From positions 124,001 to 188,000 of the forward strand of contig NZ_CP104205.1 in the NCBI RefSeq assembly GCF_025244665.1: 64,000 nucleotides of DNA, read 5' to 3'. Source of the stretch: Maribacter litopenaei (GTDB lineage: Bacteria > Bacteroidota > Bacteroidia > Flavobacteriales > Flavobacteriaceae). Under the pieces are notes generated by a model, which had not been told where the DNA came from, searched no databases, and saw only the letters and a program-made list of their open reading frames with translations. Of the stretch, positions 1-64,000 are shown piece by piece. How positions within the stretch are numbered: position 1 is the stretch's first letter; each line of letters begins with the position of its first letter. The position numbers and the translations under genes are program-made.

Positions 1-1
1 T

Positions 2-94
2 GGTTCGGTGAGCATTGTCATCAATGACAGGGAAATGAGAATATCCGATCAAATTGCTTCCAACCTGTTTTTAGAAATTTTAGAAAATAAATAA
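2..94 (+). CDS. 3' end of an unidentified gene (partial)
   Basis: An open frame enters from the left edge and ends at a TAA at 92-94, giving about 30 residues (ending SNLFLEILENK). It stops 7 bases before the ZIP transporter start, so the two may be co-transcribed. The fragment is too short for family assignment and I do not recognise it. The frame choice rests on being the only left-edge frame on the plus strand that stays open up to the next gene. Confidence 0.45.
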   Translation, partial: GSVSIVINDREMRISDQIASNLFLEILENK

Positions 95-101
95 TCATAG
101 T

Positions 102-923
102 ATGGATTCGGTAATAACTTATTTTGAATCAATAAATCCTGTTTTAGCAGCTTTATATGCTACCCTTTTTACTTGGGGACTTACGGCAGCGGGAGCGGCA
201 CTGGTGTTTTTCTTTAAAACCATGAATAGGGCCGTTTTGGATGGTATGTTAGGTTTTACGGGTGGAGTAATGGTCGCCGCCAGTTTTTGGAGTTTGCTGG
301 CCCCAGGGATTGAAATGAGCCCCGGAGAGGGTTTTGTTAAGGTGATTCCCGCCGCTGTGGGCTTTTTGTTGGGAGCAGGTTTTATTTTTGGGCTGGATAA
401 AATTCTTCCTCACTTACATATTAATTTTAAGGAAAGCGAGGCAGAAGGTGTCAATACTCCTTGGCACAGAACTACCTTGTTGACTCCGGCCATTACCTTA
501 CACAACATTCCGGAAGGACTTGCGGTAGGTGTGCTATTTGGTGGTGTTGCCGCTGGTTTTGATGGAGCTTCCATTGGGGGAGCGGTGGCCTTGGCCCTGG
601 GCATTGGCTTACAAAATTTCCCGGAGGGTTTTGCTGTAGCCATGCCCTTAAGAAGGCATGGTCTTAGTAGAAAAAAGAGCTTTTTATTTGGACAGGCCTC
701 AGCCATTGTGGAACCCATCGCAGGGGTTACGGGTGCGTGGGCCGTACTCACATTTCAACCCATTCTACCTTATGCCCTTTCTTTTGCCGCAGGGGCAATG
801 ATTTTTGTGGTAGTGGAAGAAGTAATTCCGGAAACACAACAGGACAAATACACAGATATTGCTACCATGGGCTTTATAGGGGGCTTTATTATTATGATGA
901 CTTTGGACGTTGGTTTGGGGTAG
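102..923 (+). CDS. ZIP family metal transporter
   Basis: A 273-residue polytopic membrane protein of the ZIP (ZRT/IRT-like) family, which imports Zn(II) or related divalent metals across the inner membrane. The two family signatures are visible: HNIPEGLAVG near residue 134 and the related NFPEGFAVA near residue 171, where His, Asn and Glu form the binuclear metal site. A short His-containing stretch (ILPHLHINF) lies in the loop before the first signature, as in gufA-type bacterial ZIPs. Length and about eight hydrophobic segments fit the family. It follows an unidentified gene by 7 bases. Metal specificity cannot be read from sequence. Confidence 0.9.
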   Translation: MDSVITYFESINPVLAALYATLFTWGLTAAGAALVFFFKTMNRAVLDGMLGFTGGVMVAASFWSLLAPGIEMSPGEGFVKVIPAAVGFLLGAGFIFGLDKILPHLHINFKESEAEGVNTPWHRTTLLTPAITLHNIPEGLAVGVLFGGVAAGFDGASIGGAVALALGIGLQNFPEGFAVAMPLRRHGLSRKKSFLFGQASAIVEPIAGVTGAWAVLTFQPILPYALSFAAGAMIFVVVEEVIPETQQDKYTDIATMGFIGGFIIMMTLDVGLG

Positions 924-1049
924 GGACAATTTCCAAGGAGAAGCTCAAATAATTTTTCCGGGAATCCGTAGTTATACTTATTGAATATATATCCGTTCCG
1001 TCCAAAAAGGATGGAAATTAATGAATGATGCTAACGGAATAAAAAATAG

Positions 1050-1490
1050 ATGGTTTCTAAAAAGAGGCACTGGTTTTGGAATTTATTGTTGGTCATAACT
1101 GTAATAGTTTGTGTCTCGGTATTGACCATGCATTATAGAAACTGGATTAAAACCGCTCCAGATCATATCCAATTAGTGTCGGGTTTTTACATAGAGAAGG
1201 TGTCTTACTCGGATTTGGACAGTGTTGTGCTTGTGGAAAGAATTCCTCCTATGATTCGATTGAATGGTTTCTCCGCACTCGAAAAGGAAAAGGGGATTTT
1301 TCAGGAATTCAAGGATTCCCTAACTGATAAAAAAATCTATGTTTTTGTGGACAACATCTCCCAACCTAAAATTAAGCTTGTCTACAATGATTCTATAAAA
1401 CTGTACTTTAATCTCAAAGATTCCATGGAGACCGTTGTCATGTTCAATGGGTTACAGGAGAAATTAACGAAGGGAATGGTACCCAACTAA
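1050..1490 (+). CDS. Hypothetical membrane-anchored protein
   Basis: A 146-residue protein with a basic N-terminus (MVSKKRHW) and one membrane segment at about residues 9-26 (LLLVITVIVCVSVLTM), followed by a soluble domain probably exposed to the periplasm. The soluble part alternates beta-like stretches and short charged loops with no motif I recognise. It stands alone between the ZIP transporter and DUF423 genes, in the same direction. The ATG at 1050 is chosen because it starts directly before the hydrophobic segment. Function unknown. Confidence 0.7.
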   Translation: MVSKKRHWFWNLLLVITVIVCVSVLTMHYRNWIKTAPDHIQLVSGFYIEKVSYSDLDSVVLVERIPPMIRLNGFSALEKEKGIFQEFKDSLTDKKIYVFVDNISQPKIKLVYNDSIKLYFNLKDSMETVVMFNGLQEKLTKGMVPN

Positions 1491-1539
1491 AACTATTGCT
1501 TTGTAAATTGCAGTTGTTTTTAACTTTTCACTGACTTTT

Positions 1540-1926
1540 ATGGTTTTACTTTCCCAAGTTATAGGGGCACTTTTTGGCTTGTTAGGGATTATCTTGGGAG
1601 CTTTCGGGGCCCACAGATTAAAAAAGTCCTTTACCCAAGACCAAATGAACAGTTTTGAGACGGGCGTCAAATATCAAATGTACCATGCTTTGGTACTATT
1701 GATGATAGGGTTTAATTTCAATTTGGAAACTAAGTTAGAGCACTATATGGTGTTCAGTTTTATTTTGGGCACATTGCTTTTTTCCTTTAGCATTTATGGT
1801 TTATGTGTAAGCGCATCAAAAGGGAAGAAACTGAAATTTTTAGGTCCAGTTACTCCCCTCGGAGGACTTTTGTTGGTTGTTGGTTGGAGTTTATTATTTT
1901 ATAACCTGATCAGAAACCTTTTTTAA
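1540..1926 (+). CDS. DUF423 family membrane protein
   Basis: A 128-residue integral membrane protein with four hydrophobic segments. The N-terminal segment carries the conserved small-residue motif GALFGLLGIILGAFGAHRLK (residues 8-27), typical of DUF423 (YwdK-like) proteins, and the conserved YQMYHAL motif follows at about residue 45. The family is widespread and of unknown function. The gene overlaps the convergent DUF4097 gene by four bases at its 3' end, and no terminator is visible between them. Confidence 0.88.
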   Translation: MVLLSQVIGALFGLLGIILGAFGAHRLKKSFTQDQMNSFETGVKYQMYHALVLLMIGFNFNLETKLEHYMVFSFILGTLLFSFSIYGLCVSASKGKKLKFLGPVTPLGGLLLVVGWSLLFYNLIRNLF

Positions 1927-2633
1927 TATCTAAGGTACATATTGCCATTAATGGTGTTCAATTTCAATTTGTTGGTACCATTGGCCGTTTTGCCCGATAT
2001 TTTAGATCCCACATGTCTGTCGGCATATTCAAACTTCAATTTTTCATCGGCATAGATATCCCCATGAATGGTTTCCGCTACTAAGCTTACATCGGTCATT
2101 TTAAGGTCTATTTCCCCATTAATGGTGCTGAGGTCCAAGTTTCCGGTAAATTTTGTAATGTCAATATTTCCATTGATTAGTTCTGCCGTAAAGTCTCCTT
2201 CAATAATGTCCGATCGCATATCCCCGTTTATACTACTCACCTTAAACCTAGCATTTTTGGGTACATACACCGTATAATTGAATTCATATTCATTCTCACC
2301 AGAAAAGTAATATTTTTTCTTGCCGTATTTCTTTTCGTAGTCCTCCCACATTTTTTTGAATACGGATTCTGAATTGGAGGTGACCTTGATTTTATTGGCA
2401 TTGTTCTCGATGTCCAATTTAAAAAGATCTAAATATTGTTCATCCTTCATCTGTATATCGGCCTTAATATATACTGATGACTTTTCCCATGTTTTAATAT
2501 TGATGTCCGAAGCAAATTTCATTTCAATATCTATGTATTGATTTGTATAGGATATATTTTCTTCAATTGTTTTTTGCGCGGATAGGCTAAGGCTGATTAG
2601 GCCAAAGATTAGGATACTTACTAATTTTTTCAT
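1923..2633 (-). CDS. DUF4097-type secreted beta-repeat protein
   Basis: A 236-residue protein with a signal peptide (MKKLVSILIFGLISLSLSAQ). The mature part is built of short repeats of the type xINGDIxx (INGDMRSD, INGNIDIT, INGEIDLK, IHGDIYAD, INGNMYLR) that form a single-stranded beta-helix-like fold in DUF4097/putative adhesin proteins. It is the last gene of the minus-strand operon sigma factor/anti-sigma/DUF4097/DUF4097 and follows its paralogue after about 120 bases. In this genetic setting the two proteins may be envelope proteins controlled by the sigma factor (inference). Their molecular role is not known. Confidence 0.82.
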   Translation of the reverse strand: MKKLVSILIFGLISLSLSAQKTIEENISYTNQYIDIEMKFASDINIKTWEKSSVYIKADIQMKDEQYLDLFKLDIENNANKIKVTSNSESVFKKMWEDYEKKYGKKKYYFSGENEYEFNYTVYVPKNARFKVSSINGDMRSDIIEGDFTAELINGNIDITKFTGNLDLSTINGEIDLKMTDVSLVAETIHGDIYADEKLKFEYADRHVGSKISGKTANGTNKLKLNTINGNMYLRY

Positions 2634-2755
2634 AACTGTTCGTTTTTTAATGATTGTTTTATTGGCACCGCCAAAGGGTATCGTACCCTAAGTGATTGCC
2701 TCTGAATTTTAATTTTTTGGCCAACGAATGGCCGTTATTTTATTTCTCGATTGGT

Positions 2756-3507
2756 TTACTTTTTTCTTAAATAGATATTTCCGTTGGTAGAATTAAGCTT
2801 TAAAGTAGCTCCTCCTCCATTGATGGCTCCTTTAATATTTTTGCTGGATATGGATTTAAGTCCGTCCTTGTCAGGTCTTGAAATATCGAAATTGGAGTAT
2901 ATGTCCCCGTTCCAGGTGCTCAGTTCAAGGTTTGCCTTGGCGGTCGCTGGTATGGTAACATCAATTTCACCATTGGTGGTGCTTAAAACGATGGGCGCAT
3001 TCGGCCTAACATCGTCAAACGTAATCTGAATTCCATGGTTTAAAGAGTAAGCCGTAACAGGACCCGATAGATTTTCCAATACCAATTGCCCATTGAGGTT
3101 AGAGTTGGCCTCTACTTCCCCCGAAAAGCCCGAGACGGTAATTAGCCCTCCCCAAGAGTTGGTAACGGCAATGTTCGGGATTTGGGCAAGTAGATTTCCG
3201 CTTCTTGGTTTTTGCGAATATTCTCCACGATTAAATTGTTGCCTGCTTGGGCCACATTGAATCCAATATTGGTATTGTCCGTACCTGAAGCTCCTAAAAG
3301 TTTAAGGCCTTGGGCTTTTTCTCGCTTAGGTTTTGGATCACTTATCTTAATAAGCATTTCATTCTTGTCATGGGTCTTGACCATGATATTGGATTTTGTT
3401 TCAATCTTTACCCAATCGATTCCGCTTAAGGGTTTACTAAATTCTGATTGAGCCTGTAGGCCCCATGAGAGAAAGCCTATTAATAGAAATAATGTGAATT
3501 TTTTCAT
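2756..3507 (-). CDS. DUF4097-type secreted protein, one frameshift
   Basis: Repaired length is 250 residues. There is a signal peptide (MKKFTLFLLIGFLSWGLQAQ) and then the same beta-repeat architecture as the neighbour (TTNGEIDVT, TWNGDIYSN, STNGNIYLR at the C-terminus). The frame breaks at about 3176 on the plus strand, at GTTCGGG; restoring one C/G (GTTCCGGG) joins the N-terminal 110 residues to the C-terminal 140 and gives the continuous reading SRNIAVTNSWGG. The gene lies about 20 bases downstream of the anti-sigma gene. The break belongs to the window-wide CCGGA group, so a consensus error is more likely than a real pseudogene. Confidence 0.8.
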
Positions 3508-3526
3508 GATTTTCGTTTTTTGATGT

Positions 3527-4324
3527 TTATATAATTTGTGGTAATCCTTTTTTGATCTCTTCTTTGATAAATGGTTGTGTATCCTCTTTTTCCAAAAGTT
3601 TTTTCATGGGTTCAGAGGCCATTTTTTCCTGAATCCTGACCAAATTTTTAATTATGGCTATTTGAACGCTTGGATTTTTTTCTTTTTCCAAAGCATCTAC
3701 GAATGCCATTTTTACGAGCTCTGAGGTGGTAAAATTGGATAGCGCTTCTACGGCTGCCATGCGTACGTTGGTGTTTTCGTCCAAAAGCATTCGATCTGTC
3801 AAAGCTCTTAGAATATCCTCATCGGGTTCTGAAAACTCCTCAATATAATTGACACCCTGAATACGCTTGCTAGCAGATTGATTATCCATCAAAGAGAGCA
3901 TGGCAGTTTCCTTTATTCGTAACGTTTCATTTTGTAATAGAGCGTATTCCAGCTCTGACTTTCTTGATTCCTGTAATCTTCCCATCATAAATGCTCCAAT
4001 GAGCAATGCTACCCCGGCAGCTATTCGGTATATGGTCTTGAAAGAAAGGGTTTCAGTAGTTTTTTCATTGAACTGAACTACAGGATTTTGTTTCCTTTTT
4101 TCTTCTTCCAAGGCTTTTAGAAATTCAATTTCCACGTTCTTCGAAGGTTCTATAATTTTCTCCTCCTCAAAGGCTTTGGATAGACTTTCAAATTCTTGGA
4201 GTTCCCTTTTGCAATCTTCACAAACCTCGATATGTCCTTCCACCAATTTAATTTCCTCGGAGTCTAGGCTTCCTTCAAGGTACAGGGGTAATAGTGGTTC
4301 GATTTTTTCGTGCAATGCTTTCAT
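3527..4324 (-). CDS. Anti-sigma factor with zinc finger and HEAT repeats
   Basis: A 265-residue protein. Residues about 1-45 form an anti-sigma zinc-finger domain with the HxxxCxxC signature (HIEVCEDC). A single membrane span lies at about residues 100-118 (IAAGVALLIGAFMMG). The periplasmic part carries HEAT-like repeats (for example RMAAVEALSNF and VQIAIIKNLVRIQ). Its ATG overlaps the stop of the sigma gene (ATGA), which is typical of sigma/anti-sigma translational coupling. It probably holds the ECF sigma factor at the membrane until an envelope signal arrives. The HEAT periplasmic sensor is a Bacteroidota-type variant. Function is inferred from architecture and context. Confidence 0.85.
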   Translation of the reverse strand: MKALHEKIEPLLPLYLEGSLDSEEIKLVEGHIEVCEDCKRELQEFESLSKAFEEEKIIEPSKNVEIEFLKALEEEKRKQNPVVQFNEKTTETLSFKTIYRIAAGVALLIGAFMMGRLQESRKSELEYALLQNETLRIKETAMLSLMDNQSASKRIQGVNYIEEFSEPDEDILRALTDRMLLDENTNVRMAAVEALSNFTTSELVKMAFVDALEKEKNPSVQIAIIKNLVRIQEKMASEPMKKLLEKEDTQPFIKEEIKKGLPQII

Positions 4325-4841
4325 AATTCATTCAAATAAATAGACTTTAATTTCTTTAAAGCTCTGCTAACTTTTGTTTTTATGGCACCTGGGGTACTTC
4401 CGGTGATTTCTGCCAATTCCTTATATTTTATTTCTTGAAACCTGTTTAAAACCGAAGTTCCCTATCAGATTCGTTCAACCTGGAAAGTGCTATTTGCAAT
4501 TGGGAGTATTCCTCTGATTTATTATCATTCTCGGTCACCAGTTTAAAAGCAACATTTTCAATATCATCATGTATCCTACTCTTTTTAAAATGGGTCTTTA
4601 AACAGTTGCGTGCGATGGTGAATAGCCAAGAAACAAAACTTCCATTATTATAGGTTGACCTGTATTTCATGACCTTATAAAAGACCTCTTGGGTCAAATC
4701 CTCACTTAACATTCTATCTCCGCACATCTTATACAAGAAGTTAAAGACATGAACATGGTGCCTTTCAAAGAGAATCTTTAAAGTGTCCAGTTCGCCATTG
4801 GCTACCGATGTCATTAATTCTTCGTTGGTTAGTGCTTTCAA
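4321..4841 (-). CDS. RNA polymerase ECF sigma factor, one frameshift
   Basis: Repaired length is 173 residues. Region 2 is seen in LFERHHVHVFNFLYKMCGD through LTQEVFYKVMKY and WLFTIARNCLKTHFKK; region 4, in the second frame, reads RFQEIKYKELAEITG then GAIKTKVSRALKKL, a helix-turn-helix. The frame is lost at about 4453, where the sense strand reads GAACTTCGGTTTT. Restoring a T (CTTCTGG) gives REL-LVLNRF and a complete protein. The stop overlaps the anti-sigma start. It is the first gene of a four-gene minus-strand operon and probably controls envelope genes including the DUF4097 pair. Confidence 0.85.
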
Positions 4842-4910
4842 AAGGTGTTCTTTAGTTGATCCTTTGTCTTATATAGTCCGGAAATTACAAAAGGTTACAC
4901 TTGGACATAA

Positions 4911-4945
4911 AAAAAATCGCTCTCACAGTGTAAAAGCGATTTTTT
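4911..4945 (-). terminator. Rho-independent terminator downstream of the 4966-6486 gene
   Basis: Perfect 10-bp stem AAAAAATCGC (4911-4920) / GCGATTTTTT (4936-4945) with a 15-base loop. The A/T-rich flanks would give a U-tract on either strand. It lies 21 bases after the stop of the minus-strand carboxypeptidase-regulatory-domain gene. Confidence 0.8.
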
Positions 4946-4965
4946 CTAGTAGATATAGGAATTGT

Positions 4966-6486
4966 TTAATTCTCTTTTTTTACCTCCGATGTGAATTCCT
5001 TTATGGCCATATTGGGTTCCATGATGGTATACCCTTTCCAAAATTCAGGGTCGTACTTGGGCATATATTGGGGCAGTACATCTTTCTTTTCGGTAAAGGA
5101 GTTGAAAGAACCTTCGGTTATGGGTTCAGTTTCAAATACCACCACTTCATATTTGTTCCTACCGTTAAAAGCAGCATCAATTTTTAAATGTAGTTCGTTC
5201 TGCTTCCTACGTCCTTTCACATTTTTGTTCTTTTCAATAATCTTTACGGGCCTTTTAAAACCTACCCTATTTCCTTTGGTGATTTCATAATAGCGTAGAC
5301 TATACCTGCCATCAGCATCCTTGCCAAATAGAATGCTTCCCTTGGCGAGGTATTCATTTAGTGAAACTCCCAAGAGACTGAACTTTCTCAGCGGTTCCAC
5401 GTTTTCAAAGTCCATTTTCACAAGGGCAAAATCATTGGCGTCTATGTAGAGCTTTCCTTGAAAATCTTCAGAGCGCTTTGGTTTAAAATCAATGACATAT
5501 AAAGGCTTATCCCCAATATAGGTAAACTCTTCAAGGATAAGTTCGTACCTGTTGGGTTTCCACAATACATTATAGTCAGAATCTTCAAAGATGGGAAGAT
5601 TTGTATATAGATTGGCAAGCGTCCTTCTTTTGTAGTTGGAGAAAAACTTCATACGTTCCGTGGTTTCCTCCAATTTCTTATTGAGCGATTCCACTTCATT
5701 TGAGTCGACCTCTTGTTCAAAAAGTTCCTCTGCATCCAACTTGGTTCCAAATAAGCCCGACTTCACTTTGAAATAGGAATCGGTTTTTACATTATTTTTA
5801 ATGATATCATTAAACCTGTCTTCCAGGTTTTCAAGATCTAGTCGGCTTCTCTTATCATATAGTTCCGAAGCTTTTATAAGGTCCAGTTTCTGTTCGTCCT
5901 CATCATCGATCCCGTATAGGTCCCCAAGTACCTCGGTATAATAGGTGTCGTTGGCAGGAATGGATTGTAATACGCTATCCAAGAATTGCCTGTTCAGTGC
6001 AGGAATCGTAGATTCTTTAATTCGATAATCCGATTTTTCGATATAATTGGAATAAGATTCGCGCAGGAACAATCGCTTTTTAGTAAAGCCATTCTTGTAA
6101 TTTTTTTCAAGGTTATCCTCTACCAATTCCGGAATTTCCTCAGGGGAGTAATTCTTGTTCGAAACGATTACCTCCCTTAGCTCTATAGCCTTTGGGCTCA
6201 ATAGTATGGTATTGCCTGTAAACTCCCGTAGGGGTTTCCCAATAGATTCATAACCAATACAGGAAATGAAGAGAGAATCCGTTTCTTCAATAGTATCCTC
6301 TAACAAAAAACTGAATTTACCTTCCTCATTGGTAATAACCCCCTTATTGTTCAGAATAACGGTGGCATAAGGCACAGGTTGTTGTGTTGTACTATCTACA
6401 ATAGTAGATGATACGTTTTGGGCGAACAAGAAATGACCAAAAAATACTGAAAGACCCCAAAAGATAATGGCTAGTGTTCTGTTCAT
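4966..6486 (-). CDS. Carboxypeptidase-like regulatory domain protein
   Basis: A 506-residue protein with a signal peptide (ending HFLFAQ, about residue 22). It is followed by a CarboxypepD_reg-like beta-sandwich at about residues 25-110 (VDSTTQQPVPYATVIL, then NEEGKFSF, then SCIGYES). The larger C-terminal part is rich in charged residues and has beta-rich stretches resembling outer-membrane lipoprotein-binding folds, but I cannot assign a named domain. Such proteins are common in Flavobacteriaceae envelopes. The gene is monocistronic, with its own terminator. Function unknown. Confidence 0.78.
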   Translation of the reverse strand: MNRTLAIIFWGLSVFFGHFLFAQNVSSTIVDSTTQQPVPYATVILNNKGVITNEEGKFSFLLEDTIEETDSLFISCIGYESIGKPLREFTGNTILLSPKAIELREVIVSNKNYSPEEIPELVEDNLEKNYKNGFTKKRLFLRESYSNYIEKSDYRIKESTIPALNRQFLDSVLQSIPANDTYYTEVLGDLYGIDDEDEQKLDLIKASELYDKRSRLDLENLEDRFNDIIKNNVKTDSYFKVKSGLFGTKLDAEELFEQEVDSNEVESLNKKLEETTERMKFFSNYKRRTLANLYTNLPIFEDSDYNVLWKPNRYELILEEFTYIGDKPLYVIDFKPKRSEDFQGKLYIDANDFALVKMDFENVEPLRKFSLLGVSLNEYLAKGSILFGKDADGRYSLRYYEITKGNRVGFKRPVKIIEKNKNVKGRRKQNELHLKIDAAFNGRNKYEVVVFETEPITEGSFNSFTEKKDVLPQYMPKYDPEFWKGYTIMEPNMAIKEFTSEVKKEN

Positions 6487-6611
6487 AAAAGTTTGATAGG
6501 ATTACAAACTAAAGTATCCAAATGTATAAAACCATGCCCTTTTGGATATTATTGTGAAATTTTTATTGTTCTATTAACAATGCGAATATATAAGGAGTAC
6601 ATAAAGAGGTG

Positions 6612-6761
6612 CTAATGACAACCACAATCATCTTGCCCACAAGCTTTATTGGCTTTTTTGCCATTGGAGAACAAATGTTTTGGTAAAATAAATTTATATG
6701 CCGGATAGCCCACAGAAATTGCCAAAGTAATATAGACCAATATGTGTTGTAGTATCTCCAT
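6612..6761 (-). CDS. FeoB-associated Cys-rich small membrane protein
   Basis: A 49-residue protein (MEILQHILVYITLAISVGYP at the N-terminus) with one membrane segment and a Cys/His-rich tail ending ACGQDDCGCH. Its ATG begins at the base directly after the feoB stop codon, so the two are translationally coupled. Small proteins with a single transmembrane helix and a C-terminal CGxxDCGC-type tail following feoB are known as FeoB-associated Cys-rich membrane proteins; the cysteines presumably handle Fe(II) delivered through FeoB. The predicted size, tail and position all agree. Confidence 0.85.
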   Translation of the reverse strand: MEILQHILVYITLAISVGYPAYKFILPKHLFSNGKKANKACGQDDCGCH

Positions 6762-8981
6762 TTATTTTAACATTTGATAAGCGATTAAGGCTATAATATA
6801 GGCAAATAGACTCATAAAAACCAATTGAAAGGTCGGCCATTTCCAAGAGTTGGTTTCCCTTTTAACAATCGCCAAAGTGCTCATGCACTGCATGGCAAAT
6901 GCATAAAAAAGCAATAAGGAAATACCCGAGGCCAAATTGAACAAAGGTCTCTTGGTTACGGGGTTCACCTCTGCGGCCATTCTATTTTTTATGGTCTCTT
7001 CCTCATCATTACCAACGCTATAGATAGTGGCCAAAGTTCCGACAAAAACCTCCCTAGCAGCGAAGGAAGTCAATACTGCAATCCCAATTTTCCAGTCATA
7101 ACCCAAAGGTTCCACTATGGGTTCAATAGCCTTGCCCATGTAGCCCATATATGAGTGCTCCAATTTATAGCTAGCAATCTCCTGATTCAAAGCTCGCTGT
7201 TCCAACACCTTGTTCATCCTTTGAACGGAATCCTGTAGAATGGTAGGCTGCATATCCCTATTCGCCAAGTCTTCTTGATATTGTCCTAGGTTATTGTTGA
7301 TGTACGTTTTGCTGTAGGTAGAAAATCCATCTTTCTCCACCCTTTTTTCGACAATGGATTCCGCATTTTTGAAATCTTCGGAAAAGCCGTTGGAACCTAA
7401 GAACCAAAGGATAATAGAAATCGCCAAAATAATTTTTCCTGCCCCAAACACGAAACTCTTTGTCTTTTCCAAAACGGTATATCCCACATTTTTCAATAAG
7501 GGTAATTTATAGTTAGGGAGTTCAATGACAAAGAAGGATCTGCTTTTTATTTTCAGGATCTTGTTCAATACCATCGCAGATAAGATAGCGGCGGCAAATC
7601 CTAGAAGATAAAGGAGCATTAAGGTCAGGGCCTTAAAGCTGAGTCCCGTAAAATGCCCTTCCGGAATAACCAAGGCTATGATGATCAGGTACACTGGTAA
7701 TCTAGCGGAACAGGTCGTAAAGGGTGTAACGAGAATAGTAATCAACCGCTCTTTCCAATTTTCTATAGTTCAGGTTGCCATAACCGCCGGAATGGCACAA
7801 GCGGTCCCTGAAATCAATGGCACCACACTTTTACCGCTAAGACCAAAGGGCCTCATAATCCGGTCCATTAAGAAGACCACTCTACTCATATATCCGGTTT
7901 CCTCCAAGAGGGAGATGAACAGGAAAAGAAAGGCAATTTGGGGTATAAAAATGACGATGCCACCAATACCGGCCAATACACCTTCCGCTATAAGATTGGT
8001 AAATACGCCGGGCGGTAAGGTGTCCTTTACCCATTCCGTGGCAGAGGCGAAAAACCCATCTATCATATCCATGGGATATTCACTCCAACCATAAATTGCT
8101 TGAAATATGGTGAGAAGAATAATAAAGAAAATAAGATAGCCTAAAATTTTATGGGTCAACACTTTATCCAGGGTCGCCCTAAAACCTTTGGCCGCGTTTA
8201 TATCTACCTTATACGTCTCCTTTAAAATACCATTGATAAACTGATACCTTAGTATAGTTTCCTTTTGTTGAAGTCTTTTTAATTCTGATTTCGTTTTGGT
8301 GCTAAAAGAGGAAGCATCTTTGATCAGGTTTTTTTCTATAGGCATGAAGTTGACATCCTGCGTAATGACCAACCATAATTTATAGATGTCCTCCTTTGGA
8401 AACGTCTTTTTAAGTTTATCAAAATATTCAGGATCAATGACCGTAGTGTCTACATTAGGAGCTTTTGAAAGGCTTTTATAGTCTGCGATAAGATCTTTTA
8501 ACCGTTCTATTCCCGTACCTTTTCGGGTACTTACCAATGCTATTTTGGCATTGAGTTTTTCTTCTAAAAGGGATATATCGATGCTAATACCTTTTCGAGT
8601 CATGCGATCGGCCATATTAATGACCAAAATGGCAGGAATCTTTAAATCCTTGATTTGGGTAAAAAGAAGCAGGTTTCGCTTTAGATTCTCAACATCCGAA
8701 ATTACAAGTGCAACATCCGGATGGTCTTTGTCATTCTTGTTCAATAGAAGTTCAACGGCAACGCTCTCGTCCAAGGAGGTCGTGTTTAAGCTGTACGTAC
8801 CAGGTAAGTCAATGATGTGTGCCCTTACACCCCTTGGAAGCTTACAGATTCCTTCCTTTTTTTCAACGGTAATGCCCGGATAATTACCAACTTTTTGGTT
8901 GAGACCGGTCAATTGATTGAACACAGAGGTTTTTCCGGTGTTGGGATTTCCAATAAGCGCTACATTGATTTGTTTACTCAT
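6762..8981 (-). CDS. feoB: Ferrous iron transporter FeoB, interrupted by an in-frame TGA
   Basis: Full frame is 739 codons. The N-terminal G domain shows GNPNTGKTSVFN (P-loop), DLPGTYSL (G3) and NMAD (G4). The membrane domain has the two Gate regions, including SGTACAIPAVMAT and FAAREVFVGTL. The whole ORF is open in one frame except for a TGA at 7770-7772 (codon 404), exactly where FeoB proteins continue with R-N-I-E-N-W. The observed CCTGAACT differs from the expected CCCGGAAC in two places, so a local consensus error is likely. It overlaps feoA by four bases and is followed without a gap by the Cys-rich peptide. Imports Fe(II) across the inner membrane. Confidence 0.92.
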
Positions 8982-9223
8982 AGCGACCTATCTTCATCAA
9001 TAATCTCCAAGGCAATTTGCTCGGCAATTACACGCCTTATAGCAATATGGGAACCATTTACATTAATATAAATGGGGTCTTTGAGCGGGGCCACTTGAAC
9101 CAATTCTACCTCGTTGCCCGGTAAACAACCTAATTCGCGAAGTTTAATGGGTAGTAAATCCTCAGTGAACTCTTTAATTATTCCTTTTTGACCTCTCTTT
9201 AAGCGCGCAACCGTTGTCTCCAA
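8978..9223 (-). CDS. feoA: Ferrous iron transport protein A (FeoA, SH3-like)
   Basis: An 81-residue SH3-like FeoA-domain protein. It shows the fold's typical stretch PIKLRELGCLPGNEVELVQV (about residues 27-46) followed by the strands YINVNGSHIAIR. It is cytoplasmic and modulates FeoB activity. The stop overlaps the feoB start (ATGA). A Bacteroidota promoter is visible about 30 bases upstream, so this is the first gene of feoA-feoB-Cys-rich peptide. Confidence 0.92.
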   Translation of the reverse strand: METTVARLKRGQKGIIKEFTEDLLPIKLRELGCLPGNEVELVQVAPLKDPIYINVNGSHIAIRRVIAEQIALEIIDEDRSL

Positions 9224-9250
9224 TTCTTATTTAGATTCAATATAATTAAG

Positions 9251-9280
9251 CAAAAATAACGCAATTTTTATCATAAACAA
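9251..9280 (-). promoter_or_regulatory. Promoter of the feo operon
   Basis: On the minus strand TTG (9280-9278) is followed after 19 bases by TATTTTTG (9258-9251), matching the Bacteroidota TTG-N19-TAnnTTTG consensus. Just downstream, between the promoter and feoA, lies an imperfect inverted repeat (CTTAATTA...TAAATAAG, about 9250-9226) that could be an iron-regulator operator. The operator is a guess. Confidence 0.55.
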
Positions 9281-9330
9281 GAATTATTGGGGGTATATCG
9301 GTTAGAGTGCTCTTTTATCAGGTATTATTT

Positions 9331-9999
9331 CTATTCCTTGTAATTGGATTTAAGTATTTTCAAATCCTCCAATAGTCTTTGAACTTCCTCCTCATCAGTG
9401 CCATCATAAAATCCTCTAATGCGTCTATTTTTATCGATTAGGATAAAGTTCTCCGTATGGATCATGTCATAGGGCCCACCATCCCCATCCGTTTTTACGG
9501 CCAAATAGGACTTGCGTGCCAATTCATAGATTTGTTTCTTGTCTCCCGTGACTAAATTCCATTTAGAATCATCTACCCCCTTTTCCAGGGCATATTTTTT
9601 TAATTGTGGGACGGTATCTATTTGCGGGGTAACGGAGTGGGAGAGTAGCATTACATCATCTCCTACCTTATCTTGGATAGCTGCCATATTTTTGGTCATA
9701 ATAGGGCAAATGGTGGGGCAGGTAGTAAAGAAAAAATCCGCAATATAAATTTTGTCCCTGTAGTCTTCTTGGGTTATGGTATCGCCATTTTGGTTTACAA
9801 GGGAGAAGTCCGCAATGGTATGATACTTACGTATGTGCTGAATTTCTTCTGCAACCAATTCAGTATTCACCATGGCCGGAGTATAGATAGGAAGTGTTTT
9901 TTTAGGCTGAAGTGCATTATAAAAGAGGTATATTATCACTGCGGAGATACCCAACATGACCAATGCAAAAAACTTGAATCTTTCAAAGAAAGAGCGCAT
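9331..9999 (-). CDS. SCO1/SenC family copper chaperone-like protein
   Basis: About 222 residues from the ATG at 9999. There is an N-terminal membrane anchor (FFALVMLGISAVIIYLFYNAL) and then a thioredoxin-like SCO domain with the metal-binding CxxxC motif (CPTICP) and the distal His in MIHTENF. The family delivers copper to cytochrome oxidase CuA or acts as a thiol reductase in the periplasm. A TTG further upstream (10014) falls inside the -7 element of the promoter, so the ATG at 9999, only a few bases after the expected transcription start, is the better start. No oxidase genes lie next to it. Confidence 0.9.
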   Translation of the reverse strand: MRSFFERFKFFALVMLGISAVIIYLFYNALQPKKTLPIYTPAMVNTELVAEEIQHIRKYHTIADFSLVNQNGDTITQEDYRDKIYIADFFFTTCPTICPIMTKNMAAIQDKVGDDVMLLSHSVTPQIDTVPQLKKYALEKGVDDSKWNLVTGDKKQIYELARKSYLAVKTDGDGGPYDMIHTENFILIDKNRRIRGFYDGTDEEEVQRLLEDLKILKSNYKE

Positions 10000-10011
10000 T
10001 TTCTTTTTTGG

Positions 10012-10042
10012 CAAAGGTACGGTAGTATGTTTTGGGATTCAA
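10012..10042 (-). promoter_or_regulatory. Promoter of the SCO1-like gene
   Basis: Minus-strand TTG (10042-10040), 20-base spacer, then TACCTTTG (10019-10012). This is a good Bacteroidota sigma-A promoter. It implies a very short leader before the ATG at 9999 and rules out the upstream TTG start. Confidence 0.6.
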
Positions 10043-10126
10043 GTTTTTATCTAGGGAGGAAGCCAAAATATTCTTAAAAATAGAGAGTGTATAACGAGTT
10101 TCTTTTTTTAAGACTCCGTAAAACTG

Positions 10127-10134
10127 TACTTTTG
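10127..10134 (+). promoter_or_regulatory. Candidate -7 element upstream of rseP
   Basis: TACTTTTG matches TAnnTTTG and lies 26 bases before the rseP ATG. No clear TTG is present at the -33 distance, so this is a tentative call. Confidence 0.35.
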
Positions 10135-10160
10135 TCCGATTTTAACTTTAGAAGACGTAA

Positions 10161-11513
10161 ATGAGTCCCATTGCCATTAAGACTATCCAGTTTTTTTTAA
10201 GCCTTTCTTTATTGATTGTGCTTCATGAACTTGGACATTTTATACCCGCCAAGCTATTCAAGACCAGGGTAGAGAAATTTTATCTGTTTTTTGACGTAAA
10301 ATTTTCCCTTTTTAAAAAGAAAATAGGCGAGACGGTATATGGTATTGGTTGGCTTCCTTTGGGCGGATATGTAAAGATTGCCGGTATGATAGATGAAAGT
10401 ATGGATACTGAGGCAATGAAGGAGGAACCCAAACCCTGGGAGTTTAGAAGCAAACCGGCTTGGCAACGTTTGATTATCATGTTGGGTGGGGTTACGGTCA
10501 ATTTTATACTGGCCGTCATCATTTACATAGGTATGGCCTTTTCTTACGGGGAGGAATATATACCTGCGGATAGTCTAAAGGATGGTTTTTTGGTTACGGA
10601 AAAGAATATAGGTGATGAATTAGGTATAAAAACTGGGGATTTGATTACCGCCGTAGATGGTGAAAAGGTGGAGAAATTTGGTTCCCTACCTTTGGAAATC
10701 ATCAACGGTAATACGATTACGATTCAAAGGGACGGAAGAACTTTTGACCAGGAAATTCCGGTGGACTTTATCGCCACGTTATTGGAGGATGAAGATAGGG
10801 CGCGTTTTTTAAGTTTGAGAACTCCATTTGTAATACGCGAAGTACCGGAAGATTCACCCAATGCAACTATTGGTTTACAGCAAAGTGATGCCATTGTGGG
10901 CATTAACGGTACCCAAGTGGAATACCAGGATGAGGTCGTACCTATTTTAGAGCAGAACAAGGGAGGAAAAGTCCAGCTTACTATTAGGCGTGGCACTAGA
11001 ACTTTTCCTGTTGAGGCAGAAGTAACTGAGGAAGGAAAACTTGGTGTTTTTGCGGGGTACAATAGTTTTGAGGAATATGCGGAAAACGGCTATTTTAAAA
11101 TTCAAAAGGTAGACTATTCCTTCTTGGAGTCTATACCCGCGGGTATAGAAAAGGGCGTGAATACGCTAGGCGGCTATGTAAAACAGATGAAGAAGATTTT
11201 CAATCCTTCTACGGGCGCCTATAAGGGTGTTGGGGGATTTGCCGCTATTGGAGGTCTATTTCCTGATGGATGGGACTGGCCTGCATTTTGGAGCGCTACC
11301 GCTTTCATTTCCATTATTTTGGCCTTTATGAACATACTTCCCATTCCTGCTTTGGATGGGGGCCATGTAATGTTCCTACTGTATGAAATAGTTACAGGAA
11401 GAAAGCCAAGCGATAAGTTTTTGGAATACGCCCAAATGACCGGTTTCTTTTTACTGATCGCCTTATTGTTGTTTGCAAATGGCAACGATTTATACAAATG
11501 GTTATTTAAATAG
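10161..11513 (+). CDS. rseP: RIP metalloprotease RseP (site-2 protease)
   Basis: A 450-residue membrane zinc protease. The HExxH active site is HELGH at residues 21-25 in the first membrane helix. PDZ-like domains occupy the middle (DSPNATIGLQQSDAIVGING), and the LDG zinc-ligand motif lies near the C-terminus (ILPIPALDGGHVMFL). RseP performs intramembrane cleavage of anti-sigma factors and remnant signal peptides. It is intact and monocistronic here, with the tRNA-Asn gene following. The ECF sigma/anti-sigma pair about 6 kb away is a possible substrate (inference). Confidence 0.93.
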   Translation: MSPIAIKTIQFFLSLSLLIVLHELGHFIPAKLFKTRVEKFYLFFDVKFSLFKKKIGETVYGIGWLPLGGYVKIAGMIDESMDTEAMKEEPKPWEFRSKPAWQRLIIMLGGVTVNFILAVIIYIGMAFSYGEEYIPADSLKDGFLVTEKNIGDELGIKTGDLITAVDGEKVEKFGSLPLEIINGNTITIQRDGRTFDQEIPVDFIATLLEDEDRARFLSLRTPFVIREVPEDSPNATIGLQQSDAIVGINGTQVEYQDEVVPILEQNKGGKVQLTIRRGTRTFPVEAEVTEEGKLGVFAGYNSFEEYAENGYFKIQKVDYSFLESIPAGIEKGVNTLGGYVKQMKKIFNPSTGAYKGVGGFAAIGGLFPDGWDWPAFWSATAFISIILAFMNILPIPALDGGHVMFLLYEIVTGRKPSDKFLEYAQMTGFFLLIALLLFANGNDLYKWLFK

Positions 11514-11532
11514 AAAAACCACTTTTTTTTGT

Positions 11533-11562
11533 TTGGCAAAGTTTAAAAAAAATTTATATTTG
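11533..11562 (+). promoter_or_regulatory. Promoter of tRNA-Asn
   Basis: TTG at 11533-11535, 19-base spacer, TATATTTG at 11555-11562, i.e. an exact match to the Bacteroidota consensus. It lies 30 bases upstream of the tRNA 5' end. Confidence 0.75.
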
Positions 11563-11592
11563 CACCCGCTTTAAAGGACAAATACGGTATTT

Positions 11593-11665
11593 TCCTCCTT
11601 AGCTCAGTTGGTTAGAGCATCTGACTGTTAATCAGAGGTTCTTGGTTCGAGCCCAAGAGGGGGAG
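11593..11665 (+). tRNA. tRNA-Asn (anticodon GTT)
   Basis: A 73-nt cloverleaf. Acceptor stem TCCTCCT/AGGGGGA, D-arm GCTC...GAGC, anticodon stem TCTGA/TCAGA with loop CTGTTAA (anticodon GTT), T-arm CTTGG-TTCGAGC-CCAAG, discriminator G. No CCA is encoded. The 3' half is repeated 14 kb downstream (25641-25684), marking it as the integration site of a genomic island that reconstitutes the tRNA. Confidence 0.96.
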
Positions 11666-11666
11666 C
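11623..11666 (+). repeat. attL-like direct repeat (3' half of tRNA-Asn)
   Basis: 44 bp from the anticodon loop to one base past the tRNA end, repeated in the same orientation at 25641-25684 with one mismatch (GAGGTTCTTGG here, GAGGTCCTTGG there). With the integrase beside the other copy this is the left attachment site of the island. Confidence 0.88.
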
Positions 11667-11676
11667 TTTAAAATCA

Positions 11677-11708
11677 AGCAGTTACATAAAAATGTAGCTG
11701 CTTTTTTT
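11677..11708 (+). terminator. Terminator after tRNA-Asn (inside the island)
   Basis: Stem AGCAGTTACAT (11677-11687) / ATGTAGCTGCT (11692-11702) with an AAAA loop and one G-T pair, followed by a T-run to 11708. It lies 11 bases past the tRNA and inside the island, so the element brings its own terminator. Confidence 0.85.
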
Positions 11709-11713
11709 ATTTA

Positions 11714-11736
11714 GTGGCGTGCTTTTGGCGTGCTTT
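11714..11736 (+). repeat. Left subterminal repeat of the island
   Basis: G followed by two tandem copies of TGGCGTGCTTT (23 bp). An identical 23-bp block occurs in the same orientation at 25517-25539, close to the other island end and just upstream of the integrase start. This is typical of integrase arm-type binding sites. The function is inferred from position. Confidence 0.7.
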
Positions 11737-11944
11737 CTTCGAATTGAAAATTTAATATTTTACATTTTTGATTCGGACTATTTATTTGATATTCTGGTTA
11801 AGCATAAATATAAGTCTAGCCGTATTAAGTAAAAAGGATACTATTGAGCATAAGCCAATTCTAAATATTTATATCTATTTAAGGGTAATTTACAGGATTA
11901 CGAGTTAAATTACATTCAATGATTCCCCATTTACAATAGGTAAG

Positions 11945-13101
11945 ATGTTTAGAAACAGTTTCTTAAGGGTGTTTTTCTATCTAAGGAAGTTGGGTCTAAT
12001 GCCCAGGGTCGCTATTGTTTTACTTTTTTTGGGCTGTATCGATCCCGTAGCACCTGAATATGAGTATGTGGACGGCCTTATGATTATCGAAGGGCTGGCC
12101 TCTTCCGAACCCGGCACTTCCTATGTCAATATCAATAGGACAAGTTCGGAGTTCGGAATCTACAGGAACATCTTTGAGCTAGGTGCCCAAGTACGTTTTA
12201 TAAATTTGGAATCGGGGGAAGAAGTGATATTACAAGAACAACTGGATACTTATGTGCCCCCGGAAGATTTTGTTGTAGTTCCCGGTGAGACCTGGGAATT
12301 GAACATTCTCTTGGCCGATGGCAGGCGATATCGTTCCCTTCCCGAAACGGTACTACAACCAGTCCCGATTGTCGATATAAAAGCAACCTATGAAAAAGAG
12401 CTTCTTTTTAGGGAGGACTCACAAAAATTCGTTCCCGGTCATTCGGTTTCGGTTAGTTTTAACGATACTCCAAATGACAAGAATTATTATTTCACGGCGG
12501 TTTAGATCTTTTGAAAAGCTCTTTGTATGTGAAATATGTACAGGTGGTATTTTAAGAAATGGTATCTGCGTGGATGATTCCCGCGCACGCTTCTATCCCT
12601 ACTTTACCTATCAATGTGATCAAGAGTGTTGGACCATTCGTTACAACGAGTCCATAGAGATATTCGATGATGAGTTCAATAACGGTAACTTGGTGAGCGA
12701 CCTGCCTGTCGCGGATGTACTCCTTTATACGAACGAGGATATCCTGGTGTTCGTTGACCAATTGTCGTTGTCTTTCGATGCCTACCAGTATTATAGAAGA
12801 CTTAAGGATATAGTTGACAATAACGGGAATTTTGATGCGCCCCCACCTTCTGCGGTGGTGGGAAATATCATCAACCCGAATGATGGGGACGAGATCATAT
12901 TGGGTAGGTTTACCGCAACATCCACATCTACAGCATCCATTTTTATCGATCGGACAAATATTCTGGAGGAATCAGGTGGATCCTGCACCCAGCATTAGTG
13001 TAGAACCTAACCCACCGTTCAATCCCAATATAACCATAGCACCCTGTGTGGAAGGTAGATTTAGAACAGGAATTGAGCCCGAAGGCTGGATAGATAATTA
13101 G
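11945..13101 (+). CDS. DUF4249 lipoprotein, two frameshifts
   Basis: Repaired length is 384 residues. The N-terminal signal sequence ends in a lipobox (VLLFLGC at about residue 28) followed by the usual DUF4249 start VAPEYEYVDGLMIIEGL. The remainder matches the family order, with beta-rich stretches, a YYF-x-RFRSFE segment and a C-terminal CVEGRFRTGIEPEGW. The frame breaks at about 12494 (TTCACGGCGG where a Trp codon is expected) and at 12979-12984 (GGATCC; removing one C gives GGSAPSISVEP). DUF4249 proteins are outer-membrane lipoproteins encoded next to TonB receptors, here the gene 36 bases downstream, and probably assist substrate capture. The substrate is unknown. Confidence 0.82.
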
Positions 13102-13137
13102 AATGGACATCAGAAGAGATGAATCGAAAACACCATC

Positions 13138-15548
13138 ATGAGGAATAGCCCGCACTTCATTTTATATACCATATTTTTAATGGTAGGTATGGCAAGTGCC
13201 CGGACCAGGGAACTATCCTTTCAAATCATGGATGGGGCTTCTAAAACTCCCTTGGTCAATACTGAAATATCCATTTCCCCTTGTGGTTGCGGAGGTATAT
13301 CCGATGACCGGGGGAGGTTTTCAATCGAACTTCCCGAGGCCGATTATCGTATTACAATTGCATATTTAGGTTTTGGTACGGAAGTGAGGGAGGTCCAACT
13401 GAACAAGGATACATTTCTCGGAAATAGAACTTTCAGAAAAGCAGGAAGCCCTCTCCGAGGTTATACTTAGAGCAAAACGTAATAATGATATCCTTACATT
13501 GCCACAAATGGGCGTAGTCAGGGTATCTTCCGAGAGAACTAAAAATGATTCCCTCGGCAGCGGGAGAAGTAGATCTGCTCCGCGCCATGGTCCTTCTTCC
13601 GGGAGTAAACAACGCAGGGGAGCTCAGTAACGGTCTTTCGGTCCGTGGAGGTTCTTTGGACCAAAACCTTGTCCTTTTGGATGATGCCCCCATATTCAAC
13701 CCTACCCACTTGTTCGGGCTATTCTCAATTTTTACACCTGATGCAATTGCATCTTCGGACCTTTACAGGGCTAACATTCCATCCCGATACGGCGGGAGGG
13801 CAACGTCGGTACTTGATGTAAAGGTAAAGAATCCCTATGTGGACAAGTTAAGACTAAGTGGGGGGATAGGTCTTGTTTCAAGTAGATTGAACATTGAGAC
13901 ACCTATTATCAAGGATAAATTAATGCTTTTGGCAGGGGGAAGAGCAGGAGTGACGGATTTTCTTTTACCCATCTTTTCGGAGCGTCTTAAGAATACAAAA
14001 GCACGATTTTATGACGGAACCATAAAAGTTCTGTACCTGCCCACAGATAAGGACCAGGTAACACTGACAGGTTTTCTTTCCAAAGATTTCTATCAATTGG
14101 ATCTGGTAACACCTATACAGAATATAAATGCGGAAAGCAATCAATATGATTTTAGGATCTTGAACGGCACCTTGAACTGGGCACATAGCTTTAACGACAA
14201 TGCCAATCTAAAAACAGTTTTTGTAGCCGGCAACTATACCCCTAAAATCATATTTCCGGAGCGCGCTAGCGACAACGAGGTCAACTATGAATCTAATATC
14301 CAATACTATAGCTTTCTAACGGAGTATTCCAAAAAGCCAAGTACTACCTTGGACTATTATATCGGGGGTCAGGCCAATAGGTATGGGATCAGTCCGGGCG
14401 ACCTTGACCCGGGCACGGCCGGCAATGTTTTGCCAGTTTCATTGGATAAGGAGACCAGTTATGAATTCGCAGGCTATGGTACTATCAATTGGTCGCCCAA
14501 TGAACATGTTTCATTATCGGGGGGGCTTCGTTTTAACCATTATGTGTTGGTAGGTCCTATACGGAGAACACCTTCGACGATTCCAGCGGTGAATTATTGG
14601 AAGTGGTGGACTATGAAAAAGGAGATCGGGTCAAAGCATATAATGCCCTGGAACCCCGCTTGGGATTTAATCTAAAATTAGGAGACAGAACATCTTTAAA
14701 GGGTAGCTATGCCAGACTGAACCAATATCTTCAGAATATATATAATAGCACATCCCCGGTACCAACTTCCCGGTGGAAGACCTCGAACCCTTTTGTAAGG
14801 CCACAGGTAAGCGATAGCTACGGATTGGGAATTTACAAGAATATAAAGGATACTCGAATGGAGTTAGGTCTCGGAAGCCTATTATCGGGACGTGGCCAAT
14901 GTTTTGACATATAAACCAGGAGCGAATTTCTTTCCGGGAGAAACCATCAATAGGGATTTGGTACAAGGTCAGGGCAAAGCCTATGGGGCCGAATTCAGTT
15001 TTAAAAAACCTGAGGGAAAGGTCAACGGCTGGTTCAACTATGCGTGGTCTAGAAGTAGGTTGCGCTCGGACATTGAGAGACCAGGCGATAGAATCAACAA
15101 CAATGCCTGGTATCCGTCCGATTTTGACCGGACACATGTTCTGAACACTACCATCAACTTCGAATCAGACCCCTATAACACTTGGAGCTTTAATTTTACG
15201 GCCCAAACGGGCAGGCCATACACTGCCGCAAATGGCATCGTGGAAATAGAGGGAATCGAGACCCCTCTTTTTCCGGAGCGCAACAATGCGCGCTTGCCTA
15301 CCTACCATCGCCTTGATTTCTCCTGGAATGTTGTGGGTACGAAAAGGGAAGGAAAAAGATGGAAGGGCGACTGGACATTTACCATTTACAATGTGTACGG
15401 GAGAAAAAATCCATACAGCATTTACTATAACCAAAGAAACGGCACGGAAAACGCAGATGTCTTTCTTAACAGTCCATTGAGGTCCTATGAACTTTCCATA
15501 TTGAACAGTCCTCTTCTATCCCTTACATATAGTTTTGTGTTTCAGTAA
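13138..15548 (+). CDS. TonB-dependent outer membrane receptor, four frameshifts
   Basis: Repaired length is 802 residues. There is a signal peptide, a CarboxypepD_reg-like domain (about residues 24-105), a plug domain (PGVNNAGELSNGLSVRGG, LDDAPIFNP, RYGGRATSVLDV) and a beta-barrel ending in SLTYSFVFQ with a terminal aromatic residue. The frame breaks at 13416-13421 (TCTCGG), 13530-13535 (CCGAGA), about 14558 (one base missing in GGTCCTATACGG) and 14869-14874 (TCTCGG). After repair the reading is continuous. It imports an unknown ligand with the upstream DUF4249 partner. It lacks the N-terminal STN domain that the second receptor of the island has. Confidence 0.88.
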
Positions 15549-15612
15549 TTAGACAATTACCTTTTAGTTTTAGTAAATTGATACAAAAACCTACTTTCAA
15601 GTCCATCTAAAC

Positions 15613-16818
15613 ATGAAAACTTCATTAACAAAGATTGCCATTTTTATTTCTTTGCAGTTCTTTATTAGTCTATCCTGTTCTAGCGAGGAGGCACCTGAAA
15701 TACCTGAAGGACTAGGGTTTTCTTGTTCCGATGGGATTCTTAACGGCAATGAGGTAATCGTCGATTGTGGAGGTGACTGTCCCGGGTTTTGTCCATTGGA
15801 ATCCATTGGTATATTGGAGGGAGAACTGGTAAGCGACCTGCAACTGGACCCTGCTATTGAATATCGTCTCAGGGGTGCGTACCTCGTAAGAGATCGAGCC
15901 TCATTATCCATCCCTGCAGGTACGGTAATAAAGGCCGACCCAGGTGTCGGTGCTTATATTGCCGTCGCCCAAGGAGGAACCTTGAATGCATTTGGACAAC
16001 CCGAAAACCCTGTCATATTAACCTCGGGTGCTGAAAATCCGGCACCAGGCGATTGGGGCGGTCTTGTAATCCATGGCAAGGCGCCCATAAATACAAGTGA
16101 TTTGGGTAGATCTGACATATTGGACATTTTTTATGGAGGAAACGAATTGGAGGATACTTCCGGGGTCATTAATTATCTGAGGGTGGAATATGCAGGGGCG
16201 GAAAGCGATAACGAACAGAATTTTGATGCGGTGGCATTCTATGGTGTCGGCTCCTTTACAACGGTAACCCGGTTACAGACCTATAAAAGTCTAGGTAATG
16301 GCTTTCGTTTTGTTGGAGGTAATGTTAATGCATCATGGTTAGTGGCCAATGAACTTGGTGGGAACGGGGTAGAATTGAACAATGATTGGAGTGGTAACGG
16401 AGATTCTTGGTTTATATCCGGAATTACAAAAGCGGGCATAAAAATAACGAGTGATTCTGAAATTGGAATCGAGAACCCCATTGAAACGGATACTATTGTC
16501 AATGTCAGTATTATTAGTCCAGGGAATGAAGGAGGATTGAGTTTTGCCGTTGAAGGTGGCAACTATTATTCGGCCGATATTTTTATGTCCCAGTTAAATC
16601 TAGGCTTTAATATAGTTGGTGAGAAGGCCATGGAACAAGTGGACATGGGAAATCTTCAATTAGATTCCGTACAGTTTGACAGCCCGGCAATGAATTTTAC
16701 CACAACCAATTACACTGGATCCAACACTTTCTTTTTTAATGAAGCCACCACGATGGGCGCTGGAAACGGAGCCTTGAAACCGGAATGGGCCCTTGGTTGG
16801 ACCATTGGAATCGATTGA
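15613..16818 (+). CDS. Secreted lipoprotein with beta-helix-like repeats
   Basis: A 401-residue intact ORF with a lipobox (FFISLSC, Cys at about residue 22). A short Cys-rich segment follows: CSDGILNGNEVIVDCGG then DCPGFC, the DGxxNGxExxxDCGGxCPxC motif seen in Bacteroidota surface proteins. The main body resembles right-handed beta-helix surface proteins (LSIPAGTVIKADPG, GDWGGLVIHGKAPIN, INYLRVEYAGAE). It follows the TonB receptor by 64 bases in the same direction and may be the surface ligand-binding or enzymatic partner of that module (inference). It meets the next, minus-strand, gene after only five bases. Confidence 0.75.
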   Translation: MKTSLTKIAIFISLQFFISLSCSSEEAPEIPEGLGFSCSDGILNGNEVIVDCGGDCPGFCPLESIGILEGELVSDLQLDPAIEYRLRGAYLVRDRASLSIPAGTVIKADPGVGAYIAVAQGGTLNAFGQPENPVILTSGAENPAPGDWGGLVIHGKAPINTSDLGRSDILDIFYGGNELEDTSGVINYLRVEYAGAESDNEQNFDAVAFYGVGSFTTVTRLQTYKSLGNGFRFVGGNVNASWLVANELGGNGVELNNDWSGNGDSWFISGITKAGIKITSDSEIGIENPIETDTIVNVSIISPGNEGGLSFAVEGGNYYSADIFMSQLNLGFNIVGEKAMEQVDMGNLQLDSVQFDSPAMNFTTTNYTGSNTFFFNEATTMGAGNGALKPEWALGWTIGID

Positions 16819-16823
16819 ACGTT

Positions 16824-18621
16824 TCATTCCACCGTAAATGTTTCACATACCGAAACCGGAAGGTTTTCTTCGGTGAGGCCCTCTATCCTTATTTCAAATA
16901 TTCCAGGCACGTCCGAAGTGAAAAAATTGAAATCGGCTTCATTTTTATGTATGTGCTTATGAGGTAGCCAAAGCAATTGTATACGGTCGTCAGGTAAACG
17001 GGAATCGGTTTTACCATTGTCATAGCGCTGCACAAAGTAGTTCTTCCTGGCCTCTGGTTTGAAAATTTCCACTATCGAGGAATCATTGGCATTTTGAAAG
17101 CTTGTATATCCATTGCCGTTCTTGGTATTTATGATCAAGGCACCTTGAAATTGTTCCGGCCCAATTATAAATTCATGCCGTAATACCTTTATTTCCTCTA
17201 TATTTCGGGCATCATACTTCAATAGGGCATCGTGGTCGGTAATGATTTGTCCGTCCATGAGTATCAATGGCAAATTTCCGGAAGGTGACGCATAATCGTA
17301 TCCTTTTACCCTTATTAGATATTGATCTTTGGCAATACGTTCCGTTGAAACATCCTTAATGATTTCAAGTAGGGTTTCACTGACTGTTTTGAACCGGGTG
17401 TAGTCGTCCAATAAATAGGTGGTCTTCTCCTTACGGTCAAAAATTTGTTTCGTGTCCAAAGTTTTTGCTGAATCCGGTCGAAATTGGAAATAGGAATTCT
17501 CTATCTGATTGTGAATACTTCGCTGGAGTATTTCCTCCCTAAACTCCGGTAATAGGGGATTTGGGGTGAATTCCAACTCGGAATATTCCAACGGGGATGG
17601 CTCTTTTAGACCGATTTTGTAATCTTCGGGATTTTTACCCAAAACCTGAAAAACAAGTTGATTTCCGCTATAAGATGAATCGACGTTAAAATAAAATTCC
17701 CCGTTTGTATCTAGTCCTTGCCACATAAAAATAATAGTCCTCTCCTGGAATGGAAACAGCAACCTTTAAATCACCTATTGAGCTACCTTCTTTTAAGGCC
17801 TCGACCCTTCCCTGAAAAAGTTCACCCCTAAGTTCGGGCAGATAAACGTCATGATTCCCAATGGCGTATTCTTTACGGTTTTCTGAGCCAGTGCCAATCT
17901 CCTTAAAATCTGAAAAGGAGGGTTGTGCTGGCGGCAAAACACCATCTATTTTTCGAACCGATACACTATAATTTCCGTACATCTTCTCTTTCATTTCGGA
18001 GTTTAAGGAGAAGGATACCTTTTCCCTTTTCCCAAAATATTGCTTATTCAACGAAATTTGGAATGAGTTTGATAAAATAGAGCTATTCGTTTCGTTTGAT
18101 ACATAGACTCCTTGAGATTCTTCCCCAAATTTTAGTAGAGAGTCTTTTTTGATCGTCGAACTAGGTTGTAATTGACCGAGGTCCTCCCTATAAGGGTTTA
18201 CAATCGTGACATCCGCCTGAAAAAAATCCGAAATTGGTCCGTTCCGCATCCAATTCGTAAAAGCCACAAGTTTATAGACCCCCGAAGGTACCGCTGTCGG
18301 GATAAAAAAATCAGCACCGCCCCGACCATGTTCGAGTATAATCTTTTGCCGAAAAACAACCTCCCCGGATTTCCCCACCAATTCAACATAGGCGACCTTG
18401 CTTAAATCACTAAAACCCAAGGATCCGGAATCTATGCAATAGACCTGATAATACAAATATTCACCGGTAAGCAAAAAAGAGGCATTGTAGTGAACAAAAA
18501 CCCTTTCTTTGGGCAGCATCGATACCCCTTCCGTTTGCTCCTTCTTTTCCATAACCTTCTGGGCCTGTACCAAACTGGAGGACATTGACAGAAAAACCGG
18601 AAAAAACAATAGTCGTTTCAA
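16824..18621 (-). CDS. MG2-like protein with a plug-like C-terminal domain, one frameshift
   Basis: Repaired length is 598 residues from the TTG at 18621 (the in-frame ATG at 18681 lies inside the preceding gene and before the signal peptide). A signal peptide is followed by an alpha-2-macroglobulin MG2-like beta-sandwich (KERVFVHYNASFLLTGEYLYYQVYC, about residues 37-61), a central region, and a C-terminal segment like a TonB plug (LPLILMDGQIITDHDALL, IEEIKVLRHE, GALIINTKNG) but with no barrel. The frame breaks at about 17713 (one extra base between AR and DTNGEFYF). It is the last gene of the minus-strand island operon with DUF4249 and the STN-type TonB receptor. Function unknown. Confidence 0.7.
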
Positions 18622-18632
18622 AATATAAATAG

Positions 18633-19823
18633 TTATTCGATCCAAAAATCGGGTACTTTGTTGCTGCCCAATACAGTACAATCACCGCAAGGTCTTGAGG
18701 TCATCCTATAACCTCCCGCAAAATCATAGTAAACTTGAGTTTCCGATAAAACGGCATCCTTTAGATTTTCGCCGTCTATAGTCGCAAGTCGGCATTCCTG
18801 ATAATAGGGAGGCAAATCCTCCCCAGGGAAAAAGTCTTCATAATCAAAGAATATCCTTTTTTCATCCACGGCGGCGACTTCAAAGAAACCGGCTACATTT
18901 TCATTTTCATTCTCCAGGGAAACAATGTTCCCGGCCAAAAATCCGGGCTGATCCTCAGAAAAGATATTGGTGGAGGATTGGGTAAGTCCCTTTAATTTCT
19001 CATAAAAGGAATAGGCTTCGGGGGACTGGACAAATTGTTTGACCAGGATACTATAGCGGTGGGAAAGGATATAATTGTCCCGGCTTATAAAGTGAATGGG
19101 ATACTTGCTCAACCTATCCTGGCTAAAGCTTGTGGTGTTGGCTACATTGATTATTCTGGATTGTCCGCTACCATAGCAAATACGTTCTTCACGCTCCCGC
19201 AAAATGATATTGAAGTCCGGACCCGTGGACAATTGTATGACAAAGACAACATCTTCGGGACTCCAAAGTGGGGCTATGATCTTGTACGTTTCCTCAAATT
19301 CATACCTATAAAACACGGATTCTCCCGAGGCATCGAACGTATCTACAAAAATGCCCATTCCATCCTGACCATTGTCATTGACCATACGTTCGGCATAAAG
19401 TTCGTCGATAGTAGTTTCGGAAACGGGCAATTGCATGGTCTCCGATAGGTAGGATCCGCCATTGGCAGTGATGATCGCCAAAGTGTATTTTTCACCTATC
19501 TCAGCGGCAAAAGGAGTACTCGATAAATACTCGCCGGGATTTACTTCATCAAAAGATATGGGGCCATTTTCCGTTTCTATTTGTACAATAGCCGCTTCCT
19601 CGGGAACGGGTCCATCTTCCTCAAAACGATAGGATCGCGCCAAACGGATCGACTGCCTTTTCATTTCATTGGTAATAACAGCGTTGACTACCAGTACATC
19701 GTCAAAACCTTCCACATCGCCTTGATAGGGTTCGGTACAATTCCATAAAACGGTCAAAAACACCAGGGTCATAAGGACCTTGGCGACTTTTTCTATTTGT
19801 ATGGAATATGGCATCTTGTCCAA
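18633..19823 (-). CDS. DUF4249 lipoprotein (second module)
   Basis: A 396-residue intact ORF. The lipobox (FLTVLWNC) lies at about residue 29, followed by TEPYQGDVEGFDDVLVVNAV, the DUF4249 N-terminal pattern. The C-terminus has CGDCTVLGSNKVPDFW, the usual Cys-x-x-Cys/NxxPxFW ending of this family. It starts three bases after the stop of the upstream TonB receptor gene and overlaps no essential part of the MG2-like gene. It is presumably an outer-membrane lipoprotein partner of that receptor. It differs strongly from the first DUF4249 of the island, so the two modules are not a recent duplication. Confidence 0.85.
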   Translation of the reverse strand: MDKMPYSIQIEKVAKVLMTLVFLTVLWNCTEPYQGDVEGFDDVLVVNAVITNEMKRQSIRLARSYRFEEDGPVPEEAAIVQIETENGPISFDEVNPGEYLSSTPFAAEIGEKYTLAIITANGGSYLSETMQLPVSETTIDELYAERMVNDNGQDGMGIFVDTFDASGESVFYRYEFEETYKIIAPLWSPEDVVFVIQLSTGPDFNIILREREERICYGSGQSRIINVANTTSFSQDRLSKYPIHFISRDNYILSHRYSILVKQFVQSPEAYSFYEKLKGLTQSSTNIFSEDQPGFLAGNIVSLENENENVAGFFEVAAVDEKRIFFDYEDFFPGEDLPPYYQECRLATIDGENLKDAVLSETQVYYDFAGGYRMTSRPCGDCTVLGSNKVPDFWIE

Positions 19824-19826
19824 TGT

Positions 19827-22582
19827 TTAAAATTTAAAATTATAGGTAATCGAGGGAATGGGAATTGCAAAAATCGAGCTTTGCAATGCCTTTATGTCCC
19901 CGTCCTGGGAAACAAAAAACACCGAATACGGATTGTTTCTGCCTAACACATTATATACTGAAATTGTCCAAAAACTGTGGGCAAACTTTTTGATCTTATG
20001 GTTTCCTTCGATATTAAATCCAAGATCCAAACGGTAATAATCCGGAATACGAAACTGGTTCCTATCACTGTAAAGGACAAACTCGTTACCCCCGAATTCA
20101 TAGTTCCCGACCGGGAACGTCACCGGTCTACCGGTTCGGTAAATAAAGTTTCCGGAAAAACTGAATCTTCTCGTCAACTTATAATTCAACACCAAACTGA
20201 AATCATGAGGCTTATCGAAATTCGAAGGGAAAAATTCTCCATCATTGACACGCTCCTGGGGAAAGTCGCTGTCCAGCTTAAAAAAGACCTTGAATATGTA
20301 TAGCCCAGCCAGCCGTTCAGATTTCCGTCATTTTTACGGACCAACAGTTCCAATCCATACGCTTTGCCTTGACCTTGTAAAACCTTGGTCTCAATATTGG
20401 GGTTCAAAAGCAATTGCGCGCCCGTTTTAAAATCAACTATGTTGTTCTGTACCTTATAAAAACCTTCAAGACTTAATTCATAATTTGCACTGTTACTATA
20501 TAGTCCCGGAGCGAATTGGTTTGCCCTCTGTGGCTTGATGTTGCGATCGGAAAGTTTCCAGGTATCTATAGGGGAAACAGTGGTATTATTTGAGAGGGTA
20601 TGGATAAATTGATAGGCATTGTTGAAGCTGGCCTTGATAGATAAACTATCGCTTACTAAATATCTAGCCGAAATTCGAAGTTCGGGACCTCCATACGTTT
20701 CGAAAATTTCAAAATTGCCGAAAGTCTTCGTATCGGCGACACTCGTTTCGGATTTAGGGATGTCATTAAGGTACTCCCTTTGAATCGAAGGGCCCATGGC
20801 ACCGTAAAACGAGTATCGTAGGCCCAAATCCAGTTGTAGGTCCTCCGTAACCTTGAGGTCGTTTGAAATAAAAACTGCCGCTTCCAGTCCCTGCTCCTTG
20901 GCTACTTCCAAAGGTTGAATTATATCATTGGGGCCTCTTGGGCGTATTTCGCCTGGACGCACGGAATACAATTTCCCTGAAATCCCATATCCTAGGGTGT
21001 GCTCGCTATTCAAAGATGACCGAAACTGCGCCTTGACTTCGGTTTCGTCGATTTGAAAACCTTGCTTGAAATTAGCGTTTAAACTGCCATCGAAGTCAAT
21101 ATTGAACCTATATTGACTGTTATGTAGCATCAGACTGGCCGAACTTTTGGGGCCCAAGGTGCGGTTCCAACGTGTTGAAAACAATCTATTGCTATAACTG
21201 AACAACGAGTCGGATGTGATACTGAACCTATCCTTACTATAATAGGCAGTAGATTGTATTTCGTTGCGATCATTGATTTGATGGTCATATTTGGCAATGA
21301 TATCGTAGAAGGATGCTTGGCTATTGCCAAGGTTTTCCTCGTCCAAGGCCTTTAAGACCCAGTCGGAATACGTGCCGCGACCACCCACCAATAGTCCCGA
21401 TTTATCTTCTTTTACCGGAATTTCGAAGACCGCACTGGTAGTAACCGGACCGAGGGATGCCTCTCCCTTGAATTGTCCTGTACTTGGGTTTTTGGAACTG
21501 ATTTCAAAAACGGAGGATAATCTGCCACCGAACTCAGCAGGGATACTTCCTTTATGTACGACAAGGTCATTGATTGCAATAGGATTTATAGCTTGGAAAA
21601 AACCGAAGAAATGAGATGGGTTGTAAACCACCGCATCGTCCAAGAGAATTAGGTTTTGATCGGTTTTGCCTCCCCTCACATTGAATCCTGCGGAGCCCTC
21701 ACCAGCGGTGGTAATACCCGGTAAGGTGGTCGCTATTTTAAGTACATCCCGCTCTCCCAGTACCAAGGGGACATTTTTTGAGGTCTCCGAACCGATTCCG
21801 GTGGTGCCGGTCGATGTATCTTCAATATTTCGGATAACATCGGCCTGGACGGTCACCTCGTCCAATTGTTCCAAGCTCTCGTTTAGGCTTAGGTCCAATT
21901 GCCCATCGTTATACAGGATGATATTTCTTTTGGTCGTCTCGATACCCATAGCACTGGTCTCCAGTAAATGTACACCCGGTGGAAGCCTTAAGGTATAAAA
22001 ACCTGATTCATCCGTGCTGACCCCTATATTGAGGGATCTTACTATGAGTGTAAGATCGGGAATCGCTTCACCAGTCATGACATTGGTGACCTGACCGGAT
22101 ATAGTTAAAAGTTCCTTGGTTTCGTTTGGCCTTTCCTTACCTATGCTAATAGTCTCAAGAATTTCATCCGTGCTGTTTTTTTCCTTGGCAAGGAGTGTTG
22201 GTCCGGGTATTCGGTCTTTAATTACCGTACTATCTTCAATGGACTTTTTTTCCACTAAAAAGCCTTCTCGGAGGCTGTCGTAGATACTATTGTTTTTGGT
22301 AAGTATGATCCTATTGTCCCAGGAAATAAAAAAATTGATATCCGTACCTTTGAAGATATCATCCAATATCATCTCAACGGATTGATTACTATAAGTTTTG
22401 TCCAGGACTTGGAAATCCAACCATTCTTCAGGGTAGTAAAATTGGAAATTGCTCATTGATTCAATCTCGGTCAAAACTTCTTCTATGGAACGGTTCCCTA
22501 TCTCCATTGAAATTCTTTCCTCATTTTCCTGGGATAGTAAAACGGAAGAAAATACTAGGGATATGAATAGGGCTAGCCTCAT
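19827..22582 (-). CDS. TonB-dependent receptor with STN domain, one frameshift
   Basis: Repaired length is 918 residues. There is a signal peptide, an STN (secretin/TonB short N-terminal) domain at about residues 22-95 (MEIGNRSIEEVLTEIESMSN...YYPEEWLDFQVL), a carboxypeptidase-regulatory domain (about 155-235, ISGQVTNVMTGEAIPDLTL), a plug (LPGITTAGEGSAGFNVRGG, LDDAVVYNPSHFFG, EFGGRLSSVFEI) and a barrel ending SITYNFKF. The break is in the homopolymer-rich stretch 20278-20285; one added base joins YSRSFLK to LDSDFPQERVNDGEF. Its start overlaps the upstream hypothetical gene (ATGA). An STN domain usually means signalling to an anti-sigma factor, but none is encoded in the island. Confidence 0.88.
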
Positions 22583-23316
22583 TGATTTTCTCGGGCGGCT
22601 TTTGACATTTCTTGAAACAATTCTTTGAGAACCGTCAACACATAAATGTCCTGATTCGATTTTTTCAACTCTTTATGAAGACGACAACTAATGGAAATGG
22701 ATTTGCTGTATTCGGGAAAAATTTTATTCATCCCTTTGACCTTGTCTAATGGAAAATAATGCCCCTTATATTTTATAAGATAGAAATGTTTAGGGACAAA
22801 TTCATAATAGATGCGCTGCTCATCGGTACGTTTGAATAATTTCTTTGTATTTTTCTTATACAGGCCAAGCGAATCGTTTTCAAGCAAAATTTCAAAGAAA
22901 CCGAATAGTTCATCACCCCTTGAAGAAACAGCTTCAATAAATTCGAATGCATCTTTTCCTATTTTAAAGTTGGCCACCTCTTTTGTGTCAAATACCATTA
23001 TTGGTTCACTTGACAAGGACTCATTTCTTATTAAAAGCTGGTCATTATAAACATCGTATCTTAATGAAATATCATAATATGTTTGATCTGAGTAGGTCAC
23101 GGAACCCGTTTGAAAATCTGACTCTTTATAGAATTGGTTCTGTTCGTTTATTACACGAAATTCATTGCTGTAAGCTGTGCCTTTGAAAATACCTGTATTC
23201 GTCTGACCTATGACGTCATCGAACCAACGACGCGAAAAATCAACCTGGTTTGATTGACTTAATAAGACAAACGGTTCTAAAAAAATGGATAATAAAATTA
23301 TAAGGCGAACACTCAT
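22579..23316 (-). CDS. Hypothetical exported protein, first gene of island operon
   Basis: 245 residues from the Met at 23316 (chosen because a typical signal peptide, MSVRLIILLSIFLEPFVLLS, starts there; an upstream ATG at 23361 would add 15 residues). No known domain is recognised. The mature part is mixed alpha/beta and charged, with a C-terminal amphipathic helix (VLKELFQEMSKAAREN). Its stop overlaps the start of the STN-type TonB receptor, so it is co-translated with it and probably works in the same system. It is not a FecR-type anti-sigma factor. Confidence 0.7.
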   Translation of the reverse strand: MSVRLIILLSIFLEPFVLLSQSNQVDFSRRWFDDVIGQTNTGIFKGTAYSNEFRVINEQNQFYKESDFQTGSVTYSDQTYYDISLRYDVYNDQLLIRNESLSSEPIMVFDTKEVANFKIGKDAFEFIEAVSSRGDELFGFFEILLENDSLGLYKKNTKKLFKRTDEQRIYYEFVPKHFYLIKYKGHYFPLDKVKGMNKIFPEYSKSISISCRLHKELKKSNQDIYVLTVLKELFQEMSKAARENQ

Positions 23317-24181
23317 TAAATTAGTCTTGAAAAGTTTCAAGTTTACCATTAAGGTTAGCATTAAACATCATGTGCCATATACGCTTGGCTCATAGGTGAC
23401 TTTCGAAATGAAAAAGGATTTTAAGCTTGGGAAAAGGTAATTTCCTTTAATTAATTCCATAATGCCTCAACTTCATATTCCTAAAGATAAAGAATAAACT
23501 TACATTATTTGGGATTGAAATTTAAATGGATATACAGCTTTGGCCTTAAATGGCCATTCCCTGTTTTCCTATTAGTAAGGCCAAATAGGTAAACTAATAA
23601 AATAGGCTTTGCAAAAACACCTCGCAAGTCGTCCAAACCTTCAATTCCAATCTTTCCATTGCTGGCATGCTATGCCGGTCCGAATTAATCTCCCTACCAA
23701 ATTCGATTGTTCGATTGTCTCGGTCAGCCGGAAAGTAGAGATAGCGCTGTAAGGCCATTAGTCTTTCCTTTCCCTTGCCACAAAATCATCATAAACAGAT
23801 TTTAACAGGATTTTAAAGAATCACATTAAACGTAATAAAACCATATAAAACAGAACTTGGCCCCAAATGGTTTATATATTCTTATTTTATATAGGTGTAA
23901 TTTTTAAAATTACAGGGTCATAAAATCATGTTGTCAAAATTCATCCGTGAAACGGATAGCAAGTTATGTTTTGCGGGTCCTAAAACTGTCTACTTCTTCG
24001 AAGTGCTATTTGTTTACTGTTTTTGTGGATAGGGAAAAGAAGTTCTTAATTACTTTTAATAGAATAAAAATTCTGATTAAATCAAAAACATATATCCAAC
24101 TCTAAATCTGGATTTGGTAATTGATTATCTCCTAAAAAATAAGATAAGGACTTCTATAAGAATTCAGTTAGATATTTGATT
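23317..24181. other. 865-bp gene-free stretch inside the island
   Basis: This AT-rich stretch separates the minus-strand TonB operon (its promoter side) from the end of the integrase gene. I see no ORF with family features, no tRNA, no clear terminator and no good TTG-N19-TAnnTTTG promoter. It may hold the operon's regulatory region or decayed sequence. Confidence 0.5.
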
Positions 24182-25498
24182 CTAAGATCCCGTGATTTTG
24201 GCGTTAATATCGTCCAATATTTTTTCTGAGACACTTTTGCCGTAATGTTTTTCTGTAACTTGGACGCTTGAATGCCCAAGACCGGATGATATTTTGCGAA
24301 TGTCAATGCCCATATCCAATCCAATATTTGTCCATGTATCCCTGAGTGTATAAGTTGTAATTTTCTTTTTTATTCCTGCCAATTTTCCAATTCTCTTTGC
24401 ATATTTATTAAATGTCTTGACCTTCCCATTATTTACTAAATGCAATCTTTCAGGAGAAGTGCCATTTGGAATTATCGGAAATAGGTATTCGTCATCTTTT
24501 TGACCGTTTAGGTAATGCCCGATTATTTTAAGGGACTCTTTGTTTTGAAGAACACTAAAATAATCTCCTTCATAATGAGTTTTCTTTCGGAAATATTTAA
24601 TACGGTTATCTTTGAATTGAAAGCGCTTTAATATGGCCATATCAAAATGGTTCATCCCCATGTTGTTAAACATGAATAATAAGAAATTACGTGTGTCCCA
24701 AATAGGAGTGTGAGCTTCCAATCTTAATTTTCGGATAGCACTAATATCATCTAAACTTAATGGGTCGGGAGCGTTTTCATGACTTTGTTTTTTTATACTT
24801 GACAAAGGTTTATGTTCCCTTAAATCTAGATAAGTTTTTCCAGCATCGTTCATGATGGCCTGTAAGCTTCTCAAATGTATAGCCGGTGTATTCTTTGATT
24901 TATATCTGTTGCTCATGTAAGCCTTAAAATCTTTTAAAAAGGCATAGTCCATGGCTTTGATTTCCATGTCTAGACTTTTATACTTTTCAAGTACTACTAA
25001 TTTACCATCCTTTATTTCAAAAAGTGTTTTAATCAAGATTCTATCATCTTCTCTTTTTAGGCTCTTACGGAATTTAATCAAGGCTTTTAGTGCATCTTCG
25101 TAGGAACTTGCTGTGGAAAAACGTTCTTCGAGCCGAAGACGATTTAGATAAACAGTTCCGTGATTAAGTATGGAATGCGATGGAGATTTTTTAAAGAATA
25201 ATTGTTCAATTTCCGATTTTAATTTTTTTATTTCCCAATTTCTAATTTCTCCTGAATGCTCATCTATCCATAAATCAACATCTGAATAAATCTTTCTTGT
25301 GCGCTTAGTATGTCTTGTAGCGTTGATTATTCCGGTAATTTTTCCCGTTGAAAAATCATACTGATTCTCTTTTAAATGTAAATTAAAGGGTATATCACGC
25401 GTTTTACTGGCGTGCCCAACGCGCAATACCAGTGGAAATTTTTTATCTTTTGTTTTGTGATCTGCCCGTTTATCAAAGGTTATCTTGATTGTTGCCAT
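24182..25498 (-). CDS. Tyrosine recombinase/integrase of the tRNA-Asn island
   Basis: A 438-residue phage-type integrase of the Bacteroidota family with an arm-binding N-terminus (ATIKITFDKRADHKTK), a SAM-like core-binding domain (about 100-220) and a catalytic domain. Box I Arg is in DTRNFLLFMFNNMG. The second box reads TTYTLRDTWTNIGLDMG, where the usual His of HxxR is a Thr. GLGHSSVQVTEKHYGK carries the late His and the nucleophilic Tyr. The gene starts about 140 bp from the right tRNA repeat, and the subterminal repeats lie directly upstream. It presumably catalysed integration into tRNA-Asn. Confidence 0.9.
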   Translation of the reverse strand: MATIKITFDKRADHKTKDKKFPLVLRVGHASKTRDIPFNLHLKENQYDFSTGKITGIINATRHTKRTRKIYSDVDLWIDEHSGEIRNWEIKKLKSEIEQLFFKKSPSHSILNHGTVYLNRLRLEERFSTASSYEDALKALIKFRKSLKREDDRILIKTLFEIKDGKLVVLEKYKSLDMEIKAMDYAFLKDFKAYMSNRYKSKNTPAIHLRSLQAIMNDAGKTYLDLREHKPLSSIKKQSHENAPDPLSLDDISAIRKLRLEAHTPIWDTRNFLLFMFNNMGMNHFDMAILKRFQFKDNRIKYFRKKTHYEGDYFSVLQNKESLKIIGHYLNGQKDDEYLFPIIPNGTSPERLHLVNNGKVKTFNKYAKRIGKLAGIKKKITTYTLRDTWTNIGLDMGIDIRKISSGLGHSSVQVTEKHYGKSVSEKILDDINAKITGS

Positions 25499-25516
25499 AT
25501 TTTAGTATTTAAAAAA

Positions 25517-25539
25517 GTGGCGTGCTTTTGGCGTGCTTT
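25517..25539 (+). repeat. Right subterminal repeat of the island
   Basis: Identical to 11714-11736: two tandem TGGCGTGCTTT units, same orientation. It lies between the integrase start (25498) and the right attachment repeat (25641), a position expected for integrase arm sites and the int promoter. Confidence 0.7.
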
Positions 25540-25640
25540 TTTTAATTTTAGATGGTTTATTTTGATTTTAAATATACATAAAAACCCCATAAAATGGGCC
25601 TTTAGAAACATATTAAATCAAATGAGTACAATATTGAACC

Positions 25641-25684
25641 GACTGTTAATCAGAGGTCCTTGGTTCGAGCCCAAGAGGGGGAGC
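25641..25684 (+). repeat. attR-like repeat, displaced 3' half of tRNA-Asn
   Basis: Second copy of the 44-bp tRNA-Asn 3' half with one mismatch. It has no 5' tRNA half and therefore cannot be a functional tRNA. It marks the right island boundary. Confidence 0.88.
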
Positions 25685-25694
25685 AAAAGAGAAG

Positions 25695-25722
25695 CCTTGT
25701 CGATAATGACAAGGTTTTTTTA
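25695..25722 (+). terminator. Terminator after the displaced tRNA-Asn end
   Basis: Stem CCTTGTC (25695-25701) / GACAAGG (25708-25714), loop GATAAT, then eight T. It probably was the tRNA-Asn terminator before island integration, because it follows the displaced tRNA end at the same distance scale as the island's own terminator follows the intact tRNA. Confidence 0.8.
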
Positions 25723-25837
25723 TTTCCAAAAGTTTCAGGGTGGGAAGTTTCCCTGAGTATTTCGACTTCTTTCAATATCGAATTTTCGAGGAGGCCAAGA
25801 GTGGGGCCAAAAATCAATTTTACAAACCTGATTTTAA

Positions 25838-26956
25838 TTAGTATGCCATATCCATTATGGATGTTCCCTGACTAGGTACAGTCACAAAATAGGAAAGATT
25901 TATACCAAACTTCTCTTTATAGGCTTTTGAAGCCTTTTCAACAAATTCCTCAATACCGTCTTCATGAATAAGGTTTAAGGTACAACCACCAAAACCACCG
26001 CCCATCATTCTTGCTCCTAATACAGAGGGATCATTTTCTGCAATCTCCACCGGAAAATCCAGTTCGGGCAACTCACTGCATACTTTTTACGAAGCCCATC
26101 ATGTGTTTGTGCCATTAGCTTGCCGAATTTTTCCAATTTCCTTGCTTTTAAGGCTTTCACTGCATCTTGTACCCGCTGTATTTCCTCTATGACATACGAA
26201 CATCGGTTGTACAATAGAGCGCCTAATTCGTTCCTGGATTTGTCGAGCATTTGTGGTGTAACATTTCGGAAAGATTTTTCAATTCCAAATCTTTTGGATA
26301 GAATTTCCGAGACCATCCTCGCACTGTGCTCTGCGAATATTGTATTCTCCGGTGGACAGGTTATGGGAAACATTGGTGTTTAGCAGTAATAACTTATATG
26401 GGTCTATTTTGGTGGGGATGTATTCAAAATCTAATGAACGGCAATCCAATAGCATGGTATGCCCTTTTTTCCCCATCACAGAGGAAAACTTATCCATAAT
26501 ACCACATTTTGTCCCCACAAAATTATGTTCTGCACGTTGCCCCAATTTCACCAATTCCCATTTGTCAAATCCCAAATCGAACAGCTCGTTAAGTCCGAAG
26601 GACAGCCCACATTCCAAGGCTGCAGACGAACTTACCCCCGATCCTACCGGGATTTGACTTTCCATGTGGCAATCGAATCCTCTCAGTTTTGGGCTTAATT
26701 TCTGTATTTCGTAAAGTACTCCCAATACATAGTTATGCCATCCTTCTGTGCCTTTTTCAAGTTTATTTAGATTTGCCACCAATATACTGTCAAACCCTTG
26801 GCTTTTAATTGTACAACGGCTTTCATGGCCATTCACCGAAAACACCATATAGATACACTTATCTATGGCAGCGGGTAACACAAAACCATCATTATAATCA
26901 ATATGTTCTCCAATAAGGTTGATTCTGCCAGGAGAGGCAACTTTTATTTTCTTCAT
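25838..26956 (-). CDS. galK: Galactokinase, two frameshifts
   Basis: Repaired length is 372 residues. The GHMP kinase order is visible: SPGRINLIGEHIDYNDGF (the galactokinase signature), the ATP-binding PVGSGVSSSAALECGL, and near the C-terminus GARMMGGGFGGCTLNLI. The frame breaks at 26307-26312 (sense TCTCGG in GATGGTCTCGGAAATT) and 26062-26068 (GTTCGGG, one base missing; repair gives VSCPELDFPVE). It phosphorylates galactose at C1. It stands alone here, with no galT or galM next to it, just outside the right end of the tRNA-Asn island. Confidence 0.92.
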
Positions 26957-27214
26957 TAAGCTTGTCCATTATTTAATAGATGTTCAACTATTTAATAGGC
27001 ACGGGTCGCTAATGCCATAAGTATCAAATCTATTTAAAGTAGTTGAATTTAATGATGAATAGTTTGACAAATGATGTTTCTTGACTAAGAATCACAAACC
27101 AAATGGATGTCCTACGTTGACTAATCACCAAATAGGAAGTTGCTTAATCCCTATTGTTTTTTGCATAACTTTAAGGATGTTAAAAACATGAATTGATTTT
27201 AAAATAATTCCGGT

Positions 27215-29965
27215 TTGAAAATAATAGTTGGTGTGATTGAATTGTTTTTTTCTAAAAAAGGGAAGGGACTGGCCTATTTGGTTGGGCTATGGCTTATGTA
27301 TTCCTGTAATACGGCATCGGAAAAAATAGATTTTAGTACACAGATAAAACCAATATTGAACACTAAGTGCATAACGTGTCATGGAGGGGTCAAAAAAAAT
27401 GGCGGTTTTAGTCTATTGTTTCAGGATGAGGCTTTCGCTAAGACAGAGTCGGGAAAGCCTGCCATAATTCCCGGGGATGCATCGGGTAGTGAATTCATAA
27501 AAAGGTTGAAGGAAGATGATCCGGAATTAAGAATGCCGTATGAGAAGCCTCAACTTTCCGATGAGGAAATCCAGCTTCTTTCCGATTGGATCGATCAAGG
27601 AGCGCAATGGGGCCAACATTGGGCATATACATTGCCGGATAAGGTGCCCGTACCTACGATAGAACAAAAAGCCAGTATTATCGATGAGGGCGGAAATAAT
27701 TTTCTACAAAATGAGATAGACAACTTTGTGCTGGCTCGATTGGAAAATGAAGGTATTTCACCCAATGCTTTGGCGGATAAAAACATCATTATACGGAGAT
27801 TGGCCTTTGATTTAACGGGCCTACCACCAAAAGAAAGCTTGTATTCTGATTTTATGGAAGGGAAACTGAGTTATGAAAATGTAGTGGACACTCTATTGAC
27901 CCGTAAAACCTTCGGTGAAAAATGGGCCAGTTGGTGGTTAGATCTGGCAAGATATGCGGATACCAAAGGCTATGAAAAGGATAATGGAAGGAACATGTGG
28001 CGCTATAGGGATTGGGTCATAGATGCCTTTAACAAGGATATGCATTATGACCAATTTACCATAGAGCAATTGGCGGGAGATCTTCTGCCCAATCCTTCGG
28101 TCGACCAATTAATAGCTACGGCCTTCCACAGAAATACCATGAACAACGATGAAGGGGGTACCGAAGATGAGGAGTTCCGTGTAGCTGCGGTTATGGATCG
28201 GGTAAATACGACTTATTCCGTATGGCAAAGCACGACCATGGAATGTGTACAATGCCATAGCCACCCTTATGACCCCTTTAAATTTGAGGAATATTATAAA
28301 AGCTTGGCCTTCTTCAATAATACCAGGGACGAGGATACGCCGGATGAAAGCCCCAATATCCGCTTTTTTGATGAAGACCAGCTAAAAAGAAGAAACGAGG
28401 TTGTTTCGTGGATCAGCAAATATGGTTCCCAAGATATGGCTCAGTCCTATGCCAATTTTTTACTATTCAAGGAACCCAAATATTTGGCGCATAATGCCCA
28501 AAATTTTATGAATGGTGAACTTGCTGATACCAAATATTTGGCACTTTGGAAAGATGGCTCCTGTGAGTTAAAAAACATTCATACAAAAGATGCATCCTTT
28601 ATGTTTATGGAATACAGTGCCCCTCTCAATGGTACTGTAATGACCATAAAGCAAGATAATGACGAGGGCCAAATATTGGCCCAATTTAAAATTGATAAAA
28701 CCGAGGGTAGAATTATTCGAAGAATACCTTTCAAGAAAATAGATAGGCCAGTCGATTTATATTTTGAAGCGAAAAACGATAATATTAAGGAACAAGTTTC
28801 CACAAGTTTCATCACTTGGTTTGCATTTTTGGAAGATATTCCCGGAGCAAATGAGGTGGGTTATGATATTATAAACCAAACCTTTTTAAATCTGTTGAAT
28901 TCAAAAACGGACAAACTTCCAATTTTGGTGGAGAACAACAGGGAAATGTCACGGGCTACGCGAATATTTGAACGAGGAAGTTGGTTGTCCCTGAGTGATA
29001 CCGTTAGTCCCAATACTCCAAAGTCCCTTAACCCATTTAAGGAGGAATGGCCTGAGAACCGTTTGGGACTGTCCAAATGGTTGGTGAGTAAAAAAACCCG
29101 TTAACGGCAAGAACCTTGGTCAACAGGGTATGGCATCAGATTTTTGGAAGGGGGATTGTGGCTTCCTTGGAAGATATGGGCACCCAGTCCGACCCGCCGA
29201 GCCATCCCGCCTTATTGGATTGGTTGTCGTTACGTTTTATGAACGAACAGGAGTGGAGCATGAAGTCGCTCATCAAGGAAATTGTAATGTCGGGAACCTA
29301 TAGACAGAGTTCAACAGCAACACCCGAACTTTATCAAAAAGATCCACATAATGAACTGTATGCCCGTGGACCTACGATTGCGTTTATCGGCAGAACAAAT
29401 ACGAGACCAAGCATTGGCCATCTCCGGATTGTTAAGCGATAAGATGTATGGCCCGGGCGTTATGCCTCCGCAACCGGATGGCGTTTGGCAGTCCGTATAC
29501 AGCAATGAATCATGGGTGGAGAGCACTGGAGAGGACAAATACAGACGGGCCATTTATACCTATCTCAAAAGAACTAGTCCGTACCCATCCTTTATCACTT
29601 TTGATGCCGGGAGTAGGGAGGTCTGTACCATTCGACGTACCGTTACCAATACACCTTTGCAGGCTTTGGTGACCTTGAACGATCCTGTGTATCCGGAGGC
29701 CGCCTATGAATTCTCGAAAATCATGGATGTAGAAGACGTTGAAAAAGGTATTTCCTTGGGATATGAAAAAGCCACTTTGTCAGCTATAGATTCAGAAAAA
29801 TTGGAAATTCTCAAAAACTTGTACGATGAGGCGATGAATGAATTTCAATCGGGTATGGAGATGGATTTTATCGGGTTAAAGCAAAAGCCCACACAAAAAA
29901 TGGCAGCCTTAACGGTCGTGGCCAACGCCATAATGAATTTGGACGAATTTTTAACCAAGGCGTAA
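27215..29965 (+). CDS. PSD1/planctomycete-type cytochrome c lipoprotein (DUF1549, DUF1553), two frameshifts
   Basis: Repaired length is 916 residues, probably a lipoprotein (LMYSC). It has a cytochrome-like domain with the haem motif CITCH at about residue 50, then DUF1549 (about 165-370, [33 protein letters not shown]) and DUF1553 ([35 protein letters not shown]). The frame breaks at a run of seven A (29090-29096, one A missing) and at about 29373 (CCTACGATTG, one extra base). It begins a four-gene cluster with DUF1501, a TIM-barrel isomerase and a DUF2231-cytochrome. The role of this family is poorly defined. The start (TTG) is uncertain. Confidence 0.85.
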
Positions 29966-29986
29966 TCGGAACGAATTAAAAGTACC

Positions 29987-31504
29987 ATGAAGAATAATGT
30001 AGATAGGCTTATTCACGAAAAGATCCAAAGGGAGCTAGAGGCTAAGACCGAGACGACATTTTATCAAACAATGTGCGACAGGAATGGGGGGTCTTGCCCT
30101 AGGTTCTATTTTCCTGGGATGCGATCCTTTACATCAACCGAAAAAACAATCGAAACTCACCTCCGGTTTTACCGAGCGTGATTTGAATCCTTTGGCGACA
30201 TTGCCCGCTCCATTTTCACCCAGTGTTAAGAATGTGATTTATCTGCACATGGCCGGGGCGCCTTCCCAATTGGAGATGTTCGACTATAAACCGGAACTAG
30301 CCGGACTTAACAATCAGGAATGTCCACAATCCCTTCGGAAGGAAAGAAATTTGCCTTTATACGCGGGGTTCCAAAATTACTGGATGCACAGGCAACCTTT
30401 AAACAAGAAGGAGAATCCGGGAATTGGGTGTCCGATAATTTGCCCCATTTTAAAAAGGTGGTTGACGAAGTTGCTTTTTTGAAGGCCGTACACACTGATC
30501 AATTCAACCATGATCCGGCACAGCTGTTCATGCATACCGGGAGTCCGAGATTGGGCCGTCCTAGTATCGGTTCTTGGGTGACCTATGGTCTCGGTTCCGA
30601 AAATCAAAATCTTCCTGGTTTTGTCGTACTTACTTCAGGGGGGAAAGCCCCAAGTGCGGGGAAGAGTGTTTGGGGTAGCGGTTTTTTGCCATCGGTATAT
30701 CAAGGAGTACAGTGTCGATCAAAAGGTGATCCTGTACTCTATATTGAAGATCCGGACGGGATTTCGCGCGATTTAAAAAGGAATACCATTAAAGCCATCA
30801 ACGAAATCAACAAGAAGGAATATGCTAAATATGCCGATCCAGTAAATTTTGGCAAGGATAAATCAGTATGAAATGGCCTATAGGATGCAGATTGCCGTGC
30901 CGGAGGTAATGAACATCAACAATGAACCGGAATATATTAAGGAGATGTATGGTGTGGAGCCTGGCAAGGAGTCCTTTGCGAACAATTGTCTTTTGGCCGA
31001 AAGTTGGTGGAGGACGGCGTACGTTTTGTGCAATTGTTTGACTGGGGATGGGATGCCCATGGTACCGATCCTAGTACCGCAGTCGACTTAGGATTAAAGA
31101 ATAAATGTAGGGAGATCGATAGACCTATGACTGCCTTGTTGTTGGATTTAAAGCAACGAGGGCTTCTAGAGGACACACTCGTTGTTTGGGGTGGTGAGTT
31201 CGGCCGAACGCCTATGCAGGAAAATAGGGAAGGCAAAACTATGGGCTTTAAAGGCAGAGACCATCATGGGGATGCCTTTACCATGTGGATGGCCGGTGGT
31301 GGAATCAAGAAGGGAGCATCCCATGGACAAACAGATGAAATTGGTTTTTCAGGAATAGATGGAAGGGTGTCGGTACACGATGTCCACGCCACTATTTTGC
31401 ATTTGTTGGGCTTTGACCATGAGCAGTTTACTTTTGATTTTCAAGGGAGGCCCTTTCGGTTAACGGATGTTGAAGGAGAAGTAATCCATCAAATTCTTGC
31501 TTGA
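29987..31504 (+). CDS. DUF1501 family protein, four frameshifts
   Basis: Repaired length is 505 residues. The N-terminus carries a twin-arginine-like signal ([19 protein letters not shown]) ending in a possible lipobox (FLGC). The DUF1501 body follows ([47 protein letters not shown]). The frame breaks at 30048-30053 (CCGAGA), 30334-30338 (TTCGG for TTCTGG), about 30842 (extra T) and about 30997 (missing C in GGCCGAAAG). DUF1501 proteins resemble the sulfatase/alkaline phosphatase fold and are almost always paired with a DUF1549/DUF1553 protein, as here. Substrate unknown. Confidence 0.85.
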
Positions 31505-31532
31505 TTTTTTTAGACTCTTAAATAGAGAACCA

Positions 31533-32419
31533 ATGATTTTTCAGCCTTATAGAGTACTGTCGTTTTTATTTTTTATGATCCTAGTCATGAAAGGACATGG
31601 ACAAGAAAAGACCGTTCTATTCTTTCAGACAGACTGGGGAAGAACTATCTCCATGGATGCATTTTGTGAAAAAACAAAAGCCGCCGGTTATGATGGGATC
31701 GAGGTTTGGCTTCCATCCGCTGCGGAAGATCAAATTGCGTTACGAGAGGCATTGGAAAAGCACGACCTTAAAATTGGATTCTTAAACGGGACCAATAAAT
31801 CTTTGCCTTTTGAGGAAAGCTTAAAAGCGTATAAGGAACATTTAAGGAAATTGACTTTATGGTCTCCAGTATATATCAATTGCCATACGGGCAGCGATTT
31901 TTTCTCCTTTGAACAGAATAAGGCTTTTATAGATATCACCAATAAAATTGCAGCTGAGACTAAAATTCCCATTTACCATGAAACCCACCGAGGTCGATTT
32001 AGTTATAATCTGCCGGACACAAAAGCGTATCTGTCAAAAATCCCGGAGTTAAGATTAAATTTGGACATAAGCCATTGGATGGTGGTGCATGAATCTTTAT
32101 TGGAGGGTCACGACGAAGAGCTAAAGGAGGTGATATCGCGCACGGGCCACCTACACGCCAGGGTGGGTCATGCCGAAGGACCTCAGGTAAATGACCCTGA
32201 AGCCCCGAATGGAAAAATGCCGTGGACAGGCATCTTGCTATTTGGGAAGAGGTGATTAGAAATCATTGGAAAACGAACGATACATTTACCCTTACAACGG
32301 AGTTTGATCCCGCTACCTATATGCCAACATTGCCTCATACCAGGGTGCCCGTGGCAGACCAGTGGAAGGCGAATCTGTATATGATGAAAATTATTAAGGA
32401 GCGGTTGGGGCTTCAGTAA
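31533..32419 (+). CDS. Exported sugar phosphate isomerase/epimerase-like TIM barrel, one frameshift
   Basis: Repaired length is 295 residues from the ATG at 31533, which begins a signal peptide (MIFQPYRVLSFLFFMILVM). This is an AP-endonuclease-2/xylose-isomerase-like TIM barrel: KTKAAGYDGIEVWLP, IYHETHRGRFSYN, LRLNLDISHWMVVHES and HLHARVGHAEGPQ contain the usual metal-ligand Glu, Asp and His positions. The frame breaks at about 32207 (GCCCCGAATGG; one G missing, repair gives APEWKNAVDRHLA). It overlaps no neighbour and follows DUF1501. As an exported isomerase it could act on free or oxidised sugars in the periplasm (inference). Confidence 0.82.
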
Positions 32420-32428
32420 AGAATAGTC

Positions 32429-33822
32429 ATGGATATTCTCAAACAACTTTTAGGAAGGTTACATCCGCTTATTGTGCACTTGCCCATAGGTTTCATCATT
32501 TTGGGACTTCTCCTGCAAGTATATTTTAGGCGACGAAAGGCATTTAAGGAGGTTATAGGTAAAGTGTATCTGTGGGCAGGTTACTCGGCCATTCTCGCTT
32601 GCCTAACAGGATATCTTCAATATCCGGGTGAAGGCTATGCCTATGATTCGGTCAAATTACACCTTTGATCCGGGATTGTAACGGCATTTTTTTGTTTTAT
32701 ACTTTGGGCTAGGTTGGGTGGTATCTCAGAAAAAAAGGTATTCCCTAAAATTCCCATGGTGGTTTTGTCGATTTTTATGTTCATACTGATTTCCTTTACG
32801 GGTCATCAGGGAGGGAATATTACCCATGGAGAGGACTACTTAGTAGAACCTTTGCCCAATAGGGTGAAGGTAGCCTTGGGCTATGAAGTTTTTGAGGAGA
32901 AGGAAATTGTGCTTTCAGAAGATGATTGGCAAAATGCGGTTCTTTATACGGAATTGGTAGAACCCATTCTCAACAATAATTGTGTCAGTTGTCACAACCC
33001 CAAAAAGGCTAAAGGCGATTTACTTTTGAATACTAGGGAGGGCATAGAGACCAGCGGGGAAAACGCACCCGTGGTAATGGCGAATCATCCAGCTGAAAGT
33101 GACCTTTTTAAACGAATGGAACTACCAAGGGAGGATGATAATCATATGCCGCCTGATGGAAAAAAGCAGCCCTCCAAAGAAGAGATAGCCTTAATAGGGG
33201 TATGGATAGAAAATGGTATGTCCTTTGACAAAACTATTGGGGAAATGGGTTTAGAGAAATCGCTATTTGCTTCCTTTTTTCCTAAAACTATAGAAACGGA
33301 TTATCCCGATAAAGATGTTCGGCCGCCGCGCAGGACAGTATCGCAAAGGTCAAAGAGATCGGACTTCATGTGGAGCCTATTAGCGAAGCTACCAACTATT
33401 TAAGGGTATCCGCACTTAATTTACCCAGTTTTGATGATACATATTTTGAACATCTTCTACCTATAAGAGAACAAATTGCCGTACTGGACTTAGGAGGCAC
33501 CCAAATATCGGATGCCATTTTCAACAACCTTTCCTCCCTTCCAAACCTTACGGTGTTGAAAATGGACAATACCATAATTACGGGAGACCAAATTGAGCTG
33601 CTGACTTCTTTGGAACATCTTAAAAGTATCAACGTATCCCATAGCGGATTCGATGATGGTAATTTGAGCAAATTACAGGAATTCAAAAGCCTAAAAAAGG
33701 TGTATTTGTTCAACCCGTAAAAGGACAAAAGTGGTTCACATTCCCTTGGTGACGGAAATATAGTTTTAGAGTATGGAAATTATAATTTGCCTGTTATCGC
33801 TTCGGATAGTATAGTGTATTGA
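32429..33822 (+). CDS. DUF2231 - cytochrome c - leucine-rich repeat protein with in-frame stops and one frameshift
   Basis: Repaired length is about 464 residues. An N-terminal membrane domain of the DUF2231 type (GRLHPLIVHLPIGFIILGLL, with four membrane segments) is followed by a planctomycete-type cytochrome (CVSCH at about residue 190, then HMPPDGKKQPSKEE) and a short LRR domain (ALNLPSFDDTYFEHL, LDLGGTQISDA). A TGA at 32666-32668 replaces the expected Trp (HLWSGIV). The frame breaks at 33317-33322 (GTTCGG, one C missing). A TAA at 33718-33720 precedes 34 more in-frame codons that read like the family C-terminus (LEYGNYNLPVIASDSIVY). Likely inner-membrane electron-transfer partner of the cluster. 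Confidence 0.75.
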
Positions 33823-34006
33823 AATCAAAGGTTTTTGTTGATATGGTTTATCTTAATTTTTATTTGCGAATCTGTTATTAGTATAGGCATAAACCTAATC
33901 TGTCATTTCTTATCGAAGTATTATTTGGGATCCCAACAACAGTTCAATAATTTATGCTAACTTTTACAGCCCTTTATAGGAAAGCAGGAAAAATGTTAGA
34001 CATACT

Positions 34007-35411
34007 ATGGTGAAAACCAACTTTATTACAGATACCTTTTTATTACATAATACATTTGCGGAGGAACTTTACCACAATTATGCGGCATCCATGCCCATCA
34101 TCGATTACCATTGTCACCTTCCTCCAGCAGAGATCGCCAAGGATCACCAGTTTGAAAACTTGACCAAAATCTGGATTGATGGAGATCATTATAAGTGGAG
34201 GGCCATGCGTACGTTTGGTATCGACGAAAAATACATTACGGGAATCGCACCGGATCGAGAGAAGTTTCAGAAGTGGGCCCAAACGGTTCCCTATACACTC
34301 AGAAATCCACTATATCATTGGACACATTTAGAGTTGAAGCGGTATTTTGGTATCGATGACCTTCTAAACGAAGGAAGTGCCAACGAGATTTATGACGAGG
34401 TCACCAATAAATTACACAGACCGGAATTTAGTTGCCAAAATCTGATAAAGAATATGAATGTGGAGGTGGTATGTACGACGGAAGACCCTATCGACAGTTT
34501 GCACCATCATGCAAAACTGGCCAAGAGTGATTTTTCGGTTAAGGTGAGCACGGCGTTTCGTCCGGATAAGTCCATCTTGATTGGAAAAAATGAGTATCTC
34601 GGATTATTTGGAAAAATTGTCCGAAGTAAGTGGGGTTACCATAGATTCTTTTAAGTCACTATGCGATGCCCTTTCCCTACGATTGGATTATTTTGAGACA
34701 AACGGATGTACCTTATCAGATCATGGTTTAAGCTATCTTCCTTTTAGGGCATTTACGGATCAGGAAGTTGAAGGAATTTTCCAAAAAAGAAGGGAGGGTA
34801 AGTCCCTGGCTATTGAAGATGAAGAGAAATTCCGAGACCGCTTTATTGTTGTTCTTATGTGAACAATATCATAGGCGTAATTGGGTTCAACAGTTTCATC
34901 TCGGGGCCTTACGTAATAACAACTCGCGAATGAACCGTTTATTGGGCCCGGACACAGGTTGGGATTCCATTGGGGATTATAAGCAAGCTGAAAGTCTTTC
35001 AGGGTTCTTGAATACCTTGGATGAGCGAGATACCCTTGCGAAAACTATTTTATACAATCTCAATCCCTCTGATAACGAGGTGCTGGCGACCATGATCGGG
35101 AACTTCAATGATGGCCGTGTCAAAGGGAAAATGCAATTCGGTTCCGGGTGGTGGTTCTTGGACCAAAAAGATGGAATGACCAAACAGTTGAACGCGCTTT
35201 CCAATATGGGATTGATCAGTTGTTTTATAGGAATGCTCACAGATTCCGAAGTTTTTTGTCCTATCCCGGACATGAATATTTTAGAAGAGTGCTTTGCAAC
35301 CTTTTTGGCCAGGAAATGCAAAACGGCGAAATTCCCCAGGATTTGGGATTGGTAGGAGGCATTGTTCAGGATATCTGTTACAGGAACGCCAAGGAATATT
35401 TCAATTTTTAA
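34007..35411 (+). CDS. uxaC: Glucuronate isomerase (uronate isomerase), three frameshifts
   Basis: Repaired length is 467 residues. The amidohydrolase-like metal site HCH is in [16 protein letters not shown] (about residue 30), followed by the family stretch [10 protein letters not shown]. Later motifs are [28 protein letters not shown] and the C-terminal [11 protein letters not shown]...[15 protein letters not shown]. The frame breaks at 34597-34602 (TCTCGG), 34832-34837 (CCGAGA) and about 35246 (TTCCGAAG, one C missing; repair gives TDSRSFLSYP). It isomerises D-glucuronate to fructuronate and galacturonate to tagaturonate, and is the first gene of the hexuronate locus. Confidence 0.93.
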
Positions 35412-35524
35412 AAAATAAAGAAGTACATACAGCAATGAAACATCCAAGACGGGACTTAGGATACACAGCGGAATGATTATTAGGATGTTACTTGTGACCG
35501 TTGCAAAACAATAAAAATAAACAG

Positions 35525-36565
35525 ATGAAAAGAGTTGTCACTTTTGGTGAAATTATGTTGAGGTTGTCACCTCCGGGTTTTTTAAGGTTCTCACAGGCCA
35601 ATGAGTTCGATGTGGTCTATGGGGGAGGGGAGTCCAACGTGGCCGTCTCCTTGGCCAATTATGGGGTTCCGGTAGATTTTGTAACTCGTCTTCCCAAAAA
35701 TGATATCGGGGAATGTGCCTTGATGGAAATGAGAAAGAGAGGGGTGGGAACGGATAAAATCGTTTACGGTGGTGACCGATTGGGAATCTATTTTTTGGAG
35801 ACCGGGGCGGTAAGCCGTGGGAGTAAGGTAATCTATGACAGGGCGCATTCTGCCATTGCAGAGATCAAACCAGGGATGATTAATTGGGATAGCGTTTTTG
35901 AAGGTGTGGGATGGTTCCATTGGATCGGGATAACCCCGGCCATTTCCCAGGGTGCGGCCGATGTTTGTTTGGAAGCCGTGAAGGCCGCGGACAAAAAGGG
36001 TATCACCATTTCTACGGACCTTAATTACAGGGCCAAACTCCGGAATTACGGAGGCGATAGGGAAAAGATCATGACAGAATTGACTTCTTATTGCGATATT
36101 ATTTTGGGCAATGAAGAAGATGCCGAAAAGCATTTTGGAATCCATCCGGAAGGTCCGGATGTCCATAAGGATGGGCAGGAGGTAAAAGCGGAGGCCTTTC
36201 TTTCTGTCTGCAAACAGATGATGGAAAAATTTCCAAAAGCGAAAAAAGTAATTACAACCCTGCGAGGATCCATATCGGCCTCGCACAACACTTGGGCGGG
36301 TGTCCTTTGGGATGGTAGTACCATGTATGAGACTAGGCAGTATCAGATTACGGATATTGTCGATAGAGTAGGTGGCGGAGATTCCTTTATGGGCGGACTT
36401 ATCTATGGATTAATGAAGTATGATGGAGACGACCGGACCGCATTGGACTTTGCCGTTGCAGCTTCCTGTTTGAAACATACGATCAAAGGTGACGCTAACC
36501 TTGTCACCGTATCCGAAGTAGAAAAGCTCATGGGAGGTGATGCCTGCGGGAGGGTGGCGAGATAA
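35525..36565 (+). CDS. kdgK: 2-keto-3-deoxygluconate kinase (PfkB family)
   Basis: 346 residues from the ATG at 35525 (an upstream TTG at 35501 has no support). PfkB carbohydrate kinase: FGEIMLRLSPPGFLRF at the N-terminus, YGGGESNVAVSLANYG, and the ATP/anion-hole signature DIVDRVGGGDSFMGGLIYGL with the catalytic Asp. It phosphorylates KDG to KDPG. The gene is intact and lies between uxaC and the aldolase gene, as expected for hexuronate catabolism. A TCTCGA-type error is absent from this gene. Confidence 0.92.
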   Translation: MKRVVTFGEIMLRLSPPGFLRFSQANEFDVVYGGGESNVAVSLANYGVPVDFVTRLPKNDIGECALMEMRKRGVGTDKIVYGGDRLGIYFLETGAVSRGSKVIYDRAHSAIAEIKPGMINWDSVFEGVGWFHWIGITPAISQGAADVCLEAVKAADKKGITISTDLNYRAKLRNYGGDREKIMTELTSYCDIILGNEEDAEKHFGIHPEGPDVHKDGQEVKAEAFLSVCKQMMEKFPKAKKVITTLRGSISASHNTWAGVLWDGSTMYETRQYQITDIVDRVGGGDSFMGGLIYGLMKYDGDDRTALDFAVAASCLKHTIKGDANLVTVSEVEKLMGGDACGRVAR

Positions 36566-36603
36566 TTTTAGAATACCAATAATAATCATTAACAACAACA
36601 TAT

Positions 36604-37272
36604 ATGGCACAATATTCTAGGTTGGAAGTGGCCCAGGTAATGAAGGAAACCGGGATGGTCCCGTTATTTTATCACCCTGATATCGAATTGGGTAAAAAGG
36701 TAATCAAGGCCTGTTACGAAGGTGGTGCGCGACTCATGGAATTTACTGCTCGCGGCGATTTTGCTTTCGAGGTCTTTTTGGAACTCAACAAATATGCTGT
36801 AAAGGAACTTCCGGGGATGATAATGGGCGTAGGCTCTATTACTGATGCCGGGGCAGCCAGTATGTTCATGCAGATGGGTGCCAATTTCATTGTTACCCCA
36901 TCACTTCGAGAAGATATCGCAATGGTCTGTAATAGGAGAAAGGTCTTGTGGTCACCAGGTTGTGGTACACTAACTGAAATCAATAAGGCTGAGGAATTGG
37001 GCTGTGAAATAATAAAGTTATTCCCAGGTTCTACGTACTATCCGGGTTTTGTAAAAGCGATTAAAGATCCCCAGCCATGGACGAGTATTATGCCTACAGG
37101 AGGTGTCAGCGCGGAAGAATCCAATCTTAAAGGCTGGTTTGATGCCGGCGTTACTTGCGTGGGAATGGGCTCACAACTCATCAGCAAGGAGGTATTGGCA
37201 AATGAGGATTTTAAAGGTTTAACAGAAAAGGTCGAGGCTACTTTGGCACTTATAAAATCCATTAGAAAGTAA
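36604..37272 (+). CDS. kdgA: KDPG/2-keto-4-hydroxyglutarate aldolase
   Basis: A 222-residue class I aldolase, TIM barrel. The Schiff-base Lys is in LGCEIIKLFPG (about residue 139), with the preceding FIVTPSLRED and WSPGCGTLTE motifs. It cleaves 2-keto-3-deoxy-6-phosphogluconate into pyruvate and glyceraldehyde-3-phosphate, the last step of the pathway encoded here. Intact, 38 bases after kdgK and 7 bases before dctP. Confidence 0.92.
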   Translation: MAQYSRLEVAQVMKETGMVPLFYHPDIELGKKVIKACYEGGARLMEFTARGDFAFEVFLELNKYAVKELPGMIMGVGSITDAGAASMFMQMGANFIVTPSLREDIAMVCNRRKVLWSPGCGTLTEINKAEELGCEIIKLFPGSTYYPGFVKAIKDPQPWTSIMPTGGVSAEESNLKGWFDAGVTCVGMGSQLISKEVLANEDFKGLTEKVEATLALIKSIRK

Positions 37273-37279
37273 TAACCAT

Positions 37280-38258
37280 ATGAAATCATTTAAGGTATTT
37301 ATTCGTCTGTTCACTGCACTTTTGGTGTTAGGATGCTCCGAGGTAAATACCGTAAAAACCTTACGTTTGGGACATGGACTCGATGTCAGTCATTCTGTTC
37401 ACAAGGCTATGGTGGCCATGGGAGAGGATTTGGCGGAACGTTCCGGGGGTAAACTTAAACTAGAGATTTATCCCAGCCAACAATTGGGTACAGAAAGGGA
37501 ATGTCTCGGAACTATTGCAAATAGGGAGTTTGGATATGACCAAAGTATCCGTAGGGGTACTGGAAAATTTTGCTCCTAAAATGAAAGTGTTGGGTTTGCC
37601 ATTTCTTTTTAGGGATAGGGAACATTCCTTCACCGTATTGGATGGACCTATTGGCAAAATGTTGTTGAACGATGGTGAAAAATACTGGTTAAAGGGACTT
37701 GGCTATTATGATGCGGGTAGCCGTAGTTTTTATACCATGAACAAGCCTATATTAAAACCCTCGGATTTGGAAGGGGAAAAAATAAGGGTAATGGAAAGTG
37801 CTACAGCCGTAAATATGGTGAAGGCATTGGGCGGGTCACCAACTCCAATTTCATGGGGTGAGCTTTATACTTCATTACAACAAGGGGTGGTAGATGGCGC
37901 TGAAAACAATCCTCCCAGTTTTTATCTGTCTCGGCATTACGAGGTTTGTAAATACTATACCTTGGATGAACATACCGTATTGCCGGATGCCCTTTTAATA
38001 GGGACTTATGCTTGGAACAAGCTTTCTGATGAAGAGCAGGAATGGTTGAACGCCTCCGTGGAAAAATCCATAAAATATCAAAGAAAATTGTGGGCAGAAG
38101 CAGAGGCCGAAGCCCTACGGGAAGTTGAAAAAGCAGGCGTGGAAATAATTCGACCGGACAAGGCCCCTTTTGTAGAAAAGGTAGAAGCAATATTTGAAAG
38201 CTATAAGGATGATGAAGAAATATACCCCTTAATTAAGCGGATACAAGAAACCAACTAA
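37280..38258 (+). CDS. TRAP transporter substrate-binding protein DctP, one frameshift
   Basis: Repaired length is 325 residues. It is a lipoprotein signal sequence (LLVLGC) followed by a DctP-type periplasmic binding domain (LRLGHGLDVSHSVHKAM, KLEIYPSQQLGTEREC, GVVDGAENNPPSFYLSRHYEV). The frame breaks at 37505-37510 (TCTCGG); removing a G gives ECLELLQIGSLDMTK. It binds the substrate for the DctQM permease that follows. With uxaC/B/A on both sides, the substrate is most likely galacturonate or glucuronate (inference). Confidence 0.92.
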
Positions 38259-38261
38259 AAC

Positions 38262-38720
38262 ATGAGAGCGAAAGTAGACACGATTTTGGGTAGAATGCTG
38301 GTAATCATCATGGCCGTTATGGTGTTAAATGTATTATGGCAAGTCTTTACCCGATTTGTAACGGGCGACCCCAGTTCCTTTACAGATGAATTGGCGAGGT
38401 ACCTAATGATTTGGATTGGTGTTTTGGGAGCGGCTTATGTATCAGGAAGAAACCTGCATGTGGCTATCGATATTTTACCGGCCCGCTCCAATGAAAGAAG
38501 ACAAAAGCTTCTAAAGACCATTGTGACGGTGTTGGTCATATTATTTGTGTTTTTCGCCTTTGTAATCGGCGGGTCCCGTTTAGTATATATATCCTATGTA
38601 CTGGGCCAACAATCGCCCGCACTGCAATTGCCGTTGGCAATTGTCTATATCATAATTCCGATCAGTGGTCTATTGATCATATACTATAAAATTTCGGATC
38701 TAAAACAGCTGTTGTCATGA
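38262..38720 (+). CDS. TRAP transporter small permease DctQ
   Basis: A 152-residue protein with four membrane segments (ILGRMLVIIMAVMVLNVLWQ and others) and the DctQ family motif FTDELARYLMIWIGVLGAA. It overlaps dctM by four bases and follows dctP by three, an intact operon arrangement. Confidence 0.92.
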   Translation: MRAKVDTILGRMLVIIMAVMVLNVLWQVFTRFVTGDPSSFTDELARYLMIWIGVLGAAYVSGRNLHVAIDILPARSNERRQKLLKTIVTVLVILFVFFAFVIGGSRLVYISYVLGQQSPALQLPLAIVYIIIPISGLLIIYYKISDLKQLLS

Positions 38721-40017
38721 TGGAACACATCCCAATTCTGATTCTGGTCATCAGCTTTATCTGTTTATTATCCATAGGTACACCAGTGGCTTGGAGTATA
38801 GCTATATCCTCCTTGTTGACGATGTTGGTCAGTATTCCTGTAATGCCAGCTTTAACCACCGTTTCCCAACGTATGGCTACAGGTCTCGGACAGTTTTGCC
38901 TTGTTGGCCATCCCATTCTTTATTTTATCGGGAGAGCTTATGAACAAAGGGGGTATTGCGCACCGACTCATAGCATTTGCGAAGACCTTGGTGGGTTCCC
39001 TACCCGGTGGCTTGGCATTGATCAATGTAATTGCCGCCATGCTCATGGGCGCCATTGCGGGTTCGGCCATGGCATCCGCTTCTGCAATGGGCAGTATTTT
39101 AGATCCGGAGATGGAAAAGGAAGGATACTCAAAGGAATTTGGAGCCGCTGTAAATATTACCTCTTCTACTACGGGCTTGGTCATACCCCCGAGCAACGTA
39201 CTAATTGTATATTCCTTGGCCAGTGGGGGTGCCTCCATTGCAGCCTTATTTTTGGCGGGTTATATTCCTGGGATATTAACGGGTCTTTTTCTTATGATTG
39301 TCGCCTTGGTGTGGGCAAAGAAGAAGAACTATAAGGTAGGTAAACGAAGTAGCTTTAAGCAAGTGGTGAAAACGTTTGTGGATGCCCTGCCCAGTTTGTT
39401 CATGCTGGTCGTAGTTATTGGGGGCATCGTAACGGGTGTCTTTACGGCTACGGAAGCATCCGCTATTGCGGTATTGTATAGTCTCGGTTCTTGGGTTTAT
39501 CTATAAGGAAATAAATGTTGCCACTTTACCACAGATACTGCTCAATTCATCGGCCACTACTGCAATTGTGATGTTGCTTATTGGTGCGTCCATGTGCATG
39601 TCTTGGGCGCTTTCCTACGAAAATATACCCCAGGATATCAGTACGGGCCTGCTAAGTCTAAGCGACAACAAAATTGTCATCTTGTTGATTATCAATTTGA
39701 TTTTACTATTTGTGGGGATTTTTATGGATATGACCCCGGCAGTTTTGATATTCACACCTATATTTTTGCCAATCGTTACCAAATTGGGATTGGATCCTGT
39801 GCATTTTGGAATCATTATGGTGCTCAATCTATGTATAGGCCTTTGTACCCCTCCAGTCGGTTCGGTGTTATTTGTGGGCGTAGGTGTGGCCAAAACGACC
39901 ATCGAAAAGGTATTTAAGCCCCTACTTCCCTTATTTGTGGCCATGATCATTGCCCTGTTCTTGGTAACTTACATTCCTGAATTGAGCTTGTGGTTGCCAA
40001 GCTTGTTCGATTTATAA
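38717..40017 (+). CDS. TRAP transporter large permease DctM, two frameshifts
   Basis: Repaired length is 432 residues, a large permease of about 12 membrane segments (ILSGELMNKGGIAHRLIAF, INVIAAMLMGAIAGSAMASA, CTPPVGSVLFVGVGVAK). The frame breaks at 38884-38889 (TCTCGG; repair gives LDSFALLAIPFFIL) and 39482-39487 (TCTCGG; repair gives YSLVLGFIYKEI). Uses a sodium or proton gradient to import the acid captured by DctP. Start overlaps dctQ. Confidence 0.92.
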
Positions 40018-40037
40018 TTCCTTAATTAACATAGCTC

Positions 40038-41484
40038 ATGCAAAATCTTGACAGAGGTAGCTTAATACGTTCACATACCTTACCTATAAAAGTGGTACAG
40101 TTCGGAGAGGGTAATTTTTTGAGAGCCTTTGTGGATTATGCCATTAAAGTATTGAACGACTCCGTAGGGTTCAATGCCGGGGTAGCGGTGGTGCAACCCA
40201 TTGAAAATGGAATGGTGGCCTTGTTAAATGAACAGGACGGTTTGTATACCTTGTTCACCAAAGGTATTAAGCAAGGCGAGGAAGTTCAGGAGAAGATACT
40301 GATCGATACCATTGTCAAGGGTGTCAACACATACGATGATTTTGAGGAATTTCTCGGAATTGGCACAGGAGCGGGAACTTGAGTATGTGATTTCCAATAC
40401 TACCGAAGCTGGAATTCGGTATGATGGGAATGACCAGTTGGAAATGTCCCCGCCTAATTCATTTCCAGGGAAGCTAACACGTTTTTTATTAGAGCGATTT
40501 CAATATTTCGATGGAAGTACGGACTTTGGGCTGACCATCATTCCTTGTGAACTGATCAATTACAACGCCGACACCTTGAAAACAGTTATTCTGAAGTATA
40601 TCGATCTTTGGAAGCTTTCGGAGGAATTTAAAAACTGGGTCTTGAATGCCTGCACATTTCACAACACTTTGGTGGATAGGATTGTGCCAGGGTATCCAAA
40701 GGATACTATTGAAGAATACAATTCTCAATTGGAGTATCAAGACCAACTTATTGTAAGTGCGGAGACCTTTTTTCTATGGGTTATTGAAGGGGATGATAAT
40801 CTGAAGAAAAAGCTTCCATTTCATAAAACTTCCTTGGATGTCCGAATCGTGGAAGATATGCAACCATTTAGGACAAGAAAGGTCAGGATATTGAATGGGG
40901 CCCATACCGCCATGGTACCTTTCTCATTATTATATGGTAATGAAACCGTGAAGGAAACCGTGGACGATGGGTTTACGGGGCACTTCATTGAATCCTTAAT
41001 TTTAGAGGAAGTAGTGCCAACCCTGGATATGGATCAAAAAGAATTGGAAAGTTTTGCCAAGGATGTTTTTGATCGTTTTAGAAATCCGTTTATAAAACAT
41101 CAATTGTCCAGTATCGCCCTTAATTCTATTTCTAAATTCAAGGTTCGTGTGCTGCCAAGTCTATTGCGTTACATTGAATTGTATCAAAAAATGCCGCTGA
41201 AAATCGTCTTTTCCTTTGCTTGTCTCATCCGTTTTTATCAAGGCCGTTGGAAAGGAAAGGACGTGCCTTTAAACGATGATGATGCCATTATCAAAACGTT
41301 CAAAAACCTTTGGCAGCTTCCCGCAGAAGACATGGTAAAAGAACTATTGGGAAATACCGCCTTACGGGATACAGATTTAAATCAATTGCACGGGCTTCCG
41401 GCAGCTATCGAAAAGGCTTTGGGGCTTTTAGAAACCGACGGTGTAAAAGAGGGGTACGAAAAATTTGAGGAAAGCTACAAATAA
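40038..41484 (+). CDS. uxaB: Tagaturonate reductase, one frameshift
   Basis: Repaired length is 481 residues of the mannitol dehydrogenase family. N-terminal dinucleotide-binding segment VVQFGEGNFLRAFVDYAI; later RILNGAHTAMVPFSLLYG carries the catalytic Lys/His region typical of the family. The frame breaks at 40352-40357 (TCTCGG; repair gives EEFLELAQERELEYV). Reduces tagaturonate to altronate with NADH, between UxaC and UxaA. Confidence 0.92.
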
Positions 41485-41490
41485 AGAAGT

Positions 41491-43105
41491 ATGAAACAAC
41501 GGTTAATAAAGGTACATGAAGCCGATAATGTTGGTATAGCTTTGGAAGATATATCCGCCGGGGAGATTGTTCGCTTTGAAAATCAGGACATAGAACTGTT
41601 GAACCGTACAAAAGCCAAACATAAGATTGCCTTAAAAGAGTTATTGGTAGGTGAAAGTATAATCATGTACGGGGTACTGGTAGGTACTGCAACCGCACCT
41701 ATCGGTAAAGGTGGGCTTTTAACTATCGAAAACGTCAAGCATCAAAGTGAAGGAGTACAGGGACGAACAGAAAGGTATACATGGAACCCTCCCGATATTT
41801 CCAAATGGAAGGACAGGACCTTCATGGGCTATCACCGACCGGACGGACAAGTGGGTACTAAAAATGTATGGCTGTTCTTCCCCTTGGTATTCTGTGAAAA
41901 TAGAAATATAGAGATTTTGAAGGATGCTTTTGAGAAGGAATTTGGTCTTGGTGAAATAAGCAAGCAACGACTATTATTAAGACGCCTTATTGAAGGAAAG
42001 GGCCCAAAGGGTGAAGAGGATTTTACCATGGGTCAAAGGCCCTTTGAAAATGTAGAGGTTAAATTTATTACCCATCAAGGGGGCTGTGGTGGTATTCGTC
42101 AAGATTCTGAAATGTTGGCCAAATTATTGGCGGGCTATGTTAAAAATCCCAATGTAGCGGGAGCTACGGTATTAAGTTTGGGTTGTCAAAACCTTCAGAT
42201 AAACCTTTTAAAGGATGCCTTACACGGGATTGACCCCAACCTTGAAAAACCGGTTTTGATCTACGAACAGCAACAGTTGGGCACCGTCGAAGATATGTTG
42301 AATACCATCATCTTGGAATCTTTTGAGGGTATCAAAGAAGCGAATAGAATTGAAAGAAAACCGGCGCCACTTTACAATCTAAAATTAGGATTGGAATGTG
42401 GCGGTTCCGATGGCTTCTCGGGAATTTCCGCCAATCCTGCGCTGGGATATGCTTCGGATATTTTGGCCACAGTGGGCGGGTCACCCATACTTTCTGAATT
42501 TCCGGAGCTGTGCGGGGTTGAGCAGGAACTTGTAAACAGATGTGTTAGGGATGAAGATGTAGAACGGTTTATAAAATTGATGAAGGCCTATGAGAATTCG
42601 GCAGAACGGGTAGGTTCTCGGTTTTGATATGAACCCTTCACCGGGAAATATCAAGGACGGATTGATAACCGATGCTATGAAGTCGGCAGGAGCGGCAAAA
42701 AAAGGAGGCACTTCCCCGATTCAGTCCGTTTTGGATTACGGAGAGTACGTGACACGTCCCGGTCTCAATTTACTATGCACGCCTGGAAACGATGTGGAAA
42801 GCACTACAGGAATGGTGGGATCTGGTGCCAATGTAGTCGTCTTCACGACCGGTTTGGGAACCCCTACGGGAAACCCGATCGCACCCGTAATCAAAGTGTC
42901 CTCCAATACGGAATTGGCCCAAAAAATGCCCGATATTATAGATATGGATACAGGAGCCGTAATTAGGGGGGAGAAATCCATTAAAGAAATGGGAGAAGAA
43001 CTATTGGAGTATCTTATCAAAGTTGCTAGCGGAGAGGTTTTGTCCAAGGCTGATATCTTGGGTCAAGACGATTTTATCCCTTGGAAACGGGGCGTGTCCC
43101 TTTAA
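41491..43105 (+). CDS. uxaA: Altronate dehydratase, one frameshift
   Basis: Repaired length is 537 residues with an N-terminal SAF-like domain and C-terminal dehydratase domain: [62 protein letters not shown] and [13 protein letters not shown] carry the conserved cysteines. The frame breaks at 42616-42621 (TCTCGG; removing a G restores [12 protein letters not shown]). Dehydrates altronate to 2-keto-3-deoxygluconate, which KdgK and KdgA process further. Confidence 0.93.
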
Positions 43106-43197
43106 AAATTCAAAATCTTGCAGGTTAGCTGAGGTCAGCTCTACTACAATGCCTAATTTTAGGGGTATTGTAGAAGTAAGAAGAAAAGGAACAAAAA

Positions 43198-44745
43198 ATG
43201 AGTAAAGAAATAACCTATTATCAAGCAATAAATCCGGCAACTGGAGAAAAACTGGAAGGCGAATTTAAGAACTCCACTTGGAAAGATGTGGATATCGTGG
43301 CCAAAAAAGCAGCACTAGCGTTTCAAACCTACAGGAAGCTGGACAATGAAACCAAGGCAAATTTTTTAGAAACCATTGCCGATGAAATACTAGCGTTAGG
43401 GGATACTTTATTGGACCGCTGTCATTTGGAAACAGCCTTACCTTTGGGCCGACTTACTGGCGAGCGTGGAAGAACCATGAACCAGTTAAGAATGTTCGCC
43501 AGTGTCGTAAGGGAAGGTTCTTGGGTGGACGCTAGGATTGATTTGGCACAACCCAATAGGGAACCTTTGCCAAAATCCGATATACGGCATATGTTGATTC
43601 CATTGGGTCCAGTGGCGGTCTTTGGAGCTAGCAATTTTCCATTGGCTTTTTCAACGGCAGGTGGAGATACCGCTTCTGCCTTGGCGGCAGGATGCCCAGT
43701 AGTCTATAAAGGGCACCCGGCACATCCAGGGACAACAGAAATGATTGCAGGGGCTATTCAAAAAGCGATTAAAAAAACAGGTCTACCAGAAGGTGTTTTT
43801 TCCTTGGTTCAAGGGACTTCCATTCAAGTAGGTGAGGACCTGGTAAAACATGCCGAAATAAAGGCCGTTGGCTTTACGGGTTCTTACAAAGGAGGTATGG
43901 CAATTTTCAATTATGCCAATTCTAGGCCTGTTCCTATCCCCGTTTTTTCTGAAATGGGTAGCACCAATCCTATGTTCATATTACCAGGAGCCCTAAAGGA
44001 ACGTGCCTCCCTATTGGCGGAAGGATATTCTAACTCCTTAAATATGGGCGTAGGCCAGTTTTGTACCAATCCAGGACTTAGCTTTTACACCGAGGGAGAA
44101 AATTCGGCGGAGTTTTTGGAGGTTCTTTCCGAAAAAATAAAAGATACTGAACCAGCCATCATGTTAACGGAAGGTATTCAATCGGCCTACAAAAAGGGTT
44201 TGGAAACATTTTCAAATACACATGACCTGAGTATTGTTGGAGAGGGCAAGGCTTCTAATGGTACTTTTGGAGTCAGTTCAAAAGTCTTTAAAACGACCAT
44301 GGATGCGTATCTTAAAAACAACGAACTCTCTGAAGAAAATTTTGGACCGTCTTCAATCGTAGTGGAAGCATCCACAAAGGAGGATTTGTTGAAAGCTGCC
44401 CGTGAACTAGAGGGGCATCTAACAGCTACTGTCCACGGTACGGAAGAGGATTTGTCCGAGTATGCCGAGTTGTTTGAAATCCTGGAGCAAAAGGTAGGTC
44501 GGGTTTTGGTCAATGGATATCCAACAGGGGTAGAAGTTTGTCATTCTATGGTACATGGTGGGCCTTTTCCCGCGACCACAGCACCGAGTTCAACGTCAGT
44601 CGGAACCAATGCCATAAAGCGTTTTGTAAGGCCTGTTTGTTACCAGGATTACCCGGAAAGCCTATTACCACAAGAACTTAAAAACGACAATCCGTTAGGC
44701 ATTTGGAGATTGGTGGACGGGGAATTCTCTATAAAGTCCGTATAA
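43198..44745 (+). CDS. Alpha-ketoglutaric semialdehyde / 2,5-dioxovalerate-type aldehyde dehydrogenase
   Basis: An intact 515-residue NAD(P)-dependent aldehyde dehydrogenase. The glycine motif FTGSYKGG, the catalytic Cys in GVGQFCTNPG and the general base Glu in SEMGSTNP are visible. Its length and FGASNFPLAFSTAGGDTASALAAG match the KGSADH subfamily. In the oxidative uronate or deoxy-ketosugar routes KGSADH makes 2-oxoglutarate. It is the last gene of the hexuronate locus, before a terminator. It is not needed for the isomerase route encoded here, so a second oxidative branch may exist (inference). Confidence 0.85.
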   Translation: MSKEITYYQAINPATGEKLEGEFKNSTWKDVDIVAKKAALAFQTYRKLDNETKANFLETIADEILALGDTLLDRCHLETALPLGRLTGERGRTMNQLRMFASVVREGSWVDARIDLAQPNREPLPKSDIRHMLIPLGPVAVFGASNFPLAFSTAGGDTASALAAGCPVVYKGHPAHPGTTEMIAGAIQKAIKKTGLPEGVFSLVQGTSIQVGEDLVKHAEIKAVGFTGSYKGGMAIFNYANSRPVPIPVFSEMGSTNPMFILPGALKERASLLAEGYSNSLNMGVGQFCTNPGLSFYTEGENSAEFLEVLSEKIKDTEPAIMLTEGIQSAYKKGLETFSNTHDLSIVGEGKASNGTFGVSSKVFKTTMDAYLKNNELSEENFGPSSIVVEASTKEDLLKAARELEGHLTATVHGTEEDLSEYAELFEILEQKVGRVLVNGYPTGVEVCHSMVHGGPFPATTAPSSTSVGTNAIKRFVRPVCYQDYPESLLPQELKNDNPLGIWRLVDGEFSIKSV

Positions 44746-44778
44746 ATTTTAATAGAGGGCTTAACCCTCATAGTATTT

Positions 44779-44821
44779 AATTCCTGGAATAGCCATCCTA
44801 AGGTTTTTCAGGAATTTTTTT
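44779..44821 (+). terminator. Terminator of the hexuronate locus
   Basis: Stem AATTCCTG (44779-44786) / CAGGAATT (44809-44816), then T's to 44821, 34 bases after the KGSADH stop. A smaller hairpin GAGGGCTTAACCCTC lies just upstream. Confidence 0.7.
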
Positions 44822-44971
44822 GTTACTGAATCTGTGGTTTTAAGATAATCAACACGAGAAAAATAGCCTTAATTTAAAACTTCGGCTACATTCCATTTCC
44901 AAATAGGGCGGTTTCACGTTGGTTTTCAGTCACTTCACTGTATAATTTCCCAAGAGATCATACTTCAGTCA

Positions 44972-44979
44972 TACATTTG
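44972..44979 (+). promoter_or_regulatory. Candidate -7 element of the small repeat protein gene
   Basis: TACATTTG matches TAnnTTTG and lies 46 bases before the ATG at 45026. A -33 TTG at the right distance is not obvious. Low certainty. Confidence 0.35.
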
Positions 44980-45025
44980 TCCTGTAAATAATTCATAAAC
45001 AGATTTATAACTAAAAATAAATATC

Positions 45026-45397
45026 ATGAAAAAATTAAGTGTTTTATTAGGAATTGGAATTTTAGGTGTGTTGTTAATCTCTGCAAAAGCAACAAATTTC
45101 TGTGTAGATGCAGACCACAACCCACATGTATCTAATCATAATCCATTTGCCGAAGGATTACAAATAGAAATGGAATCTGCCAATCCGGATGCCAGCGAAA
45201 TCGTTTTGTTGGAAGAAGAGGAAGAAGTGGATTTGGGCTTCGATACTGCGGAATACTTGCCTTTGGGTTTTAATGCCTATGAAGGTATGGAATTGGATGT
45301 TGAGGATATCGTAATCCTGGAAGATGAGGAAGAAGTGGATTTGGGTTTTGATGTAGCCCCATACCTACCCGAAAACTTTGATGCATATGCAAAATAG
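45026..45397 (+). CDS. Small acidic secreted protein with two tandem repeats
   Basis: 123 residues with a signal peptide (KLSVLLGIGILGVLLISAKA). The mature part contains two copies of a roughly 30-residue unit, each centred on EEEEVDLGFDTAEYLPLGF / EDEEEVDLGFDVAPYLPENF. The hallmark EVDLGFD-x-A-x-YLP motif occurs in many small Flavobacteriaceae proteins of unknown function. It sits directly upstream of a LytS-like kinase and LytTR regulator. A role in signalling or envelope stress is only a guess. Confidence 0.75.
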   Translation: MKKLSVLLGIGILGVLLISAKATNFCVDADHNPHVSNHNPFAEGLQIEMESANPDASEIVLLEEEEEVDLGFDTAEYLPLGFNAYEGMELDVEDIVILEDEEEVDLGFDVAPYLPENFDAYAK

Positions 45398-45501
45398 GTG
45401 GTTGATTGTTGTTAGTTAGCACCTTTTTTATAGGCCTTCATTAATTTGGGGGCCTATACTCCTTGAATGATACTTCATTACCCGACCAACCAAAATTAAC
45501 G

Positions 45502-45509
45502 TACATTTG
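45502..45509 (+). promoter_or_regulatory. Candidate -7 element of the histidine kinase gene
   Basis: TACATTTG, the same octamer as upstream of the preceding gene, 14 bases before the kinase ATG. No matching -33 TTG is clear. Confidence 0.35.
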
Positions 45510-45523
45510 AAACCATACAATCC

Positions 45524-46571
45524 ATGCACATTTCTACCATGTTTAAACCTGTAAAGAACGGTCAGATCTTAAAGATTTCACTGCTTTTAGCATTGTTGAT
45601 ATCGCTTCCTCGGTCTATTTTTCTATACAATATGTTTTCCGATGGGGACATTGAACTTTCCAGGGATTTATTTATTGATTTCCTAGGGCGTTATTTGTTT
45701 TTTGTAGTTTTTTCCTGGATAATGCTACAATTGAACACCAATGCCGTGTATCTCTACTTCAAGGGCCCCTCAACGTTACGTGTTATCATGTTGATGCTTG
45801 CGGATATTATTATCCTAATCGTATTTCTGAATCTTTTCAATTATTTATTCCCGTTCATTACAGGTGAGGAAGTAGATGAAAGGTCTCGCGGCTTCAACAA
45901 TTTTAACTATACGGTGTTAATGGTAGTACTCTTTTTTATTGCCAGGGTTTTACGATTGCAGACAGATCAGCAGGAAAGTAAATTAGAGAATGAACGTTTA
46001 AAGCAGCAAAACCTACAGAACGAATTGGCTGCATTAAAAAATCAGATCGACCCTCATTTTTTATTCAATTCCCTAAACTCACTTACTTCTTTGATCCGGG
46101 ATAACAAACCCGCCACTCAATTCGTGAACAAGCTTTCCCATATGTATAGGTATATCTTACAAAGTGGGGACTCTAATTTGGTAACCGTAAGGGAAGAGTT
46201 GAAATATTTGGAGAGTTATGCCTATTTGATTGAAACCAGATATAGAGATCGATTTAAACTGAATATCGAAATCGACGAATCCTGTCTCGGACGAAAAGGT
46301 ACCCCCGTTGGCTTTACAGTTGCTAGTAGAAAATGCGGTAAAGCATAATGAAATATCTGCTTCCCATCCTCTTAAAGTGGACATCATACAAAGGAACGGG
46401 TCTATTTTTGTGGAGAATGTGATCCGACCTAGGACCAATTTGGCAGATGGGACAAAAAACGGGTTGATAAACTTAAAAAAGCGCTATGCCCTGCTTTTAA
46501 AACAAGAGTTGGTTATCCGACGGGATAATGATATTTTTAGTGTAGAGCTACCTTTAACAAAAGAGGCATGA
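45524..46571 (+). CDS. LytS/YehU-type sensor histidine kinase, one frameshift
   Basis: Repaired length is 348 residues. Four membrane segments (about 15-145), then a coiled segment and the His_kinase box DPHFLFNSLNSLTSLIRDN with the phospho-acceptor His, and an HATPase N-box (PPLALQLLVENAVKHNE). The frame breaks at 46285-46290 (TCTCGG; repair gives CLDEKVPPLALQLL). Its last codons overlap the regulator start by four bases (ATGA), so the pair is coupled. No extracellular sensor domain is present, so the signal is probably membrane-borne. Confidence 0.9.
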
Positions 46572-47329
46572 AGGTAATCATTGTAGAGGACGAATTGGCA
46601 GCTAGTGAAAACCTGGCCTATCTTCCGGAATCCATTGATGATAGTATTGAAATAGAAAAGGTGTTGGAATCCGTCACCGATGCGGTGGAATTTTTTGCCC
46701 AACCCTATGATGCCGAGCTTATTTTTATGGACATCCATCTAGCCGATGGACTATCTTTCGAAATTTTTGAAAAAGTAGAGGTAACCACGCCCATTATTTT
46801 TACTACAGCCTATGACCAATACGCGCTTAAGGCCTTCAAGGTTAACAGCATAGATTATTTATTGAAACCAATCGATGAGGAGGAACTTTTGGAGGCCATA
46901 AATAAATTCAAAAGTAGGACTCCTGAAAAGGTTATAGACAAACAACAAATAGATAGTCTTTTGAGCTTGATCGGGGGAGGTGCGAGAAACTATCGAGAGA
47001 CTTTTTTAGTAAGTCATCGAGACCAACTCATTCCCTTAAAAACGAATAATATTGCCTATTTCAGAATCGATACAGGGATAGTCAAAGGAGTTACGGTGGA
47101 CAACCAATCCTATGTCATGGACAATAAGTTGGAAGAAATAGAGGAGGAACTGGATCCCGCAAAGTTCTATCGTATAAACCGTCAATTTATAGTAAGAAAG
47201 GACGCTCCGGAAAGTATCAAATACTATTTCAACGGTAAGCTTATAGTAACGCTATCCCCTGCATGTGATGAAAAAGTCGTGGTGAGCAAGGCTAAGGCCA
47301 CAGCTTTTAAAAACTGGGTAAATTCTTGA
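46568..47329 (+). CDS. LytTR-family response regulator
   Basis: 253 residues, intact. Receiver domain with acidic E7/D8, phospho-acceptor D55 (LIFMDIHLADG), Thr/Lys switch residues (FTTAYDQY, YLLKPID), then a LytTR DNA-binding domain (FLVSHRDQLIPLKTNNIAYF...RINRQFIVRK). Coupled to the kinase upstream by a four-base overlap. It probably regulates nearby genes, for instance the small repeat protein, but target sites were not identified. Two TCGAGA sites in it are intact, showing that the window-wide error is not absolute. Confidence 0.92.
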   Translation: MKVIIVEDELAASENLAYLPESIDDSIEIEKVLESVTDAVEFFAQPYDAELIFMDIHLADGLSFEIFEKVEVTTPIIFTTAYDQYALKAFKVNSIDYLLKPIDEEELLEAINKFKSRTPEKVIDKQQIDSLLSLIGGGARNYRETFLVSHRDQLIPLKTNNIAYFRIDTGIVKGVTVDNQSYVMDNKLEEIEEELDPAKFYRINRQFIVRKDAPESIKYYFNGKLIVTLSPACDEKVVVSKAKATAFKNWVNS

Positions 47330-47383
47330 AATAGCACCCCTTTTAGTGCATTTTTTGTGGTCGGCTATCGATTTTTCTTATCG

Positions 47384-47391
47384 TATCTTTG
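47384..47391 (+). promoter_or_regulatory. Candidate -7 element of the mutA operon
   Basis: TATCTTTG matches TAnnTTTG and lies 27 bases before the mutA ATG. The -33 TTG at usual spacing is not present. Confidence 0.35.
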
Positions 47392-47418
47392 AGAAAGTAC
47401 CATTGAGATATTCATAGG

Positions 47419-48801
47419 ATGTCAAAGAAACAAGCACCACTTTTTGAAGGTTTTCCTTCCGTTTCCGCCAAAGCTTGGAAACAGAAAATTCAATATGATT
47501 TAAAGGGAGCCGATTACAATACCGAGTTGGTATGGACATCTAGGGAAGGAATCCATGTAAAACCTTTTTACCACAGGGATGATTTGGAGGAGGCCATGGC
47601 AGCCACGGATTCAGAAACGCCATGGAAAATTGGTCAATCCATTTATGCTGGGAATGTAAAATTGGCCAAGAAACGGGCATTGGAAGGATTGGAAAATGGC
47701 GTTGAGGTGTTACATTTTACCATTCCCAATGACGAGGTGGAACCTCAAGGTATTCTAAAAAATATTGATTTGGAGAAAGTCCCGGTTTCGCTCCAATTTG
47801 AATTTTTATCGGAGTCCTATATAGCCTCCCTTCTTAAATCTGTGGGTAAAGGAAAATCAAACCTTCATTTGAATATCGATATCATTGGGAATTTGGCCCG
47901 AACGGGAAATTGGTTCCATAACCTAAACAAAGACCATGAAGTGTTGGAGATGCTTCTACAAACTGGGGCGGATACTATATTGAGTATCGACACCACCTTG
48001 TATGAAAATGCTGGAGCAGATATGGTTCAGCAATTGGGATACGGACTCGCCCACGGCCATGAATATGTTCAGCATTTGTATGACAAGGGCTTATTAAATA
48101 ACTTGGAAAGGGTCACATTTAAGGTGTCCGTTGGGAGCAATTATTTTTTTGAGATAGCGAAGCTTAAGGCCTTGAGAATTTTATGGAATACCTTAATGGA
48201 TGACTATGGTCTTAAAACGGAATGTCATGTCGTAGCGGAACCCTCCCGAAGGAATAAGACCCTGTATGACTATAATATGAATATGGTTCGGACCTCGGCC
48301 GAATGCATGAGTGCCATACTGGGTGGCGCACAGGTAGTTTTCAACCACCCCTATGATAAAATTTACCATAAGGACAATGCTTTCTCAAGCCGAATCTCCA
48401 TAAATCAATTGTTAATTCTAAAGGAAGAAGCCTATTTTAACAAAGTCCATAATGCTGCCGATGGTGCCTATTATATAGAATCCCTAACCAAACAATTGGC
48501 GGAAAAAGCGCTGGAATTATTCAAATCGGTTGAAAGGGAAGGGGGGTTCCTTAGTCATCTGAAATCGGGAACCGTACAGCAAAAAATCAAGGAAGCTGCC
48601 AACAAACAACAAAGGGAGTTTGATCAAGGGAATGAGGTACTTGTAGGTACGAACAAGTTTATGAATGGTTCTGATAGTATGAAGTCCGATTTGGAACTGT
48701 ACCCTTTTGTAAAAACGCGCCCTAGAAAGACCTTGATCGTACCCATAATTGAATCGCGCTTGGCCGAAGCAACGGAACAAAAAAGACTGAACGATGAGTA
48801 G
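47419..48801 (+). CDS. mutA: Methylmalonyl-CoA mutase small subunit
   Basis: 460 residues, intact. It has the MCM TIM-barrel-like fold ([43 protein letters not shown]) but no C-terminal B12 domain, as in the two-subunit bacterial enzymes whose small subunit is catalytically inactive. It overlaps the large-subunit gene by eight bases. Converts, with MutB, succinyl-CoA and (R)-methylmalonyl-CoA. Confidence 0.93.
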
Positions 48802-50943
48802 GAGGGACGTTCAACATATTAGTATTAAAGAAGCTAAGATTGAAAAGCTTTCATCTTCATCACCGACTGAAAATTTTCTGACCGCCGAAGGAATTTCTTT
48901 AAAAAGGGCGTATTCAAAAGAAGATTTGGAGGAGGTGGAGCATATGGATTTCCCGGCGGGAATACCTCCTTTTTTAAGAGGCCCCTATGCTACCATGTAT
49001 GTTCAAAAACCATGGATCATCAGGCAATATGCAGGGTTTTCTACGGCCGAGGAAAGCAACGCATTTTATAGAAGAAACCTGGAGGCAGGACAAAAAGGCT
49101 TGTCGGTGGCCTTTGACCTTCCCACCCACCGAGGGTATGATAGTGATCACGAACGGGTCATGGGCGATGTTGGAAAGGCTGGGGTAGCCATCGATTCGGT
49201 GGAGGATATGAAGGTTTTGTTCGATGGCATTCCCTTGGATAAAATGTCGGTTTCCATGACTATGAACGGTGCCGTGATTCCCATTATGGCATTTTATATT
49301 GTGGCAGCCGAGGAGCAGGGCGTGTGTAAGGAGGAATTGGCGGGAACCATCCAAAACGATATCCTAAAGGAATTCATGGTTCGTAATACCTATATCTATC
49401 CTCCAGGTCCTTCCATGCGATTGGTGGCCGATATATTTGAATACACCAGCCAATACATGCCCAAATTCAACAGTATAAGTATTTACGGGTACCATATGCA
49501 CGAGGCGGGAGCCCCTGCCCATATGGAATTGGCCTACACACTGGCAGATGGCTTGGAGTACATTCGTACAGGTCTCGGAGGCTGGTCTTAAAATTGACGA
49601 TTTTGCACCAAGGCTTTCCTTTTTCGGGGGATTGGCATGAACCACTTTATGGAAATTGCCAAGTTAAGGGCCGGTCGCATGTTATGGGCTAAATTGGTAA
49701 AGAAGTTCAGCCCACAAAATATAAAGTCACTGATGTTACGGATCCATTGCCAAACCAGTGGTTGGAGTTTAACGGAGCAGGATCCTTTTAATAATGTGGC
49801 CCGGATCCACAATAGAGGCCATGGCTGCGGTATTTGGTGGAACTCAAAGTCTACATACCAATGCCTTGGATGAGGCGATTGCCCTACCTACCGATTTTTC
49901 CGCACGGATTGCTCGGGAAACCCAATTATTTCTCCAAGAGGAAACAAAAATCACTAGGGTGGTGGATCCTTGGGGAGGTAGTTATTATGTGGAGACACTC
50001 ACGCATGAATTGGCACAAAGGGCTTGGGCCCTTATAGAAGAAGTGGAGGAACTCGGAGGAATGACAAAGGCCATTGAGGCAGGAATCCCAAAAATGCGCA
50101 TTGAGGAAGCAGCGGCTAAAAAACAGGCCCGATTGGATAGTGGAACCGATGTACTGGTAGGGGTAAATAAATATCGATTGGCACAAGAAGATGAGCTGAG
50201 TATTTTGGAAGTGGATAATGAGAAGGTTCGGACGCAACAAATGACCCGACTTAAAAAATTGAAAGACCAGCGCTATGAAGGGGAAGTACAAGAAATTTTG
50301 ACACGTATAACCCTCACCGCAAAAGATTCCCTTGAAGAAAACAAACAGCGCGATAATTTGCTAGCTTTAGCAGTAGAAGCTGCCAGGGCTAGGGCGACGT
50401 TAGGTGAAATCAGTACGGCACTTGAGAAGGCCTATGGCAGGCACACGGCAAAAACAAATACGATTACAGGAGTGTATTCCAAGGAAATCAAGCAAGACGA
50501 TAGTTTTAAAAAGGCAGTCAAGTTAGCGGATCCAACTAGCGGAACAAGAAGGTCGTAGGCCGCGAATTATGGTGGCGAAAATGGGTCAGGATGGACATGA
50601 CCGTGGAGCCAAGGTGGTGGCTACCGCGTATGCCGATTTAGGGTTTGATGTAGATATAGGACCTTTGTTTCAAACACCGGGCGAGGTCGCTAAGCAGGCT
50701 ATAGAAAACGATGTGCATATTACGGGCATTTCCTCTTTGACGGCGGGGCATAAAACATTGGTGCCTAAAGTTATAGAAGAACTTAAATCCTATGGTAGGG
50801 AGGATATATTTGTAGTTGTTGGGGGTGTAATTCCAAAACAGGACTATGCATTCTTAAAGGAAAAAGGAGTTACCGCCATTTATGGGCCGGGAACTAAAAT
50901 TAGTGAAGCCGCCATAGAGGTTTTAGAAATGTTACTTCACTGA
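48794..50943 (+). CDS. mutB: Methylmalonyl-CoA mutase large subunit, four frameshifts
   Basis: Repaired length is 715 residues. The catalytic barrel carries [35 protein letters not shown] and [18 protein letters not shown]; the C-terminal B12 domain has [22 protein letters not shown], with the base-off His of DGHDRG. The frame breaks at 49573-49578 ([16 protein letters not shown]), 49623-49627 (TTCGG for TTCTGG; the conserved Trp of FFWGIGMNHF), 49803-49808 and 50528-50533 (both GGATCC with an extra C). All repairs restore known motifs. It ends before a terminator shared with the convergent MFS gene. Confidence 0.93.
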
Positions 50944-50961
50944 TTTTATAGTGGTATATAC

Positions 50962-50990
50962 AAAAAGGAACCTATTTAGGATCCCTTTTT
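50962..50990. terminator. Shared terminator between mutB and the convergent MFS gene
   Basis: AAAAAGGAACCT (50962-50973) pairs imperfectly with AGGATCCCTTTTT (50978-50990), flanked by A/T runs on both sides, between two convergent stops. Confidence 0.7.
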
Positions 50991-51008
50991 AATTTTGTAT
51001 TTATTGGT

Positions 51009-52251
51009 TTAGGCAGTAGCGACTTCTTTCGATTTTTTGCCCTTCATCCGGAAGTATAACAAAGTGAATAGTACAATTAGTATGATTGGGAACATCATCA
51101 TAGTTCCTATCGTAGCCTGTCCGGCTACCATTTCCAATTCATCACCCATTAAACCTTGCTCTGCTGCCATTTTCTGATCTGCATCGATCCACCCTCCAAT
51201 AATAGGCTGAAAAATGGAAGAAGAAAACATTCCTACGGCACCAACGATTGACAATCCTAGAGCGCCACTTTTAGGGATTTTATCAGCTACGAAACCTAAC
51301 ATGTTCGGCGAGAAATAAGCAATTCCCAAAGCAAAGAAAATAGCAGCTACGTAGGCCATAGTTCCTGTTTGCGAGCTGAAAAGATATAGTCCTATAGTGG
51401 CCAATACGGCAGATCCCAACAATACCCCGGTTTGGTCAAATTGTTTTACCATATCACCACCAAAATATCGAGCGATGGCCATCAAACCTGAGGTTAATGC
51501 CAAAATTAACATAGGATGTGCACCACTTTTTGCGAGTATCAAGCCTACCCATTGGTTTGGACTAAATTCGGTAATGGCTGTCAATGCCATACAAATAATC
51601 ATAAAAATAAACAGTGGCGTCAACATGGCCTTTAGGTTACCTGAAAGGGTTGCCGCTTCCTCTACCTTGGCTTTTGGCCAATCTTGTCCAAAGAATAAAA
51701 AGGCATAGATAACCGCGGGAATCAATAGCAACCAAACTTGACTTTGGCCTAAGATGCCCATGTTGGTCATCAGTCCGGAAAGCAAACTTCCAATGGCGAT
51801 ACCCCCTGGGAACCACATGTGGAACCTATTCAACATTTTACTCATTCTAGTACCTTGATAGGCATCCGCAATCATTGGGTTGCAAGCGGCTTCCGTACAT
51901 CCGTTTCCTAATCCAATGAGCAAGTTGGCAACCAATAGCAAGCCATAGCTTCCGAGAGAAAATAAGAAGCAAAATACCAACGGTATGCGCAAAAAAGGCA
52001 AATTGCATGATGGCTTTTCCTCCTACCTTATGATAAATAAGACCACCAATAACCATGGAAATTGGGAAACCCAAAAACCACATGGAAGAAATAAGACCTG
52101 CTTCACCGGCGGTTAGTTCCAGTTCTGTTTTTAATTGATCCAAAATACCCGCCGCGATTGCAAAGGAAAACGCGGTAGTAATCAAAGCGAAACAACTGGC
52201 ATAGAACAGTCTGTTTGCATTTACGTTTGAAGTTGCTGTTGAACTCGTCAT
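51009..52251 (-). CDS. Sugar MFS transporter (FucP-like), one frameshift
   Basis: Repaired length is 413 residues with about 12 membrane segments (SMWFLGFPISMVIGGLIYHK, GNGCTEAACNPMIADAYQG, FFALGIAYFSPNMLGFVADK). The frame breaks at 51952-51957 (sense TCTCGG); removing one G gives IFSRSYGLLLV. The family includes fucose/sugar:H+ symporters. It is divergent from the RidA/esterase/lactonase/FAH/SDR gene set across a 238-bp gap, so it probably imports that pathway's sugar or sugar acid. Confidence 0.85.
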
Positions 52252-52489
52252 ATTTGTTGGTTTTGTTAATTTGTTTTTTTGGTTAGCACGCTAAACTAAT
52301 AAAATTGCGATAATTTCCCTTGTTTTTTATGAAAATCATAGTTTAACGGTATCATTATATGAGATTATGAGGTTTTCAAAAGGTTTGTCTGAATTTTAAA
52401 TAGTTGTAAAACAGGCTATATTCCTATTTGTAAACTACATTGTTAAAGTTTACCTTGGAGGAATATTGATTCTCTTTTATTCCATACAT

Positions 52490-53056
52490 ATGAAAAAAGT
52501 TTGGCCCCTAATTTTTTTATGGATTGTATTTGGTTGTAAAAATGAACAACCATCCGAAGTGGAAGCGGAACATTCCCCCAAGGATGAAAATTATGACCCG
52601 GAATCCAGCTTGAAAGAATTGGGCATTACATTAAGGCCTATAGGAAAACCTGTAGCCAACTATGTACATGCGGTGCGCACGGGTAATTTGTTGTTTCTTG
52701 CCGGAAAAGGTCCTAAACAGGCAAATGGAGAAAATGTAGTGGGCAAACTCGGGTTGGATTTGACCGTGGAAGAAGGTTATAATGCGGCTTGGGAAGCGGG
52801 CATCAATCAGTTGTCAGTACTTAAGGAGGAGCTCGGTGATTTGCGTAAGGTAAAGCGCATAGTCAATGTAAAAGGTATGGTCAATGCCTTACCGGAATTT
52901 ACGGACCAATCCAAGGTCATCAATGGCTATTCGGATCTTATGGTACAAGTCTTTGGGGAAATGGGGAAGCACTCAAGAGCTGCCGTGGGCATGGGATCAC
53001 TGCCAGGGAACATGGCCGTGGAGGTAGAAATGGTAGTTGAAATTCAGGATTATTAA
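52490..53056 (+). CDS. RidA-family protein with lipoprotein signal
   Basis: 188 residues from the ATG at 52490. The N-terminus is a signal sequence with lipobox (WIVFGC). The C-terminal 120 residues have the RidA/YjgF trimer fold, including the conserved Arg in HSRAAVGMGSLPGNMAVEVEMV and the strand VKRIVNVKGMVNAL. RidA proteins deaminate reactive enamines; an exported copy is unusual but common in Bacteroidota. It opens a gene set with an esterase and sugar-acid enzymes, so it may work on their intermediates (inference). Confidence 0.85.
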   Translation: MKKVWPLIFLWIVFGCKNEQPSEVEAEHSPKDENYDPESSLKELGITLRPIGKPVANYVHAVRTGNLLFLAGKGPKQANGENVVGKLGLDLTVEEGYNAAWEAGINQLSVLKEELGDLRKVKRIVNVKGMVNALPEFTDQSKVINGYSDLMVQVFGEMGKHSRAAVGMGSLPGNMAVEVEMVVEIQDY

Positions 53057-53066
53057 ATATTGGAAT

Positions 53067-53888
53067 ATGGTAAAGCGAAGTTTCTTTTGGATTTTGATGA
53101 TTTGTATAGGGATTCCGGCATTTGCACAGGAAGTAACCTATACCCTAGAAGAGAATATTAATTATTATGAAGACCTAACCGAAACGCAAACGGACTATCA
53201 AAAGGAAAGATGTAAACTGGACGTATATTATCCTCAAGGGATGGAGAAGTTACCTGTAATAGTTTGGTTTCATGGAGGAGGTCCGGAGGCCGGTGAAAAA
53301 CATATTCCGGACGGATTGAAGGAAAAGGAGGTTGTAATTGTAACTGTTAATTATCGCTTACATCCCAAAGTTCAACACCCGGTGTATATAGAGGACGCAG
53401 CTGCCGCCGTTGCCTGGACATTTAAGAATATTGACCAGTATGGTGGAGATAAGAACAAGATTTTCGTCACCGGTCATTCGGCGGGTGGATACTTGGCAAG
53501 TATGGTAGGCCTGGATACCAGCTATCTTTCCAAATATGATATTGATACCAATGATATCGCCGGACTAATTCCCTTTAGCGGGCATACCATCACCCATTTC
53601 ACCATCCGTAAGGAAAATGGAATCCCGGGAACTCAGGCGATCGTGGATAAATACGCTCCGCTGTACCATGTTAGAAAAGATACACCTCCCATGTTGTTGA
53701 TAACTGGAAACAGGGAAATGGAAATGCTTGGGAGGTATGAGGAGAACGCCTATTTCTATAGAATGATGAAGGTAGTTGGGCACGAAAACATAGAACTCAT
53801 GGAATTGGATGGCTATGGTCACAATATGGTCTATCCTGCTGTACCACTTTTATTGAATTTCGTCAAGGAAAAATCCCAAGGGGAGTAG
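53067..53888 (+). CDS. Exported alpha/beta hydrolase (esterase/lipase, HSL-like)
   Basis: 273 residues from the ATG at 53067 (an earlier ATT-initiated reading overlaps RidA and lacks support). Signal peptide MVKRSFFWILMICIGIPAFA. Oxyanion HGGG motif in VIVWFHGGGPEAG, nucleophile GHSAGG in IFVTGHSAGGYLAS, and the late His in LDGYGHNMVYP. Presumably cleaves an ester of the imported sugar or polysaccharide. It is intact and sits between the RidA-like protein and SMP-30. Confidence 0.88.
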   Translation: MVKRSFFWILMICIGIPAFAQEVTYTLEENINYYEDLTETQTDYQKERCKLDVYYPQGMEKLPVIVWFHGGGPEAGEKHIPDGLKEKEVVIVTVNYRLHPKVQHPVYIEDAAAAVAWTFKNIDQYGGDKNKIFVTGHSAGGYLASMVGLDTSYLSKYDIDTNDIAGLIPFSGHTITHFTIRKENGIPGTQAIVDKYAPLYHVRKDTPPMLLITGNREMEMLGRYEENAYFYRMMKVVGHENIELMELDGYGHNMVYPAVPLLLNFVKEKSQGE

Positions 53889-53896
53889 TTCGTTCA

Positions 53897-54768
53897 ATGG
53901 AAATAGCAACGGTATATCCGCATAAAAGCGAATTGGGAGAGGGTCCTTTTGGGATGCACAGAAAAATGCCATTTGTTGGGTGGATATTCTAAATGGGCAT
54001 ATTCACGAATATGTTGTAGATGCGGATTCGTACAAACGATATGACACTCAAAAAATGGTTGGATGTGTTAGGATATGCAAGGATTGGAATTTTATTCGGC
54101 CACCACGGAAGGTATAGGGTTTTTGAATAGGGAATCGGGAGCGATAACCTATGTGCACCATCCTGAAAAGGGAATAACCGGAAATAGGTTCAACGATGGC
54201 ACATGTGACCCCGCTGGGAGGTTTTGGATCGGCAGTATGGCGCTTTCAGAGGAAACGGGAGCAGGTTCGGTCTATATGTTCGAGAAGGGGAAAAGTAGCA
54301 AAAAAATTGACCATACGACCATTTCCAATGGATTGGCATGGAACGCAGATCATACGCTCCTATATTTTATAGACACGCCTACAAAATCAGTGGTCGCTTA
54401 TGATTATCAACTTGAGAATGGTGCTATATCCAATGGCCGGACGGTAATTTCAATAGATGAAACAGAGGGATTTCCGAGACGGGATGACCATCGATTCTGA
54501 GGGTATGCTCTGGATTGCCCACTGGGGCGGATGGCAAGTGACCCGTTGGAACCCGGAAACTGGGGAATTATTGGCCCGAATTAAATTGCCGGTAGCGAAA
54601 ATCACCTCGTGTACCTTTGGAGGAAAAGATTTAAAGGATTTGTATGTGACCTCAGCAAAAGTTGATTTGACCGAAGAAGAATTAAAGGAGCAACCATTGG
54701 CAGGGTCCTTATTTGTAATACGAAACACCGGGTATCAAGGTGTACCGGGATTTTTATATAAGAACTAA
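53897..54768 (+). CDS. SMP-30/gluconolactonase-like lactonase, three frameshifts
   Basis: Repaired length is 290 residues. The family motif SELGEGPFWDAQKNAICWVD at the N-terminus carries the metal-binding Glu; later NRFNDGTCDPAGRFWIGSM, SNGLAWNADHTLLYFIDT and DGMTIDSEGMLWIAHWGG follow. The frame breaks at 53947-53950 (TTTT for TTTTT), about 54071 (GG for GGG) and 54474-54479 (CCGAGA). It hydrolyses a sugar lactone and probably feeds the FAH/SDR enzymes downstream. Confidence 0.9.
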
Positions 54769-54778
54769 ATAATTCATA

Positions 54779-55624
54779 ATGAAACTAATACGATTTGGAA
54801 AGCAAGGAGCGGAGAAACCGGGCATGTTGGATAAACAGGGAAAAAGAAGGGATCTTTCCATTGAATTTTCAGACTGGAATCGTTCTTTTTTTCAAAATGG
54901 GGGACTTGAGAAACTTCGTGGGCTGAATCCTGAAAAGTATCCGAGAGGTAGATGCCAAGGAACGTCTAGGCTCCTGTGTTTCACGTCCTGGTAAGGTAAT
55001 TTGTATTGGATTGAATTACTCGGACCATGCTGCCGAATCCGGTATGGCCATTCCCGACGAGCCCATCATTTTTCAAAAAGGAGCAAATACAGTGGTTGGG
55101 CCCAACGATGACATCCTGATCCCAAGAAACAGCCAAAAAACAGATTGGGAAGTGGAACTTGGCATTGTCATCGGGAAGGACGCTAGGTATCTGAATTCCA
55201 TTGAGGATGCCAAAGAGTATATTGCGGGCTATTGTATTTCCCATGATGTATCTGAAAGGGCTTTTCAATTGGAAAAGGGTGGGCAGTGGACAAAGGGCAA
55301 GTCCTGTGACAACTTTAATCCCTTGGATTATTTTTGGCCACCCAGGATGAAATTGATGATGTACATAATCTAAAAATGAAGCTTTGGGTCAATGGGGATA
55401 AAATGCAGGATGGAAATACCAATACCATGATTTTTGATTGTTATTATGTGGTACATTACCTATCACAATTCATGACGTTGGAGGCAGGCGATTTGATTTC
55501 CACTGGAACACCCCCGGGAGTAGGTTTAGGAATGAAACCACCCGGATATCTTAAGGCCCGTGATACCGTGGTGTTGGAAATAGAACAGTTAGGTCGTCAA
55601 GAGCAAGTATGCCGAAACGCTTAA
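54779..55624 (+). CDS. FAH family hydrolase, two frameshifts
   Basis: Repaired length is 281 residues. N-terminal arm MKLIRFGKQGAEKPGMLDKQG, then the FAH core CIGLNYSDHAAESGM, PEPIIF-like stretch DEPIIFQKGANTVVGP, and the metal ligands DWEVELGIVIGKDAR and YCISHDVSERAFQ. The frame breaks at 54941-54946 (CCGAGA) and about 55325 (GG for GGG; repair gives PLGLFLATQDE). Likely cleaves a diketo or deoxyketo sugar acid, e.g. 2,4-diketo-3-deoxy-L-fuconate in the non-phosphorylated fucose route (inference). Confidence 0.9.
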
Positions 55625-55648
55625 TCGATAGTCAAAATTAAAATTGGG

Positions 55649-56413
55649 ATGTTCAGTTTAAAAGGAAAGATTGCGGTCATAACGGGAGCTGGAAGTGGCA
55701 TTGGAAGGGCTATTGCCACACTGTTAGCAGAACAGGGCGCCATAGTTCATGTCATAGAAGTCGACGAGGACGCCGCTAAGGAAACAGTGCGATTGGTCGG
55801 TGACTTAGGTGGTAAGGGTTTTTTGCACATTTGTGATGTGAGTAATCAATCGGCCGTCCTAGAAACCTTTAAAAAAATTGACAAGATTGATATTTTAATC
55901 AATAATGCGGGAATTGCGCATATTGGTACGGCGGAAAATACCAATGAAGCTGATTTCGACCGGATTTGTCAAATAAATATTAAAGGTGTTTATAATTGTC
56001 TTCATGCCTGCATTCCACAAATGAAAAAGCACGGCGGTGGTCGTATCTTGAACATGGCGAGTATTGCGGCAACAGTCGGGCTGCAAGATCGATTTGCCTA
56101 TTCCATGTCCAAAGCGGCTGTTTTGAATATGACCTTAACCGTGGCCAAGGATTTTATAAAGGACAATATTACTTGTAATTCCATTTCACCTGCGAGGATC
56201 CATACGCCATTTGTAGATGGCTATTTGGCCAAAAACTTTCCGGACAATCAAAGGGAGATGTTTCAGAAATTATCGAATACACAACCTATTGGGAGAATGG
56301 CACAACCCAAGGAAATTGCTGGATTGGTATTGTATTTATGTAGCGATGAAGCCCAATTTATTACGGGTACTGACTATCCCATCGATGGAGGTTTTATTAA
56401 ACTAAATAGTTAA
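55649..56413 (+). CDS. SDR family oxidoreductase 1
   Basis: 254 residues, intact classical SDR. TGAGSGIGRAIAT nucleotide motif, NNAG at about residue 87, catalytic YSMSKAA with Tyr and Lys, and a C-terminal GTDYPIDGGF. Starts 25 bases after the FAH gene and ends two bases before the second SDR. Probable NAD(P)-dependent dehydrogenase of the sugar-acid pathway, e.g. for a 2-keto-3-deoxy acid. Confidence 0.9.
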   Translation: MFSLKGKIAVITGAGSGIGRAIATLLAEQGAIVHVIEVDEDAAKETVRLVGDLGGKGFLHICDVSNQSAVLETFKKIDKIDILINNAGIAHIGTAENTNEADFDRICQINIKGVYNCLHACIPQMKKHGGGRILNMASIAATVGLQDRFAYSMSKAAVLNMTLTVAKDFIKDNITCNSISPARIHTPFVDGYLAKNFPDNQREMFQKLSNTQPIGRMAQPKEIAGLVLYLCSDEAQFITGTDYPIDGGFIKLNS

Positions 56414-56415
56414 GA

Positions 56416-57221
56416 ATGAGACTCGAAAACAAAATTGCATTGGTAACGGGTGCCGGTAAAGGTATTGGCAGGGAAATAGCGGAAGGGTTTGCCGCCGAGG
56501 GCGCTACTGTAATAATTAACGATTTGCCGGGAACCGCCTATGCAGAGGTTGTAGTAGAGGAAATCATTAAAAATGGAGGCAAAGCCGAGTTATACGAAGG
56601 GGACATGTCTAAGGTGGCTGAAATTAGGAAAATGTTCGCCTATATCCGTCAGGAATATCGTCGTTTGGATGTTTTGGTCAACAACGCAGGTATTACGGGA
56701 TGGAGCGATTTTTTTGATACCGATGAAGCCTTATTCGATAAGGTAATTAGCTTGAATATCAAAGGCACCCTATTTTGTTCCATTGAGGCGGCAAGGCTGA
56801 TGAAGGAAAATGGGAACGGAGGTAGTATTATCAACATATCCTCTATCTGCTCCGTTCTAAGTGTAAAGAATCTTATTTGTTATTCCACAAGTAAAGGGGG
56901 CATAGAGGCGATGAGCAAACAAATGGCAGTGGAGCTGGCACCATATAACATTAGAGTAAACACATTTGGGCCGGCCCCATTAACACCCAGCGAAATTTGG
57001 AAGAGGACCCTGATTATAGGGAGAATTGGGGCCGAGTGGTGCCCATGAAACGTACAGGTGAACCCGAAGAAATGATCGGTCCAGCTATTTTTTTGGCCTC
57101 GGATGAGTCGAGCTATGTAACGGGCCAATTATTTTATGTAGATGGGGGATGGAGCGTACAGGGCAAATTTGCAGAAGACAGTATGGACAGCCAGTTGAAG
57201 AACAGTGGGTCCAAAAAGTAA
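56416..57221 (+). CDS. SDR family oxidoreductase 2, one frameshift
   Basis: Repaired length is 268 residues. [23 protein letters not shown] and [14 protein letters not shown] are the SDR signatures. The frame breaks at about 56979 (GGCCCCATTAAC; one A missing, repair gives [17 protein letters not shown]). A GTGEPEE-type C-terminus ([15 protein letters not shown]) and [12 protein letters not shown] are typical for sugar dehydrogenases. Last gene of the locus, followed by a strong terminator. Confidence 0.9.
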
Positions 57222-57234
57222 AAGTTGAAAAACA

Positions 57235-57265
57235 AAAAGGGACGAATTGATGGTTCGTCCCTTTT
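57235..57265 (+). terminator. Terminator of the SDR locus
   Basis: Perfect 12-bp stem AAAAGGGACGAA (57235-57246) / TTCGTCCCTTTT (57254-57265) with a 7-base loop, 13 bases after the stop. Confidence 0.88.
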
Positions 57266-57271
57266 AATTTC

Positions 57272-57287
57272 TGTAGCCTCGGCAAGA
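57272..57287 (-). repeat. Fragment of tRNA-Arg 3' end
   Basis: 16 bp identical to the acceptor/T-arm 3' end of the tRNA-Arg at 57434-57449 (TGTAGCCTCGGCAAGA on the plus strand). No further tRNA sequence follows. With the 5' fragment at 57898-57920 it forms a split second copy. Confidence 0.75.
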
Positions 57288-57359
57288 GATAACGTCGTTG
57301 TTCTTTAGTGGCTCATGTTGAAAATGCATACAGATGGCTATCGCTTTACAAACCTCAAC

Positions 57360-57390
57360 AAAAAAAGGACTAGCAAGCTATCCTTTTTTT
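57360..57390 (-). terminator. Terminator after tRNA-Arg
   Basis: Stem AAAAAAAGGA (57360-57369) / TCCTTTTTTT (57381-57390) with an inner TAG-CAAG-CTA hairpin. It lies about 45 bases past the tRNA 3' end on the minus strand. Confidence 0.8.
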
Positions 57391-57435
57391 AGTTTCGGTT
57401 GTAACACCTTCGGTGAACTTATATGCATTTATTTG

Positions 57436-57507
57436 TAGCCTCGGCAAGAATCGAACTTGCATCTAAAGTTTAGGAAACTTCTATTCTATCCATTGAACTA
57501 CGAGGCC
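57436..57507 (-). tRNA. tRNA-Arg (anticodon CCT)
   Basis: A 72-nt cloverleaf on the minus strand: acceptor GGCCTCG/CGAGGCT, D-stem GTTC/GAAT, anticodon stem GAAGT/ACTTT with loop TTCCTAA (anticodon CCT), T-arm GCAAG-TTCGATT-CTTGC, discriminator A. No CCA is encoded. Partial copies of its ends lie on both sides. Confidence 0.95.
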
Positions 57508-57525
57508 ATGTGGAAATATACAGCA

Positions 57526-57810
57526 CTATGAAAATTTGGTAATAAGTTTTTGTCCTATCTCGGGATATTTAGCCAAGTTAATCAGGTAACGACGACTTTT
57601 CATCTTTTTGATATGGTTTTCAATTTTTCCAGCGACCAGAGAATCGGCGACAGCTAAAGTGAAAAAATATTCCCAAGGGATTTTTCCTTTGGTGAAGCCT
57701 ATGTTACGTTCAATATCATTGTGAAATGCCAAGCGGCTTTCCAAATTTGCGGTCTTTCCTATGTAAAAAGTACCGTCTTTTATAGAACGAATAACATAAA
57801 CAAAATACAT
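57526..57810 (-). CDS. GIY-YIG nuclease family protein
   Basis: 94 residues; the GIY-YIG motif is read as VYVIRSIKDGTFYIGKT with Arg in NLESRLAFHN, and the basic C-terminal part is short. It is a stand-alone UvrC/URI-like domain, a type frequently found next to tRNA and rRNA genes in Flavobacteriaceae. It lies 18 bases upstream of tRNA-Arg on the same strand and between the two tRNA fragments. Its role is unknown; association with a small mobile unit is inferred from context. Confidence 0.85.
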   Translation of the reverse strand: MYFVYVIRSIKDGTFYIGKTANLESRLAFHNDIERNIGFTKGKIPWEYFFTLAVADSLVAGKIENHIKKMKSRRYLINLAKYPEIGQKLITKFS

Positions 57811-57879
57811 TCCCTTTGGAATTTACTTAGTGATGTAATTTCAAAATTTCATTAGAACGTACCTGAGTTATGAAACTTC

Positions 57880-57897
57880 CCCCGATAGCTATCGGGG
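57880..57897. repeat. 18-bp perfect palindrome CCCCGATAGCTATCGGGG
   Basis: A perfect inverted repeat immediately adjoining the tRNA-Arg 5' fragment. The core CCCGATAGCTATCGGG is, to my knowledge, a common dispersed palindrome in Flavobacteriaceae genomes. No second copy was noticed in this window. Confidence 0.75.
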
Positions 57898-57920
57898 CTA
57901 TCCATTGAACTACGAGGCCA
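57898..57920 (-). repeat. Fragment of tRNA-Arg 5' end
   Basis: 23 bp identical to 57486-57508: the 5' acceptor and D-arm of tRNA-Arg. The neighbouring bases GAAACTT also echo the anticodon arm, but the palindrome interrupts the copy. Confidence 0.8.
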
Positions 57921-57973
57921 AATAGGCTGGCAAAAATAGGGTTTTTTGTGAATTGTATGCAATAAGTATTATA

Positions 57974-58690
57974 TCAATTTCTTCTAGACCAAATTTCATA
58001 CATAGGTTCTCCCTTACTATTTTGCCCCGTATGATGCCAATCGTCTCCCTTAATTTCATAGTTGAATTGAAGACTGGCACCTACACGGTCGTTATCTCCG
58101 GAAAAAAACTCGATATTTTCAGTGTAAACCCCGTCCTTGGAAGTAAAACTACCTCCACCTGTTCCCGAAAACGCCATGGTTTCCGTTTGATAAGCAATCC
58201 ATTGGAAACGGCCATCCATTAGAAATTTCAACGTTTTTCTTGGGTTTTCCTCACCCCGGCGGTCTTGCCCCGTGTCCGGACCTCTCGTTGCAAATAGCCA
58301 TTGTCCGTCCAAAGCTTGTTCCATGGGTTCTTTTTTTTCAAAAGTCAGGTCATCATTCATTTGTAGTACGATGTTCTCCCCTTGTATCGAATAAGCCATT
58401 TCTATTGCTCTAAGACCATCCTTCTCAAAGTCGGAATTAAATTCGAGTTGCACAGTCAGCATTTTCCCATCCGTGGTATAGAACCCTCCAACCGTTTTTA
58501 TAAACTCGGCGGGATTGGTTTTGTAGACCGTATGGGTCAGGTAACCTTTGTCAACTTTAAGTTCGTGACGTAGATCGTCCTCTCGGGAAATGTAGACTCC
58601 GGAAGAAATTTGGGCGTTCGTGGCGAGAATAGATAAGGTTAAAACGGTAAAACAGATGCTTTGTATAAATTTTCGTTGTTTCATCTTCAT
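57974..58690 (-). CDS. Hypothetical exported protein
   Basis: 238 residues with a signal peptide (FIQSICFTVLTLSILATNA). The mature part has two similar halves of beta-strands with lipocalin-like stretches (GGFYTTDGKMLTVQLEFNSDF; DGVYTENIEFFSGDNDRVG) and ends GEPMYEIWSRR. It resembles small secreted Flavobacteriaceae proteins without assigned function. It stands alone, divergent from the speA operon. Confidence 0.78.
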   Translation of the reverse strand: MKMKQRKFIQSICFTVLTLSILATNAQISSGVYISREDDLRHELKVDKGYLTHTVYKTNPAEFIKTVGGFYTTDGKMLTVQLEFNSDFEKDGLRAIEMAYSIQGENIVLQMNDDLTFEKKEPMEQALDGQWLFATRGPDTGQDRRGEENPRKTLKFLMDGRFQWIAYQTETMAFSGTGGGSFTSKDGVYTENIEFFSGDNDRVGASLQFNYEIKGDDWHHTGQNSKGEPMYEIWSRRN

Positions 58691-59163
58691 GATTTAATAG
58701 TCCATCTAATAATTTAAAATATTGAATATAAGTAGTTTGTAAAATTAAAACAACCTAAAAAAGCACTCTATTGATGTTTTTTTAACCCTTGAACGTATTT
58801 TAATTCAAAACCGTTGTTTTTTCATTTTTTTTGTTTTCATTTGTGCCCTAAAATAAGAGGAAAACTCTATTTAAGGCCCTGGCCTTTAGCTGAACATAAT
58901 GCAATTTGTTTCTATGTTCGGATTTTTGGGAATTAGGAAGTCAAACCCAAAAATAGCTTATAAGATAAGCAGCCGAATTTTAAAGCTAACTTCCGATTTT
59001 AACCCCTCGATCGTGCAAAGTCAGCACATCTACTTCTTTATTCCTACCACACAGAAACAAATTCTTGTTTGATTAGAAAATACATTATGTTTTCTTAACA
59101 TGAAAACAGCATTAATTTTTAAATATTAAAGCGTATTTTCAATCATCAAATACAATATCTTAC
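58691..59163. other. 473-bp intergenic region upstream of speA
   Basis: No gene is seen. It contains a 9-bp perfect hairpin ATTTTTGGG (58922-58930) / CCCAAAAAT (58946-58954) with a 15-base loop but no T-tract, so it is not a typical terminator. A clear TTG-N19-TAnnTTTG promoter was not found. The length suggests a long leader or divergent promoters. Confidence 0.45.
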
Positions 59164-60625
59164 ATGAATACTAAATATATTGATCTAATAGATCAAACCT
59201 ATTTTTTTCCCCAAGAGGAATTTACCCTTGAAGGAGACCACTTAAAATTTCACAACATCCCTCTGAACGACTTGGTAGAGGAGTACGGCAGCCCTTTGAA
59301 ATTTACCTATTTACCTAAGATTTCAGAGAATATTGCACGGGCCAAGAACTGGTTTGTGAACGCCATAAAAAAGAACGACTATAAGGGCAAGTACCATTAT
59401 TGCTATTGCACCAAGAGCTCACACTTTCAGCATGTTATGCATGAGGCACTGAAAAATGATATTCACATGGAAACTTCTTCCGCTTTTGATATCAACATTG
59501 TGGAACAGTTGAAGAAGGACGGAAAGTTGAGGGATGATGCCTATGTTATCTGTAACGGTTTTAAAAGGGAACAGTATATTGAGAATATTGCACGATTGAT
59601 CAATAACGGACATGATAACTGTATCCCCATAATTGACAACTATGAAGAAATAGACTTGTTATCGGATAGCATCAAGAACACCTTTAAGGTAGGTATCCGT
59701 ATTGCTTCGGAAGAAGAGCCAAAATTTGAATTTTATACTTCGAGATTGGGTATCGGGTATAAAAACATTGTCCCCTTTTACGAAAACCAGATCAAGGATA
59801 ACGATAAGGTTGAACTTAAGATGTTGCACTTTTTCATCAATACCGGTATTCGCGATAATGCCTATTACTGGAACGAATTGGTAAAATGTCTTAAAGTGTA
59901 CGTGCGACTTAAAAAGATCTGCCCTTCTCTCGGACAGTTTGAACATTGGTGGCGGTTTTCCCATTAAGAACTCCTTGGCCTTTGAATACGACTACCAGTA
60001 CATGGTGGAAGAAATCCTAAACCAGATCAATATTGCCTGTGCGGAGGCAGAGGTGCCTGTTCCCAATATATTTACAGAGTTTGGAAGCTTTACCGTAGGA
60101 GAAAGTGGCGGGGCCATTTATGAGATTCTTTATCAGAAACAACAAAACGACCGGGAGAAATGGAATATGATAGATTCCTCCTTCATTACCACCTTGCCGG
60201 ATACATGGGCCATCAACAAGCGCTTTATCATGTTACCCATTAACCGTTGGAACGATGAGTATGAAAGGGTTCTTTTGGGAGGGTTGACCTGTGATAGCGA
60301 CGACTATTATAACAGTGAACAGAACATGAACGCCATTTATCTGCCCAAGTACAAGCGTGATAAACCTTTGTACATAGGATTCTTTAACACAGGTGCCTAT
60401 CAGGAAACCATTGGTGGTTTTGGTGGCTTGCAACATTGCCTTATTCCCCAACCCAAGCACATCCTAATAGATAGGAATGATAAGGGAGAATTGATAACTA
60501 CATTATATAGTCCACAACAGACCGCCGAAGATCTTTTGGAGATTTTAGGGTATGGGGACTATCAAAAAGAAAAAAGAAAAAATCGGCGAAGGCCAAGAAA
60601 CAACTATCAAATTAATTTGTTCTAA
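59164..60625 (+). CDS. speA: Biosynthetic arginine decarboxylase, one frameshift
   Basis: Repaired length is 486 residues, a PLP enzyme of the alanine-racemase fold. The PLP Lys is in YHYCYCTKSSHFQHV; GGGFPIKN, TEFGSFTVGESGG and the C-terminal TCDSDDYYN (active-site Cys and Asp) fit. The frame breaks at 59928-59933 (TCTCGG; repair gives CPSLDSLNIGGGFP). The last 20 codons (KEKRKNRRRPRNNYQ) are basic and may hide another homopolymer slip, since an alternative frame gives a Lys/Ala-rich tail and an earlier stop. Makes agmatine. Confidence 0.92.
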
Positions 60626-60637
60626 TTTTTAAATCAG

Positions 60638-61575
60638 ATGAGTACATCAAAGAATTATGCAGGTATACCTGACAAATTCGCCCAATTGGAAACCGCTAAG
60701 GTTATTTTGATTCCATTCCTTATGAGGGTACCACAACTTGGGGCAAGGGAACGGTGAACGGACCCAAGGCCTTTTTGGAAGCTTCCGAAAATATGGAACG
60801 CTATGATATTGAGACCGATACCGAGGTGTACGAACAAGGTATATACTTGGCGGATGCTATAGAGGGTCATACCTCTCCTGAAGCTATGGTGAGCGCTGTT
60901 CATAAAACTACCAAAGATTATATAAAACGTAATAAGTTTGTAACCTTGGTGGGTGGGGAACATTCCATTTCCATTGGTACCATTCGTGCCTTTAACGAGT
61001 GTTTTGATGACTTAACTGTATTGCATATAGATGCCCATGCTGATGTAAGGGAATCCTACGCGGGTTCAAAATACAATCATGCCTGCGCCCTACATGAGGC
61101 AAGCCAAACCACCAATTTGGTTCAGGTAGGCATACGTTCTATGGATGCCATTGAAAAAACGATCATTGATGAGGAAAAGACCTTTTTCGCCCACGAAATG
61201 GTGGCCGATGAATATTGGATGGATAAGGTAATTGAGGCGATGACCGATAATGTTTTCATTACTTTTGACCTAGATGCCTTGGATCCTTCCATCATGCCTT
61301 CCACGGGAACCCCGGAACCCGGTGGTCTATTATGGTATGAGACATTGGAGTTTTTAAAGCAGGTTTTTGAGGAAAAGAATGTGGTTGGTTTTGATTTGAT
61401 GGAGCTTTGCCCAAATCCTTCCGCTAAATCCTCGGATTTTGTGGCCGCAAAGTTGTATTATAAAATGTTGAGTTATAAGTTTATGGGACAGGACGCTGAT
61501 GAGGAGTATGACAACACCTATGACGTGGACTATAAATCGGGTAACAGTTTAAAGTTTAATGATGACGAAGAATAA
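60638..61575 (+). CDS. speB: Agmatinase, one frameshift
   Basis: Repaired length is 312 residues from the ATG at 60638. The arginase-fold metal motifs are GGEHSISIG, LHIDAHADVRESYAG and ITFDLDALDPSIMPSTGTPEPGG. The frame breaks at about 60714 (CCATTCC for CCAATTCC; repair gives LIPIPYEGTTTWGKG). Hydrolyses agmatine to putrescine and urea. It overlaps the next gene by 17 bases. Confidence 0.93.
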
Positions 61576-62540
61576 GGGAGCTATCTCCAATTTTATTGAA
61601 AAATACTATTTACACTTCAACGCCGCAGCCTTGGTGGATGCCGCCAAGGGGTATGAGGAGCAACTGAACAACGGGGCCAAGATGTTGGTCTCCTTGGCGG
61701 GAGCGATGAGTACAGCGGAGTTGGGAAAGATTTTTGCGGAAATGATCCGTCAGGACAAGGTGCAGATCATTTCCTGTACCGGTGCCAATCTTGAGGAGGA
61801 TATCATGAATCTGGTGGCGCATTCACACTATAAACGCGTCCCAAATTATAGGGACCTAACCCCGCAAGAGGAGTGGGATTTGTTGGAAAAGGGTCTAAAC
61901 AGGGTTACGGACACCTGTATTCCGAGAGGAAGAGGCCTTCCGTAGGTTGCAGAAGCATATCTTTAAGATTTGGAAGGATGCAGATGATAAGGGAGAACGC
62001 TACTTGCCACATGAATTTATGTACAAAATGTTGCTTTCGGGTGTGTTGGAAGAATACTATGAAATCGATTTGAAGGATTCATGGATGTATGCGGCTGCGG
62101 AGAAAAACCTACCTATTATTTGCCCAGGTTGGGAGGACAGTACCATGGGGAATATCTTTGCCTCGTATGTGCTAAAAGGGGAGTTGAAAGCCAGCACCAT
62201 GAAATCGGGTATTGAATACATGACCTTTTTGGCGGACTGGTATACCGATAATTCAGAAAACGGTATCGGGTTCTTTCAAATTGGAGGAGGAATCGCGGGC
62301 GATTTCCCAATTTGTGTGATTCCTATGCTATATCAGGATATGGAGCGTACAGATACCCCTTTCTCGAGCTATTTCTGCCAGATCAGTGACAGTACCACCA
62401 GTTATGGTTCCTATTCCGGGGCCGTACCCAATGAAAAGATTACCTGGGGCAAGTTGGATATAGACACCCCAAAATTTATTATAGAAAGTGATGCGACCAT
62501 TGTTGCACCTTTAATTTTTGCTTATCTTTTGGACTATTAA
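61559..62540 (+). CDS. Deoxyhypusine synthase-like protein, one frameshift
   Basis: Repaired length is 326 residues. The family motifs LVSLAGAMSTAELGK, ISCTGANLEEDIMN, WEDSTMGNIFAS and GGGIAGDFPICV are clear. The active-site Lys of DHS (SWGKI in the human enzyme) is kept in ITWGKLDID. The frame breaks at 61922-61927 (CCGAGA; repair gives CIREEEAFRRLQKH). In eukaryotes DHS modifies eIF5A, which bacteria lack. In this speA-speB operon a polyamine product such as homospermidine is more plausible (inference). Confidence 0.88.
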
Positions 62541-62546
62541 TTATTT

Positions 62547-62873
62547 ATGGACAAGAACGCACATTTAAAAAGAGTCATTGTAGATTTTAAGAAGTTGACC
62601 CCCGAAGTGTTGAAGCTTTTAGTGGAGCGATATCCTGATGGGTATGATGATCGTAACATCATCTCCTTCAAAAATGCCCAAGGCGAGCGCATAGAGGCCG
62701 TGGAGGTGTTGACGGAGGATACCAAATATTTGGTAAAGATCAGCGCCAAGTTGGAGTACACCATGGAAAACTATGATGAGGACGACTACGAGGATTTTGA
62801 TGACGATGATCCGGATGCAATCATGGAACCGGATCCTAAGGATATGGTGGATGGGGACGAGGACGATGATTAG
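62547..62873 (+). CDS. Small acidic hypothetical protein
   Basis: 108 residues, intact. The N-terminal 75 residues form a small alpha/beta unit (VIVDFKKLTPEVLKLLVERY, VEVLTEDTKYLVKIS); the C-terminus is strongly acidic (YDEDDYEDFDDDDPD, VDGDEDDD). Widely conserved in Flavobacteriaceae as an uncharacterised protein. It starts six bases after the DHS-like gene and ends before a terminator, so it belongs to the speA-speB-DHS operon. Confidence 0.8.
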   Translation: MDKNAHLKRVIVDFKKLTPEVLKLLVERYPDGYDDRNIISFKNAQGERIEAVEVLTEDTKYLVKISAKLEYTMENYDEDDYEDFDDDDPDAIMEPDPKDMVDGDEDDD

Positions 62874-62920
62874 TATCAGGCCGTTGCTAGTATAAAGGAA
62901 GTCAATTACATAGACGATAT

Positions 62921-62958
62921 TGGGTTTGGGTTTTTAGGATTCAAACCCATACTTTTTT
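62921..62958 (+). terminator. Terminator of the speA operon
   Basis: Stem TGGGTTTG (62921-62928) / CAAACCCA (62942-62949), 13-base loop, then a T-run at about 62952-62958. Confidence 0.8.
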
Positions 62959-63001
62959 ATCCAACATAGTCTTTTGAATATCGGATATCCCCTTTAATGT
63001 T

Positions 63002-64000
63002 ATGAAAGTAGAGGAAATTGAAAATATTGAACTGGAGTACCTAAGCCTTTCCGACTATAAGGAATTGAAAGAGGCAATGGTCACCTCCTATCTGAATGTT
63101 CACGATGCCGCCTGGACGGAAAAGGAAATAGATCGTTTGATCAAGAAGTTTCCGGAAGGCCAGGTAGTGATCAAGATCAACGGGAAGTTGGCCGGTTGCG
63201 CCCTTTCCATCATCGTGGATTATGCCAAGTTCGAAAACAGGCATACCTATAAAAAGGTCACCGGCAATTATACCTTCAATACCCATACGGACGAGGGAGA
63301 TGTGCTCTATGGCATCGATGTGTTCATCGTACCTGGTTTTAGGGGCATGCGCCTGGGAAGACGATTGTACGATTACCGCAAGGAACTCTGTGAGAAACTA
63401 AATCTAAGGAGCATCGTTTTTGGAGGGCGTATGCCCAATTACCACAAATATGCGGATGCCCTTACGCCCAAACAGTATATAGAAAAGGTACGCCATAAGG
63501 AAATTGAAGATCCCGTCCTAAACTTTCAGATCAGTAACGATTTTCATCCCTCCAAGGTGATGAAAGGGTATTTGGAAGGGGATAAGGATTCCAACGACTT
63601 CGCCATTTTAATGGAGTGGGACAATATCTACTATCAAAAACCTACGGATGAGGTAACCACGGCAAAGACCATTGTTCGGTTGGGGCTGATCCAATGGCAG
63701 ATGCGTCCGTATAAGGATATTGACGAACTGTTGCAGCAGGCCGAATACTTTATCGATTCGGTATCCGGATATCGGTCGGATTTTGCCCTGTTTCCGAGTT
63801 TTTCAATGCACCGTTGATGGCAGGTACCAATCATATGAGTACACCGGAAGCCATCAGGGAACTGGCAAAACATACCGAGGTATTGGTCCGGAAGTTTTCG
63901 GAATTTTCCATCACCTACAACATCAATATTATTGCGGGGAGTATGCCGGAGGTTATCGATGGTAAACTCTATAATGTAGGGTACCTGTGCCGTAGGGACG
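63002..64000 (+). CDS. GNAT acetyltransferase - carbon-nitrogen hydrolase fusion (3' end cut), one frameshift
   Basis: The first 210 residues form a GNAT domain (LSLSDYKELKEAMVTSY, VFIVPGFRGMRLGRRLYDYR with the acetyl-CoA loop, YHKYADALTPKQYIEKV). A nitrilase-superfamily domain then begins (WQMRPYKDIDELLQQAEYFI, FALFPEFFNAPLM with the catalytic Glu, then NIIAGSMPEV). The break at about 63795 (TTTCCGAG; restoring a G gives FPEFF) separates the two. The gene runs off the window. The fusion is known in Bacteroidota; the substrate is not known. Confidence 0.9.

Follow-up and report, generated by a model that had tools for sequence, protein, structure and literature searches.

The 64,000-nucleotide window (the whole stretch of DNA analysed here) contains 33 copies of a hexamer, 23 reading TCTCGG and 10 reading CCGAGA, and at 19 places a first-pass annotation had located frameshifts exactly on this word. 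The window sequence does have TCTCGG or CCGAGA at all 19, with the single correction that the break given as 37505-37510 has its hexamer at 37504-37509. Each of the 33 hexamers was scored with ±240 nt of surrounding sequence against the proteins of five relatives of the same genus. Homologue cover is available for 14 of the 19 places, and all 14 are single-base frameshifts whose score is 22% to 94% higher when one base is omitted, in keeping with the comparison with homologues that had been proposed as a check. These +1 scars, which we assign to the CCAGA type described below, lie on the forward strand at 34597-34602 (in gene 34007-35409, called uxaC in the first-pass annotation), 37504-37509, 38884-38889, 39482-39487 (in the same gene as the preceding scar), 40352-40357, 42616-42621, 46285-46290, 49573-49578 (in a mutB-like gene) and 59928-59933, and on the reverse strand at 34832-34837 (again in gene 34007-35409), 51952-51957 (in a reverse-strand gene), 54474-54479, 54941-54946 and 61922-61927; three relatives back those at 37504 and 38884 and at least two back each of the others. 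Read on the coding strand, 10 of the 14 are TCTCGG and 4 are CCGAGA, and the earlier statement that both strands are affected thus holds among the verified places.

A fifteenth place is supported at 26307-26312 (reverse strand; CCGAGA on the forward strand), where galactokinase (galK) models end and resume in another frame across the hexamer. The remaining four lack a usable homologue. Three fall between pieces of one TonB-receptor-type gene: 13416-13421 (TCTCGG, forward), flanked in different frames by a carboxypeptidase-regulatory-like piece at 13123-13467 and a plug piece at 13518-14672; 13530-13535 (reverse; CCGAGA on the forward strand), with its flanking gene pieces; and 14869-14874 (TCTCGG, forward), with barrel pieces at 13518-14672 and 14537-14911. 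The fourth, 30048-30053 (reverse; CCGAGA on the forward strand), lies just upstream of a DUF1501 piece. Judged from hexamer and gene pieces, all four are consistent with frameshifts. Homologues cover 8 of the 14 unclaimed hexamers and these score best as they stand, marking them as genuine sequence; in total 11 of the 33 hexamers (5 claimed, 6 unclaimed) had no usable homologue in this scoring.

Other scars in the window have a different form. Single-base losses of the CCAGA type are assigned, with the backing of at least two relatives, at 35246-35249 and 63794-63797 on the forward strand and at 49624-49627 and 54096-54099 on the reverse strand, and probable ones, each seen with one relative only, at 3175-3178 (reverse) and 4452-4455 (forward). 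Two +1 shifts at GGATCC, 49803-49808 and 50528-50533, to which no strand is assigned and which at least two relatives support, are probable scars of a second word, GGACC.

The frameshifts were then counted over 164 kb by comparison with three syntenic relatives, which gave 99 clusters, of which 70 backed by at least two relatives were kept and 29 seen with one relative only were dropped. Among the 70 well-supported frameshifts 48 are at CCGAGA or CCGA. The +1 shifts lie within 9 nt of a CCGAGA hexamer in 31 of 45 cases, as against 0.9% of 20,000 random covered positions, which rules out chance as the source of the match, and 17 of the 25 -1 shifts are at CCGA/TCGG, as against 9.5% of random positions. 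The window contributes 20 frameshifts to this stricter set, including 14 +1 shifts of which 12 are at the hexamer. Even the dropped clusters show the pattern: CCGAGA is the site of 8 of 17 gains, and CCGA that of 7 of 12 losses. For 17 of the 70 frameshifts CCAGA offers an account neither by count nor by alignment, and these count against the explanation that we prefer.

The word that links the gains to the losses is not the hexamer itself. In 544 kb of the assembly CCAGA is seen 172 times where 854 copies are expected (788-940 depending on the relative), so that about 80% are missing. Genome-wide, TTCCAGAA occurs 35 times as against 144-545 times in 30 relatives of the genus, with a control word at its normal level, and none of the 30 shows a CCAGA signature. 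Among 397 Flavobacteriaceae genomes, in a ranking read by eye, the signature (lowest ratio to control) is strongest here and no other genome comes near. Where relatives have CCAGA it is kept here in 23 of 590 placements, and often appears instead as CCGAGA (a base gained), CCGGA (a substitution) or CCGA (a base lost); with conserved flanks the figures are 23 of 509 kept, 28 gains and 14 losses, and each of seven sister words has 0-2 gains as against the 28 of CCAGA. Its reverse complement TCTGG ranks first for gains among all 5-mers. Codons of several phases are affected, and conserved Trp codons are kept in 30 of 47 cases after TC as against 1151 of 1245 otherwise. On this evidence the TCTCGG breaks appear to be one product of a single lesion that has single-base losses and substitutions as its others. 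Scaling from 684 kb, some 5,000 CCAGA sites would be corrupted in the genome.

We also asked how far the neighbouring bases matter. In a context count over 684 kb, ∼26 kb of which was counted twice, 15 of the 16 NCCAGAN contexts are cut to at most 0.51 of expectation, a gradient rather than a rule, and CCAGA is therefore not part of a longer word. The sixteenth, ACCAGAT, stands at 0.85, and the retention of 85% of these sites counts against our preferred explanation.

The first-pass annotation attributed the breaks to a systematic miscall at a modified TCTCGA-like site. A systematic miscall that affects both strands at a short motif fits the data, and modification is likely; the motif is another, since it is CCAGA/TCTGG that is depleted. 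Two samples of this genome give 8.6 and 10.2 copies of TCTCGA per 100 kb and five relatives 8.1 to 14.4, a normal rate that excludes it as the target word. Its intact copies, read earlier as a sign of a partial effect, are not depleted and thus say nothing on that question. That TCTCGA or TCTCGT is the modified or error-prone site, with one G added, is scarcely credible: the +1 breaks do sit at TCTCGG, and omission of G ties with omission of C in 8 of the 14 verified places, but G omission is not the best repair that it had been taken to be, as C omission is better in the other 6 (by 1 to 3 bits) and worse in none. Losses and substitutions are left unexplained, and the 5-mer that ranks first in the relatives at the gains is TCTGG, not TCTCGA.

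A real change of the DNA, by which a mutational process or selection against restriction sites removed CCAGA and broke genes, is very improbable. The assembled sequence does have few CCAGA copies, and a cell with a restriction system might lose sites that the system recognises, but selection would not produce tens of frameshifts per 100 kb in core genes, nor turn conserved Trp codons into Arg with several codon phases affected. CCGAGA scars also cut through the strain's own defence genes (a C5 methyltransferase and an HsdM gene), none of the other family genomes (397 examined) comes near the signature, and a completeness of 81.68% in a single contig of 3.86 Mb suggests genes that are unreadable rather than missing.

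It is thus very probable that the breaks are miscalls caused by modification at CCAGA. In the strain DNA, CCAGA (TCTGG on the opposite strand) would bear a modified base, the signal there would be misread in most reads, and the consensus would come out as CCGAGA (+1), CCGGA (A read as G), CCGA (-1) or rarer products. GGACC would be a second, weaker case of the same kind. We infer a native nanopore platform, as well as the presence and kind of the modification and the assignment of enzymes to marks. Consensus errors of nanopore reads at methylation motifs are known for Dcm CCWGG (PMC6591954, Wick 2019; PMC11610573, Lohde 2024; PMC12392509), and Dcm m5C sites make up ∼70% of nanopore consensus errors in a K. 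pneumoniae benchmark (PMC6591954), going by the available portions of these papers. As there, errors on both strands cluster in or next to a single short word, here presumably methylated, and vary with the strain. The present case differs in its word, CCAGA, and in that frame-shifting single-base gains and losses form a large part; the accessible text of PMC11610573 reports A/G and C/T ambiguities and does not contain the words 'insertion', 'deletion' or 'frameshift'.

Profile matches identify three cytosine-5 DNA methyltransferases and two type I HsdM genes in the genome, as might be expected from the prediction in the first-pass annotation of modification genes in this strain. The likeliest chemistry would be 5-methylcytosine, placed by C5 methyltransferases that belong to restriction-modification systems encoded outside the window, and the CCAGA mark is probably 5mC rather than another mark. 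All products change, precede or remove the A of CCAGA, a pattern that would suit a modified adenine, and adenine enzymes of types IIG, IIS and III typically recognise short asymmetric words. Nevertheless, N6-methyladenine on this A, made by an adenine methyltransferase, is unlikely, as the adenine methyltransferase families PF01555, PF02086 and PF20473 have no match in the genome, with the proviso that a divergent or shattered gene could escape a family search. Both N6_Mtase genes encode type I HsdM proteins, each accompanied by a specificity subunit, and not short-word adenine enzymes, type I targets being bipartite; of the Eco57I matches, the one at 1965.9 kb is PrmC and the one at 412.5 kb a TrmN-like protein that scores below the model cut-off.

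The best candidate for CCAGA is a C5 methyltransferase at contig positions 1952085-1953626 (PF00145, 298 bits; TIGR00675, 317 bits), next to which lies an HNH nuclease gene and, beyond it, an ORF without a Pfam match. No close homologue of this enzyme was found in 35 congeners. That it makes the CCAGA mark is, in our judgement, evenly balanced. A third C5 enzyme, at 3681891-3683159, belongs to the genus core, being near full length in 33 of 35 other genus genomes (whatever their sequencing platform) at 72-88% identity and a fragment in one more, and its wide occurrence would suit a reading in which it marks CCAGA while the assemblies of the relatives derive from, or were polished with, unmodified copies. 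We find this rather doubtful, as none of 30 genus relatives has the signature and the one-contig assemblies among them would need to contain zero native-read errors. Among solved structures the HhaI and HaeIII methylases come closest to the C5 enzymes, a likeness that is uninformative on the target word. A search of the 397 family genomes for another with such scars, meant to assign the enzyme by co-occurrence, found none.

Plasmids of Acinetobacter and Vitreoscilla carry LlaJI-type systems whose C5 methyltransferase matches the HNH-paired enzyme at 55-56% identity, the target-recognition region included (56% over 406 aligned columns). At the three plasmid loci the neighbours are an AAA ATPase and a nuclease of the LlaJI family, neither of which adjoins the enzyme here, and the LlaJI type system reads a word other than CCAGA. 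The plasmids with the related enzyme, whatever their sequencing platform, show no loss of CCAGA, with 24, 47 and 40 copies seen and 24.3, 47.7 and 41.6 expected. This kinship and the undiminished plasmid CCAGA count against our preferred explanation.

GGACC would be marked by the C5 methyltransferase at about 3174912-3176376, which has an N-terminal helix-turn-helix and adjoins a PF14511 nuclease (160 bits over 109 residues), an arrangement like that of EcoO109I-type systems. The target of EcoO109I is RGGNCCY, and a GGACC signature would fit a target of the GGNCC kind; here, in contrast, the signature is on GGACC with no clear need for flanking R and Y, and GGCCC is unaffected. The GGACC signature is weaker than that of CCAGA, and since the relatives too have fewer GGACC copies than expected, this second word is weaker evidence. 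For CCAGA there is a precedent as a reported m5C target in Neisseria meningitidis, whose enzyme NEIS0771 (PMC7046676, PMC7973814) is, like the candidates here, a cytosine-5 methyltransferase, a likeness of word and class in a host of another phylum, where digestion with MspJI or FspEI has been used to detect such m5C; in the available parts of the literature, reports of CCAGA as a methylation word were found for Neisseria only (same sources).

A species-representative genome with a completeness score of 81.68% thus carries false frameshifts by the tens in every 100 kb that code for protein, and for these reasons the gene losses, pseudogenes and protein variants of the assembly are not to be read as biology. 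Since one word and few products are involved, affected places can be marked for verification with short reads. Word counts set against those of relatives can reveal a modification motif in a finished assembly, and the hexamer found where genes break may point to the wrong word. There is perhaps an even chance that the assembly is an unintended map of the methylome, in which a C5 system for CCAGA, seen nowhere else in the genus, combines an HTH-fused enzyme with an HNH nuclease, and that the same comparison of word counts could, with no need for raw data, reveal modification systems in further public long-read assemblies.

TCTCGG or CCGAGA is present at all 19 places where the first-pass annotation had put a frameshift (one being off by a base) in this window, which lies within an assembly of one contig of 3,864,532 bases and 81.68% completeness. 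The host is a member of the Flavobacteriaceae; among named matches, a mutB fragment comes closest to Maribacter (78%). The sequence within ±240 nt of each of the 33 hexamers in the window was compared with proteins of five same-genus relatives and scored both unchanged and with one base omitted. A homologue covers 14 of the 19 claimed places, and in each of the 14 the one-base-shorter reading scores better; at the 8 of 14 unclaimed hexamers with a homologue the unchanged reading is always best. The 11 hexamers without homologue coverage include five claimed ones, of which three (13416, 13530 and 14869) lie in a TonB-receptor-type gene and a fourth (30048) is close to a DUF1501 piece, the frameshift there being unproven, while at 26307 galactokinase models run on across the site in a different frame. 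Frameshift-tolerant protein alignment, read by eye with gene-edge shifts set aside, gives the same picture, with 14 extra bases at TCTCGG/CCGAGA and two at GGATCC.

The observation is real, but the motif had been misread. Word counts, which need no gene models, were compared between 464 kb of Maribacter litopenaei and 400 kb of five relatives. TCTCGA, the word originally proposed, has a normal count; TCTGG/CCAGA is depleted (144 vs 606), and TCTCGG (223 vs 91) and TCCGG (1107 vs 654) are over-represented. A non-overlapping 544 kb contains 172 copies of CCAGA, the number predicted from relatives being 854 (788 to 940 depending on the relative). Genome-wide, TTCCAGAA occurs 35 times, as compared with 144 to 545 times in 30 genus relatives, the minimum of 144 belonging to a 68% complete genome, and its reversed form, used as a control, has a normal 334 copies. 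The word-to-control ratio is 0.10 here, the next lowest among 397 family genomes, read by eye, being about 0.32.

What CCAGA becomes can be followed in an alignment of 164 kb, made up of the window plus the 100 kb after it, to the syntenic regions of three relatives (76 to 80% identical); placements pool the three, so that a single site may be counted three times. CCAGA of the relatives is retained in 23 of 590 placements, as against 10% for CTAGA and 13 to 39% for the other ten sister 5-mers. The word and its products are directly visible: the commonest replacements are CCGGA (101) and CCAAA (79), the latter also a common outcome of sister words, with CCGAGA (24) lower down. Where flanks are conserved, 23 of 509 copies are retained, with 28 gains and 14 losses of a base, compared with 0 to 2 gains and 0 to 6 losses for each of seven sister words, and TCTGG is the top 5-mer for gains in both comparisons. 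Retention in the 16 NCCAGAN contexts extends from 2% (CCCAGAC) to 85% (ACCAGAT), the others falling between 3% and 51%, a gradient easier to reconcile with a device that reads several bases together than with an enzyme target.

Of the coding positions in the same 164 kb, 118,589 are covered by one or more relatives and 101,918 by two. These positions contain 99 shift clusters, 70 of which (45 gains and 25 losses) are supported by at least two relatives. CCGAGA/TCTCGG lies within 9 nt of 31 of the 45 gains (0.9% of random covered positions; binomial chance 4e-53), and CCGA/TCGG within 9 nt of 17 of the 25 losses (9.5%; 2e-12). From alignments read by eye, five other gains resemble additional CCAGA products (98262, 133095, 134418, 145665 and 154694 in the joined coordinates of the 164 kb) and four lie at GGACC/GGTCC (49807, 50534, 86787 and 133553); the remaining 5 gains and 8 losses lie in homopolymers or are doubtful or unexplained. 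Of the clusters that a single relative supports (29), 8 of the 17 gains and 7 of the 12 losses fall at the same words. Extrapolation from 684 kb, where 220 of 1,096 expected CCAGA remain, gives about 5,000 corrupted sites genome-wide. The covered coding sequence (about 102-119 kb) carries 53 CCAGA-type shifts, a density that would amount to well over a thousand false frameshifts in the whole genome.

Conserved codons are lost at the word in a manner unlike protein evolution. Trp codons are retained in 30 of 47 cases after TC in a relative and in 1151 of 1245 after other dinucleotides, replacements including CGG (9) and TCG (6). Retention also falls for Arg AGA after CC (53/84 vs 690/873), Gln in C|CAG|A (42/73 vs 970/1231) and Pro in CCA|GA (95/127 vs 695/782), with smaller drops for Leu in T|CTG|G (118/149 vs 981/1125) and Ser in TCT|GG (48/69 vs 578/746); at the Ser and Pro codons indels predominate.

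GGACC is probably a second affected word. With its complement it stands at 0.47 of Markov expectation (0.64 in relatives), GGATCC has 214 copies where the relatives predict 115, and 8 of 418 flank-conserved GGACC placements carry gains (GGACA 0, TGACC 0, GGCCC 1). Since GGACC is rare in genus relatives too, part of the deficit predates the assembly; GATC, CTAG and GGACC are under-represented alike in this genome and its relatives.

Genome searches with PF01555, PF02086 and PF20473 gave no match at threshold, and PF02384 and PF07669 matched PrmC, a TrmN-like protein and two type I HsdM genes (2873.6 and 3613.5 kb), each with a specificity subunit. The former HsdM is split where a CCGAGA sits (position 10508 of stretch L167); in this system (L167:6798-10992, contig about 2870798-2874992) HsdM and HsdS frames switch at CCGAGA/TCTCGG, and a Fic-domain protein lies between them. 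PF00145 found three C5 methyltransferases. Enzyme (a) (1952085-1953626; 514 aa, N-terminal helix-turn-helix) adjoins an HNH nuclease and is matched only partially in the 35 other genomes of the genus, at best with 38 to 45% identity across the catalytic half. Enzyme (b) (3681891-3683159; L169:9891-11159) is nearly genus-wide, near full length at 72-88% in 33 of those 35, with one fragment and one weak match; no recognisable nuclease adjoins it, the neighboring ORFs of 205 and 125 aa having no Pfam match. Enzyme (c) (about 3174912-3176376), with a helix-turn-helix, adjoins a PF14511 EcoO109I-type nuclease, the pair spanning L170:9127-11376 (contig about 3174127-3176376). Its frame is split at a CCGAGA scar (L170:10306), the protein itself being probably intact in vivo, and it suits GGACC because EcoO109I reads RGGNCCY.

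Enzyme (a) is the best candidate for CCAGA, a choice reached by elimination and from its being strain-specific like the signature. Against it, plasmid C5 enzymes 56% identical to it adjoin LlaJI-type nucleases, the type LlaJI system targets a different word, and those plasmids keep CCAGA, with no loss seen. On one, from Acinetobacter schindleri (L184:14405-17754), a very short patch repair endonuclease gene precedes the relative; such genes often adjoin 5-methylcytosine-making enzymes. The nearly genus-wide enzyme (b) may methylate CCAGA instead, and the modified base could be adenine. For cytosine there is a precedent in N. meningitidis, where MspJI cleavage is reported to have confirmed m5C at CCAGA (PMC7046676, PMC7973814).

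Whichever enzyme acts, we hold with high confidence that a modification-caused miscall at CCAGA explains the breaks; the broad cause first proposed, a miscall of this type, is very probably right. We infer pore sequencing and CCAGA modification in this strain: native DNA would be read through a pore, a modified base within CCAGA would alter the signal of surrounding bases, the base-caller would then favor CCGGA, CCGAGA or CCGA, and the same error in most reads would be retained in the consensus. In K. pneumoniae, Dcm m5C sites are reported to make up ∼70% of the errors in consensus sequences from the nanopore base-callers of that time (PMC6591954); miscalls can fall near the methylated base, with only part of motif occurrences affected (PMC12392509), and A/G and C/T ambiguities differ by strain (PMC11610573). 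No paper linking CCAGA or TCTGG to nanopore errors was found in the literature searched, which leaves out most subscription journals. The phenomenon is already known in kind; the affected word is new.
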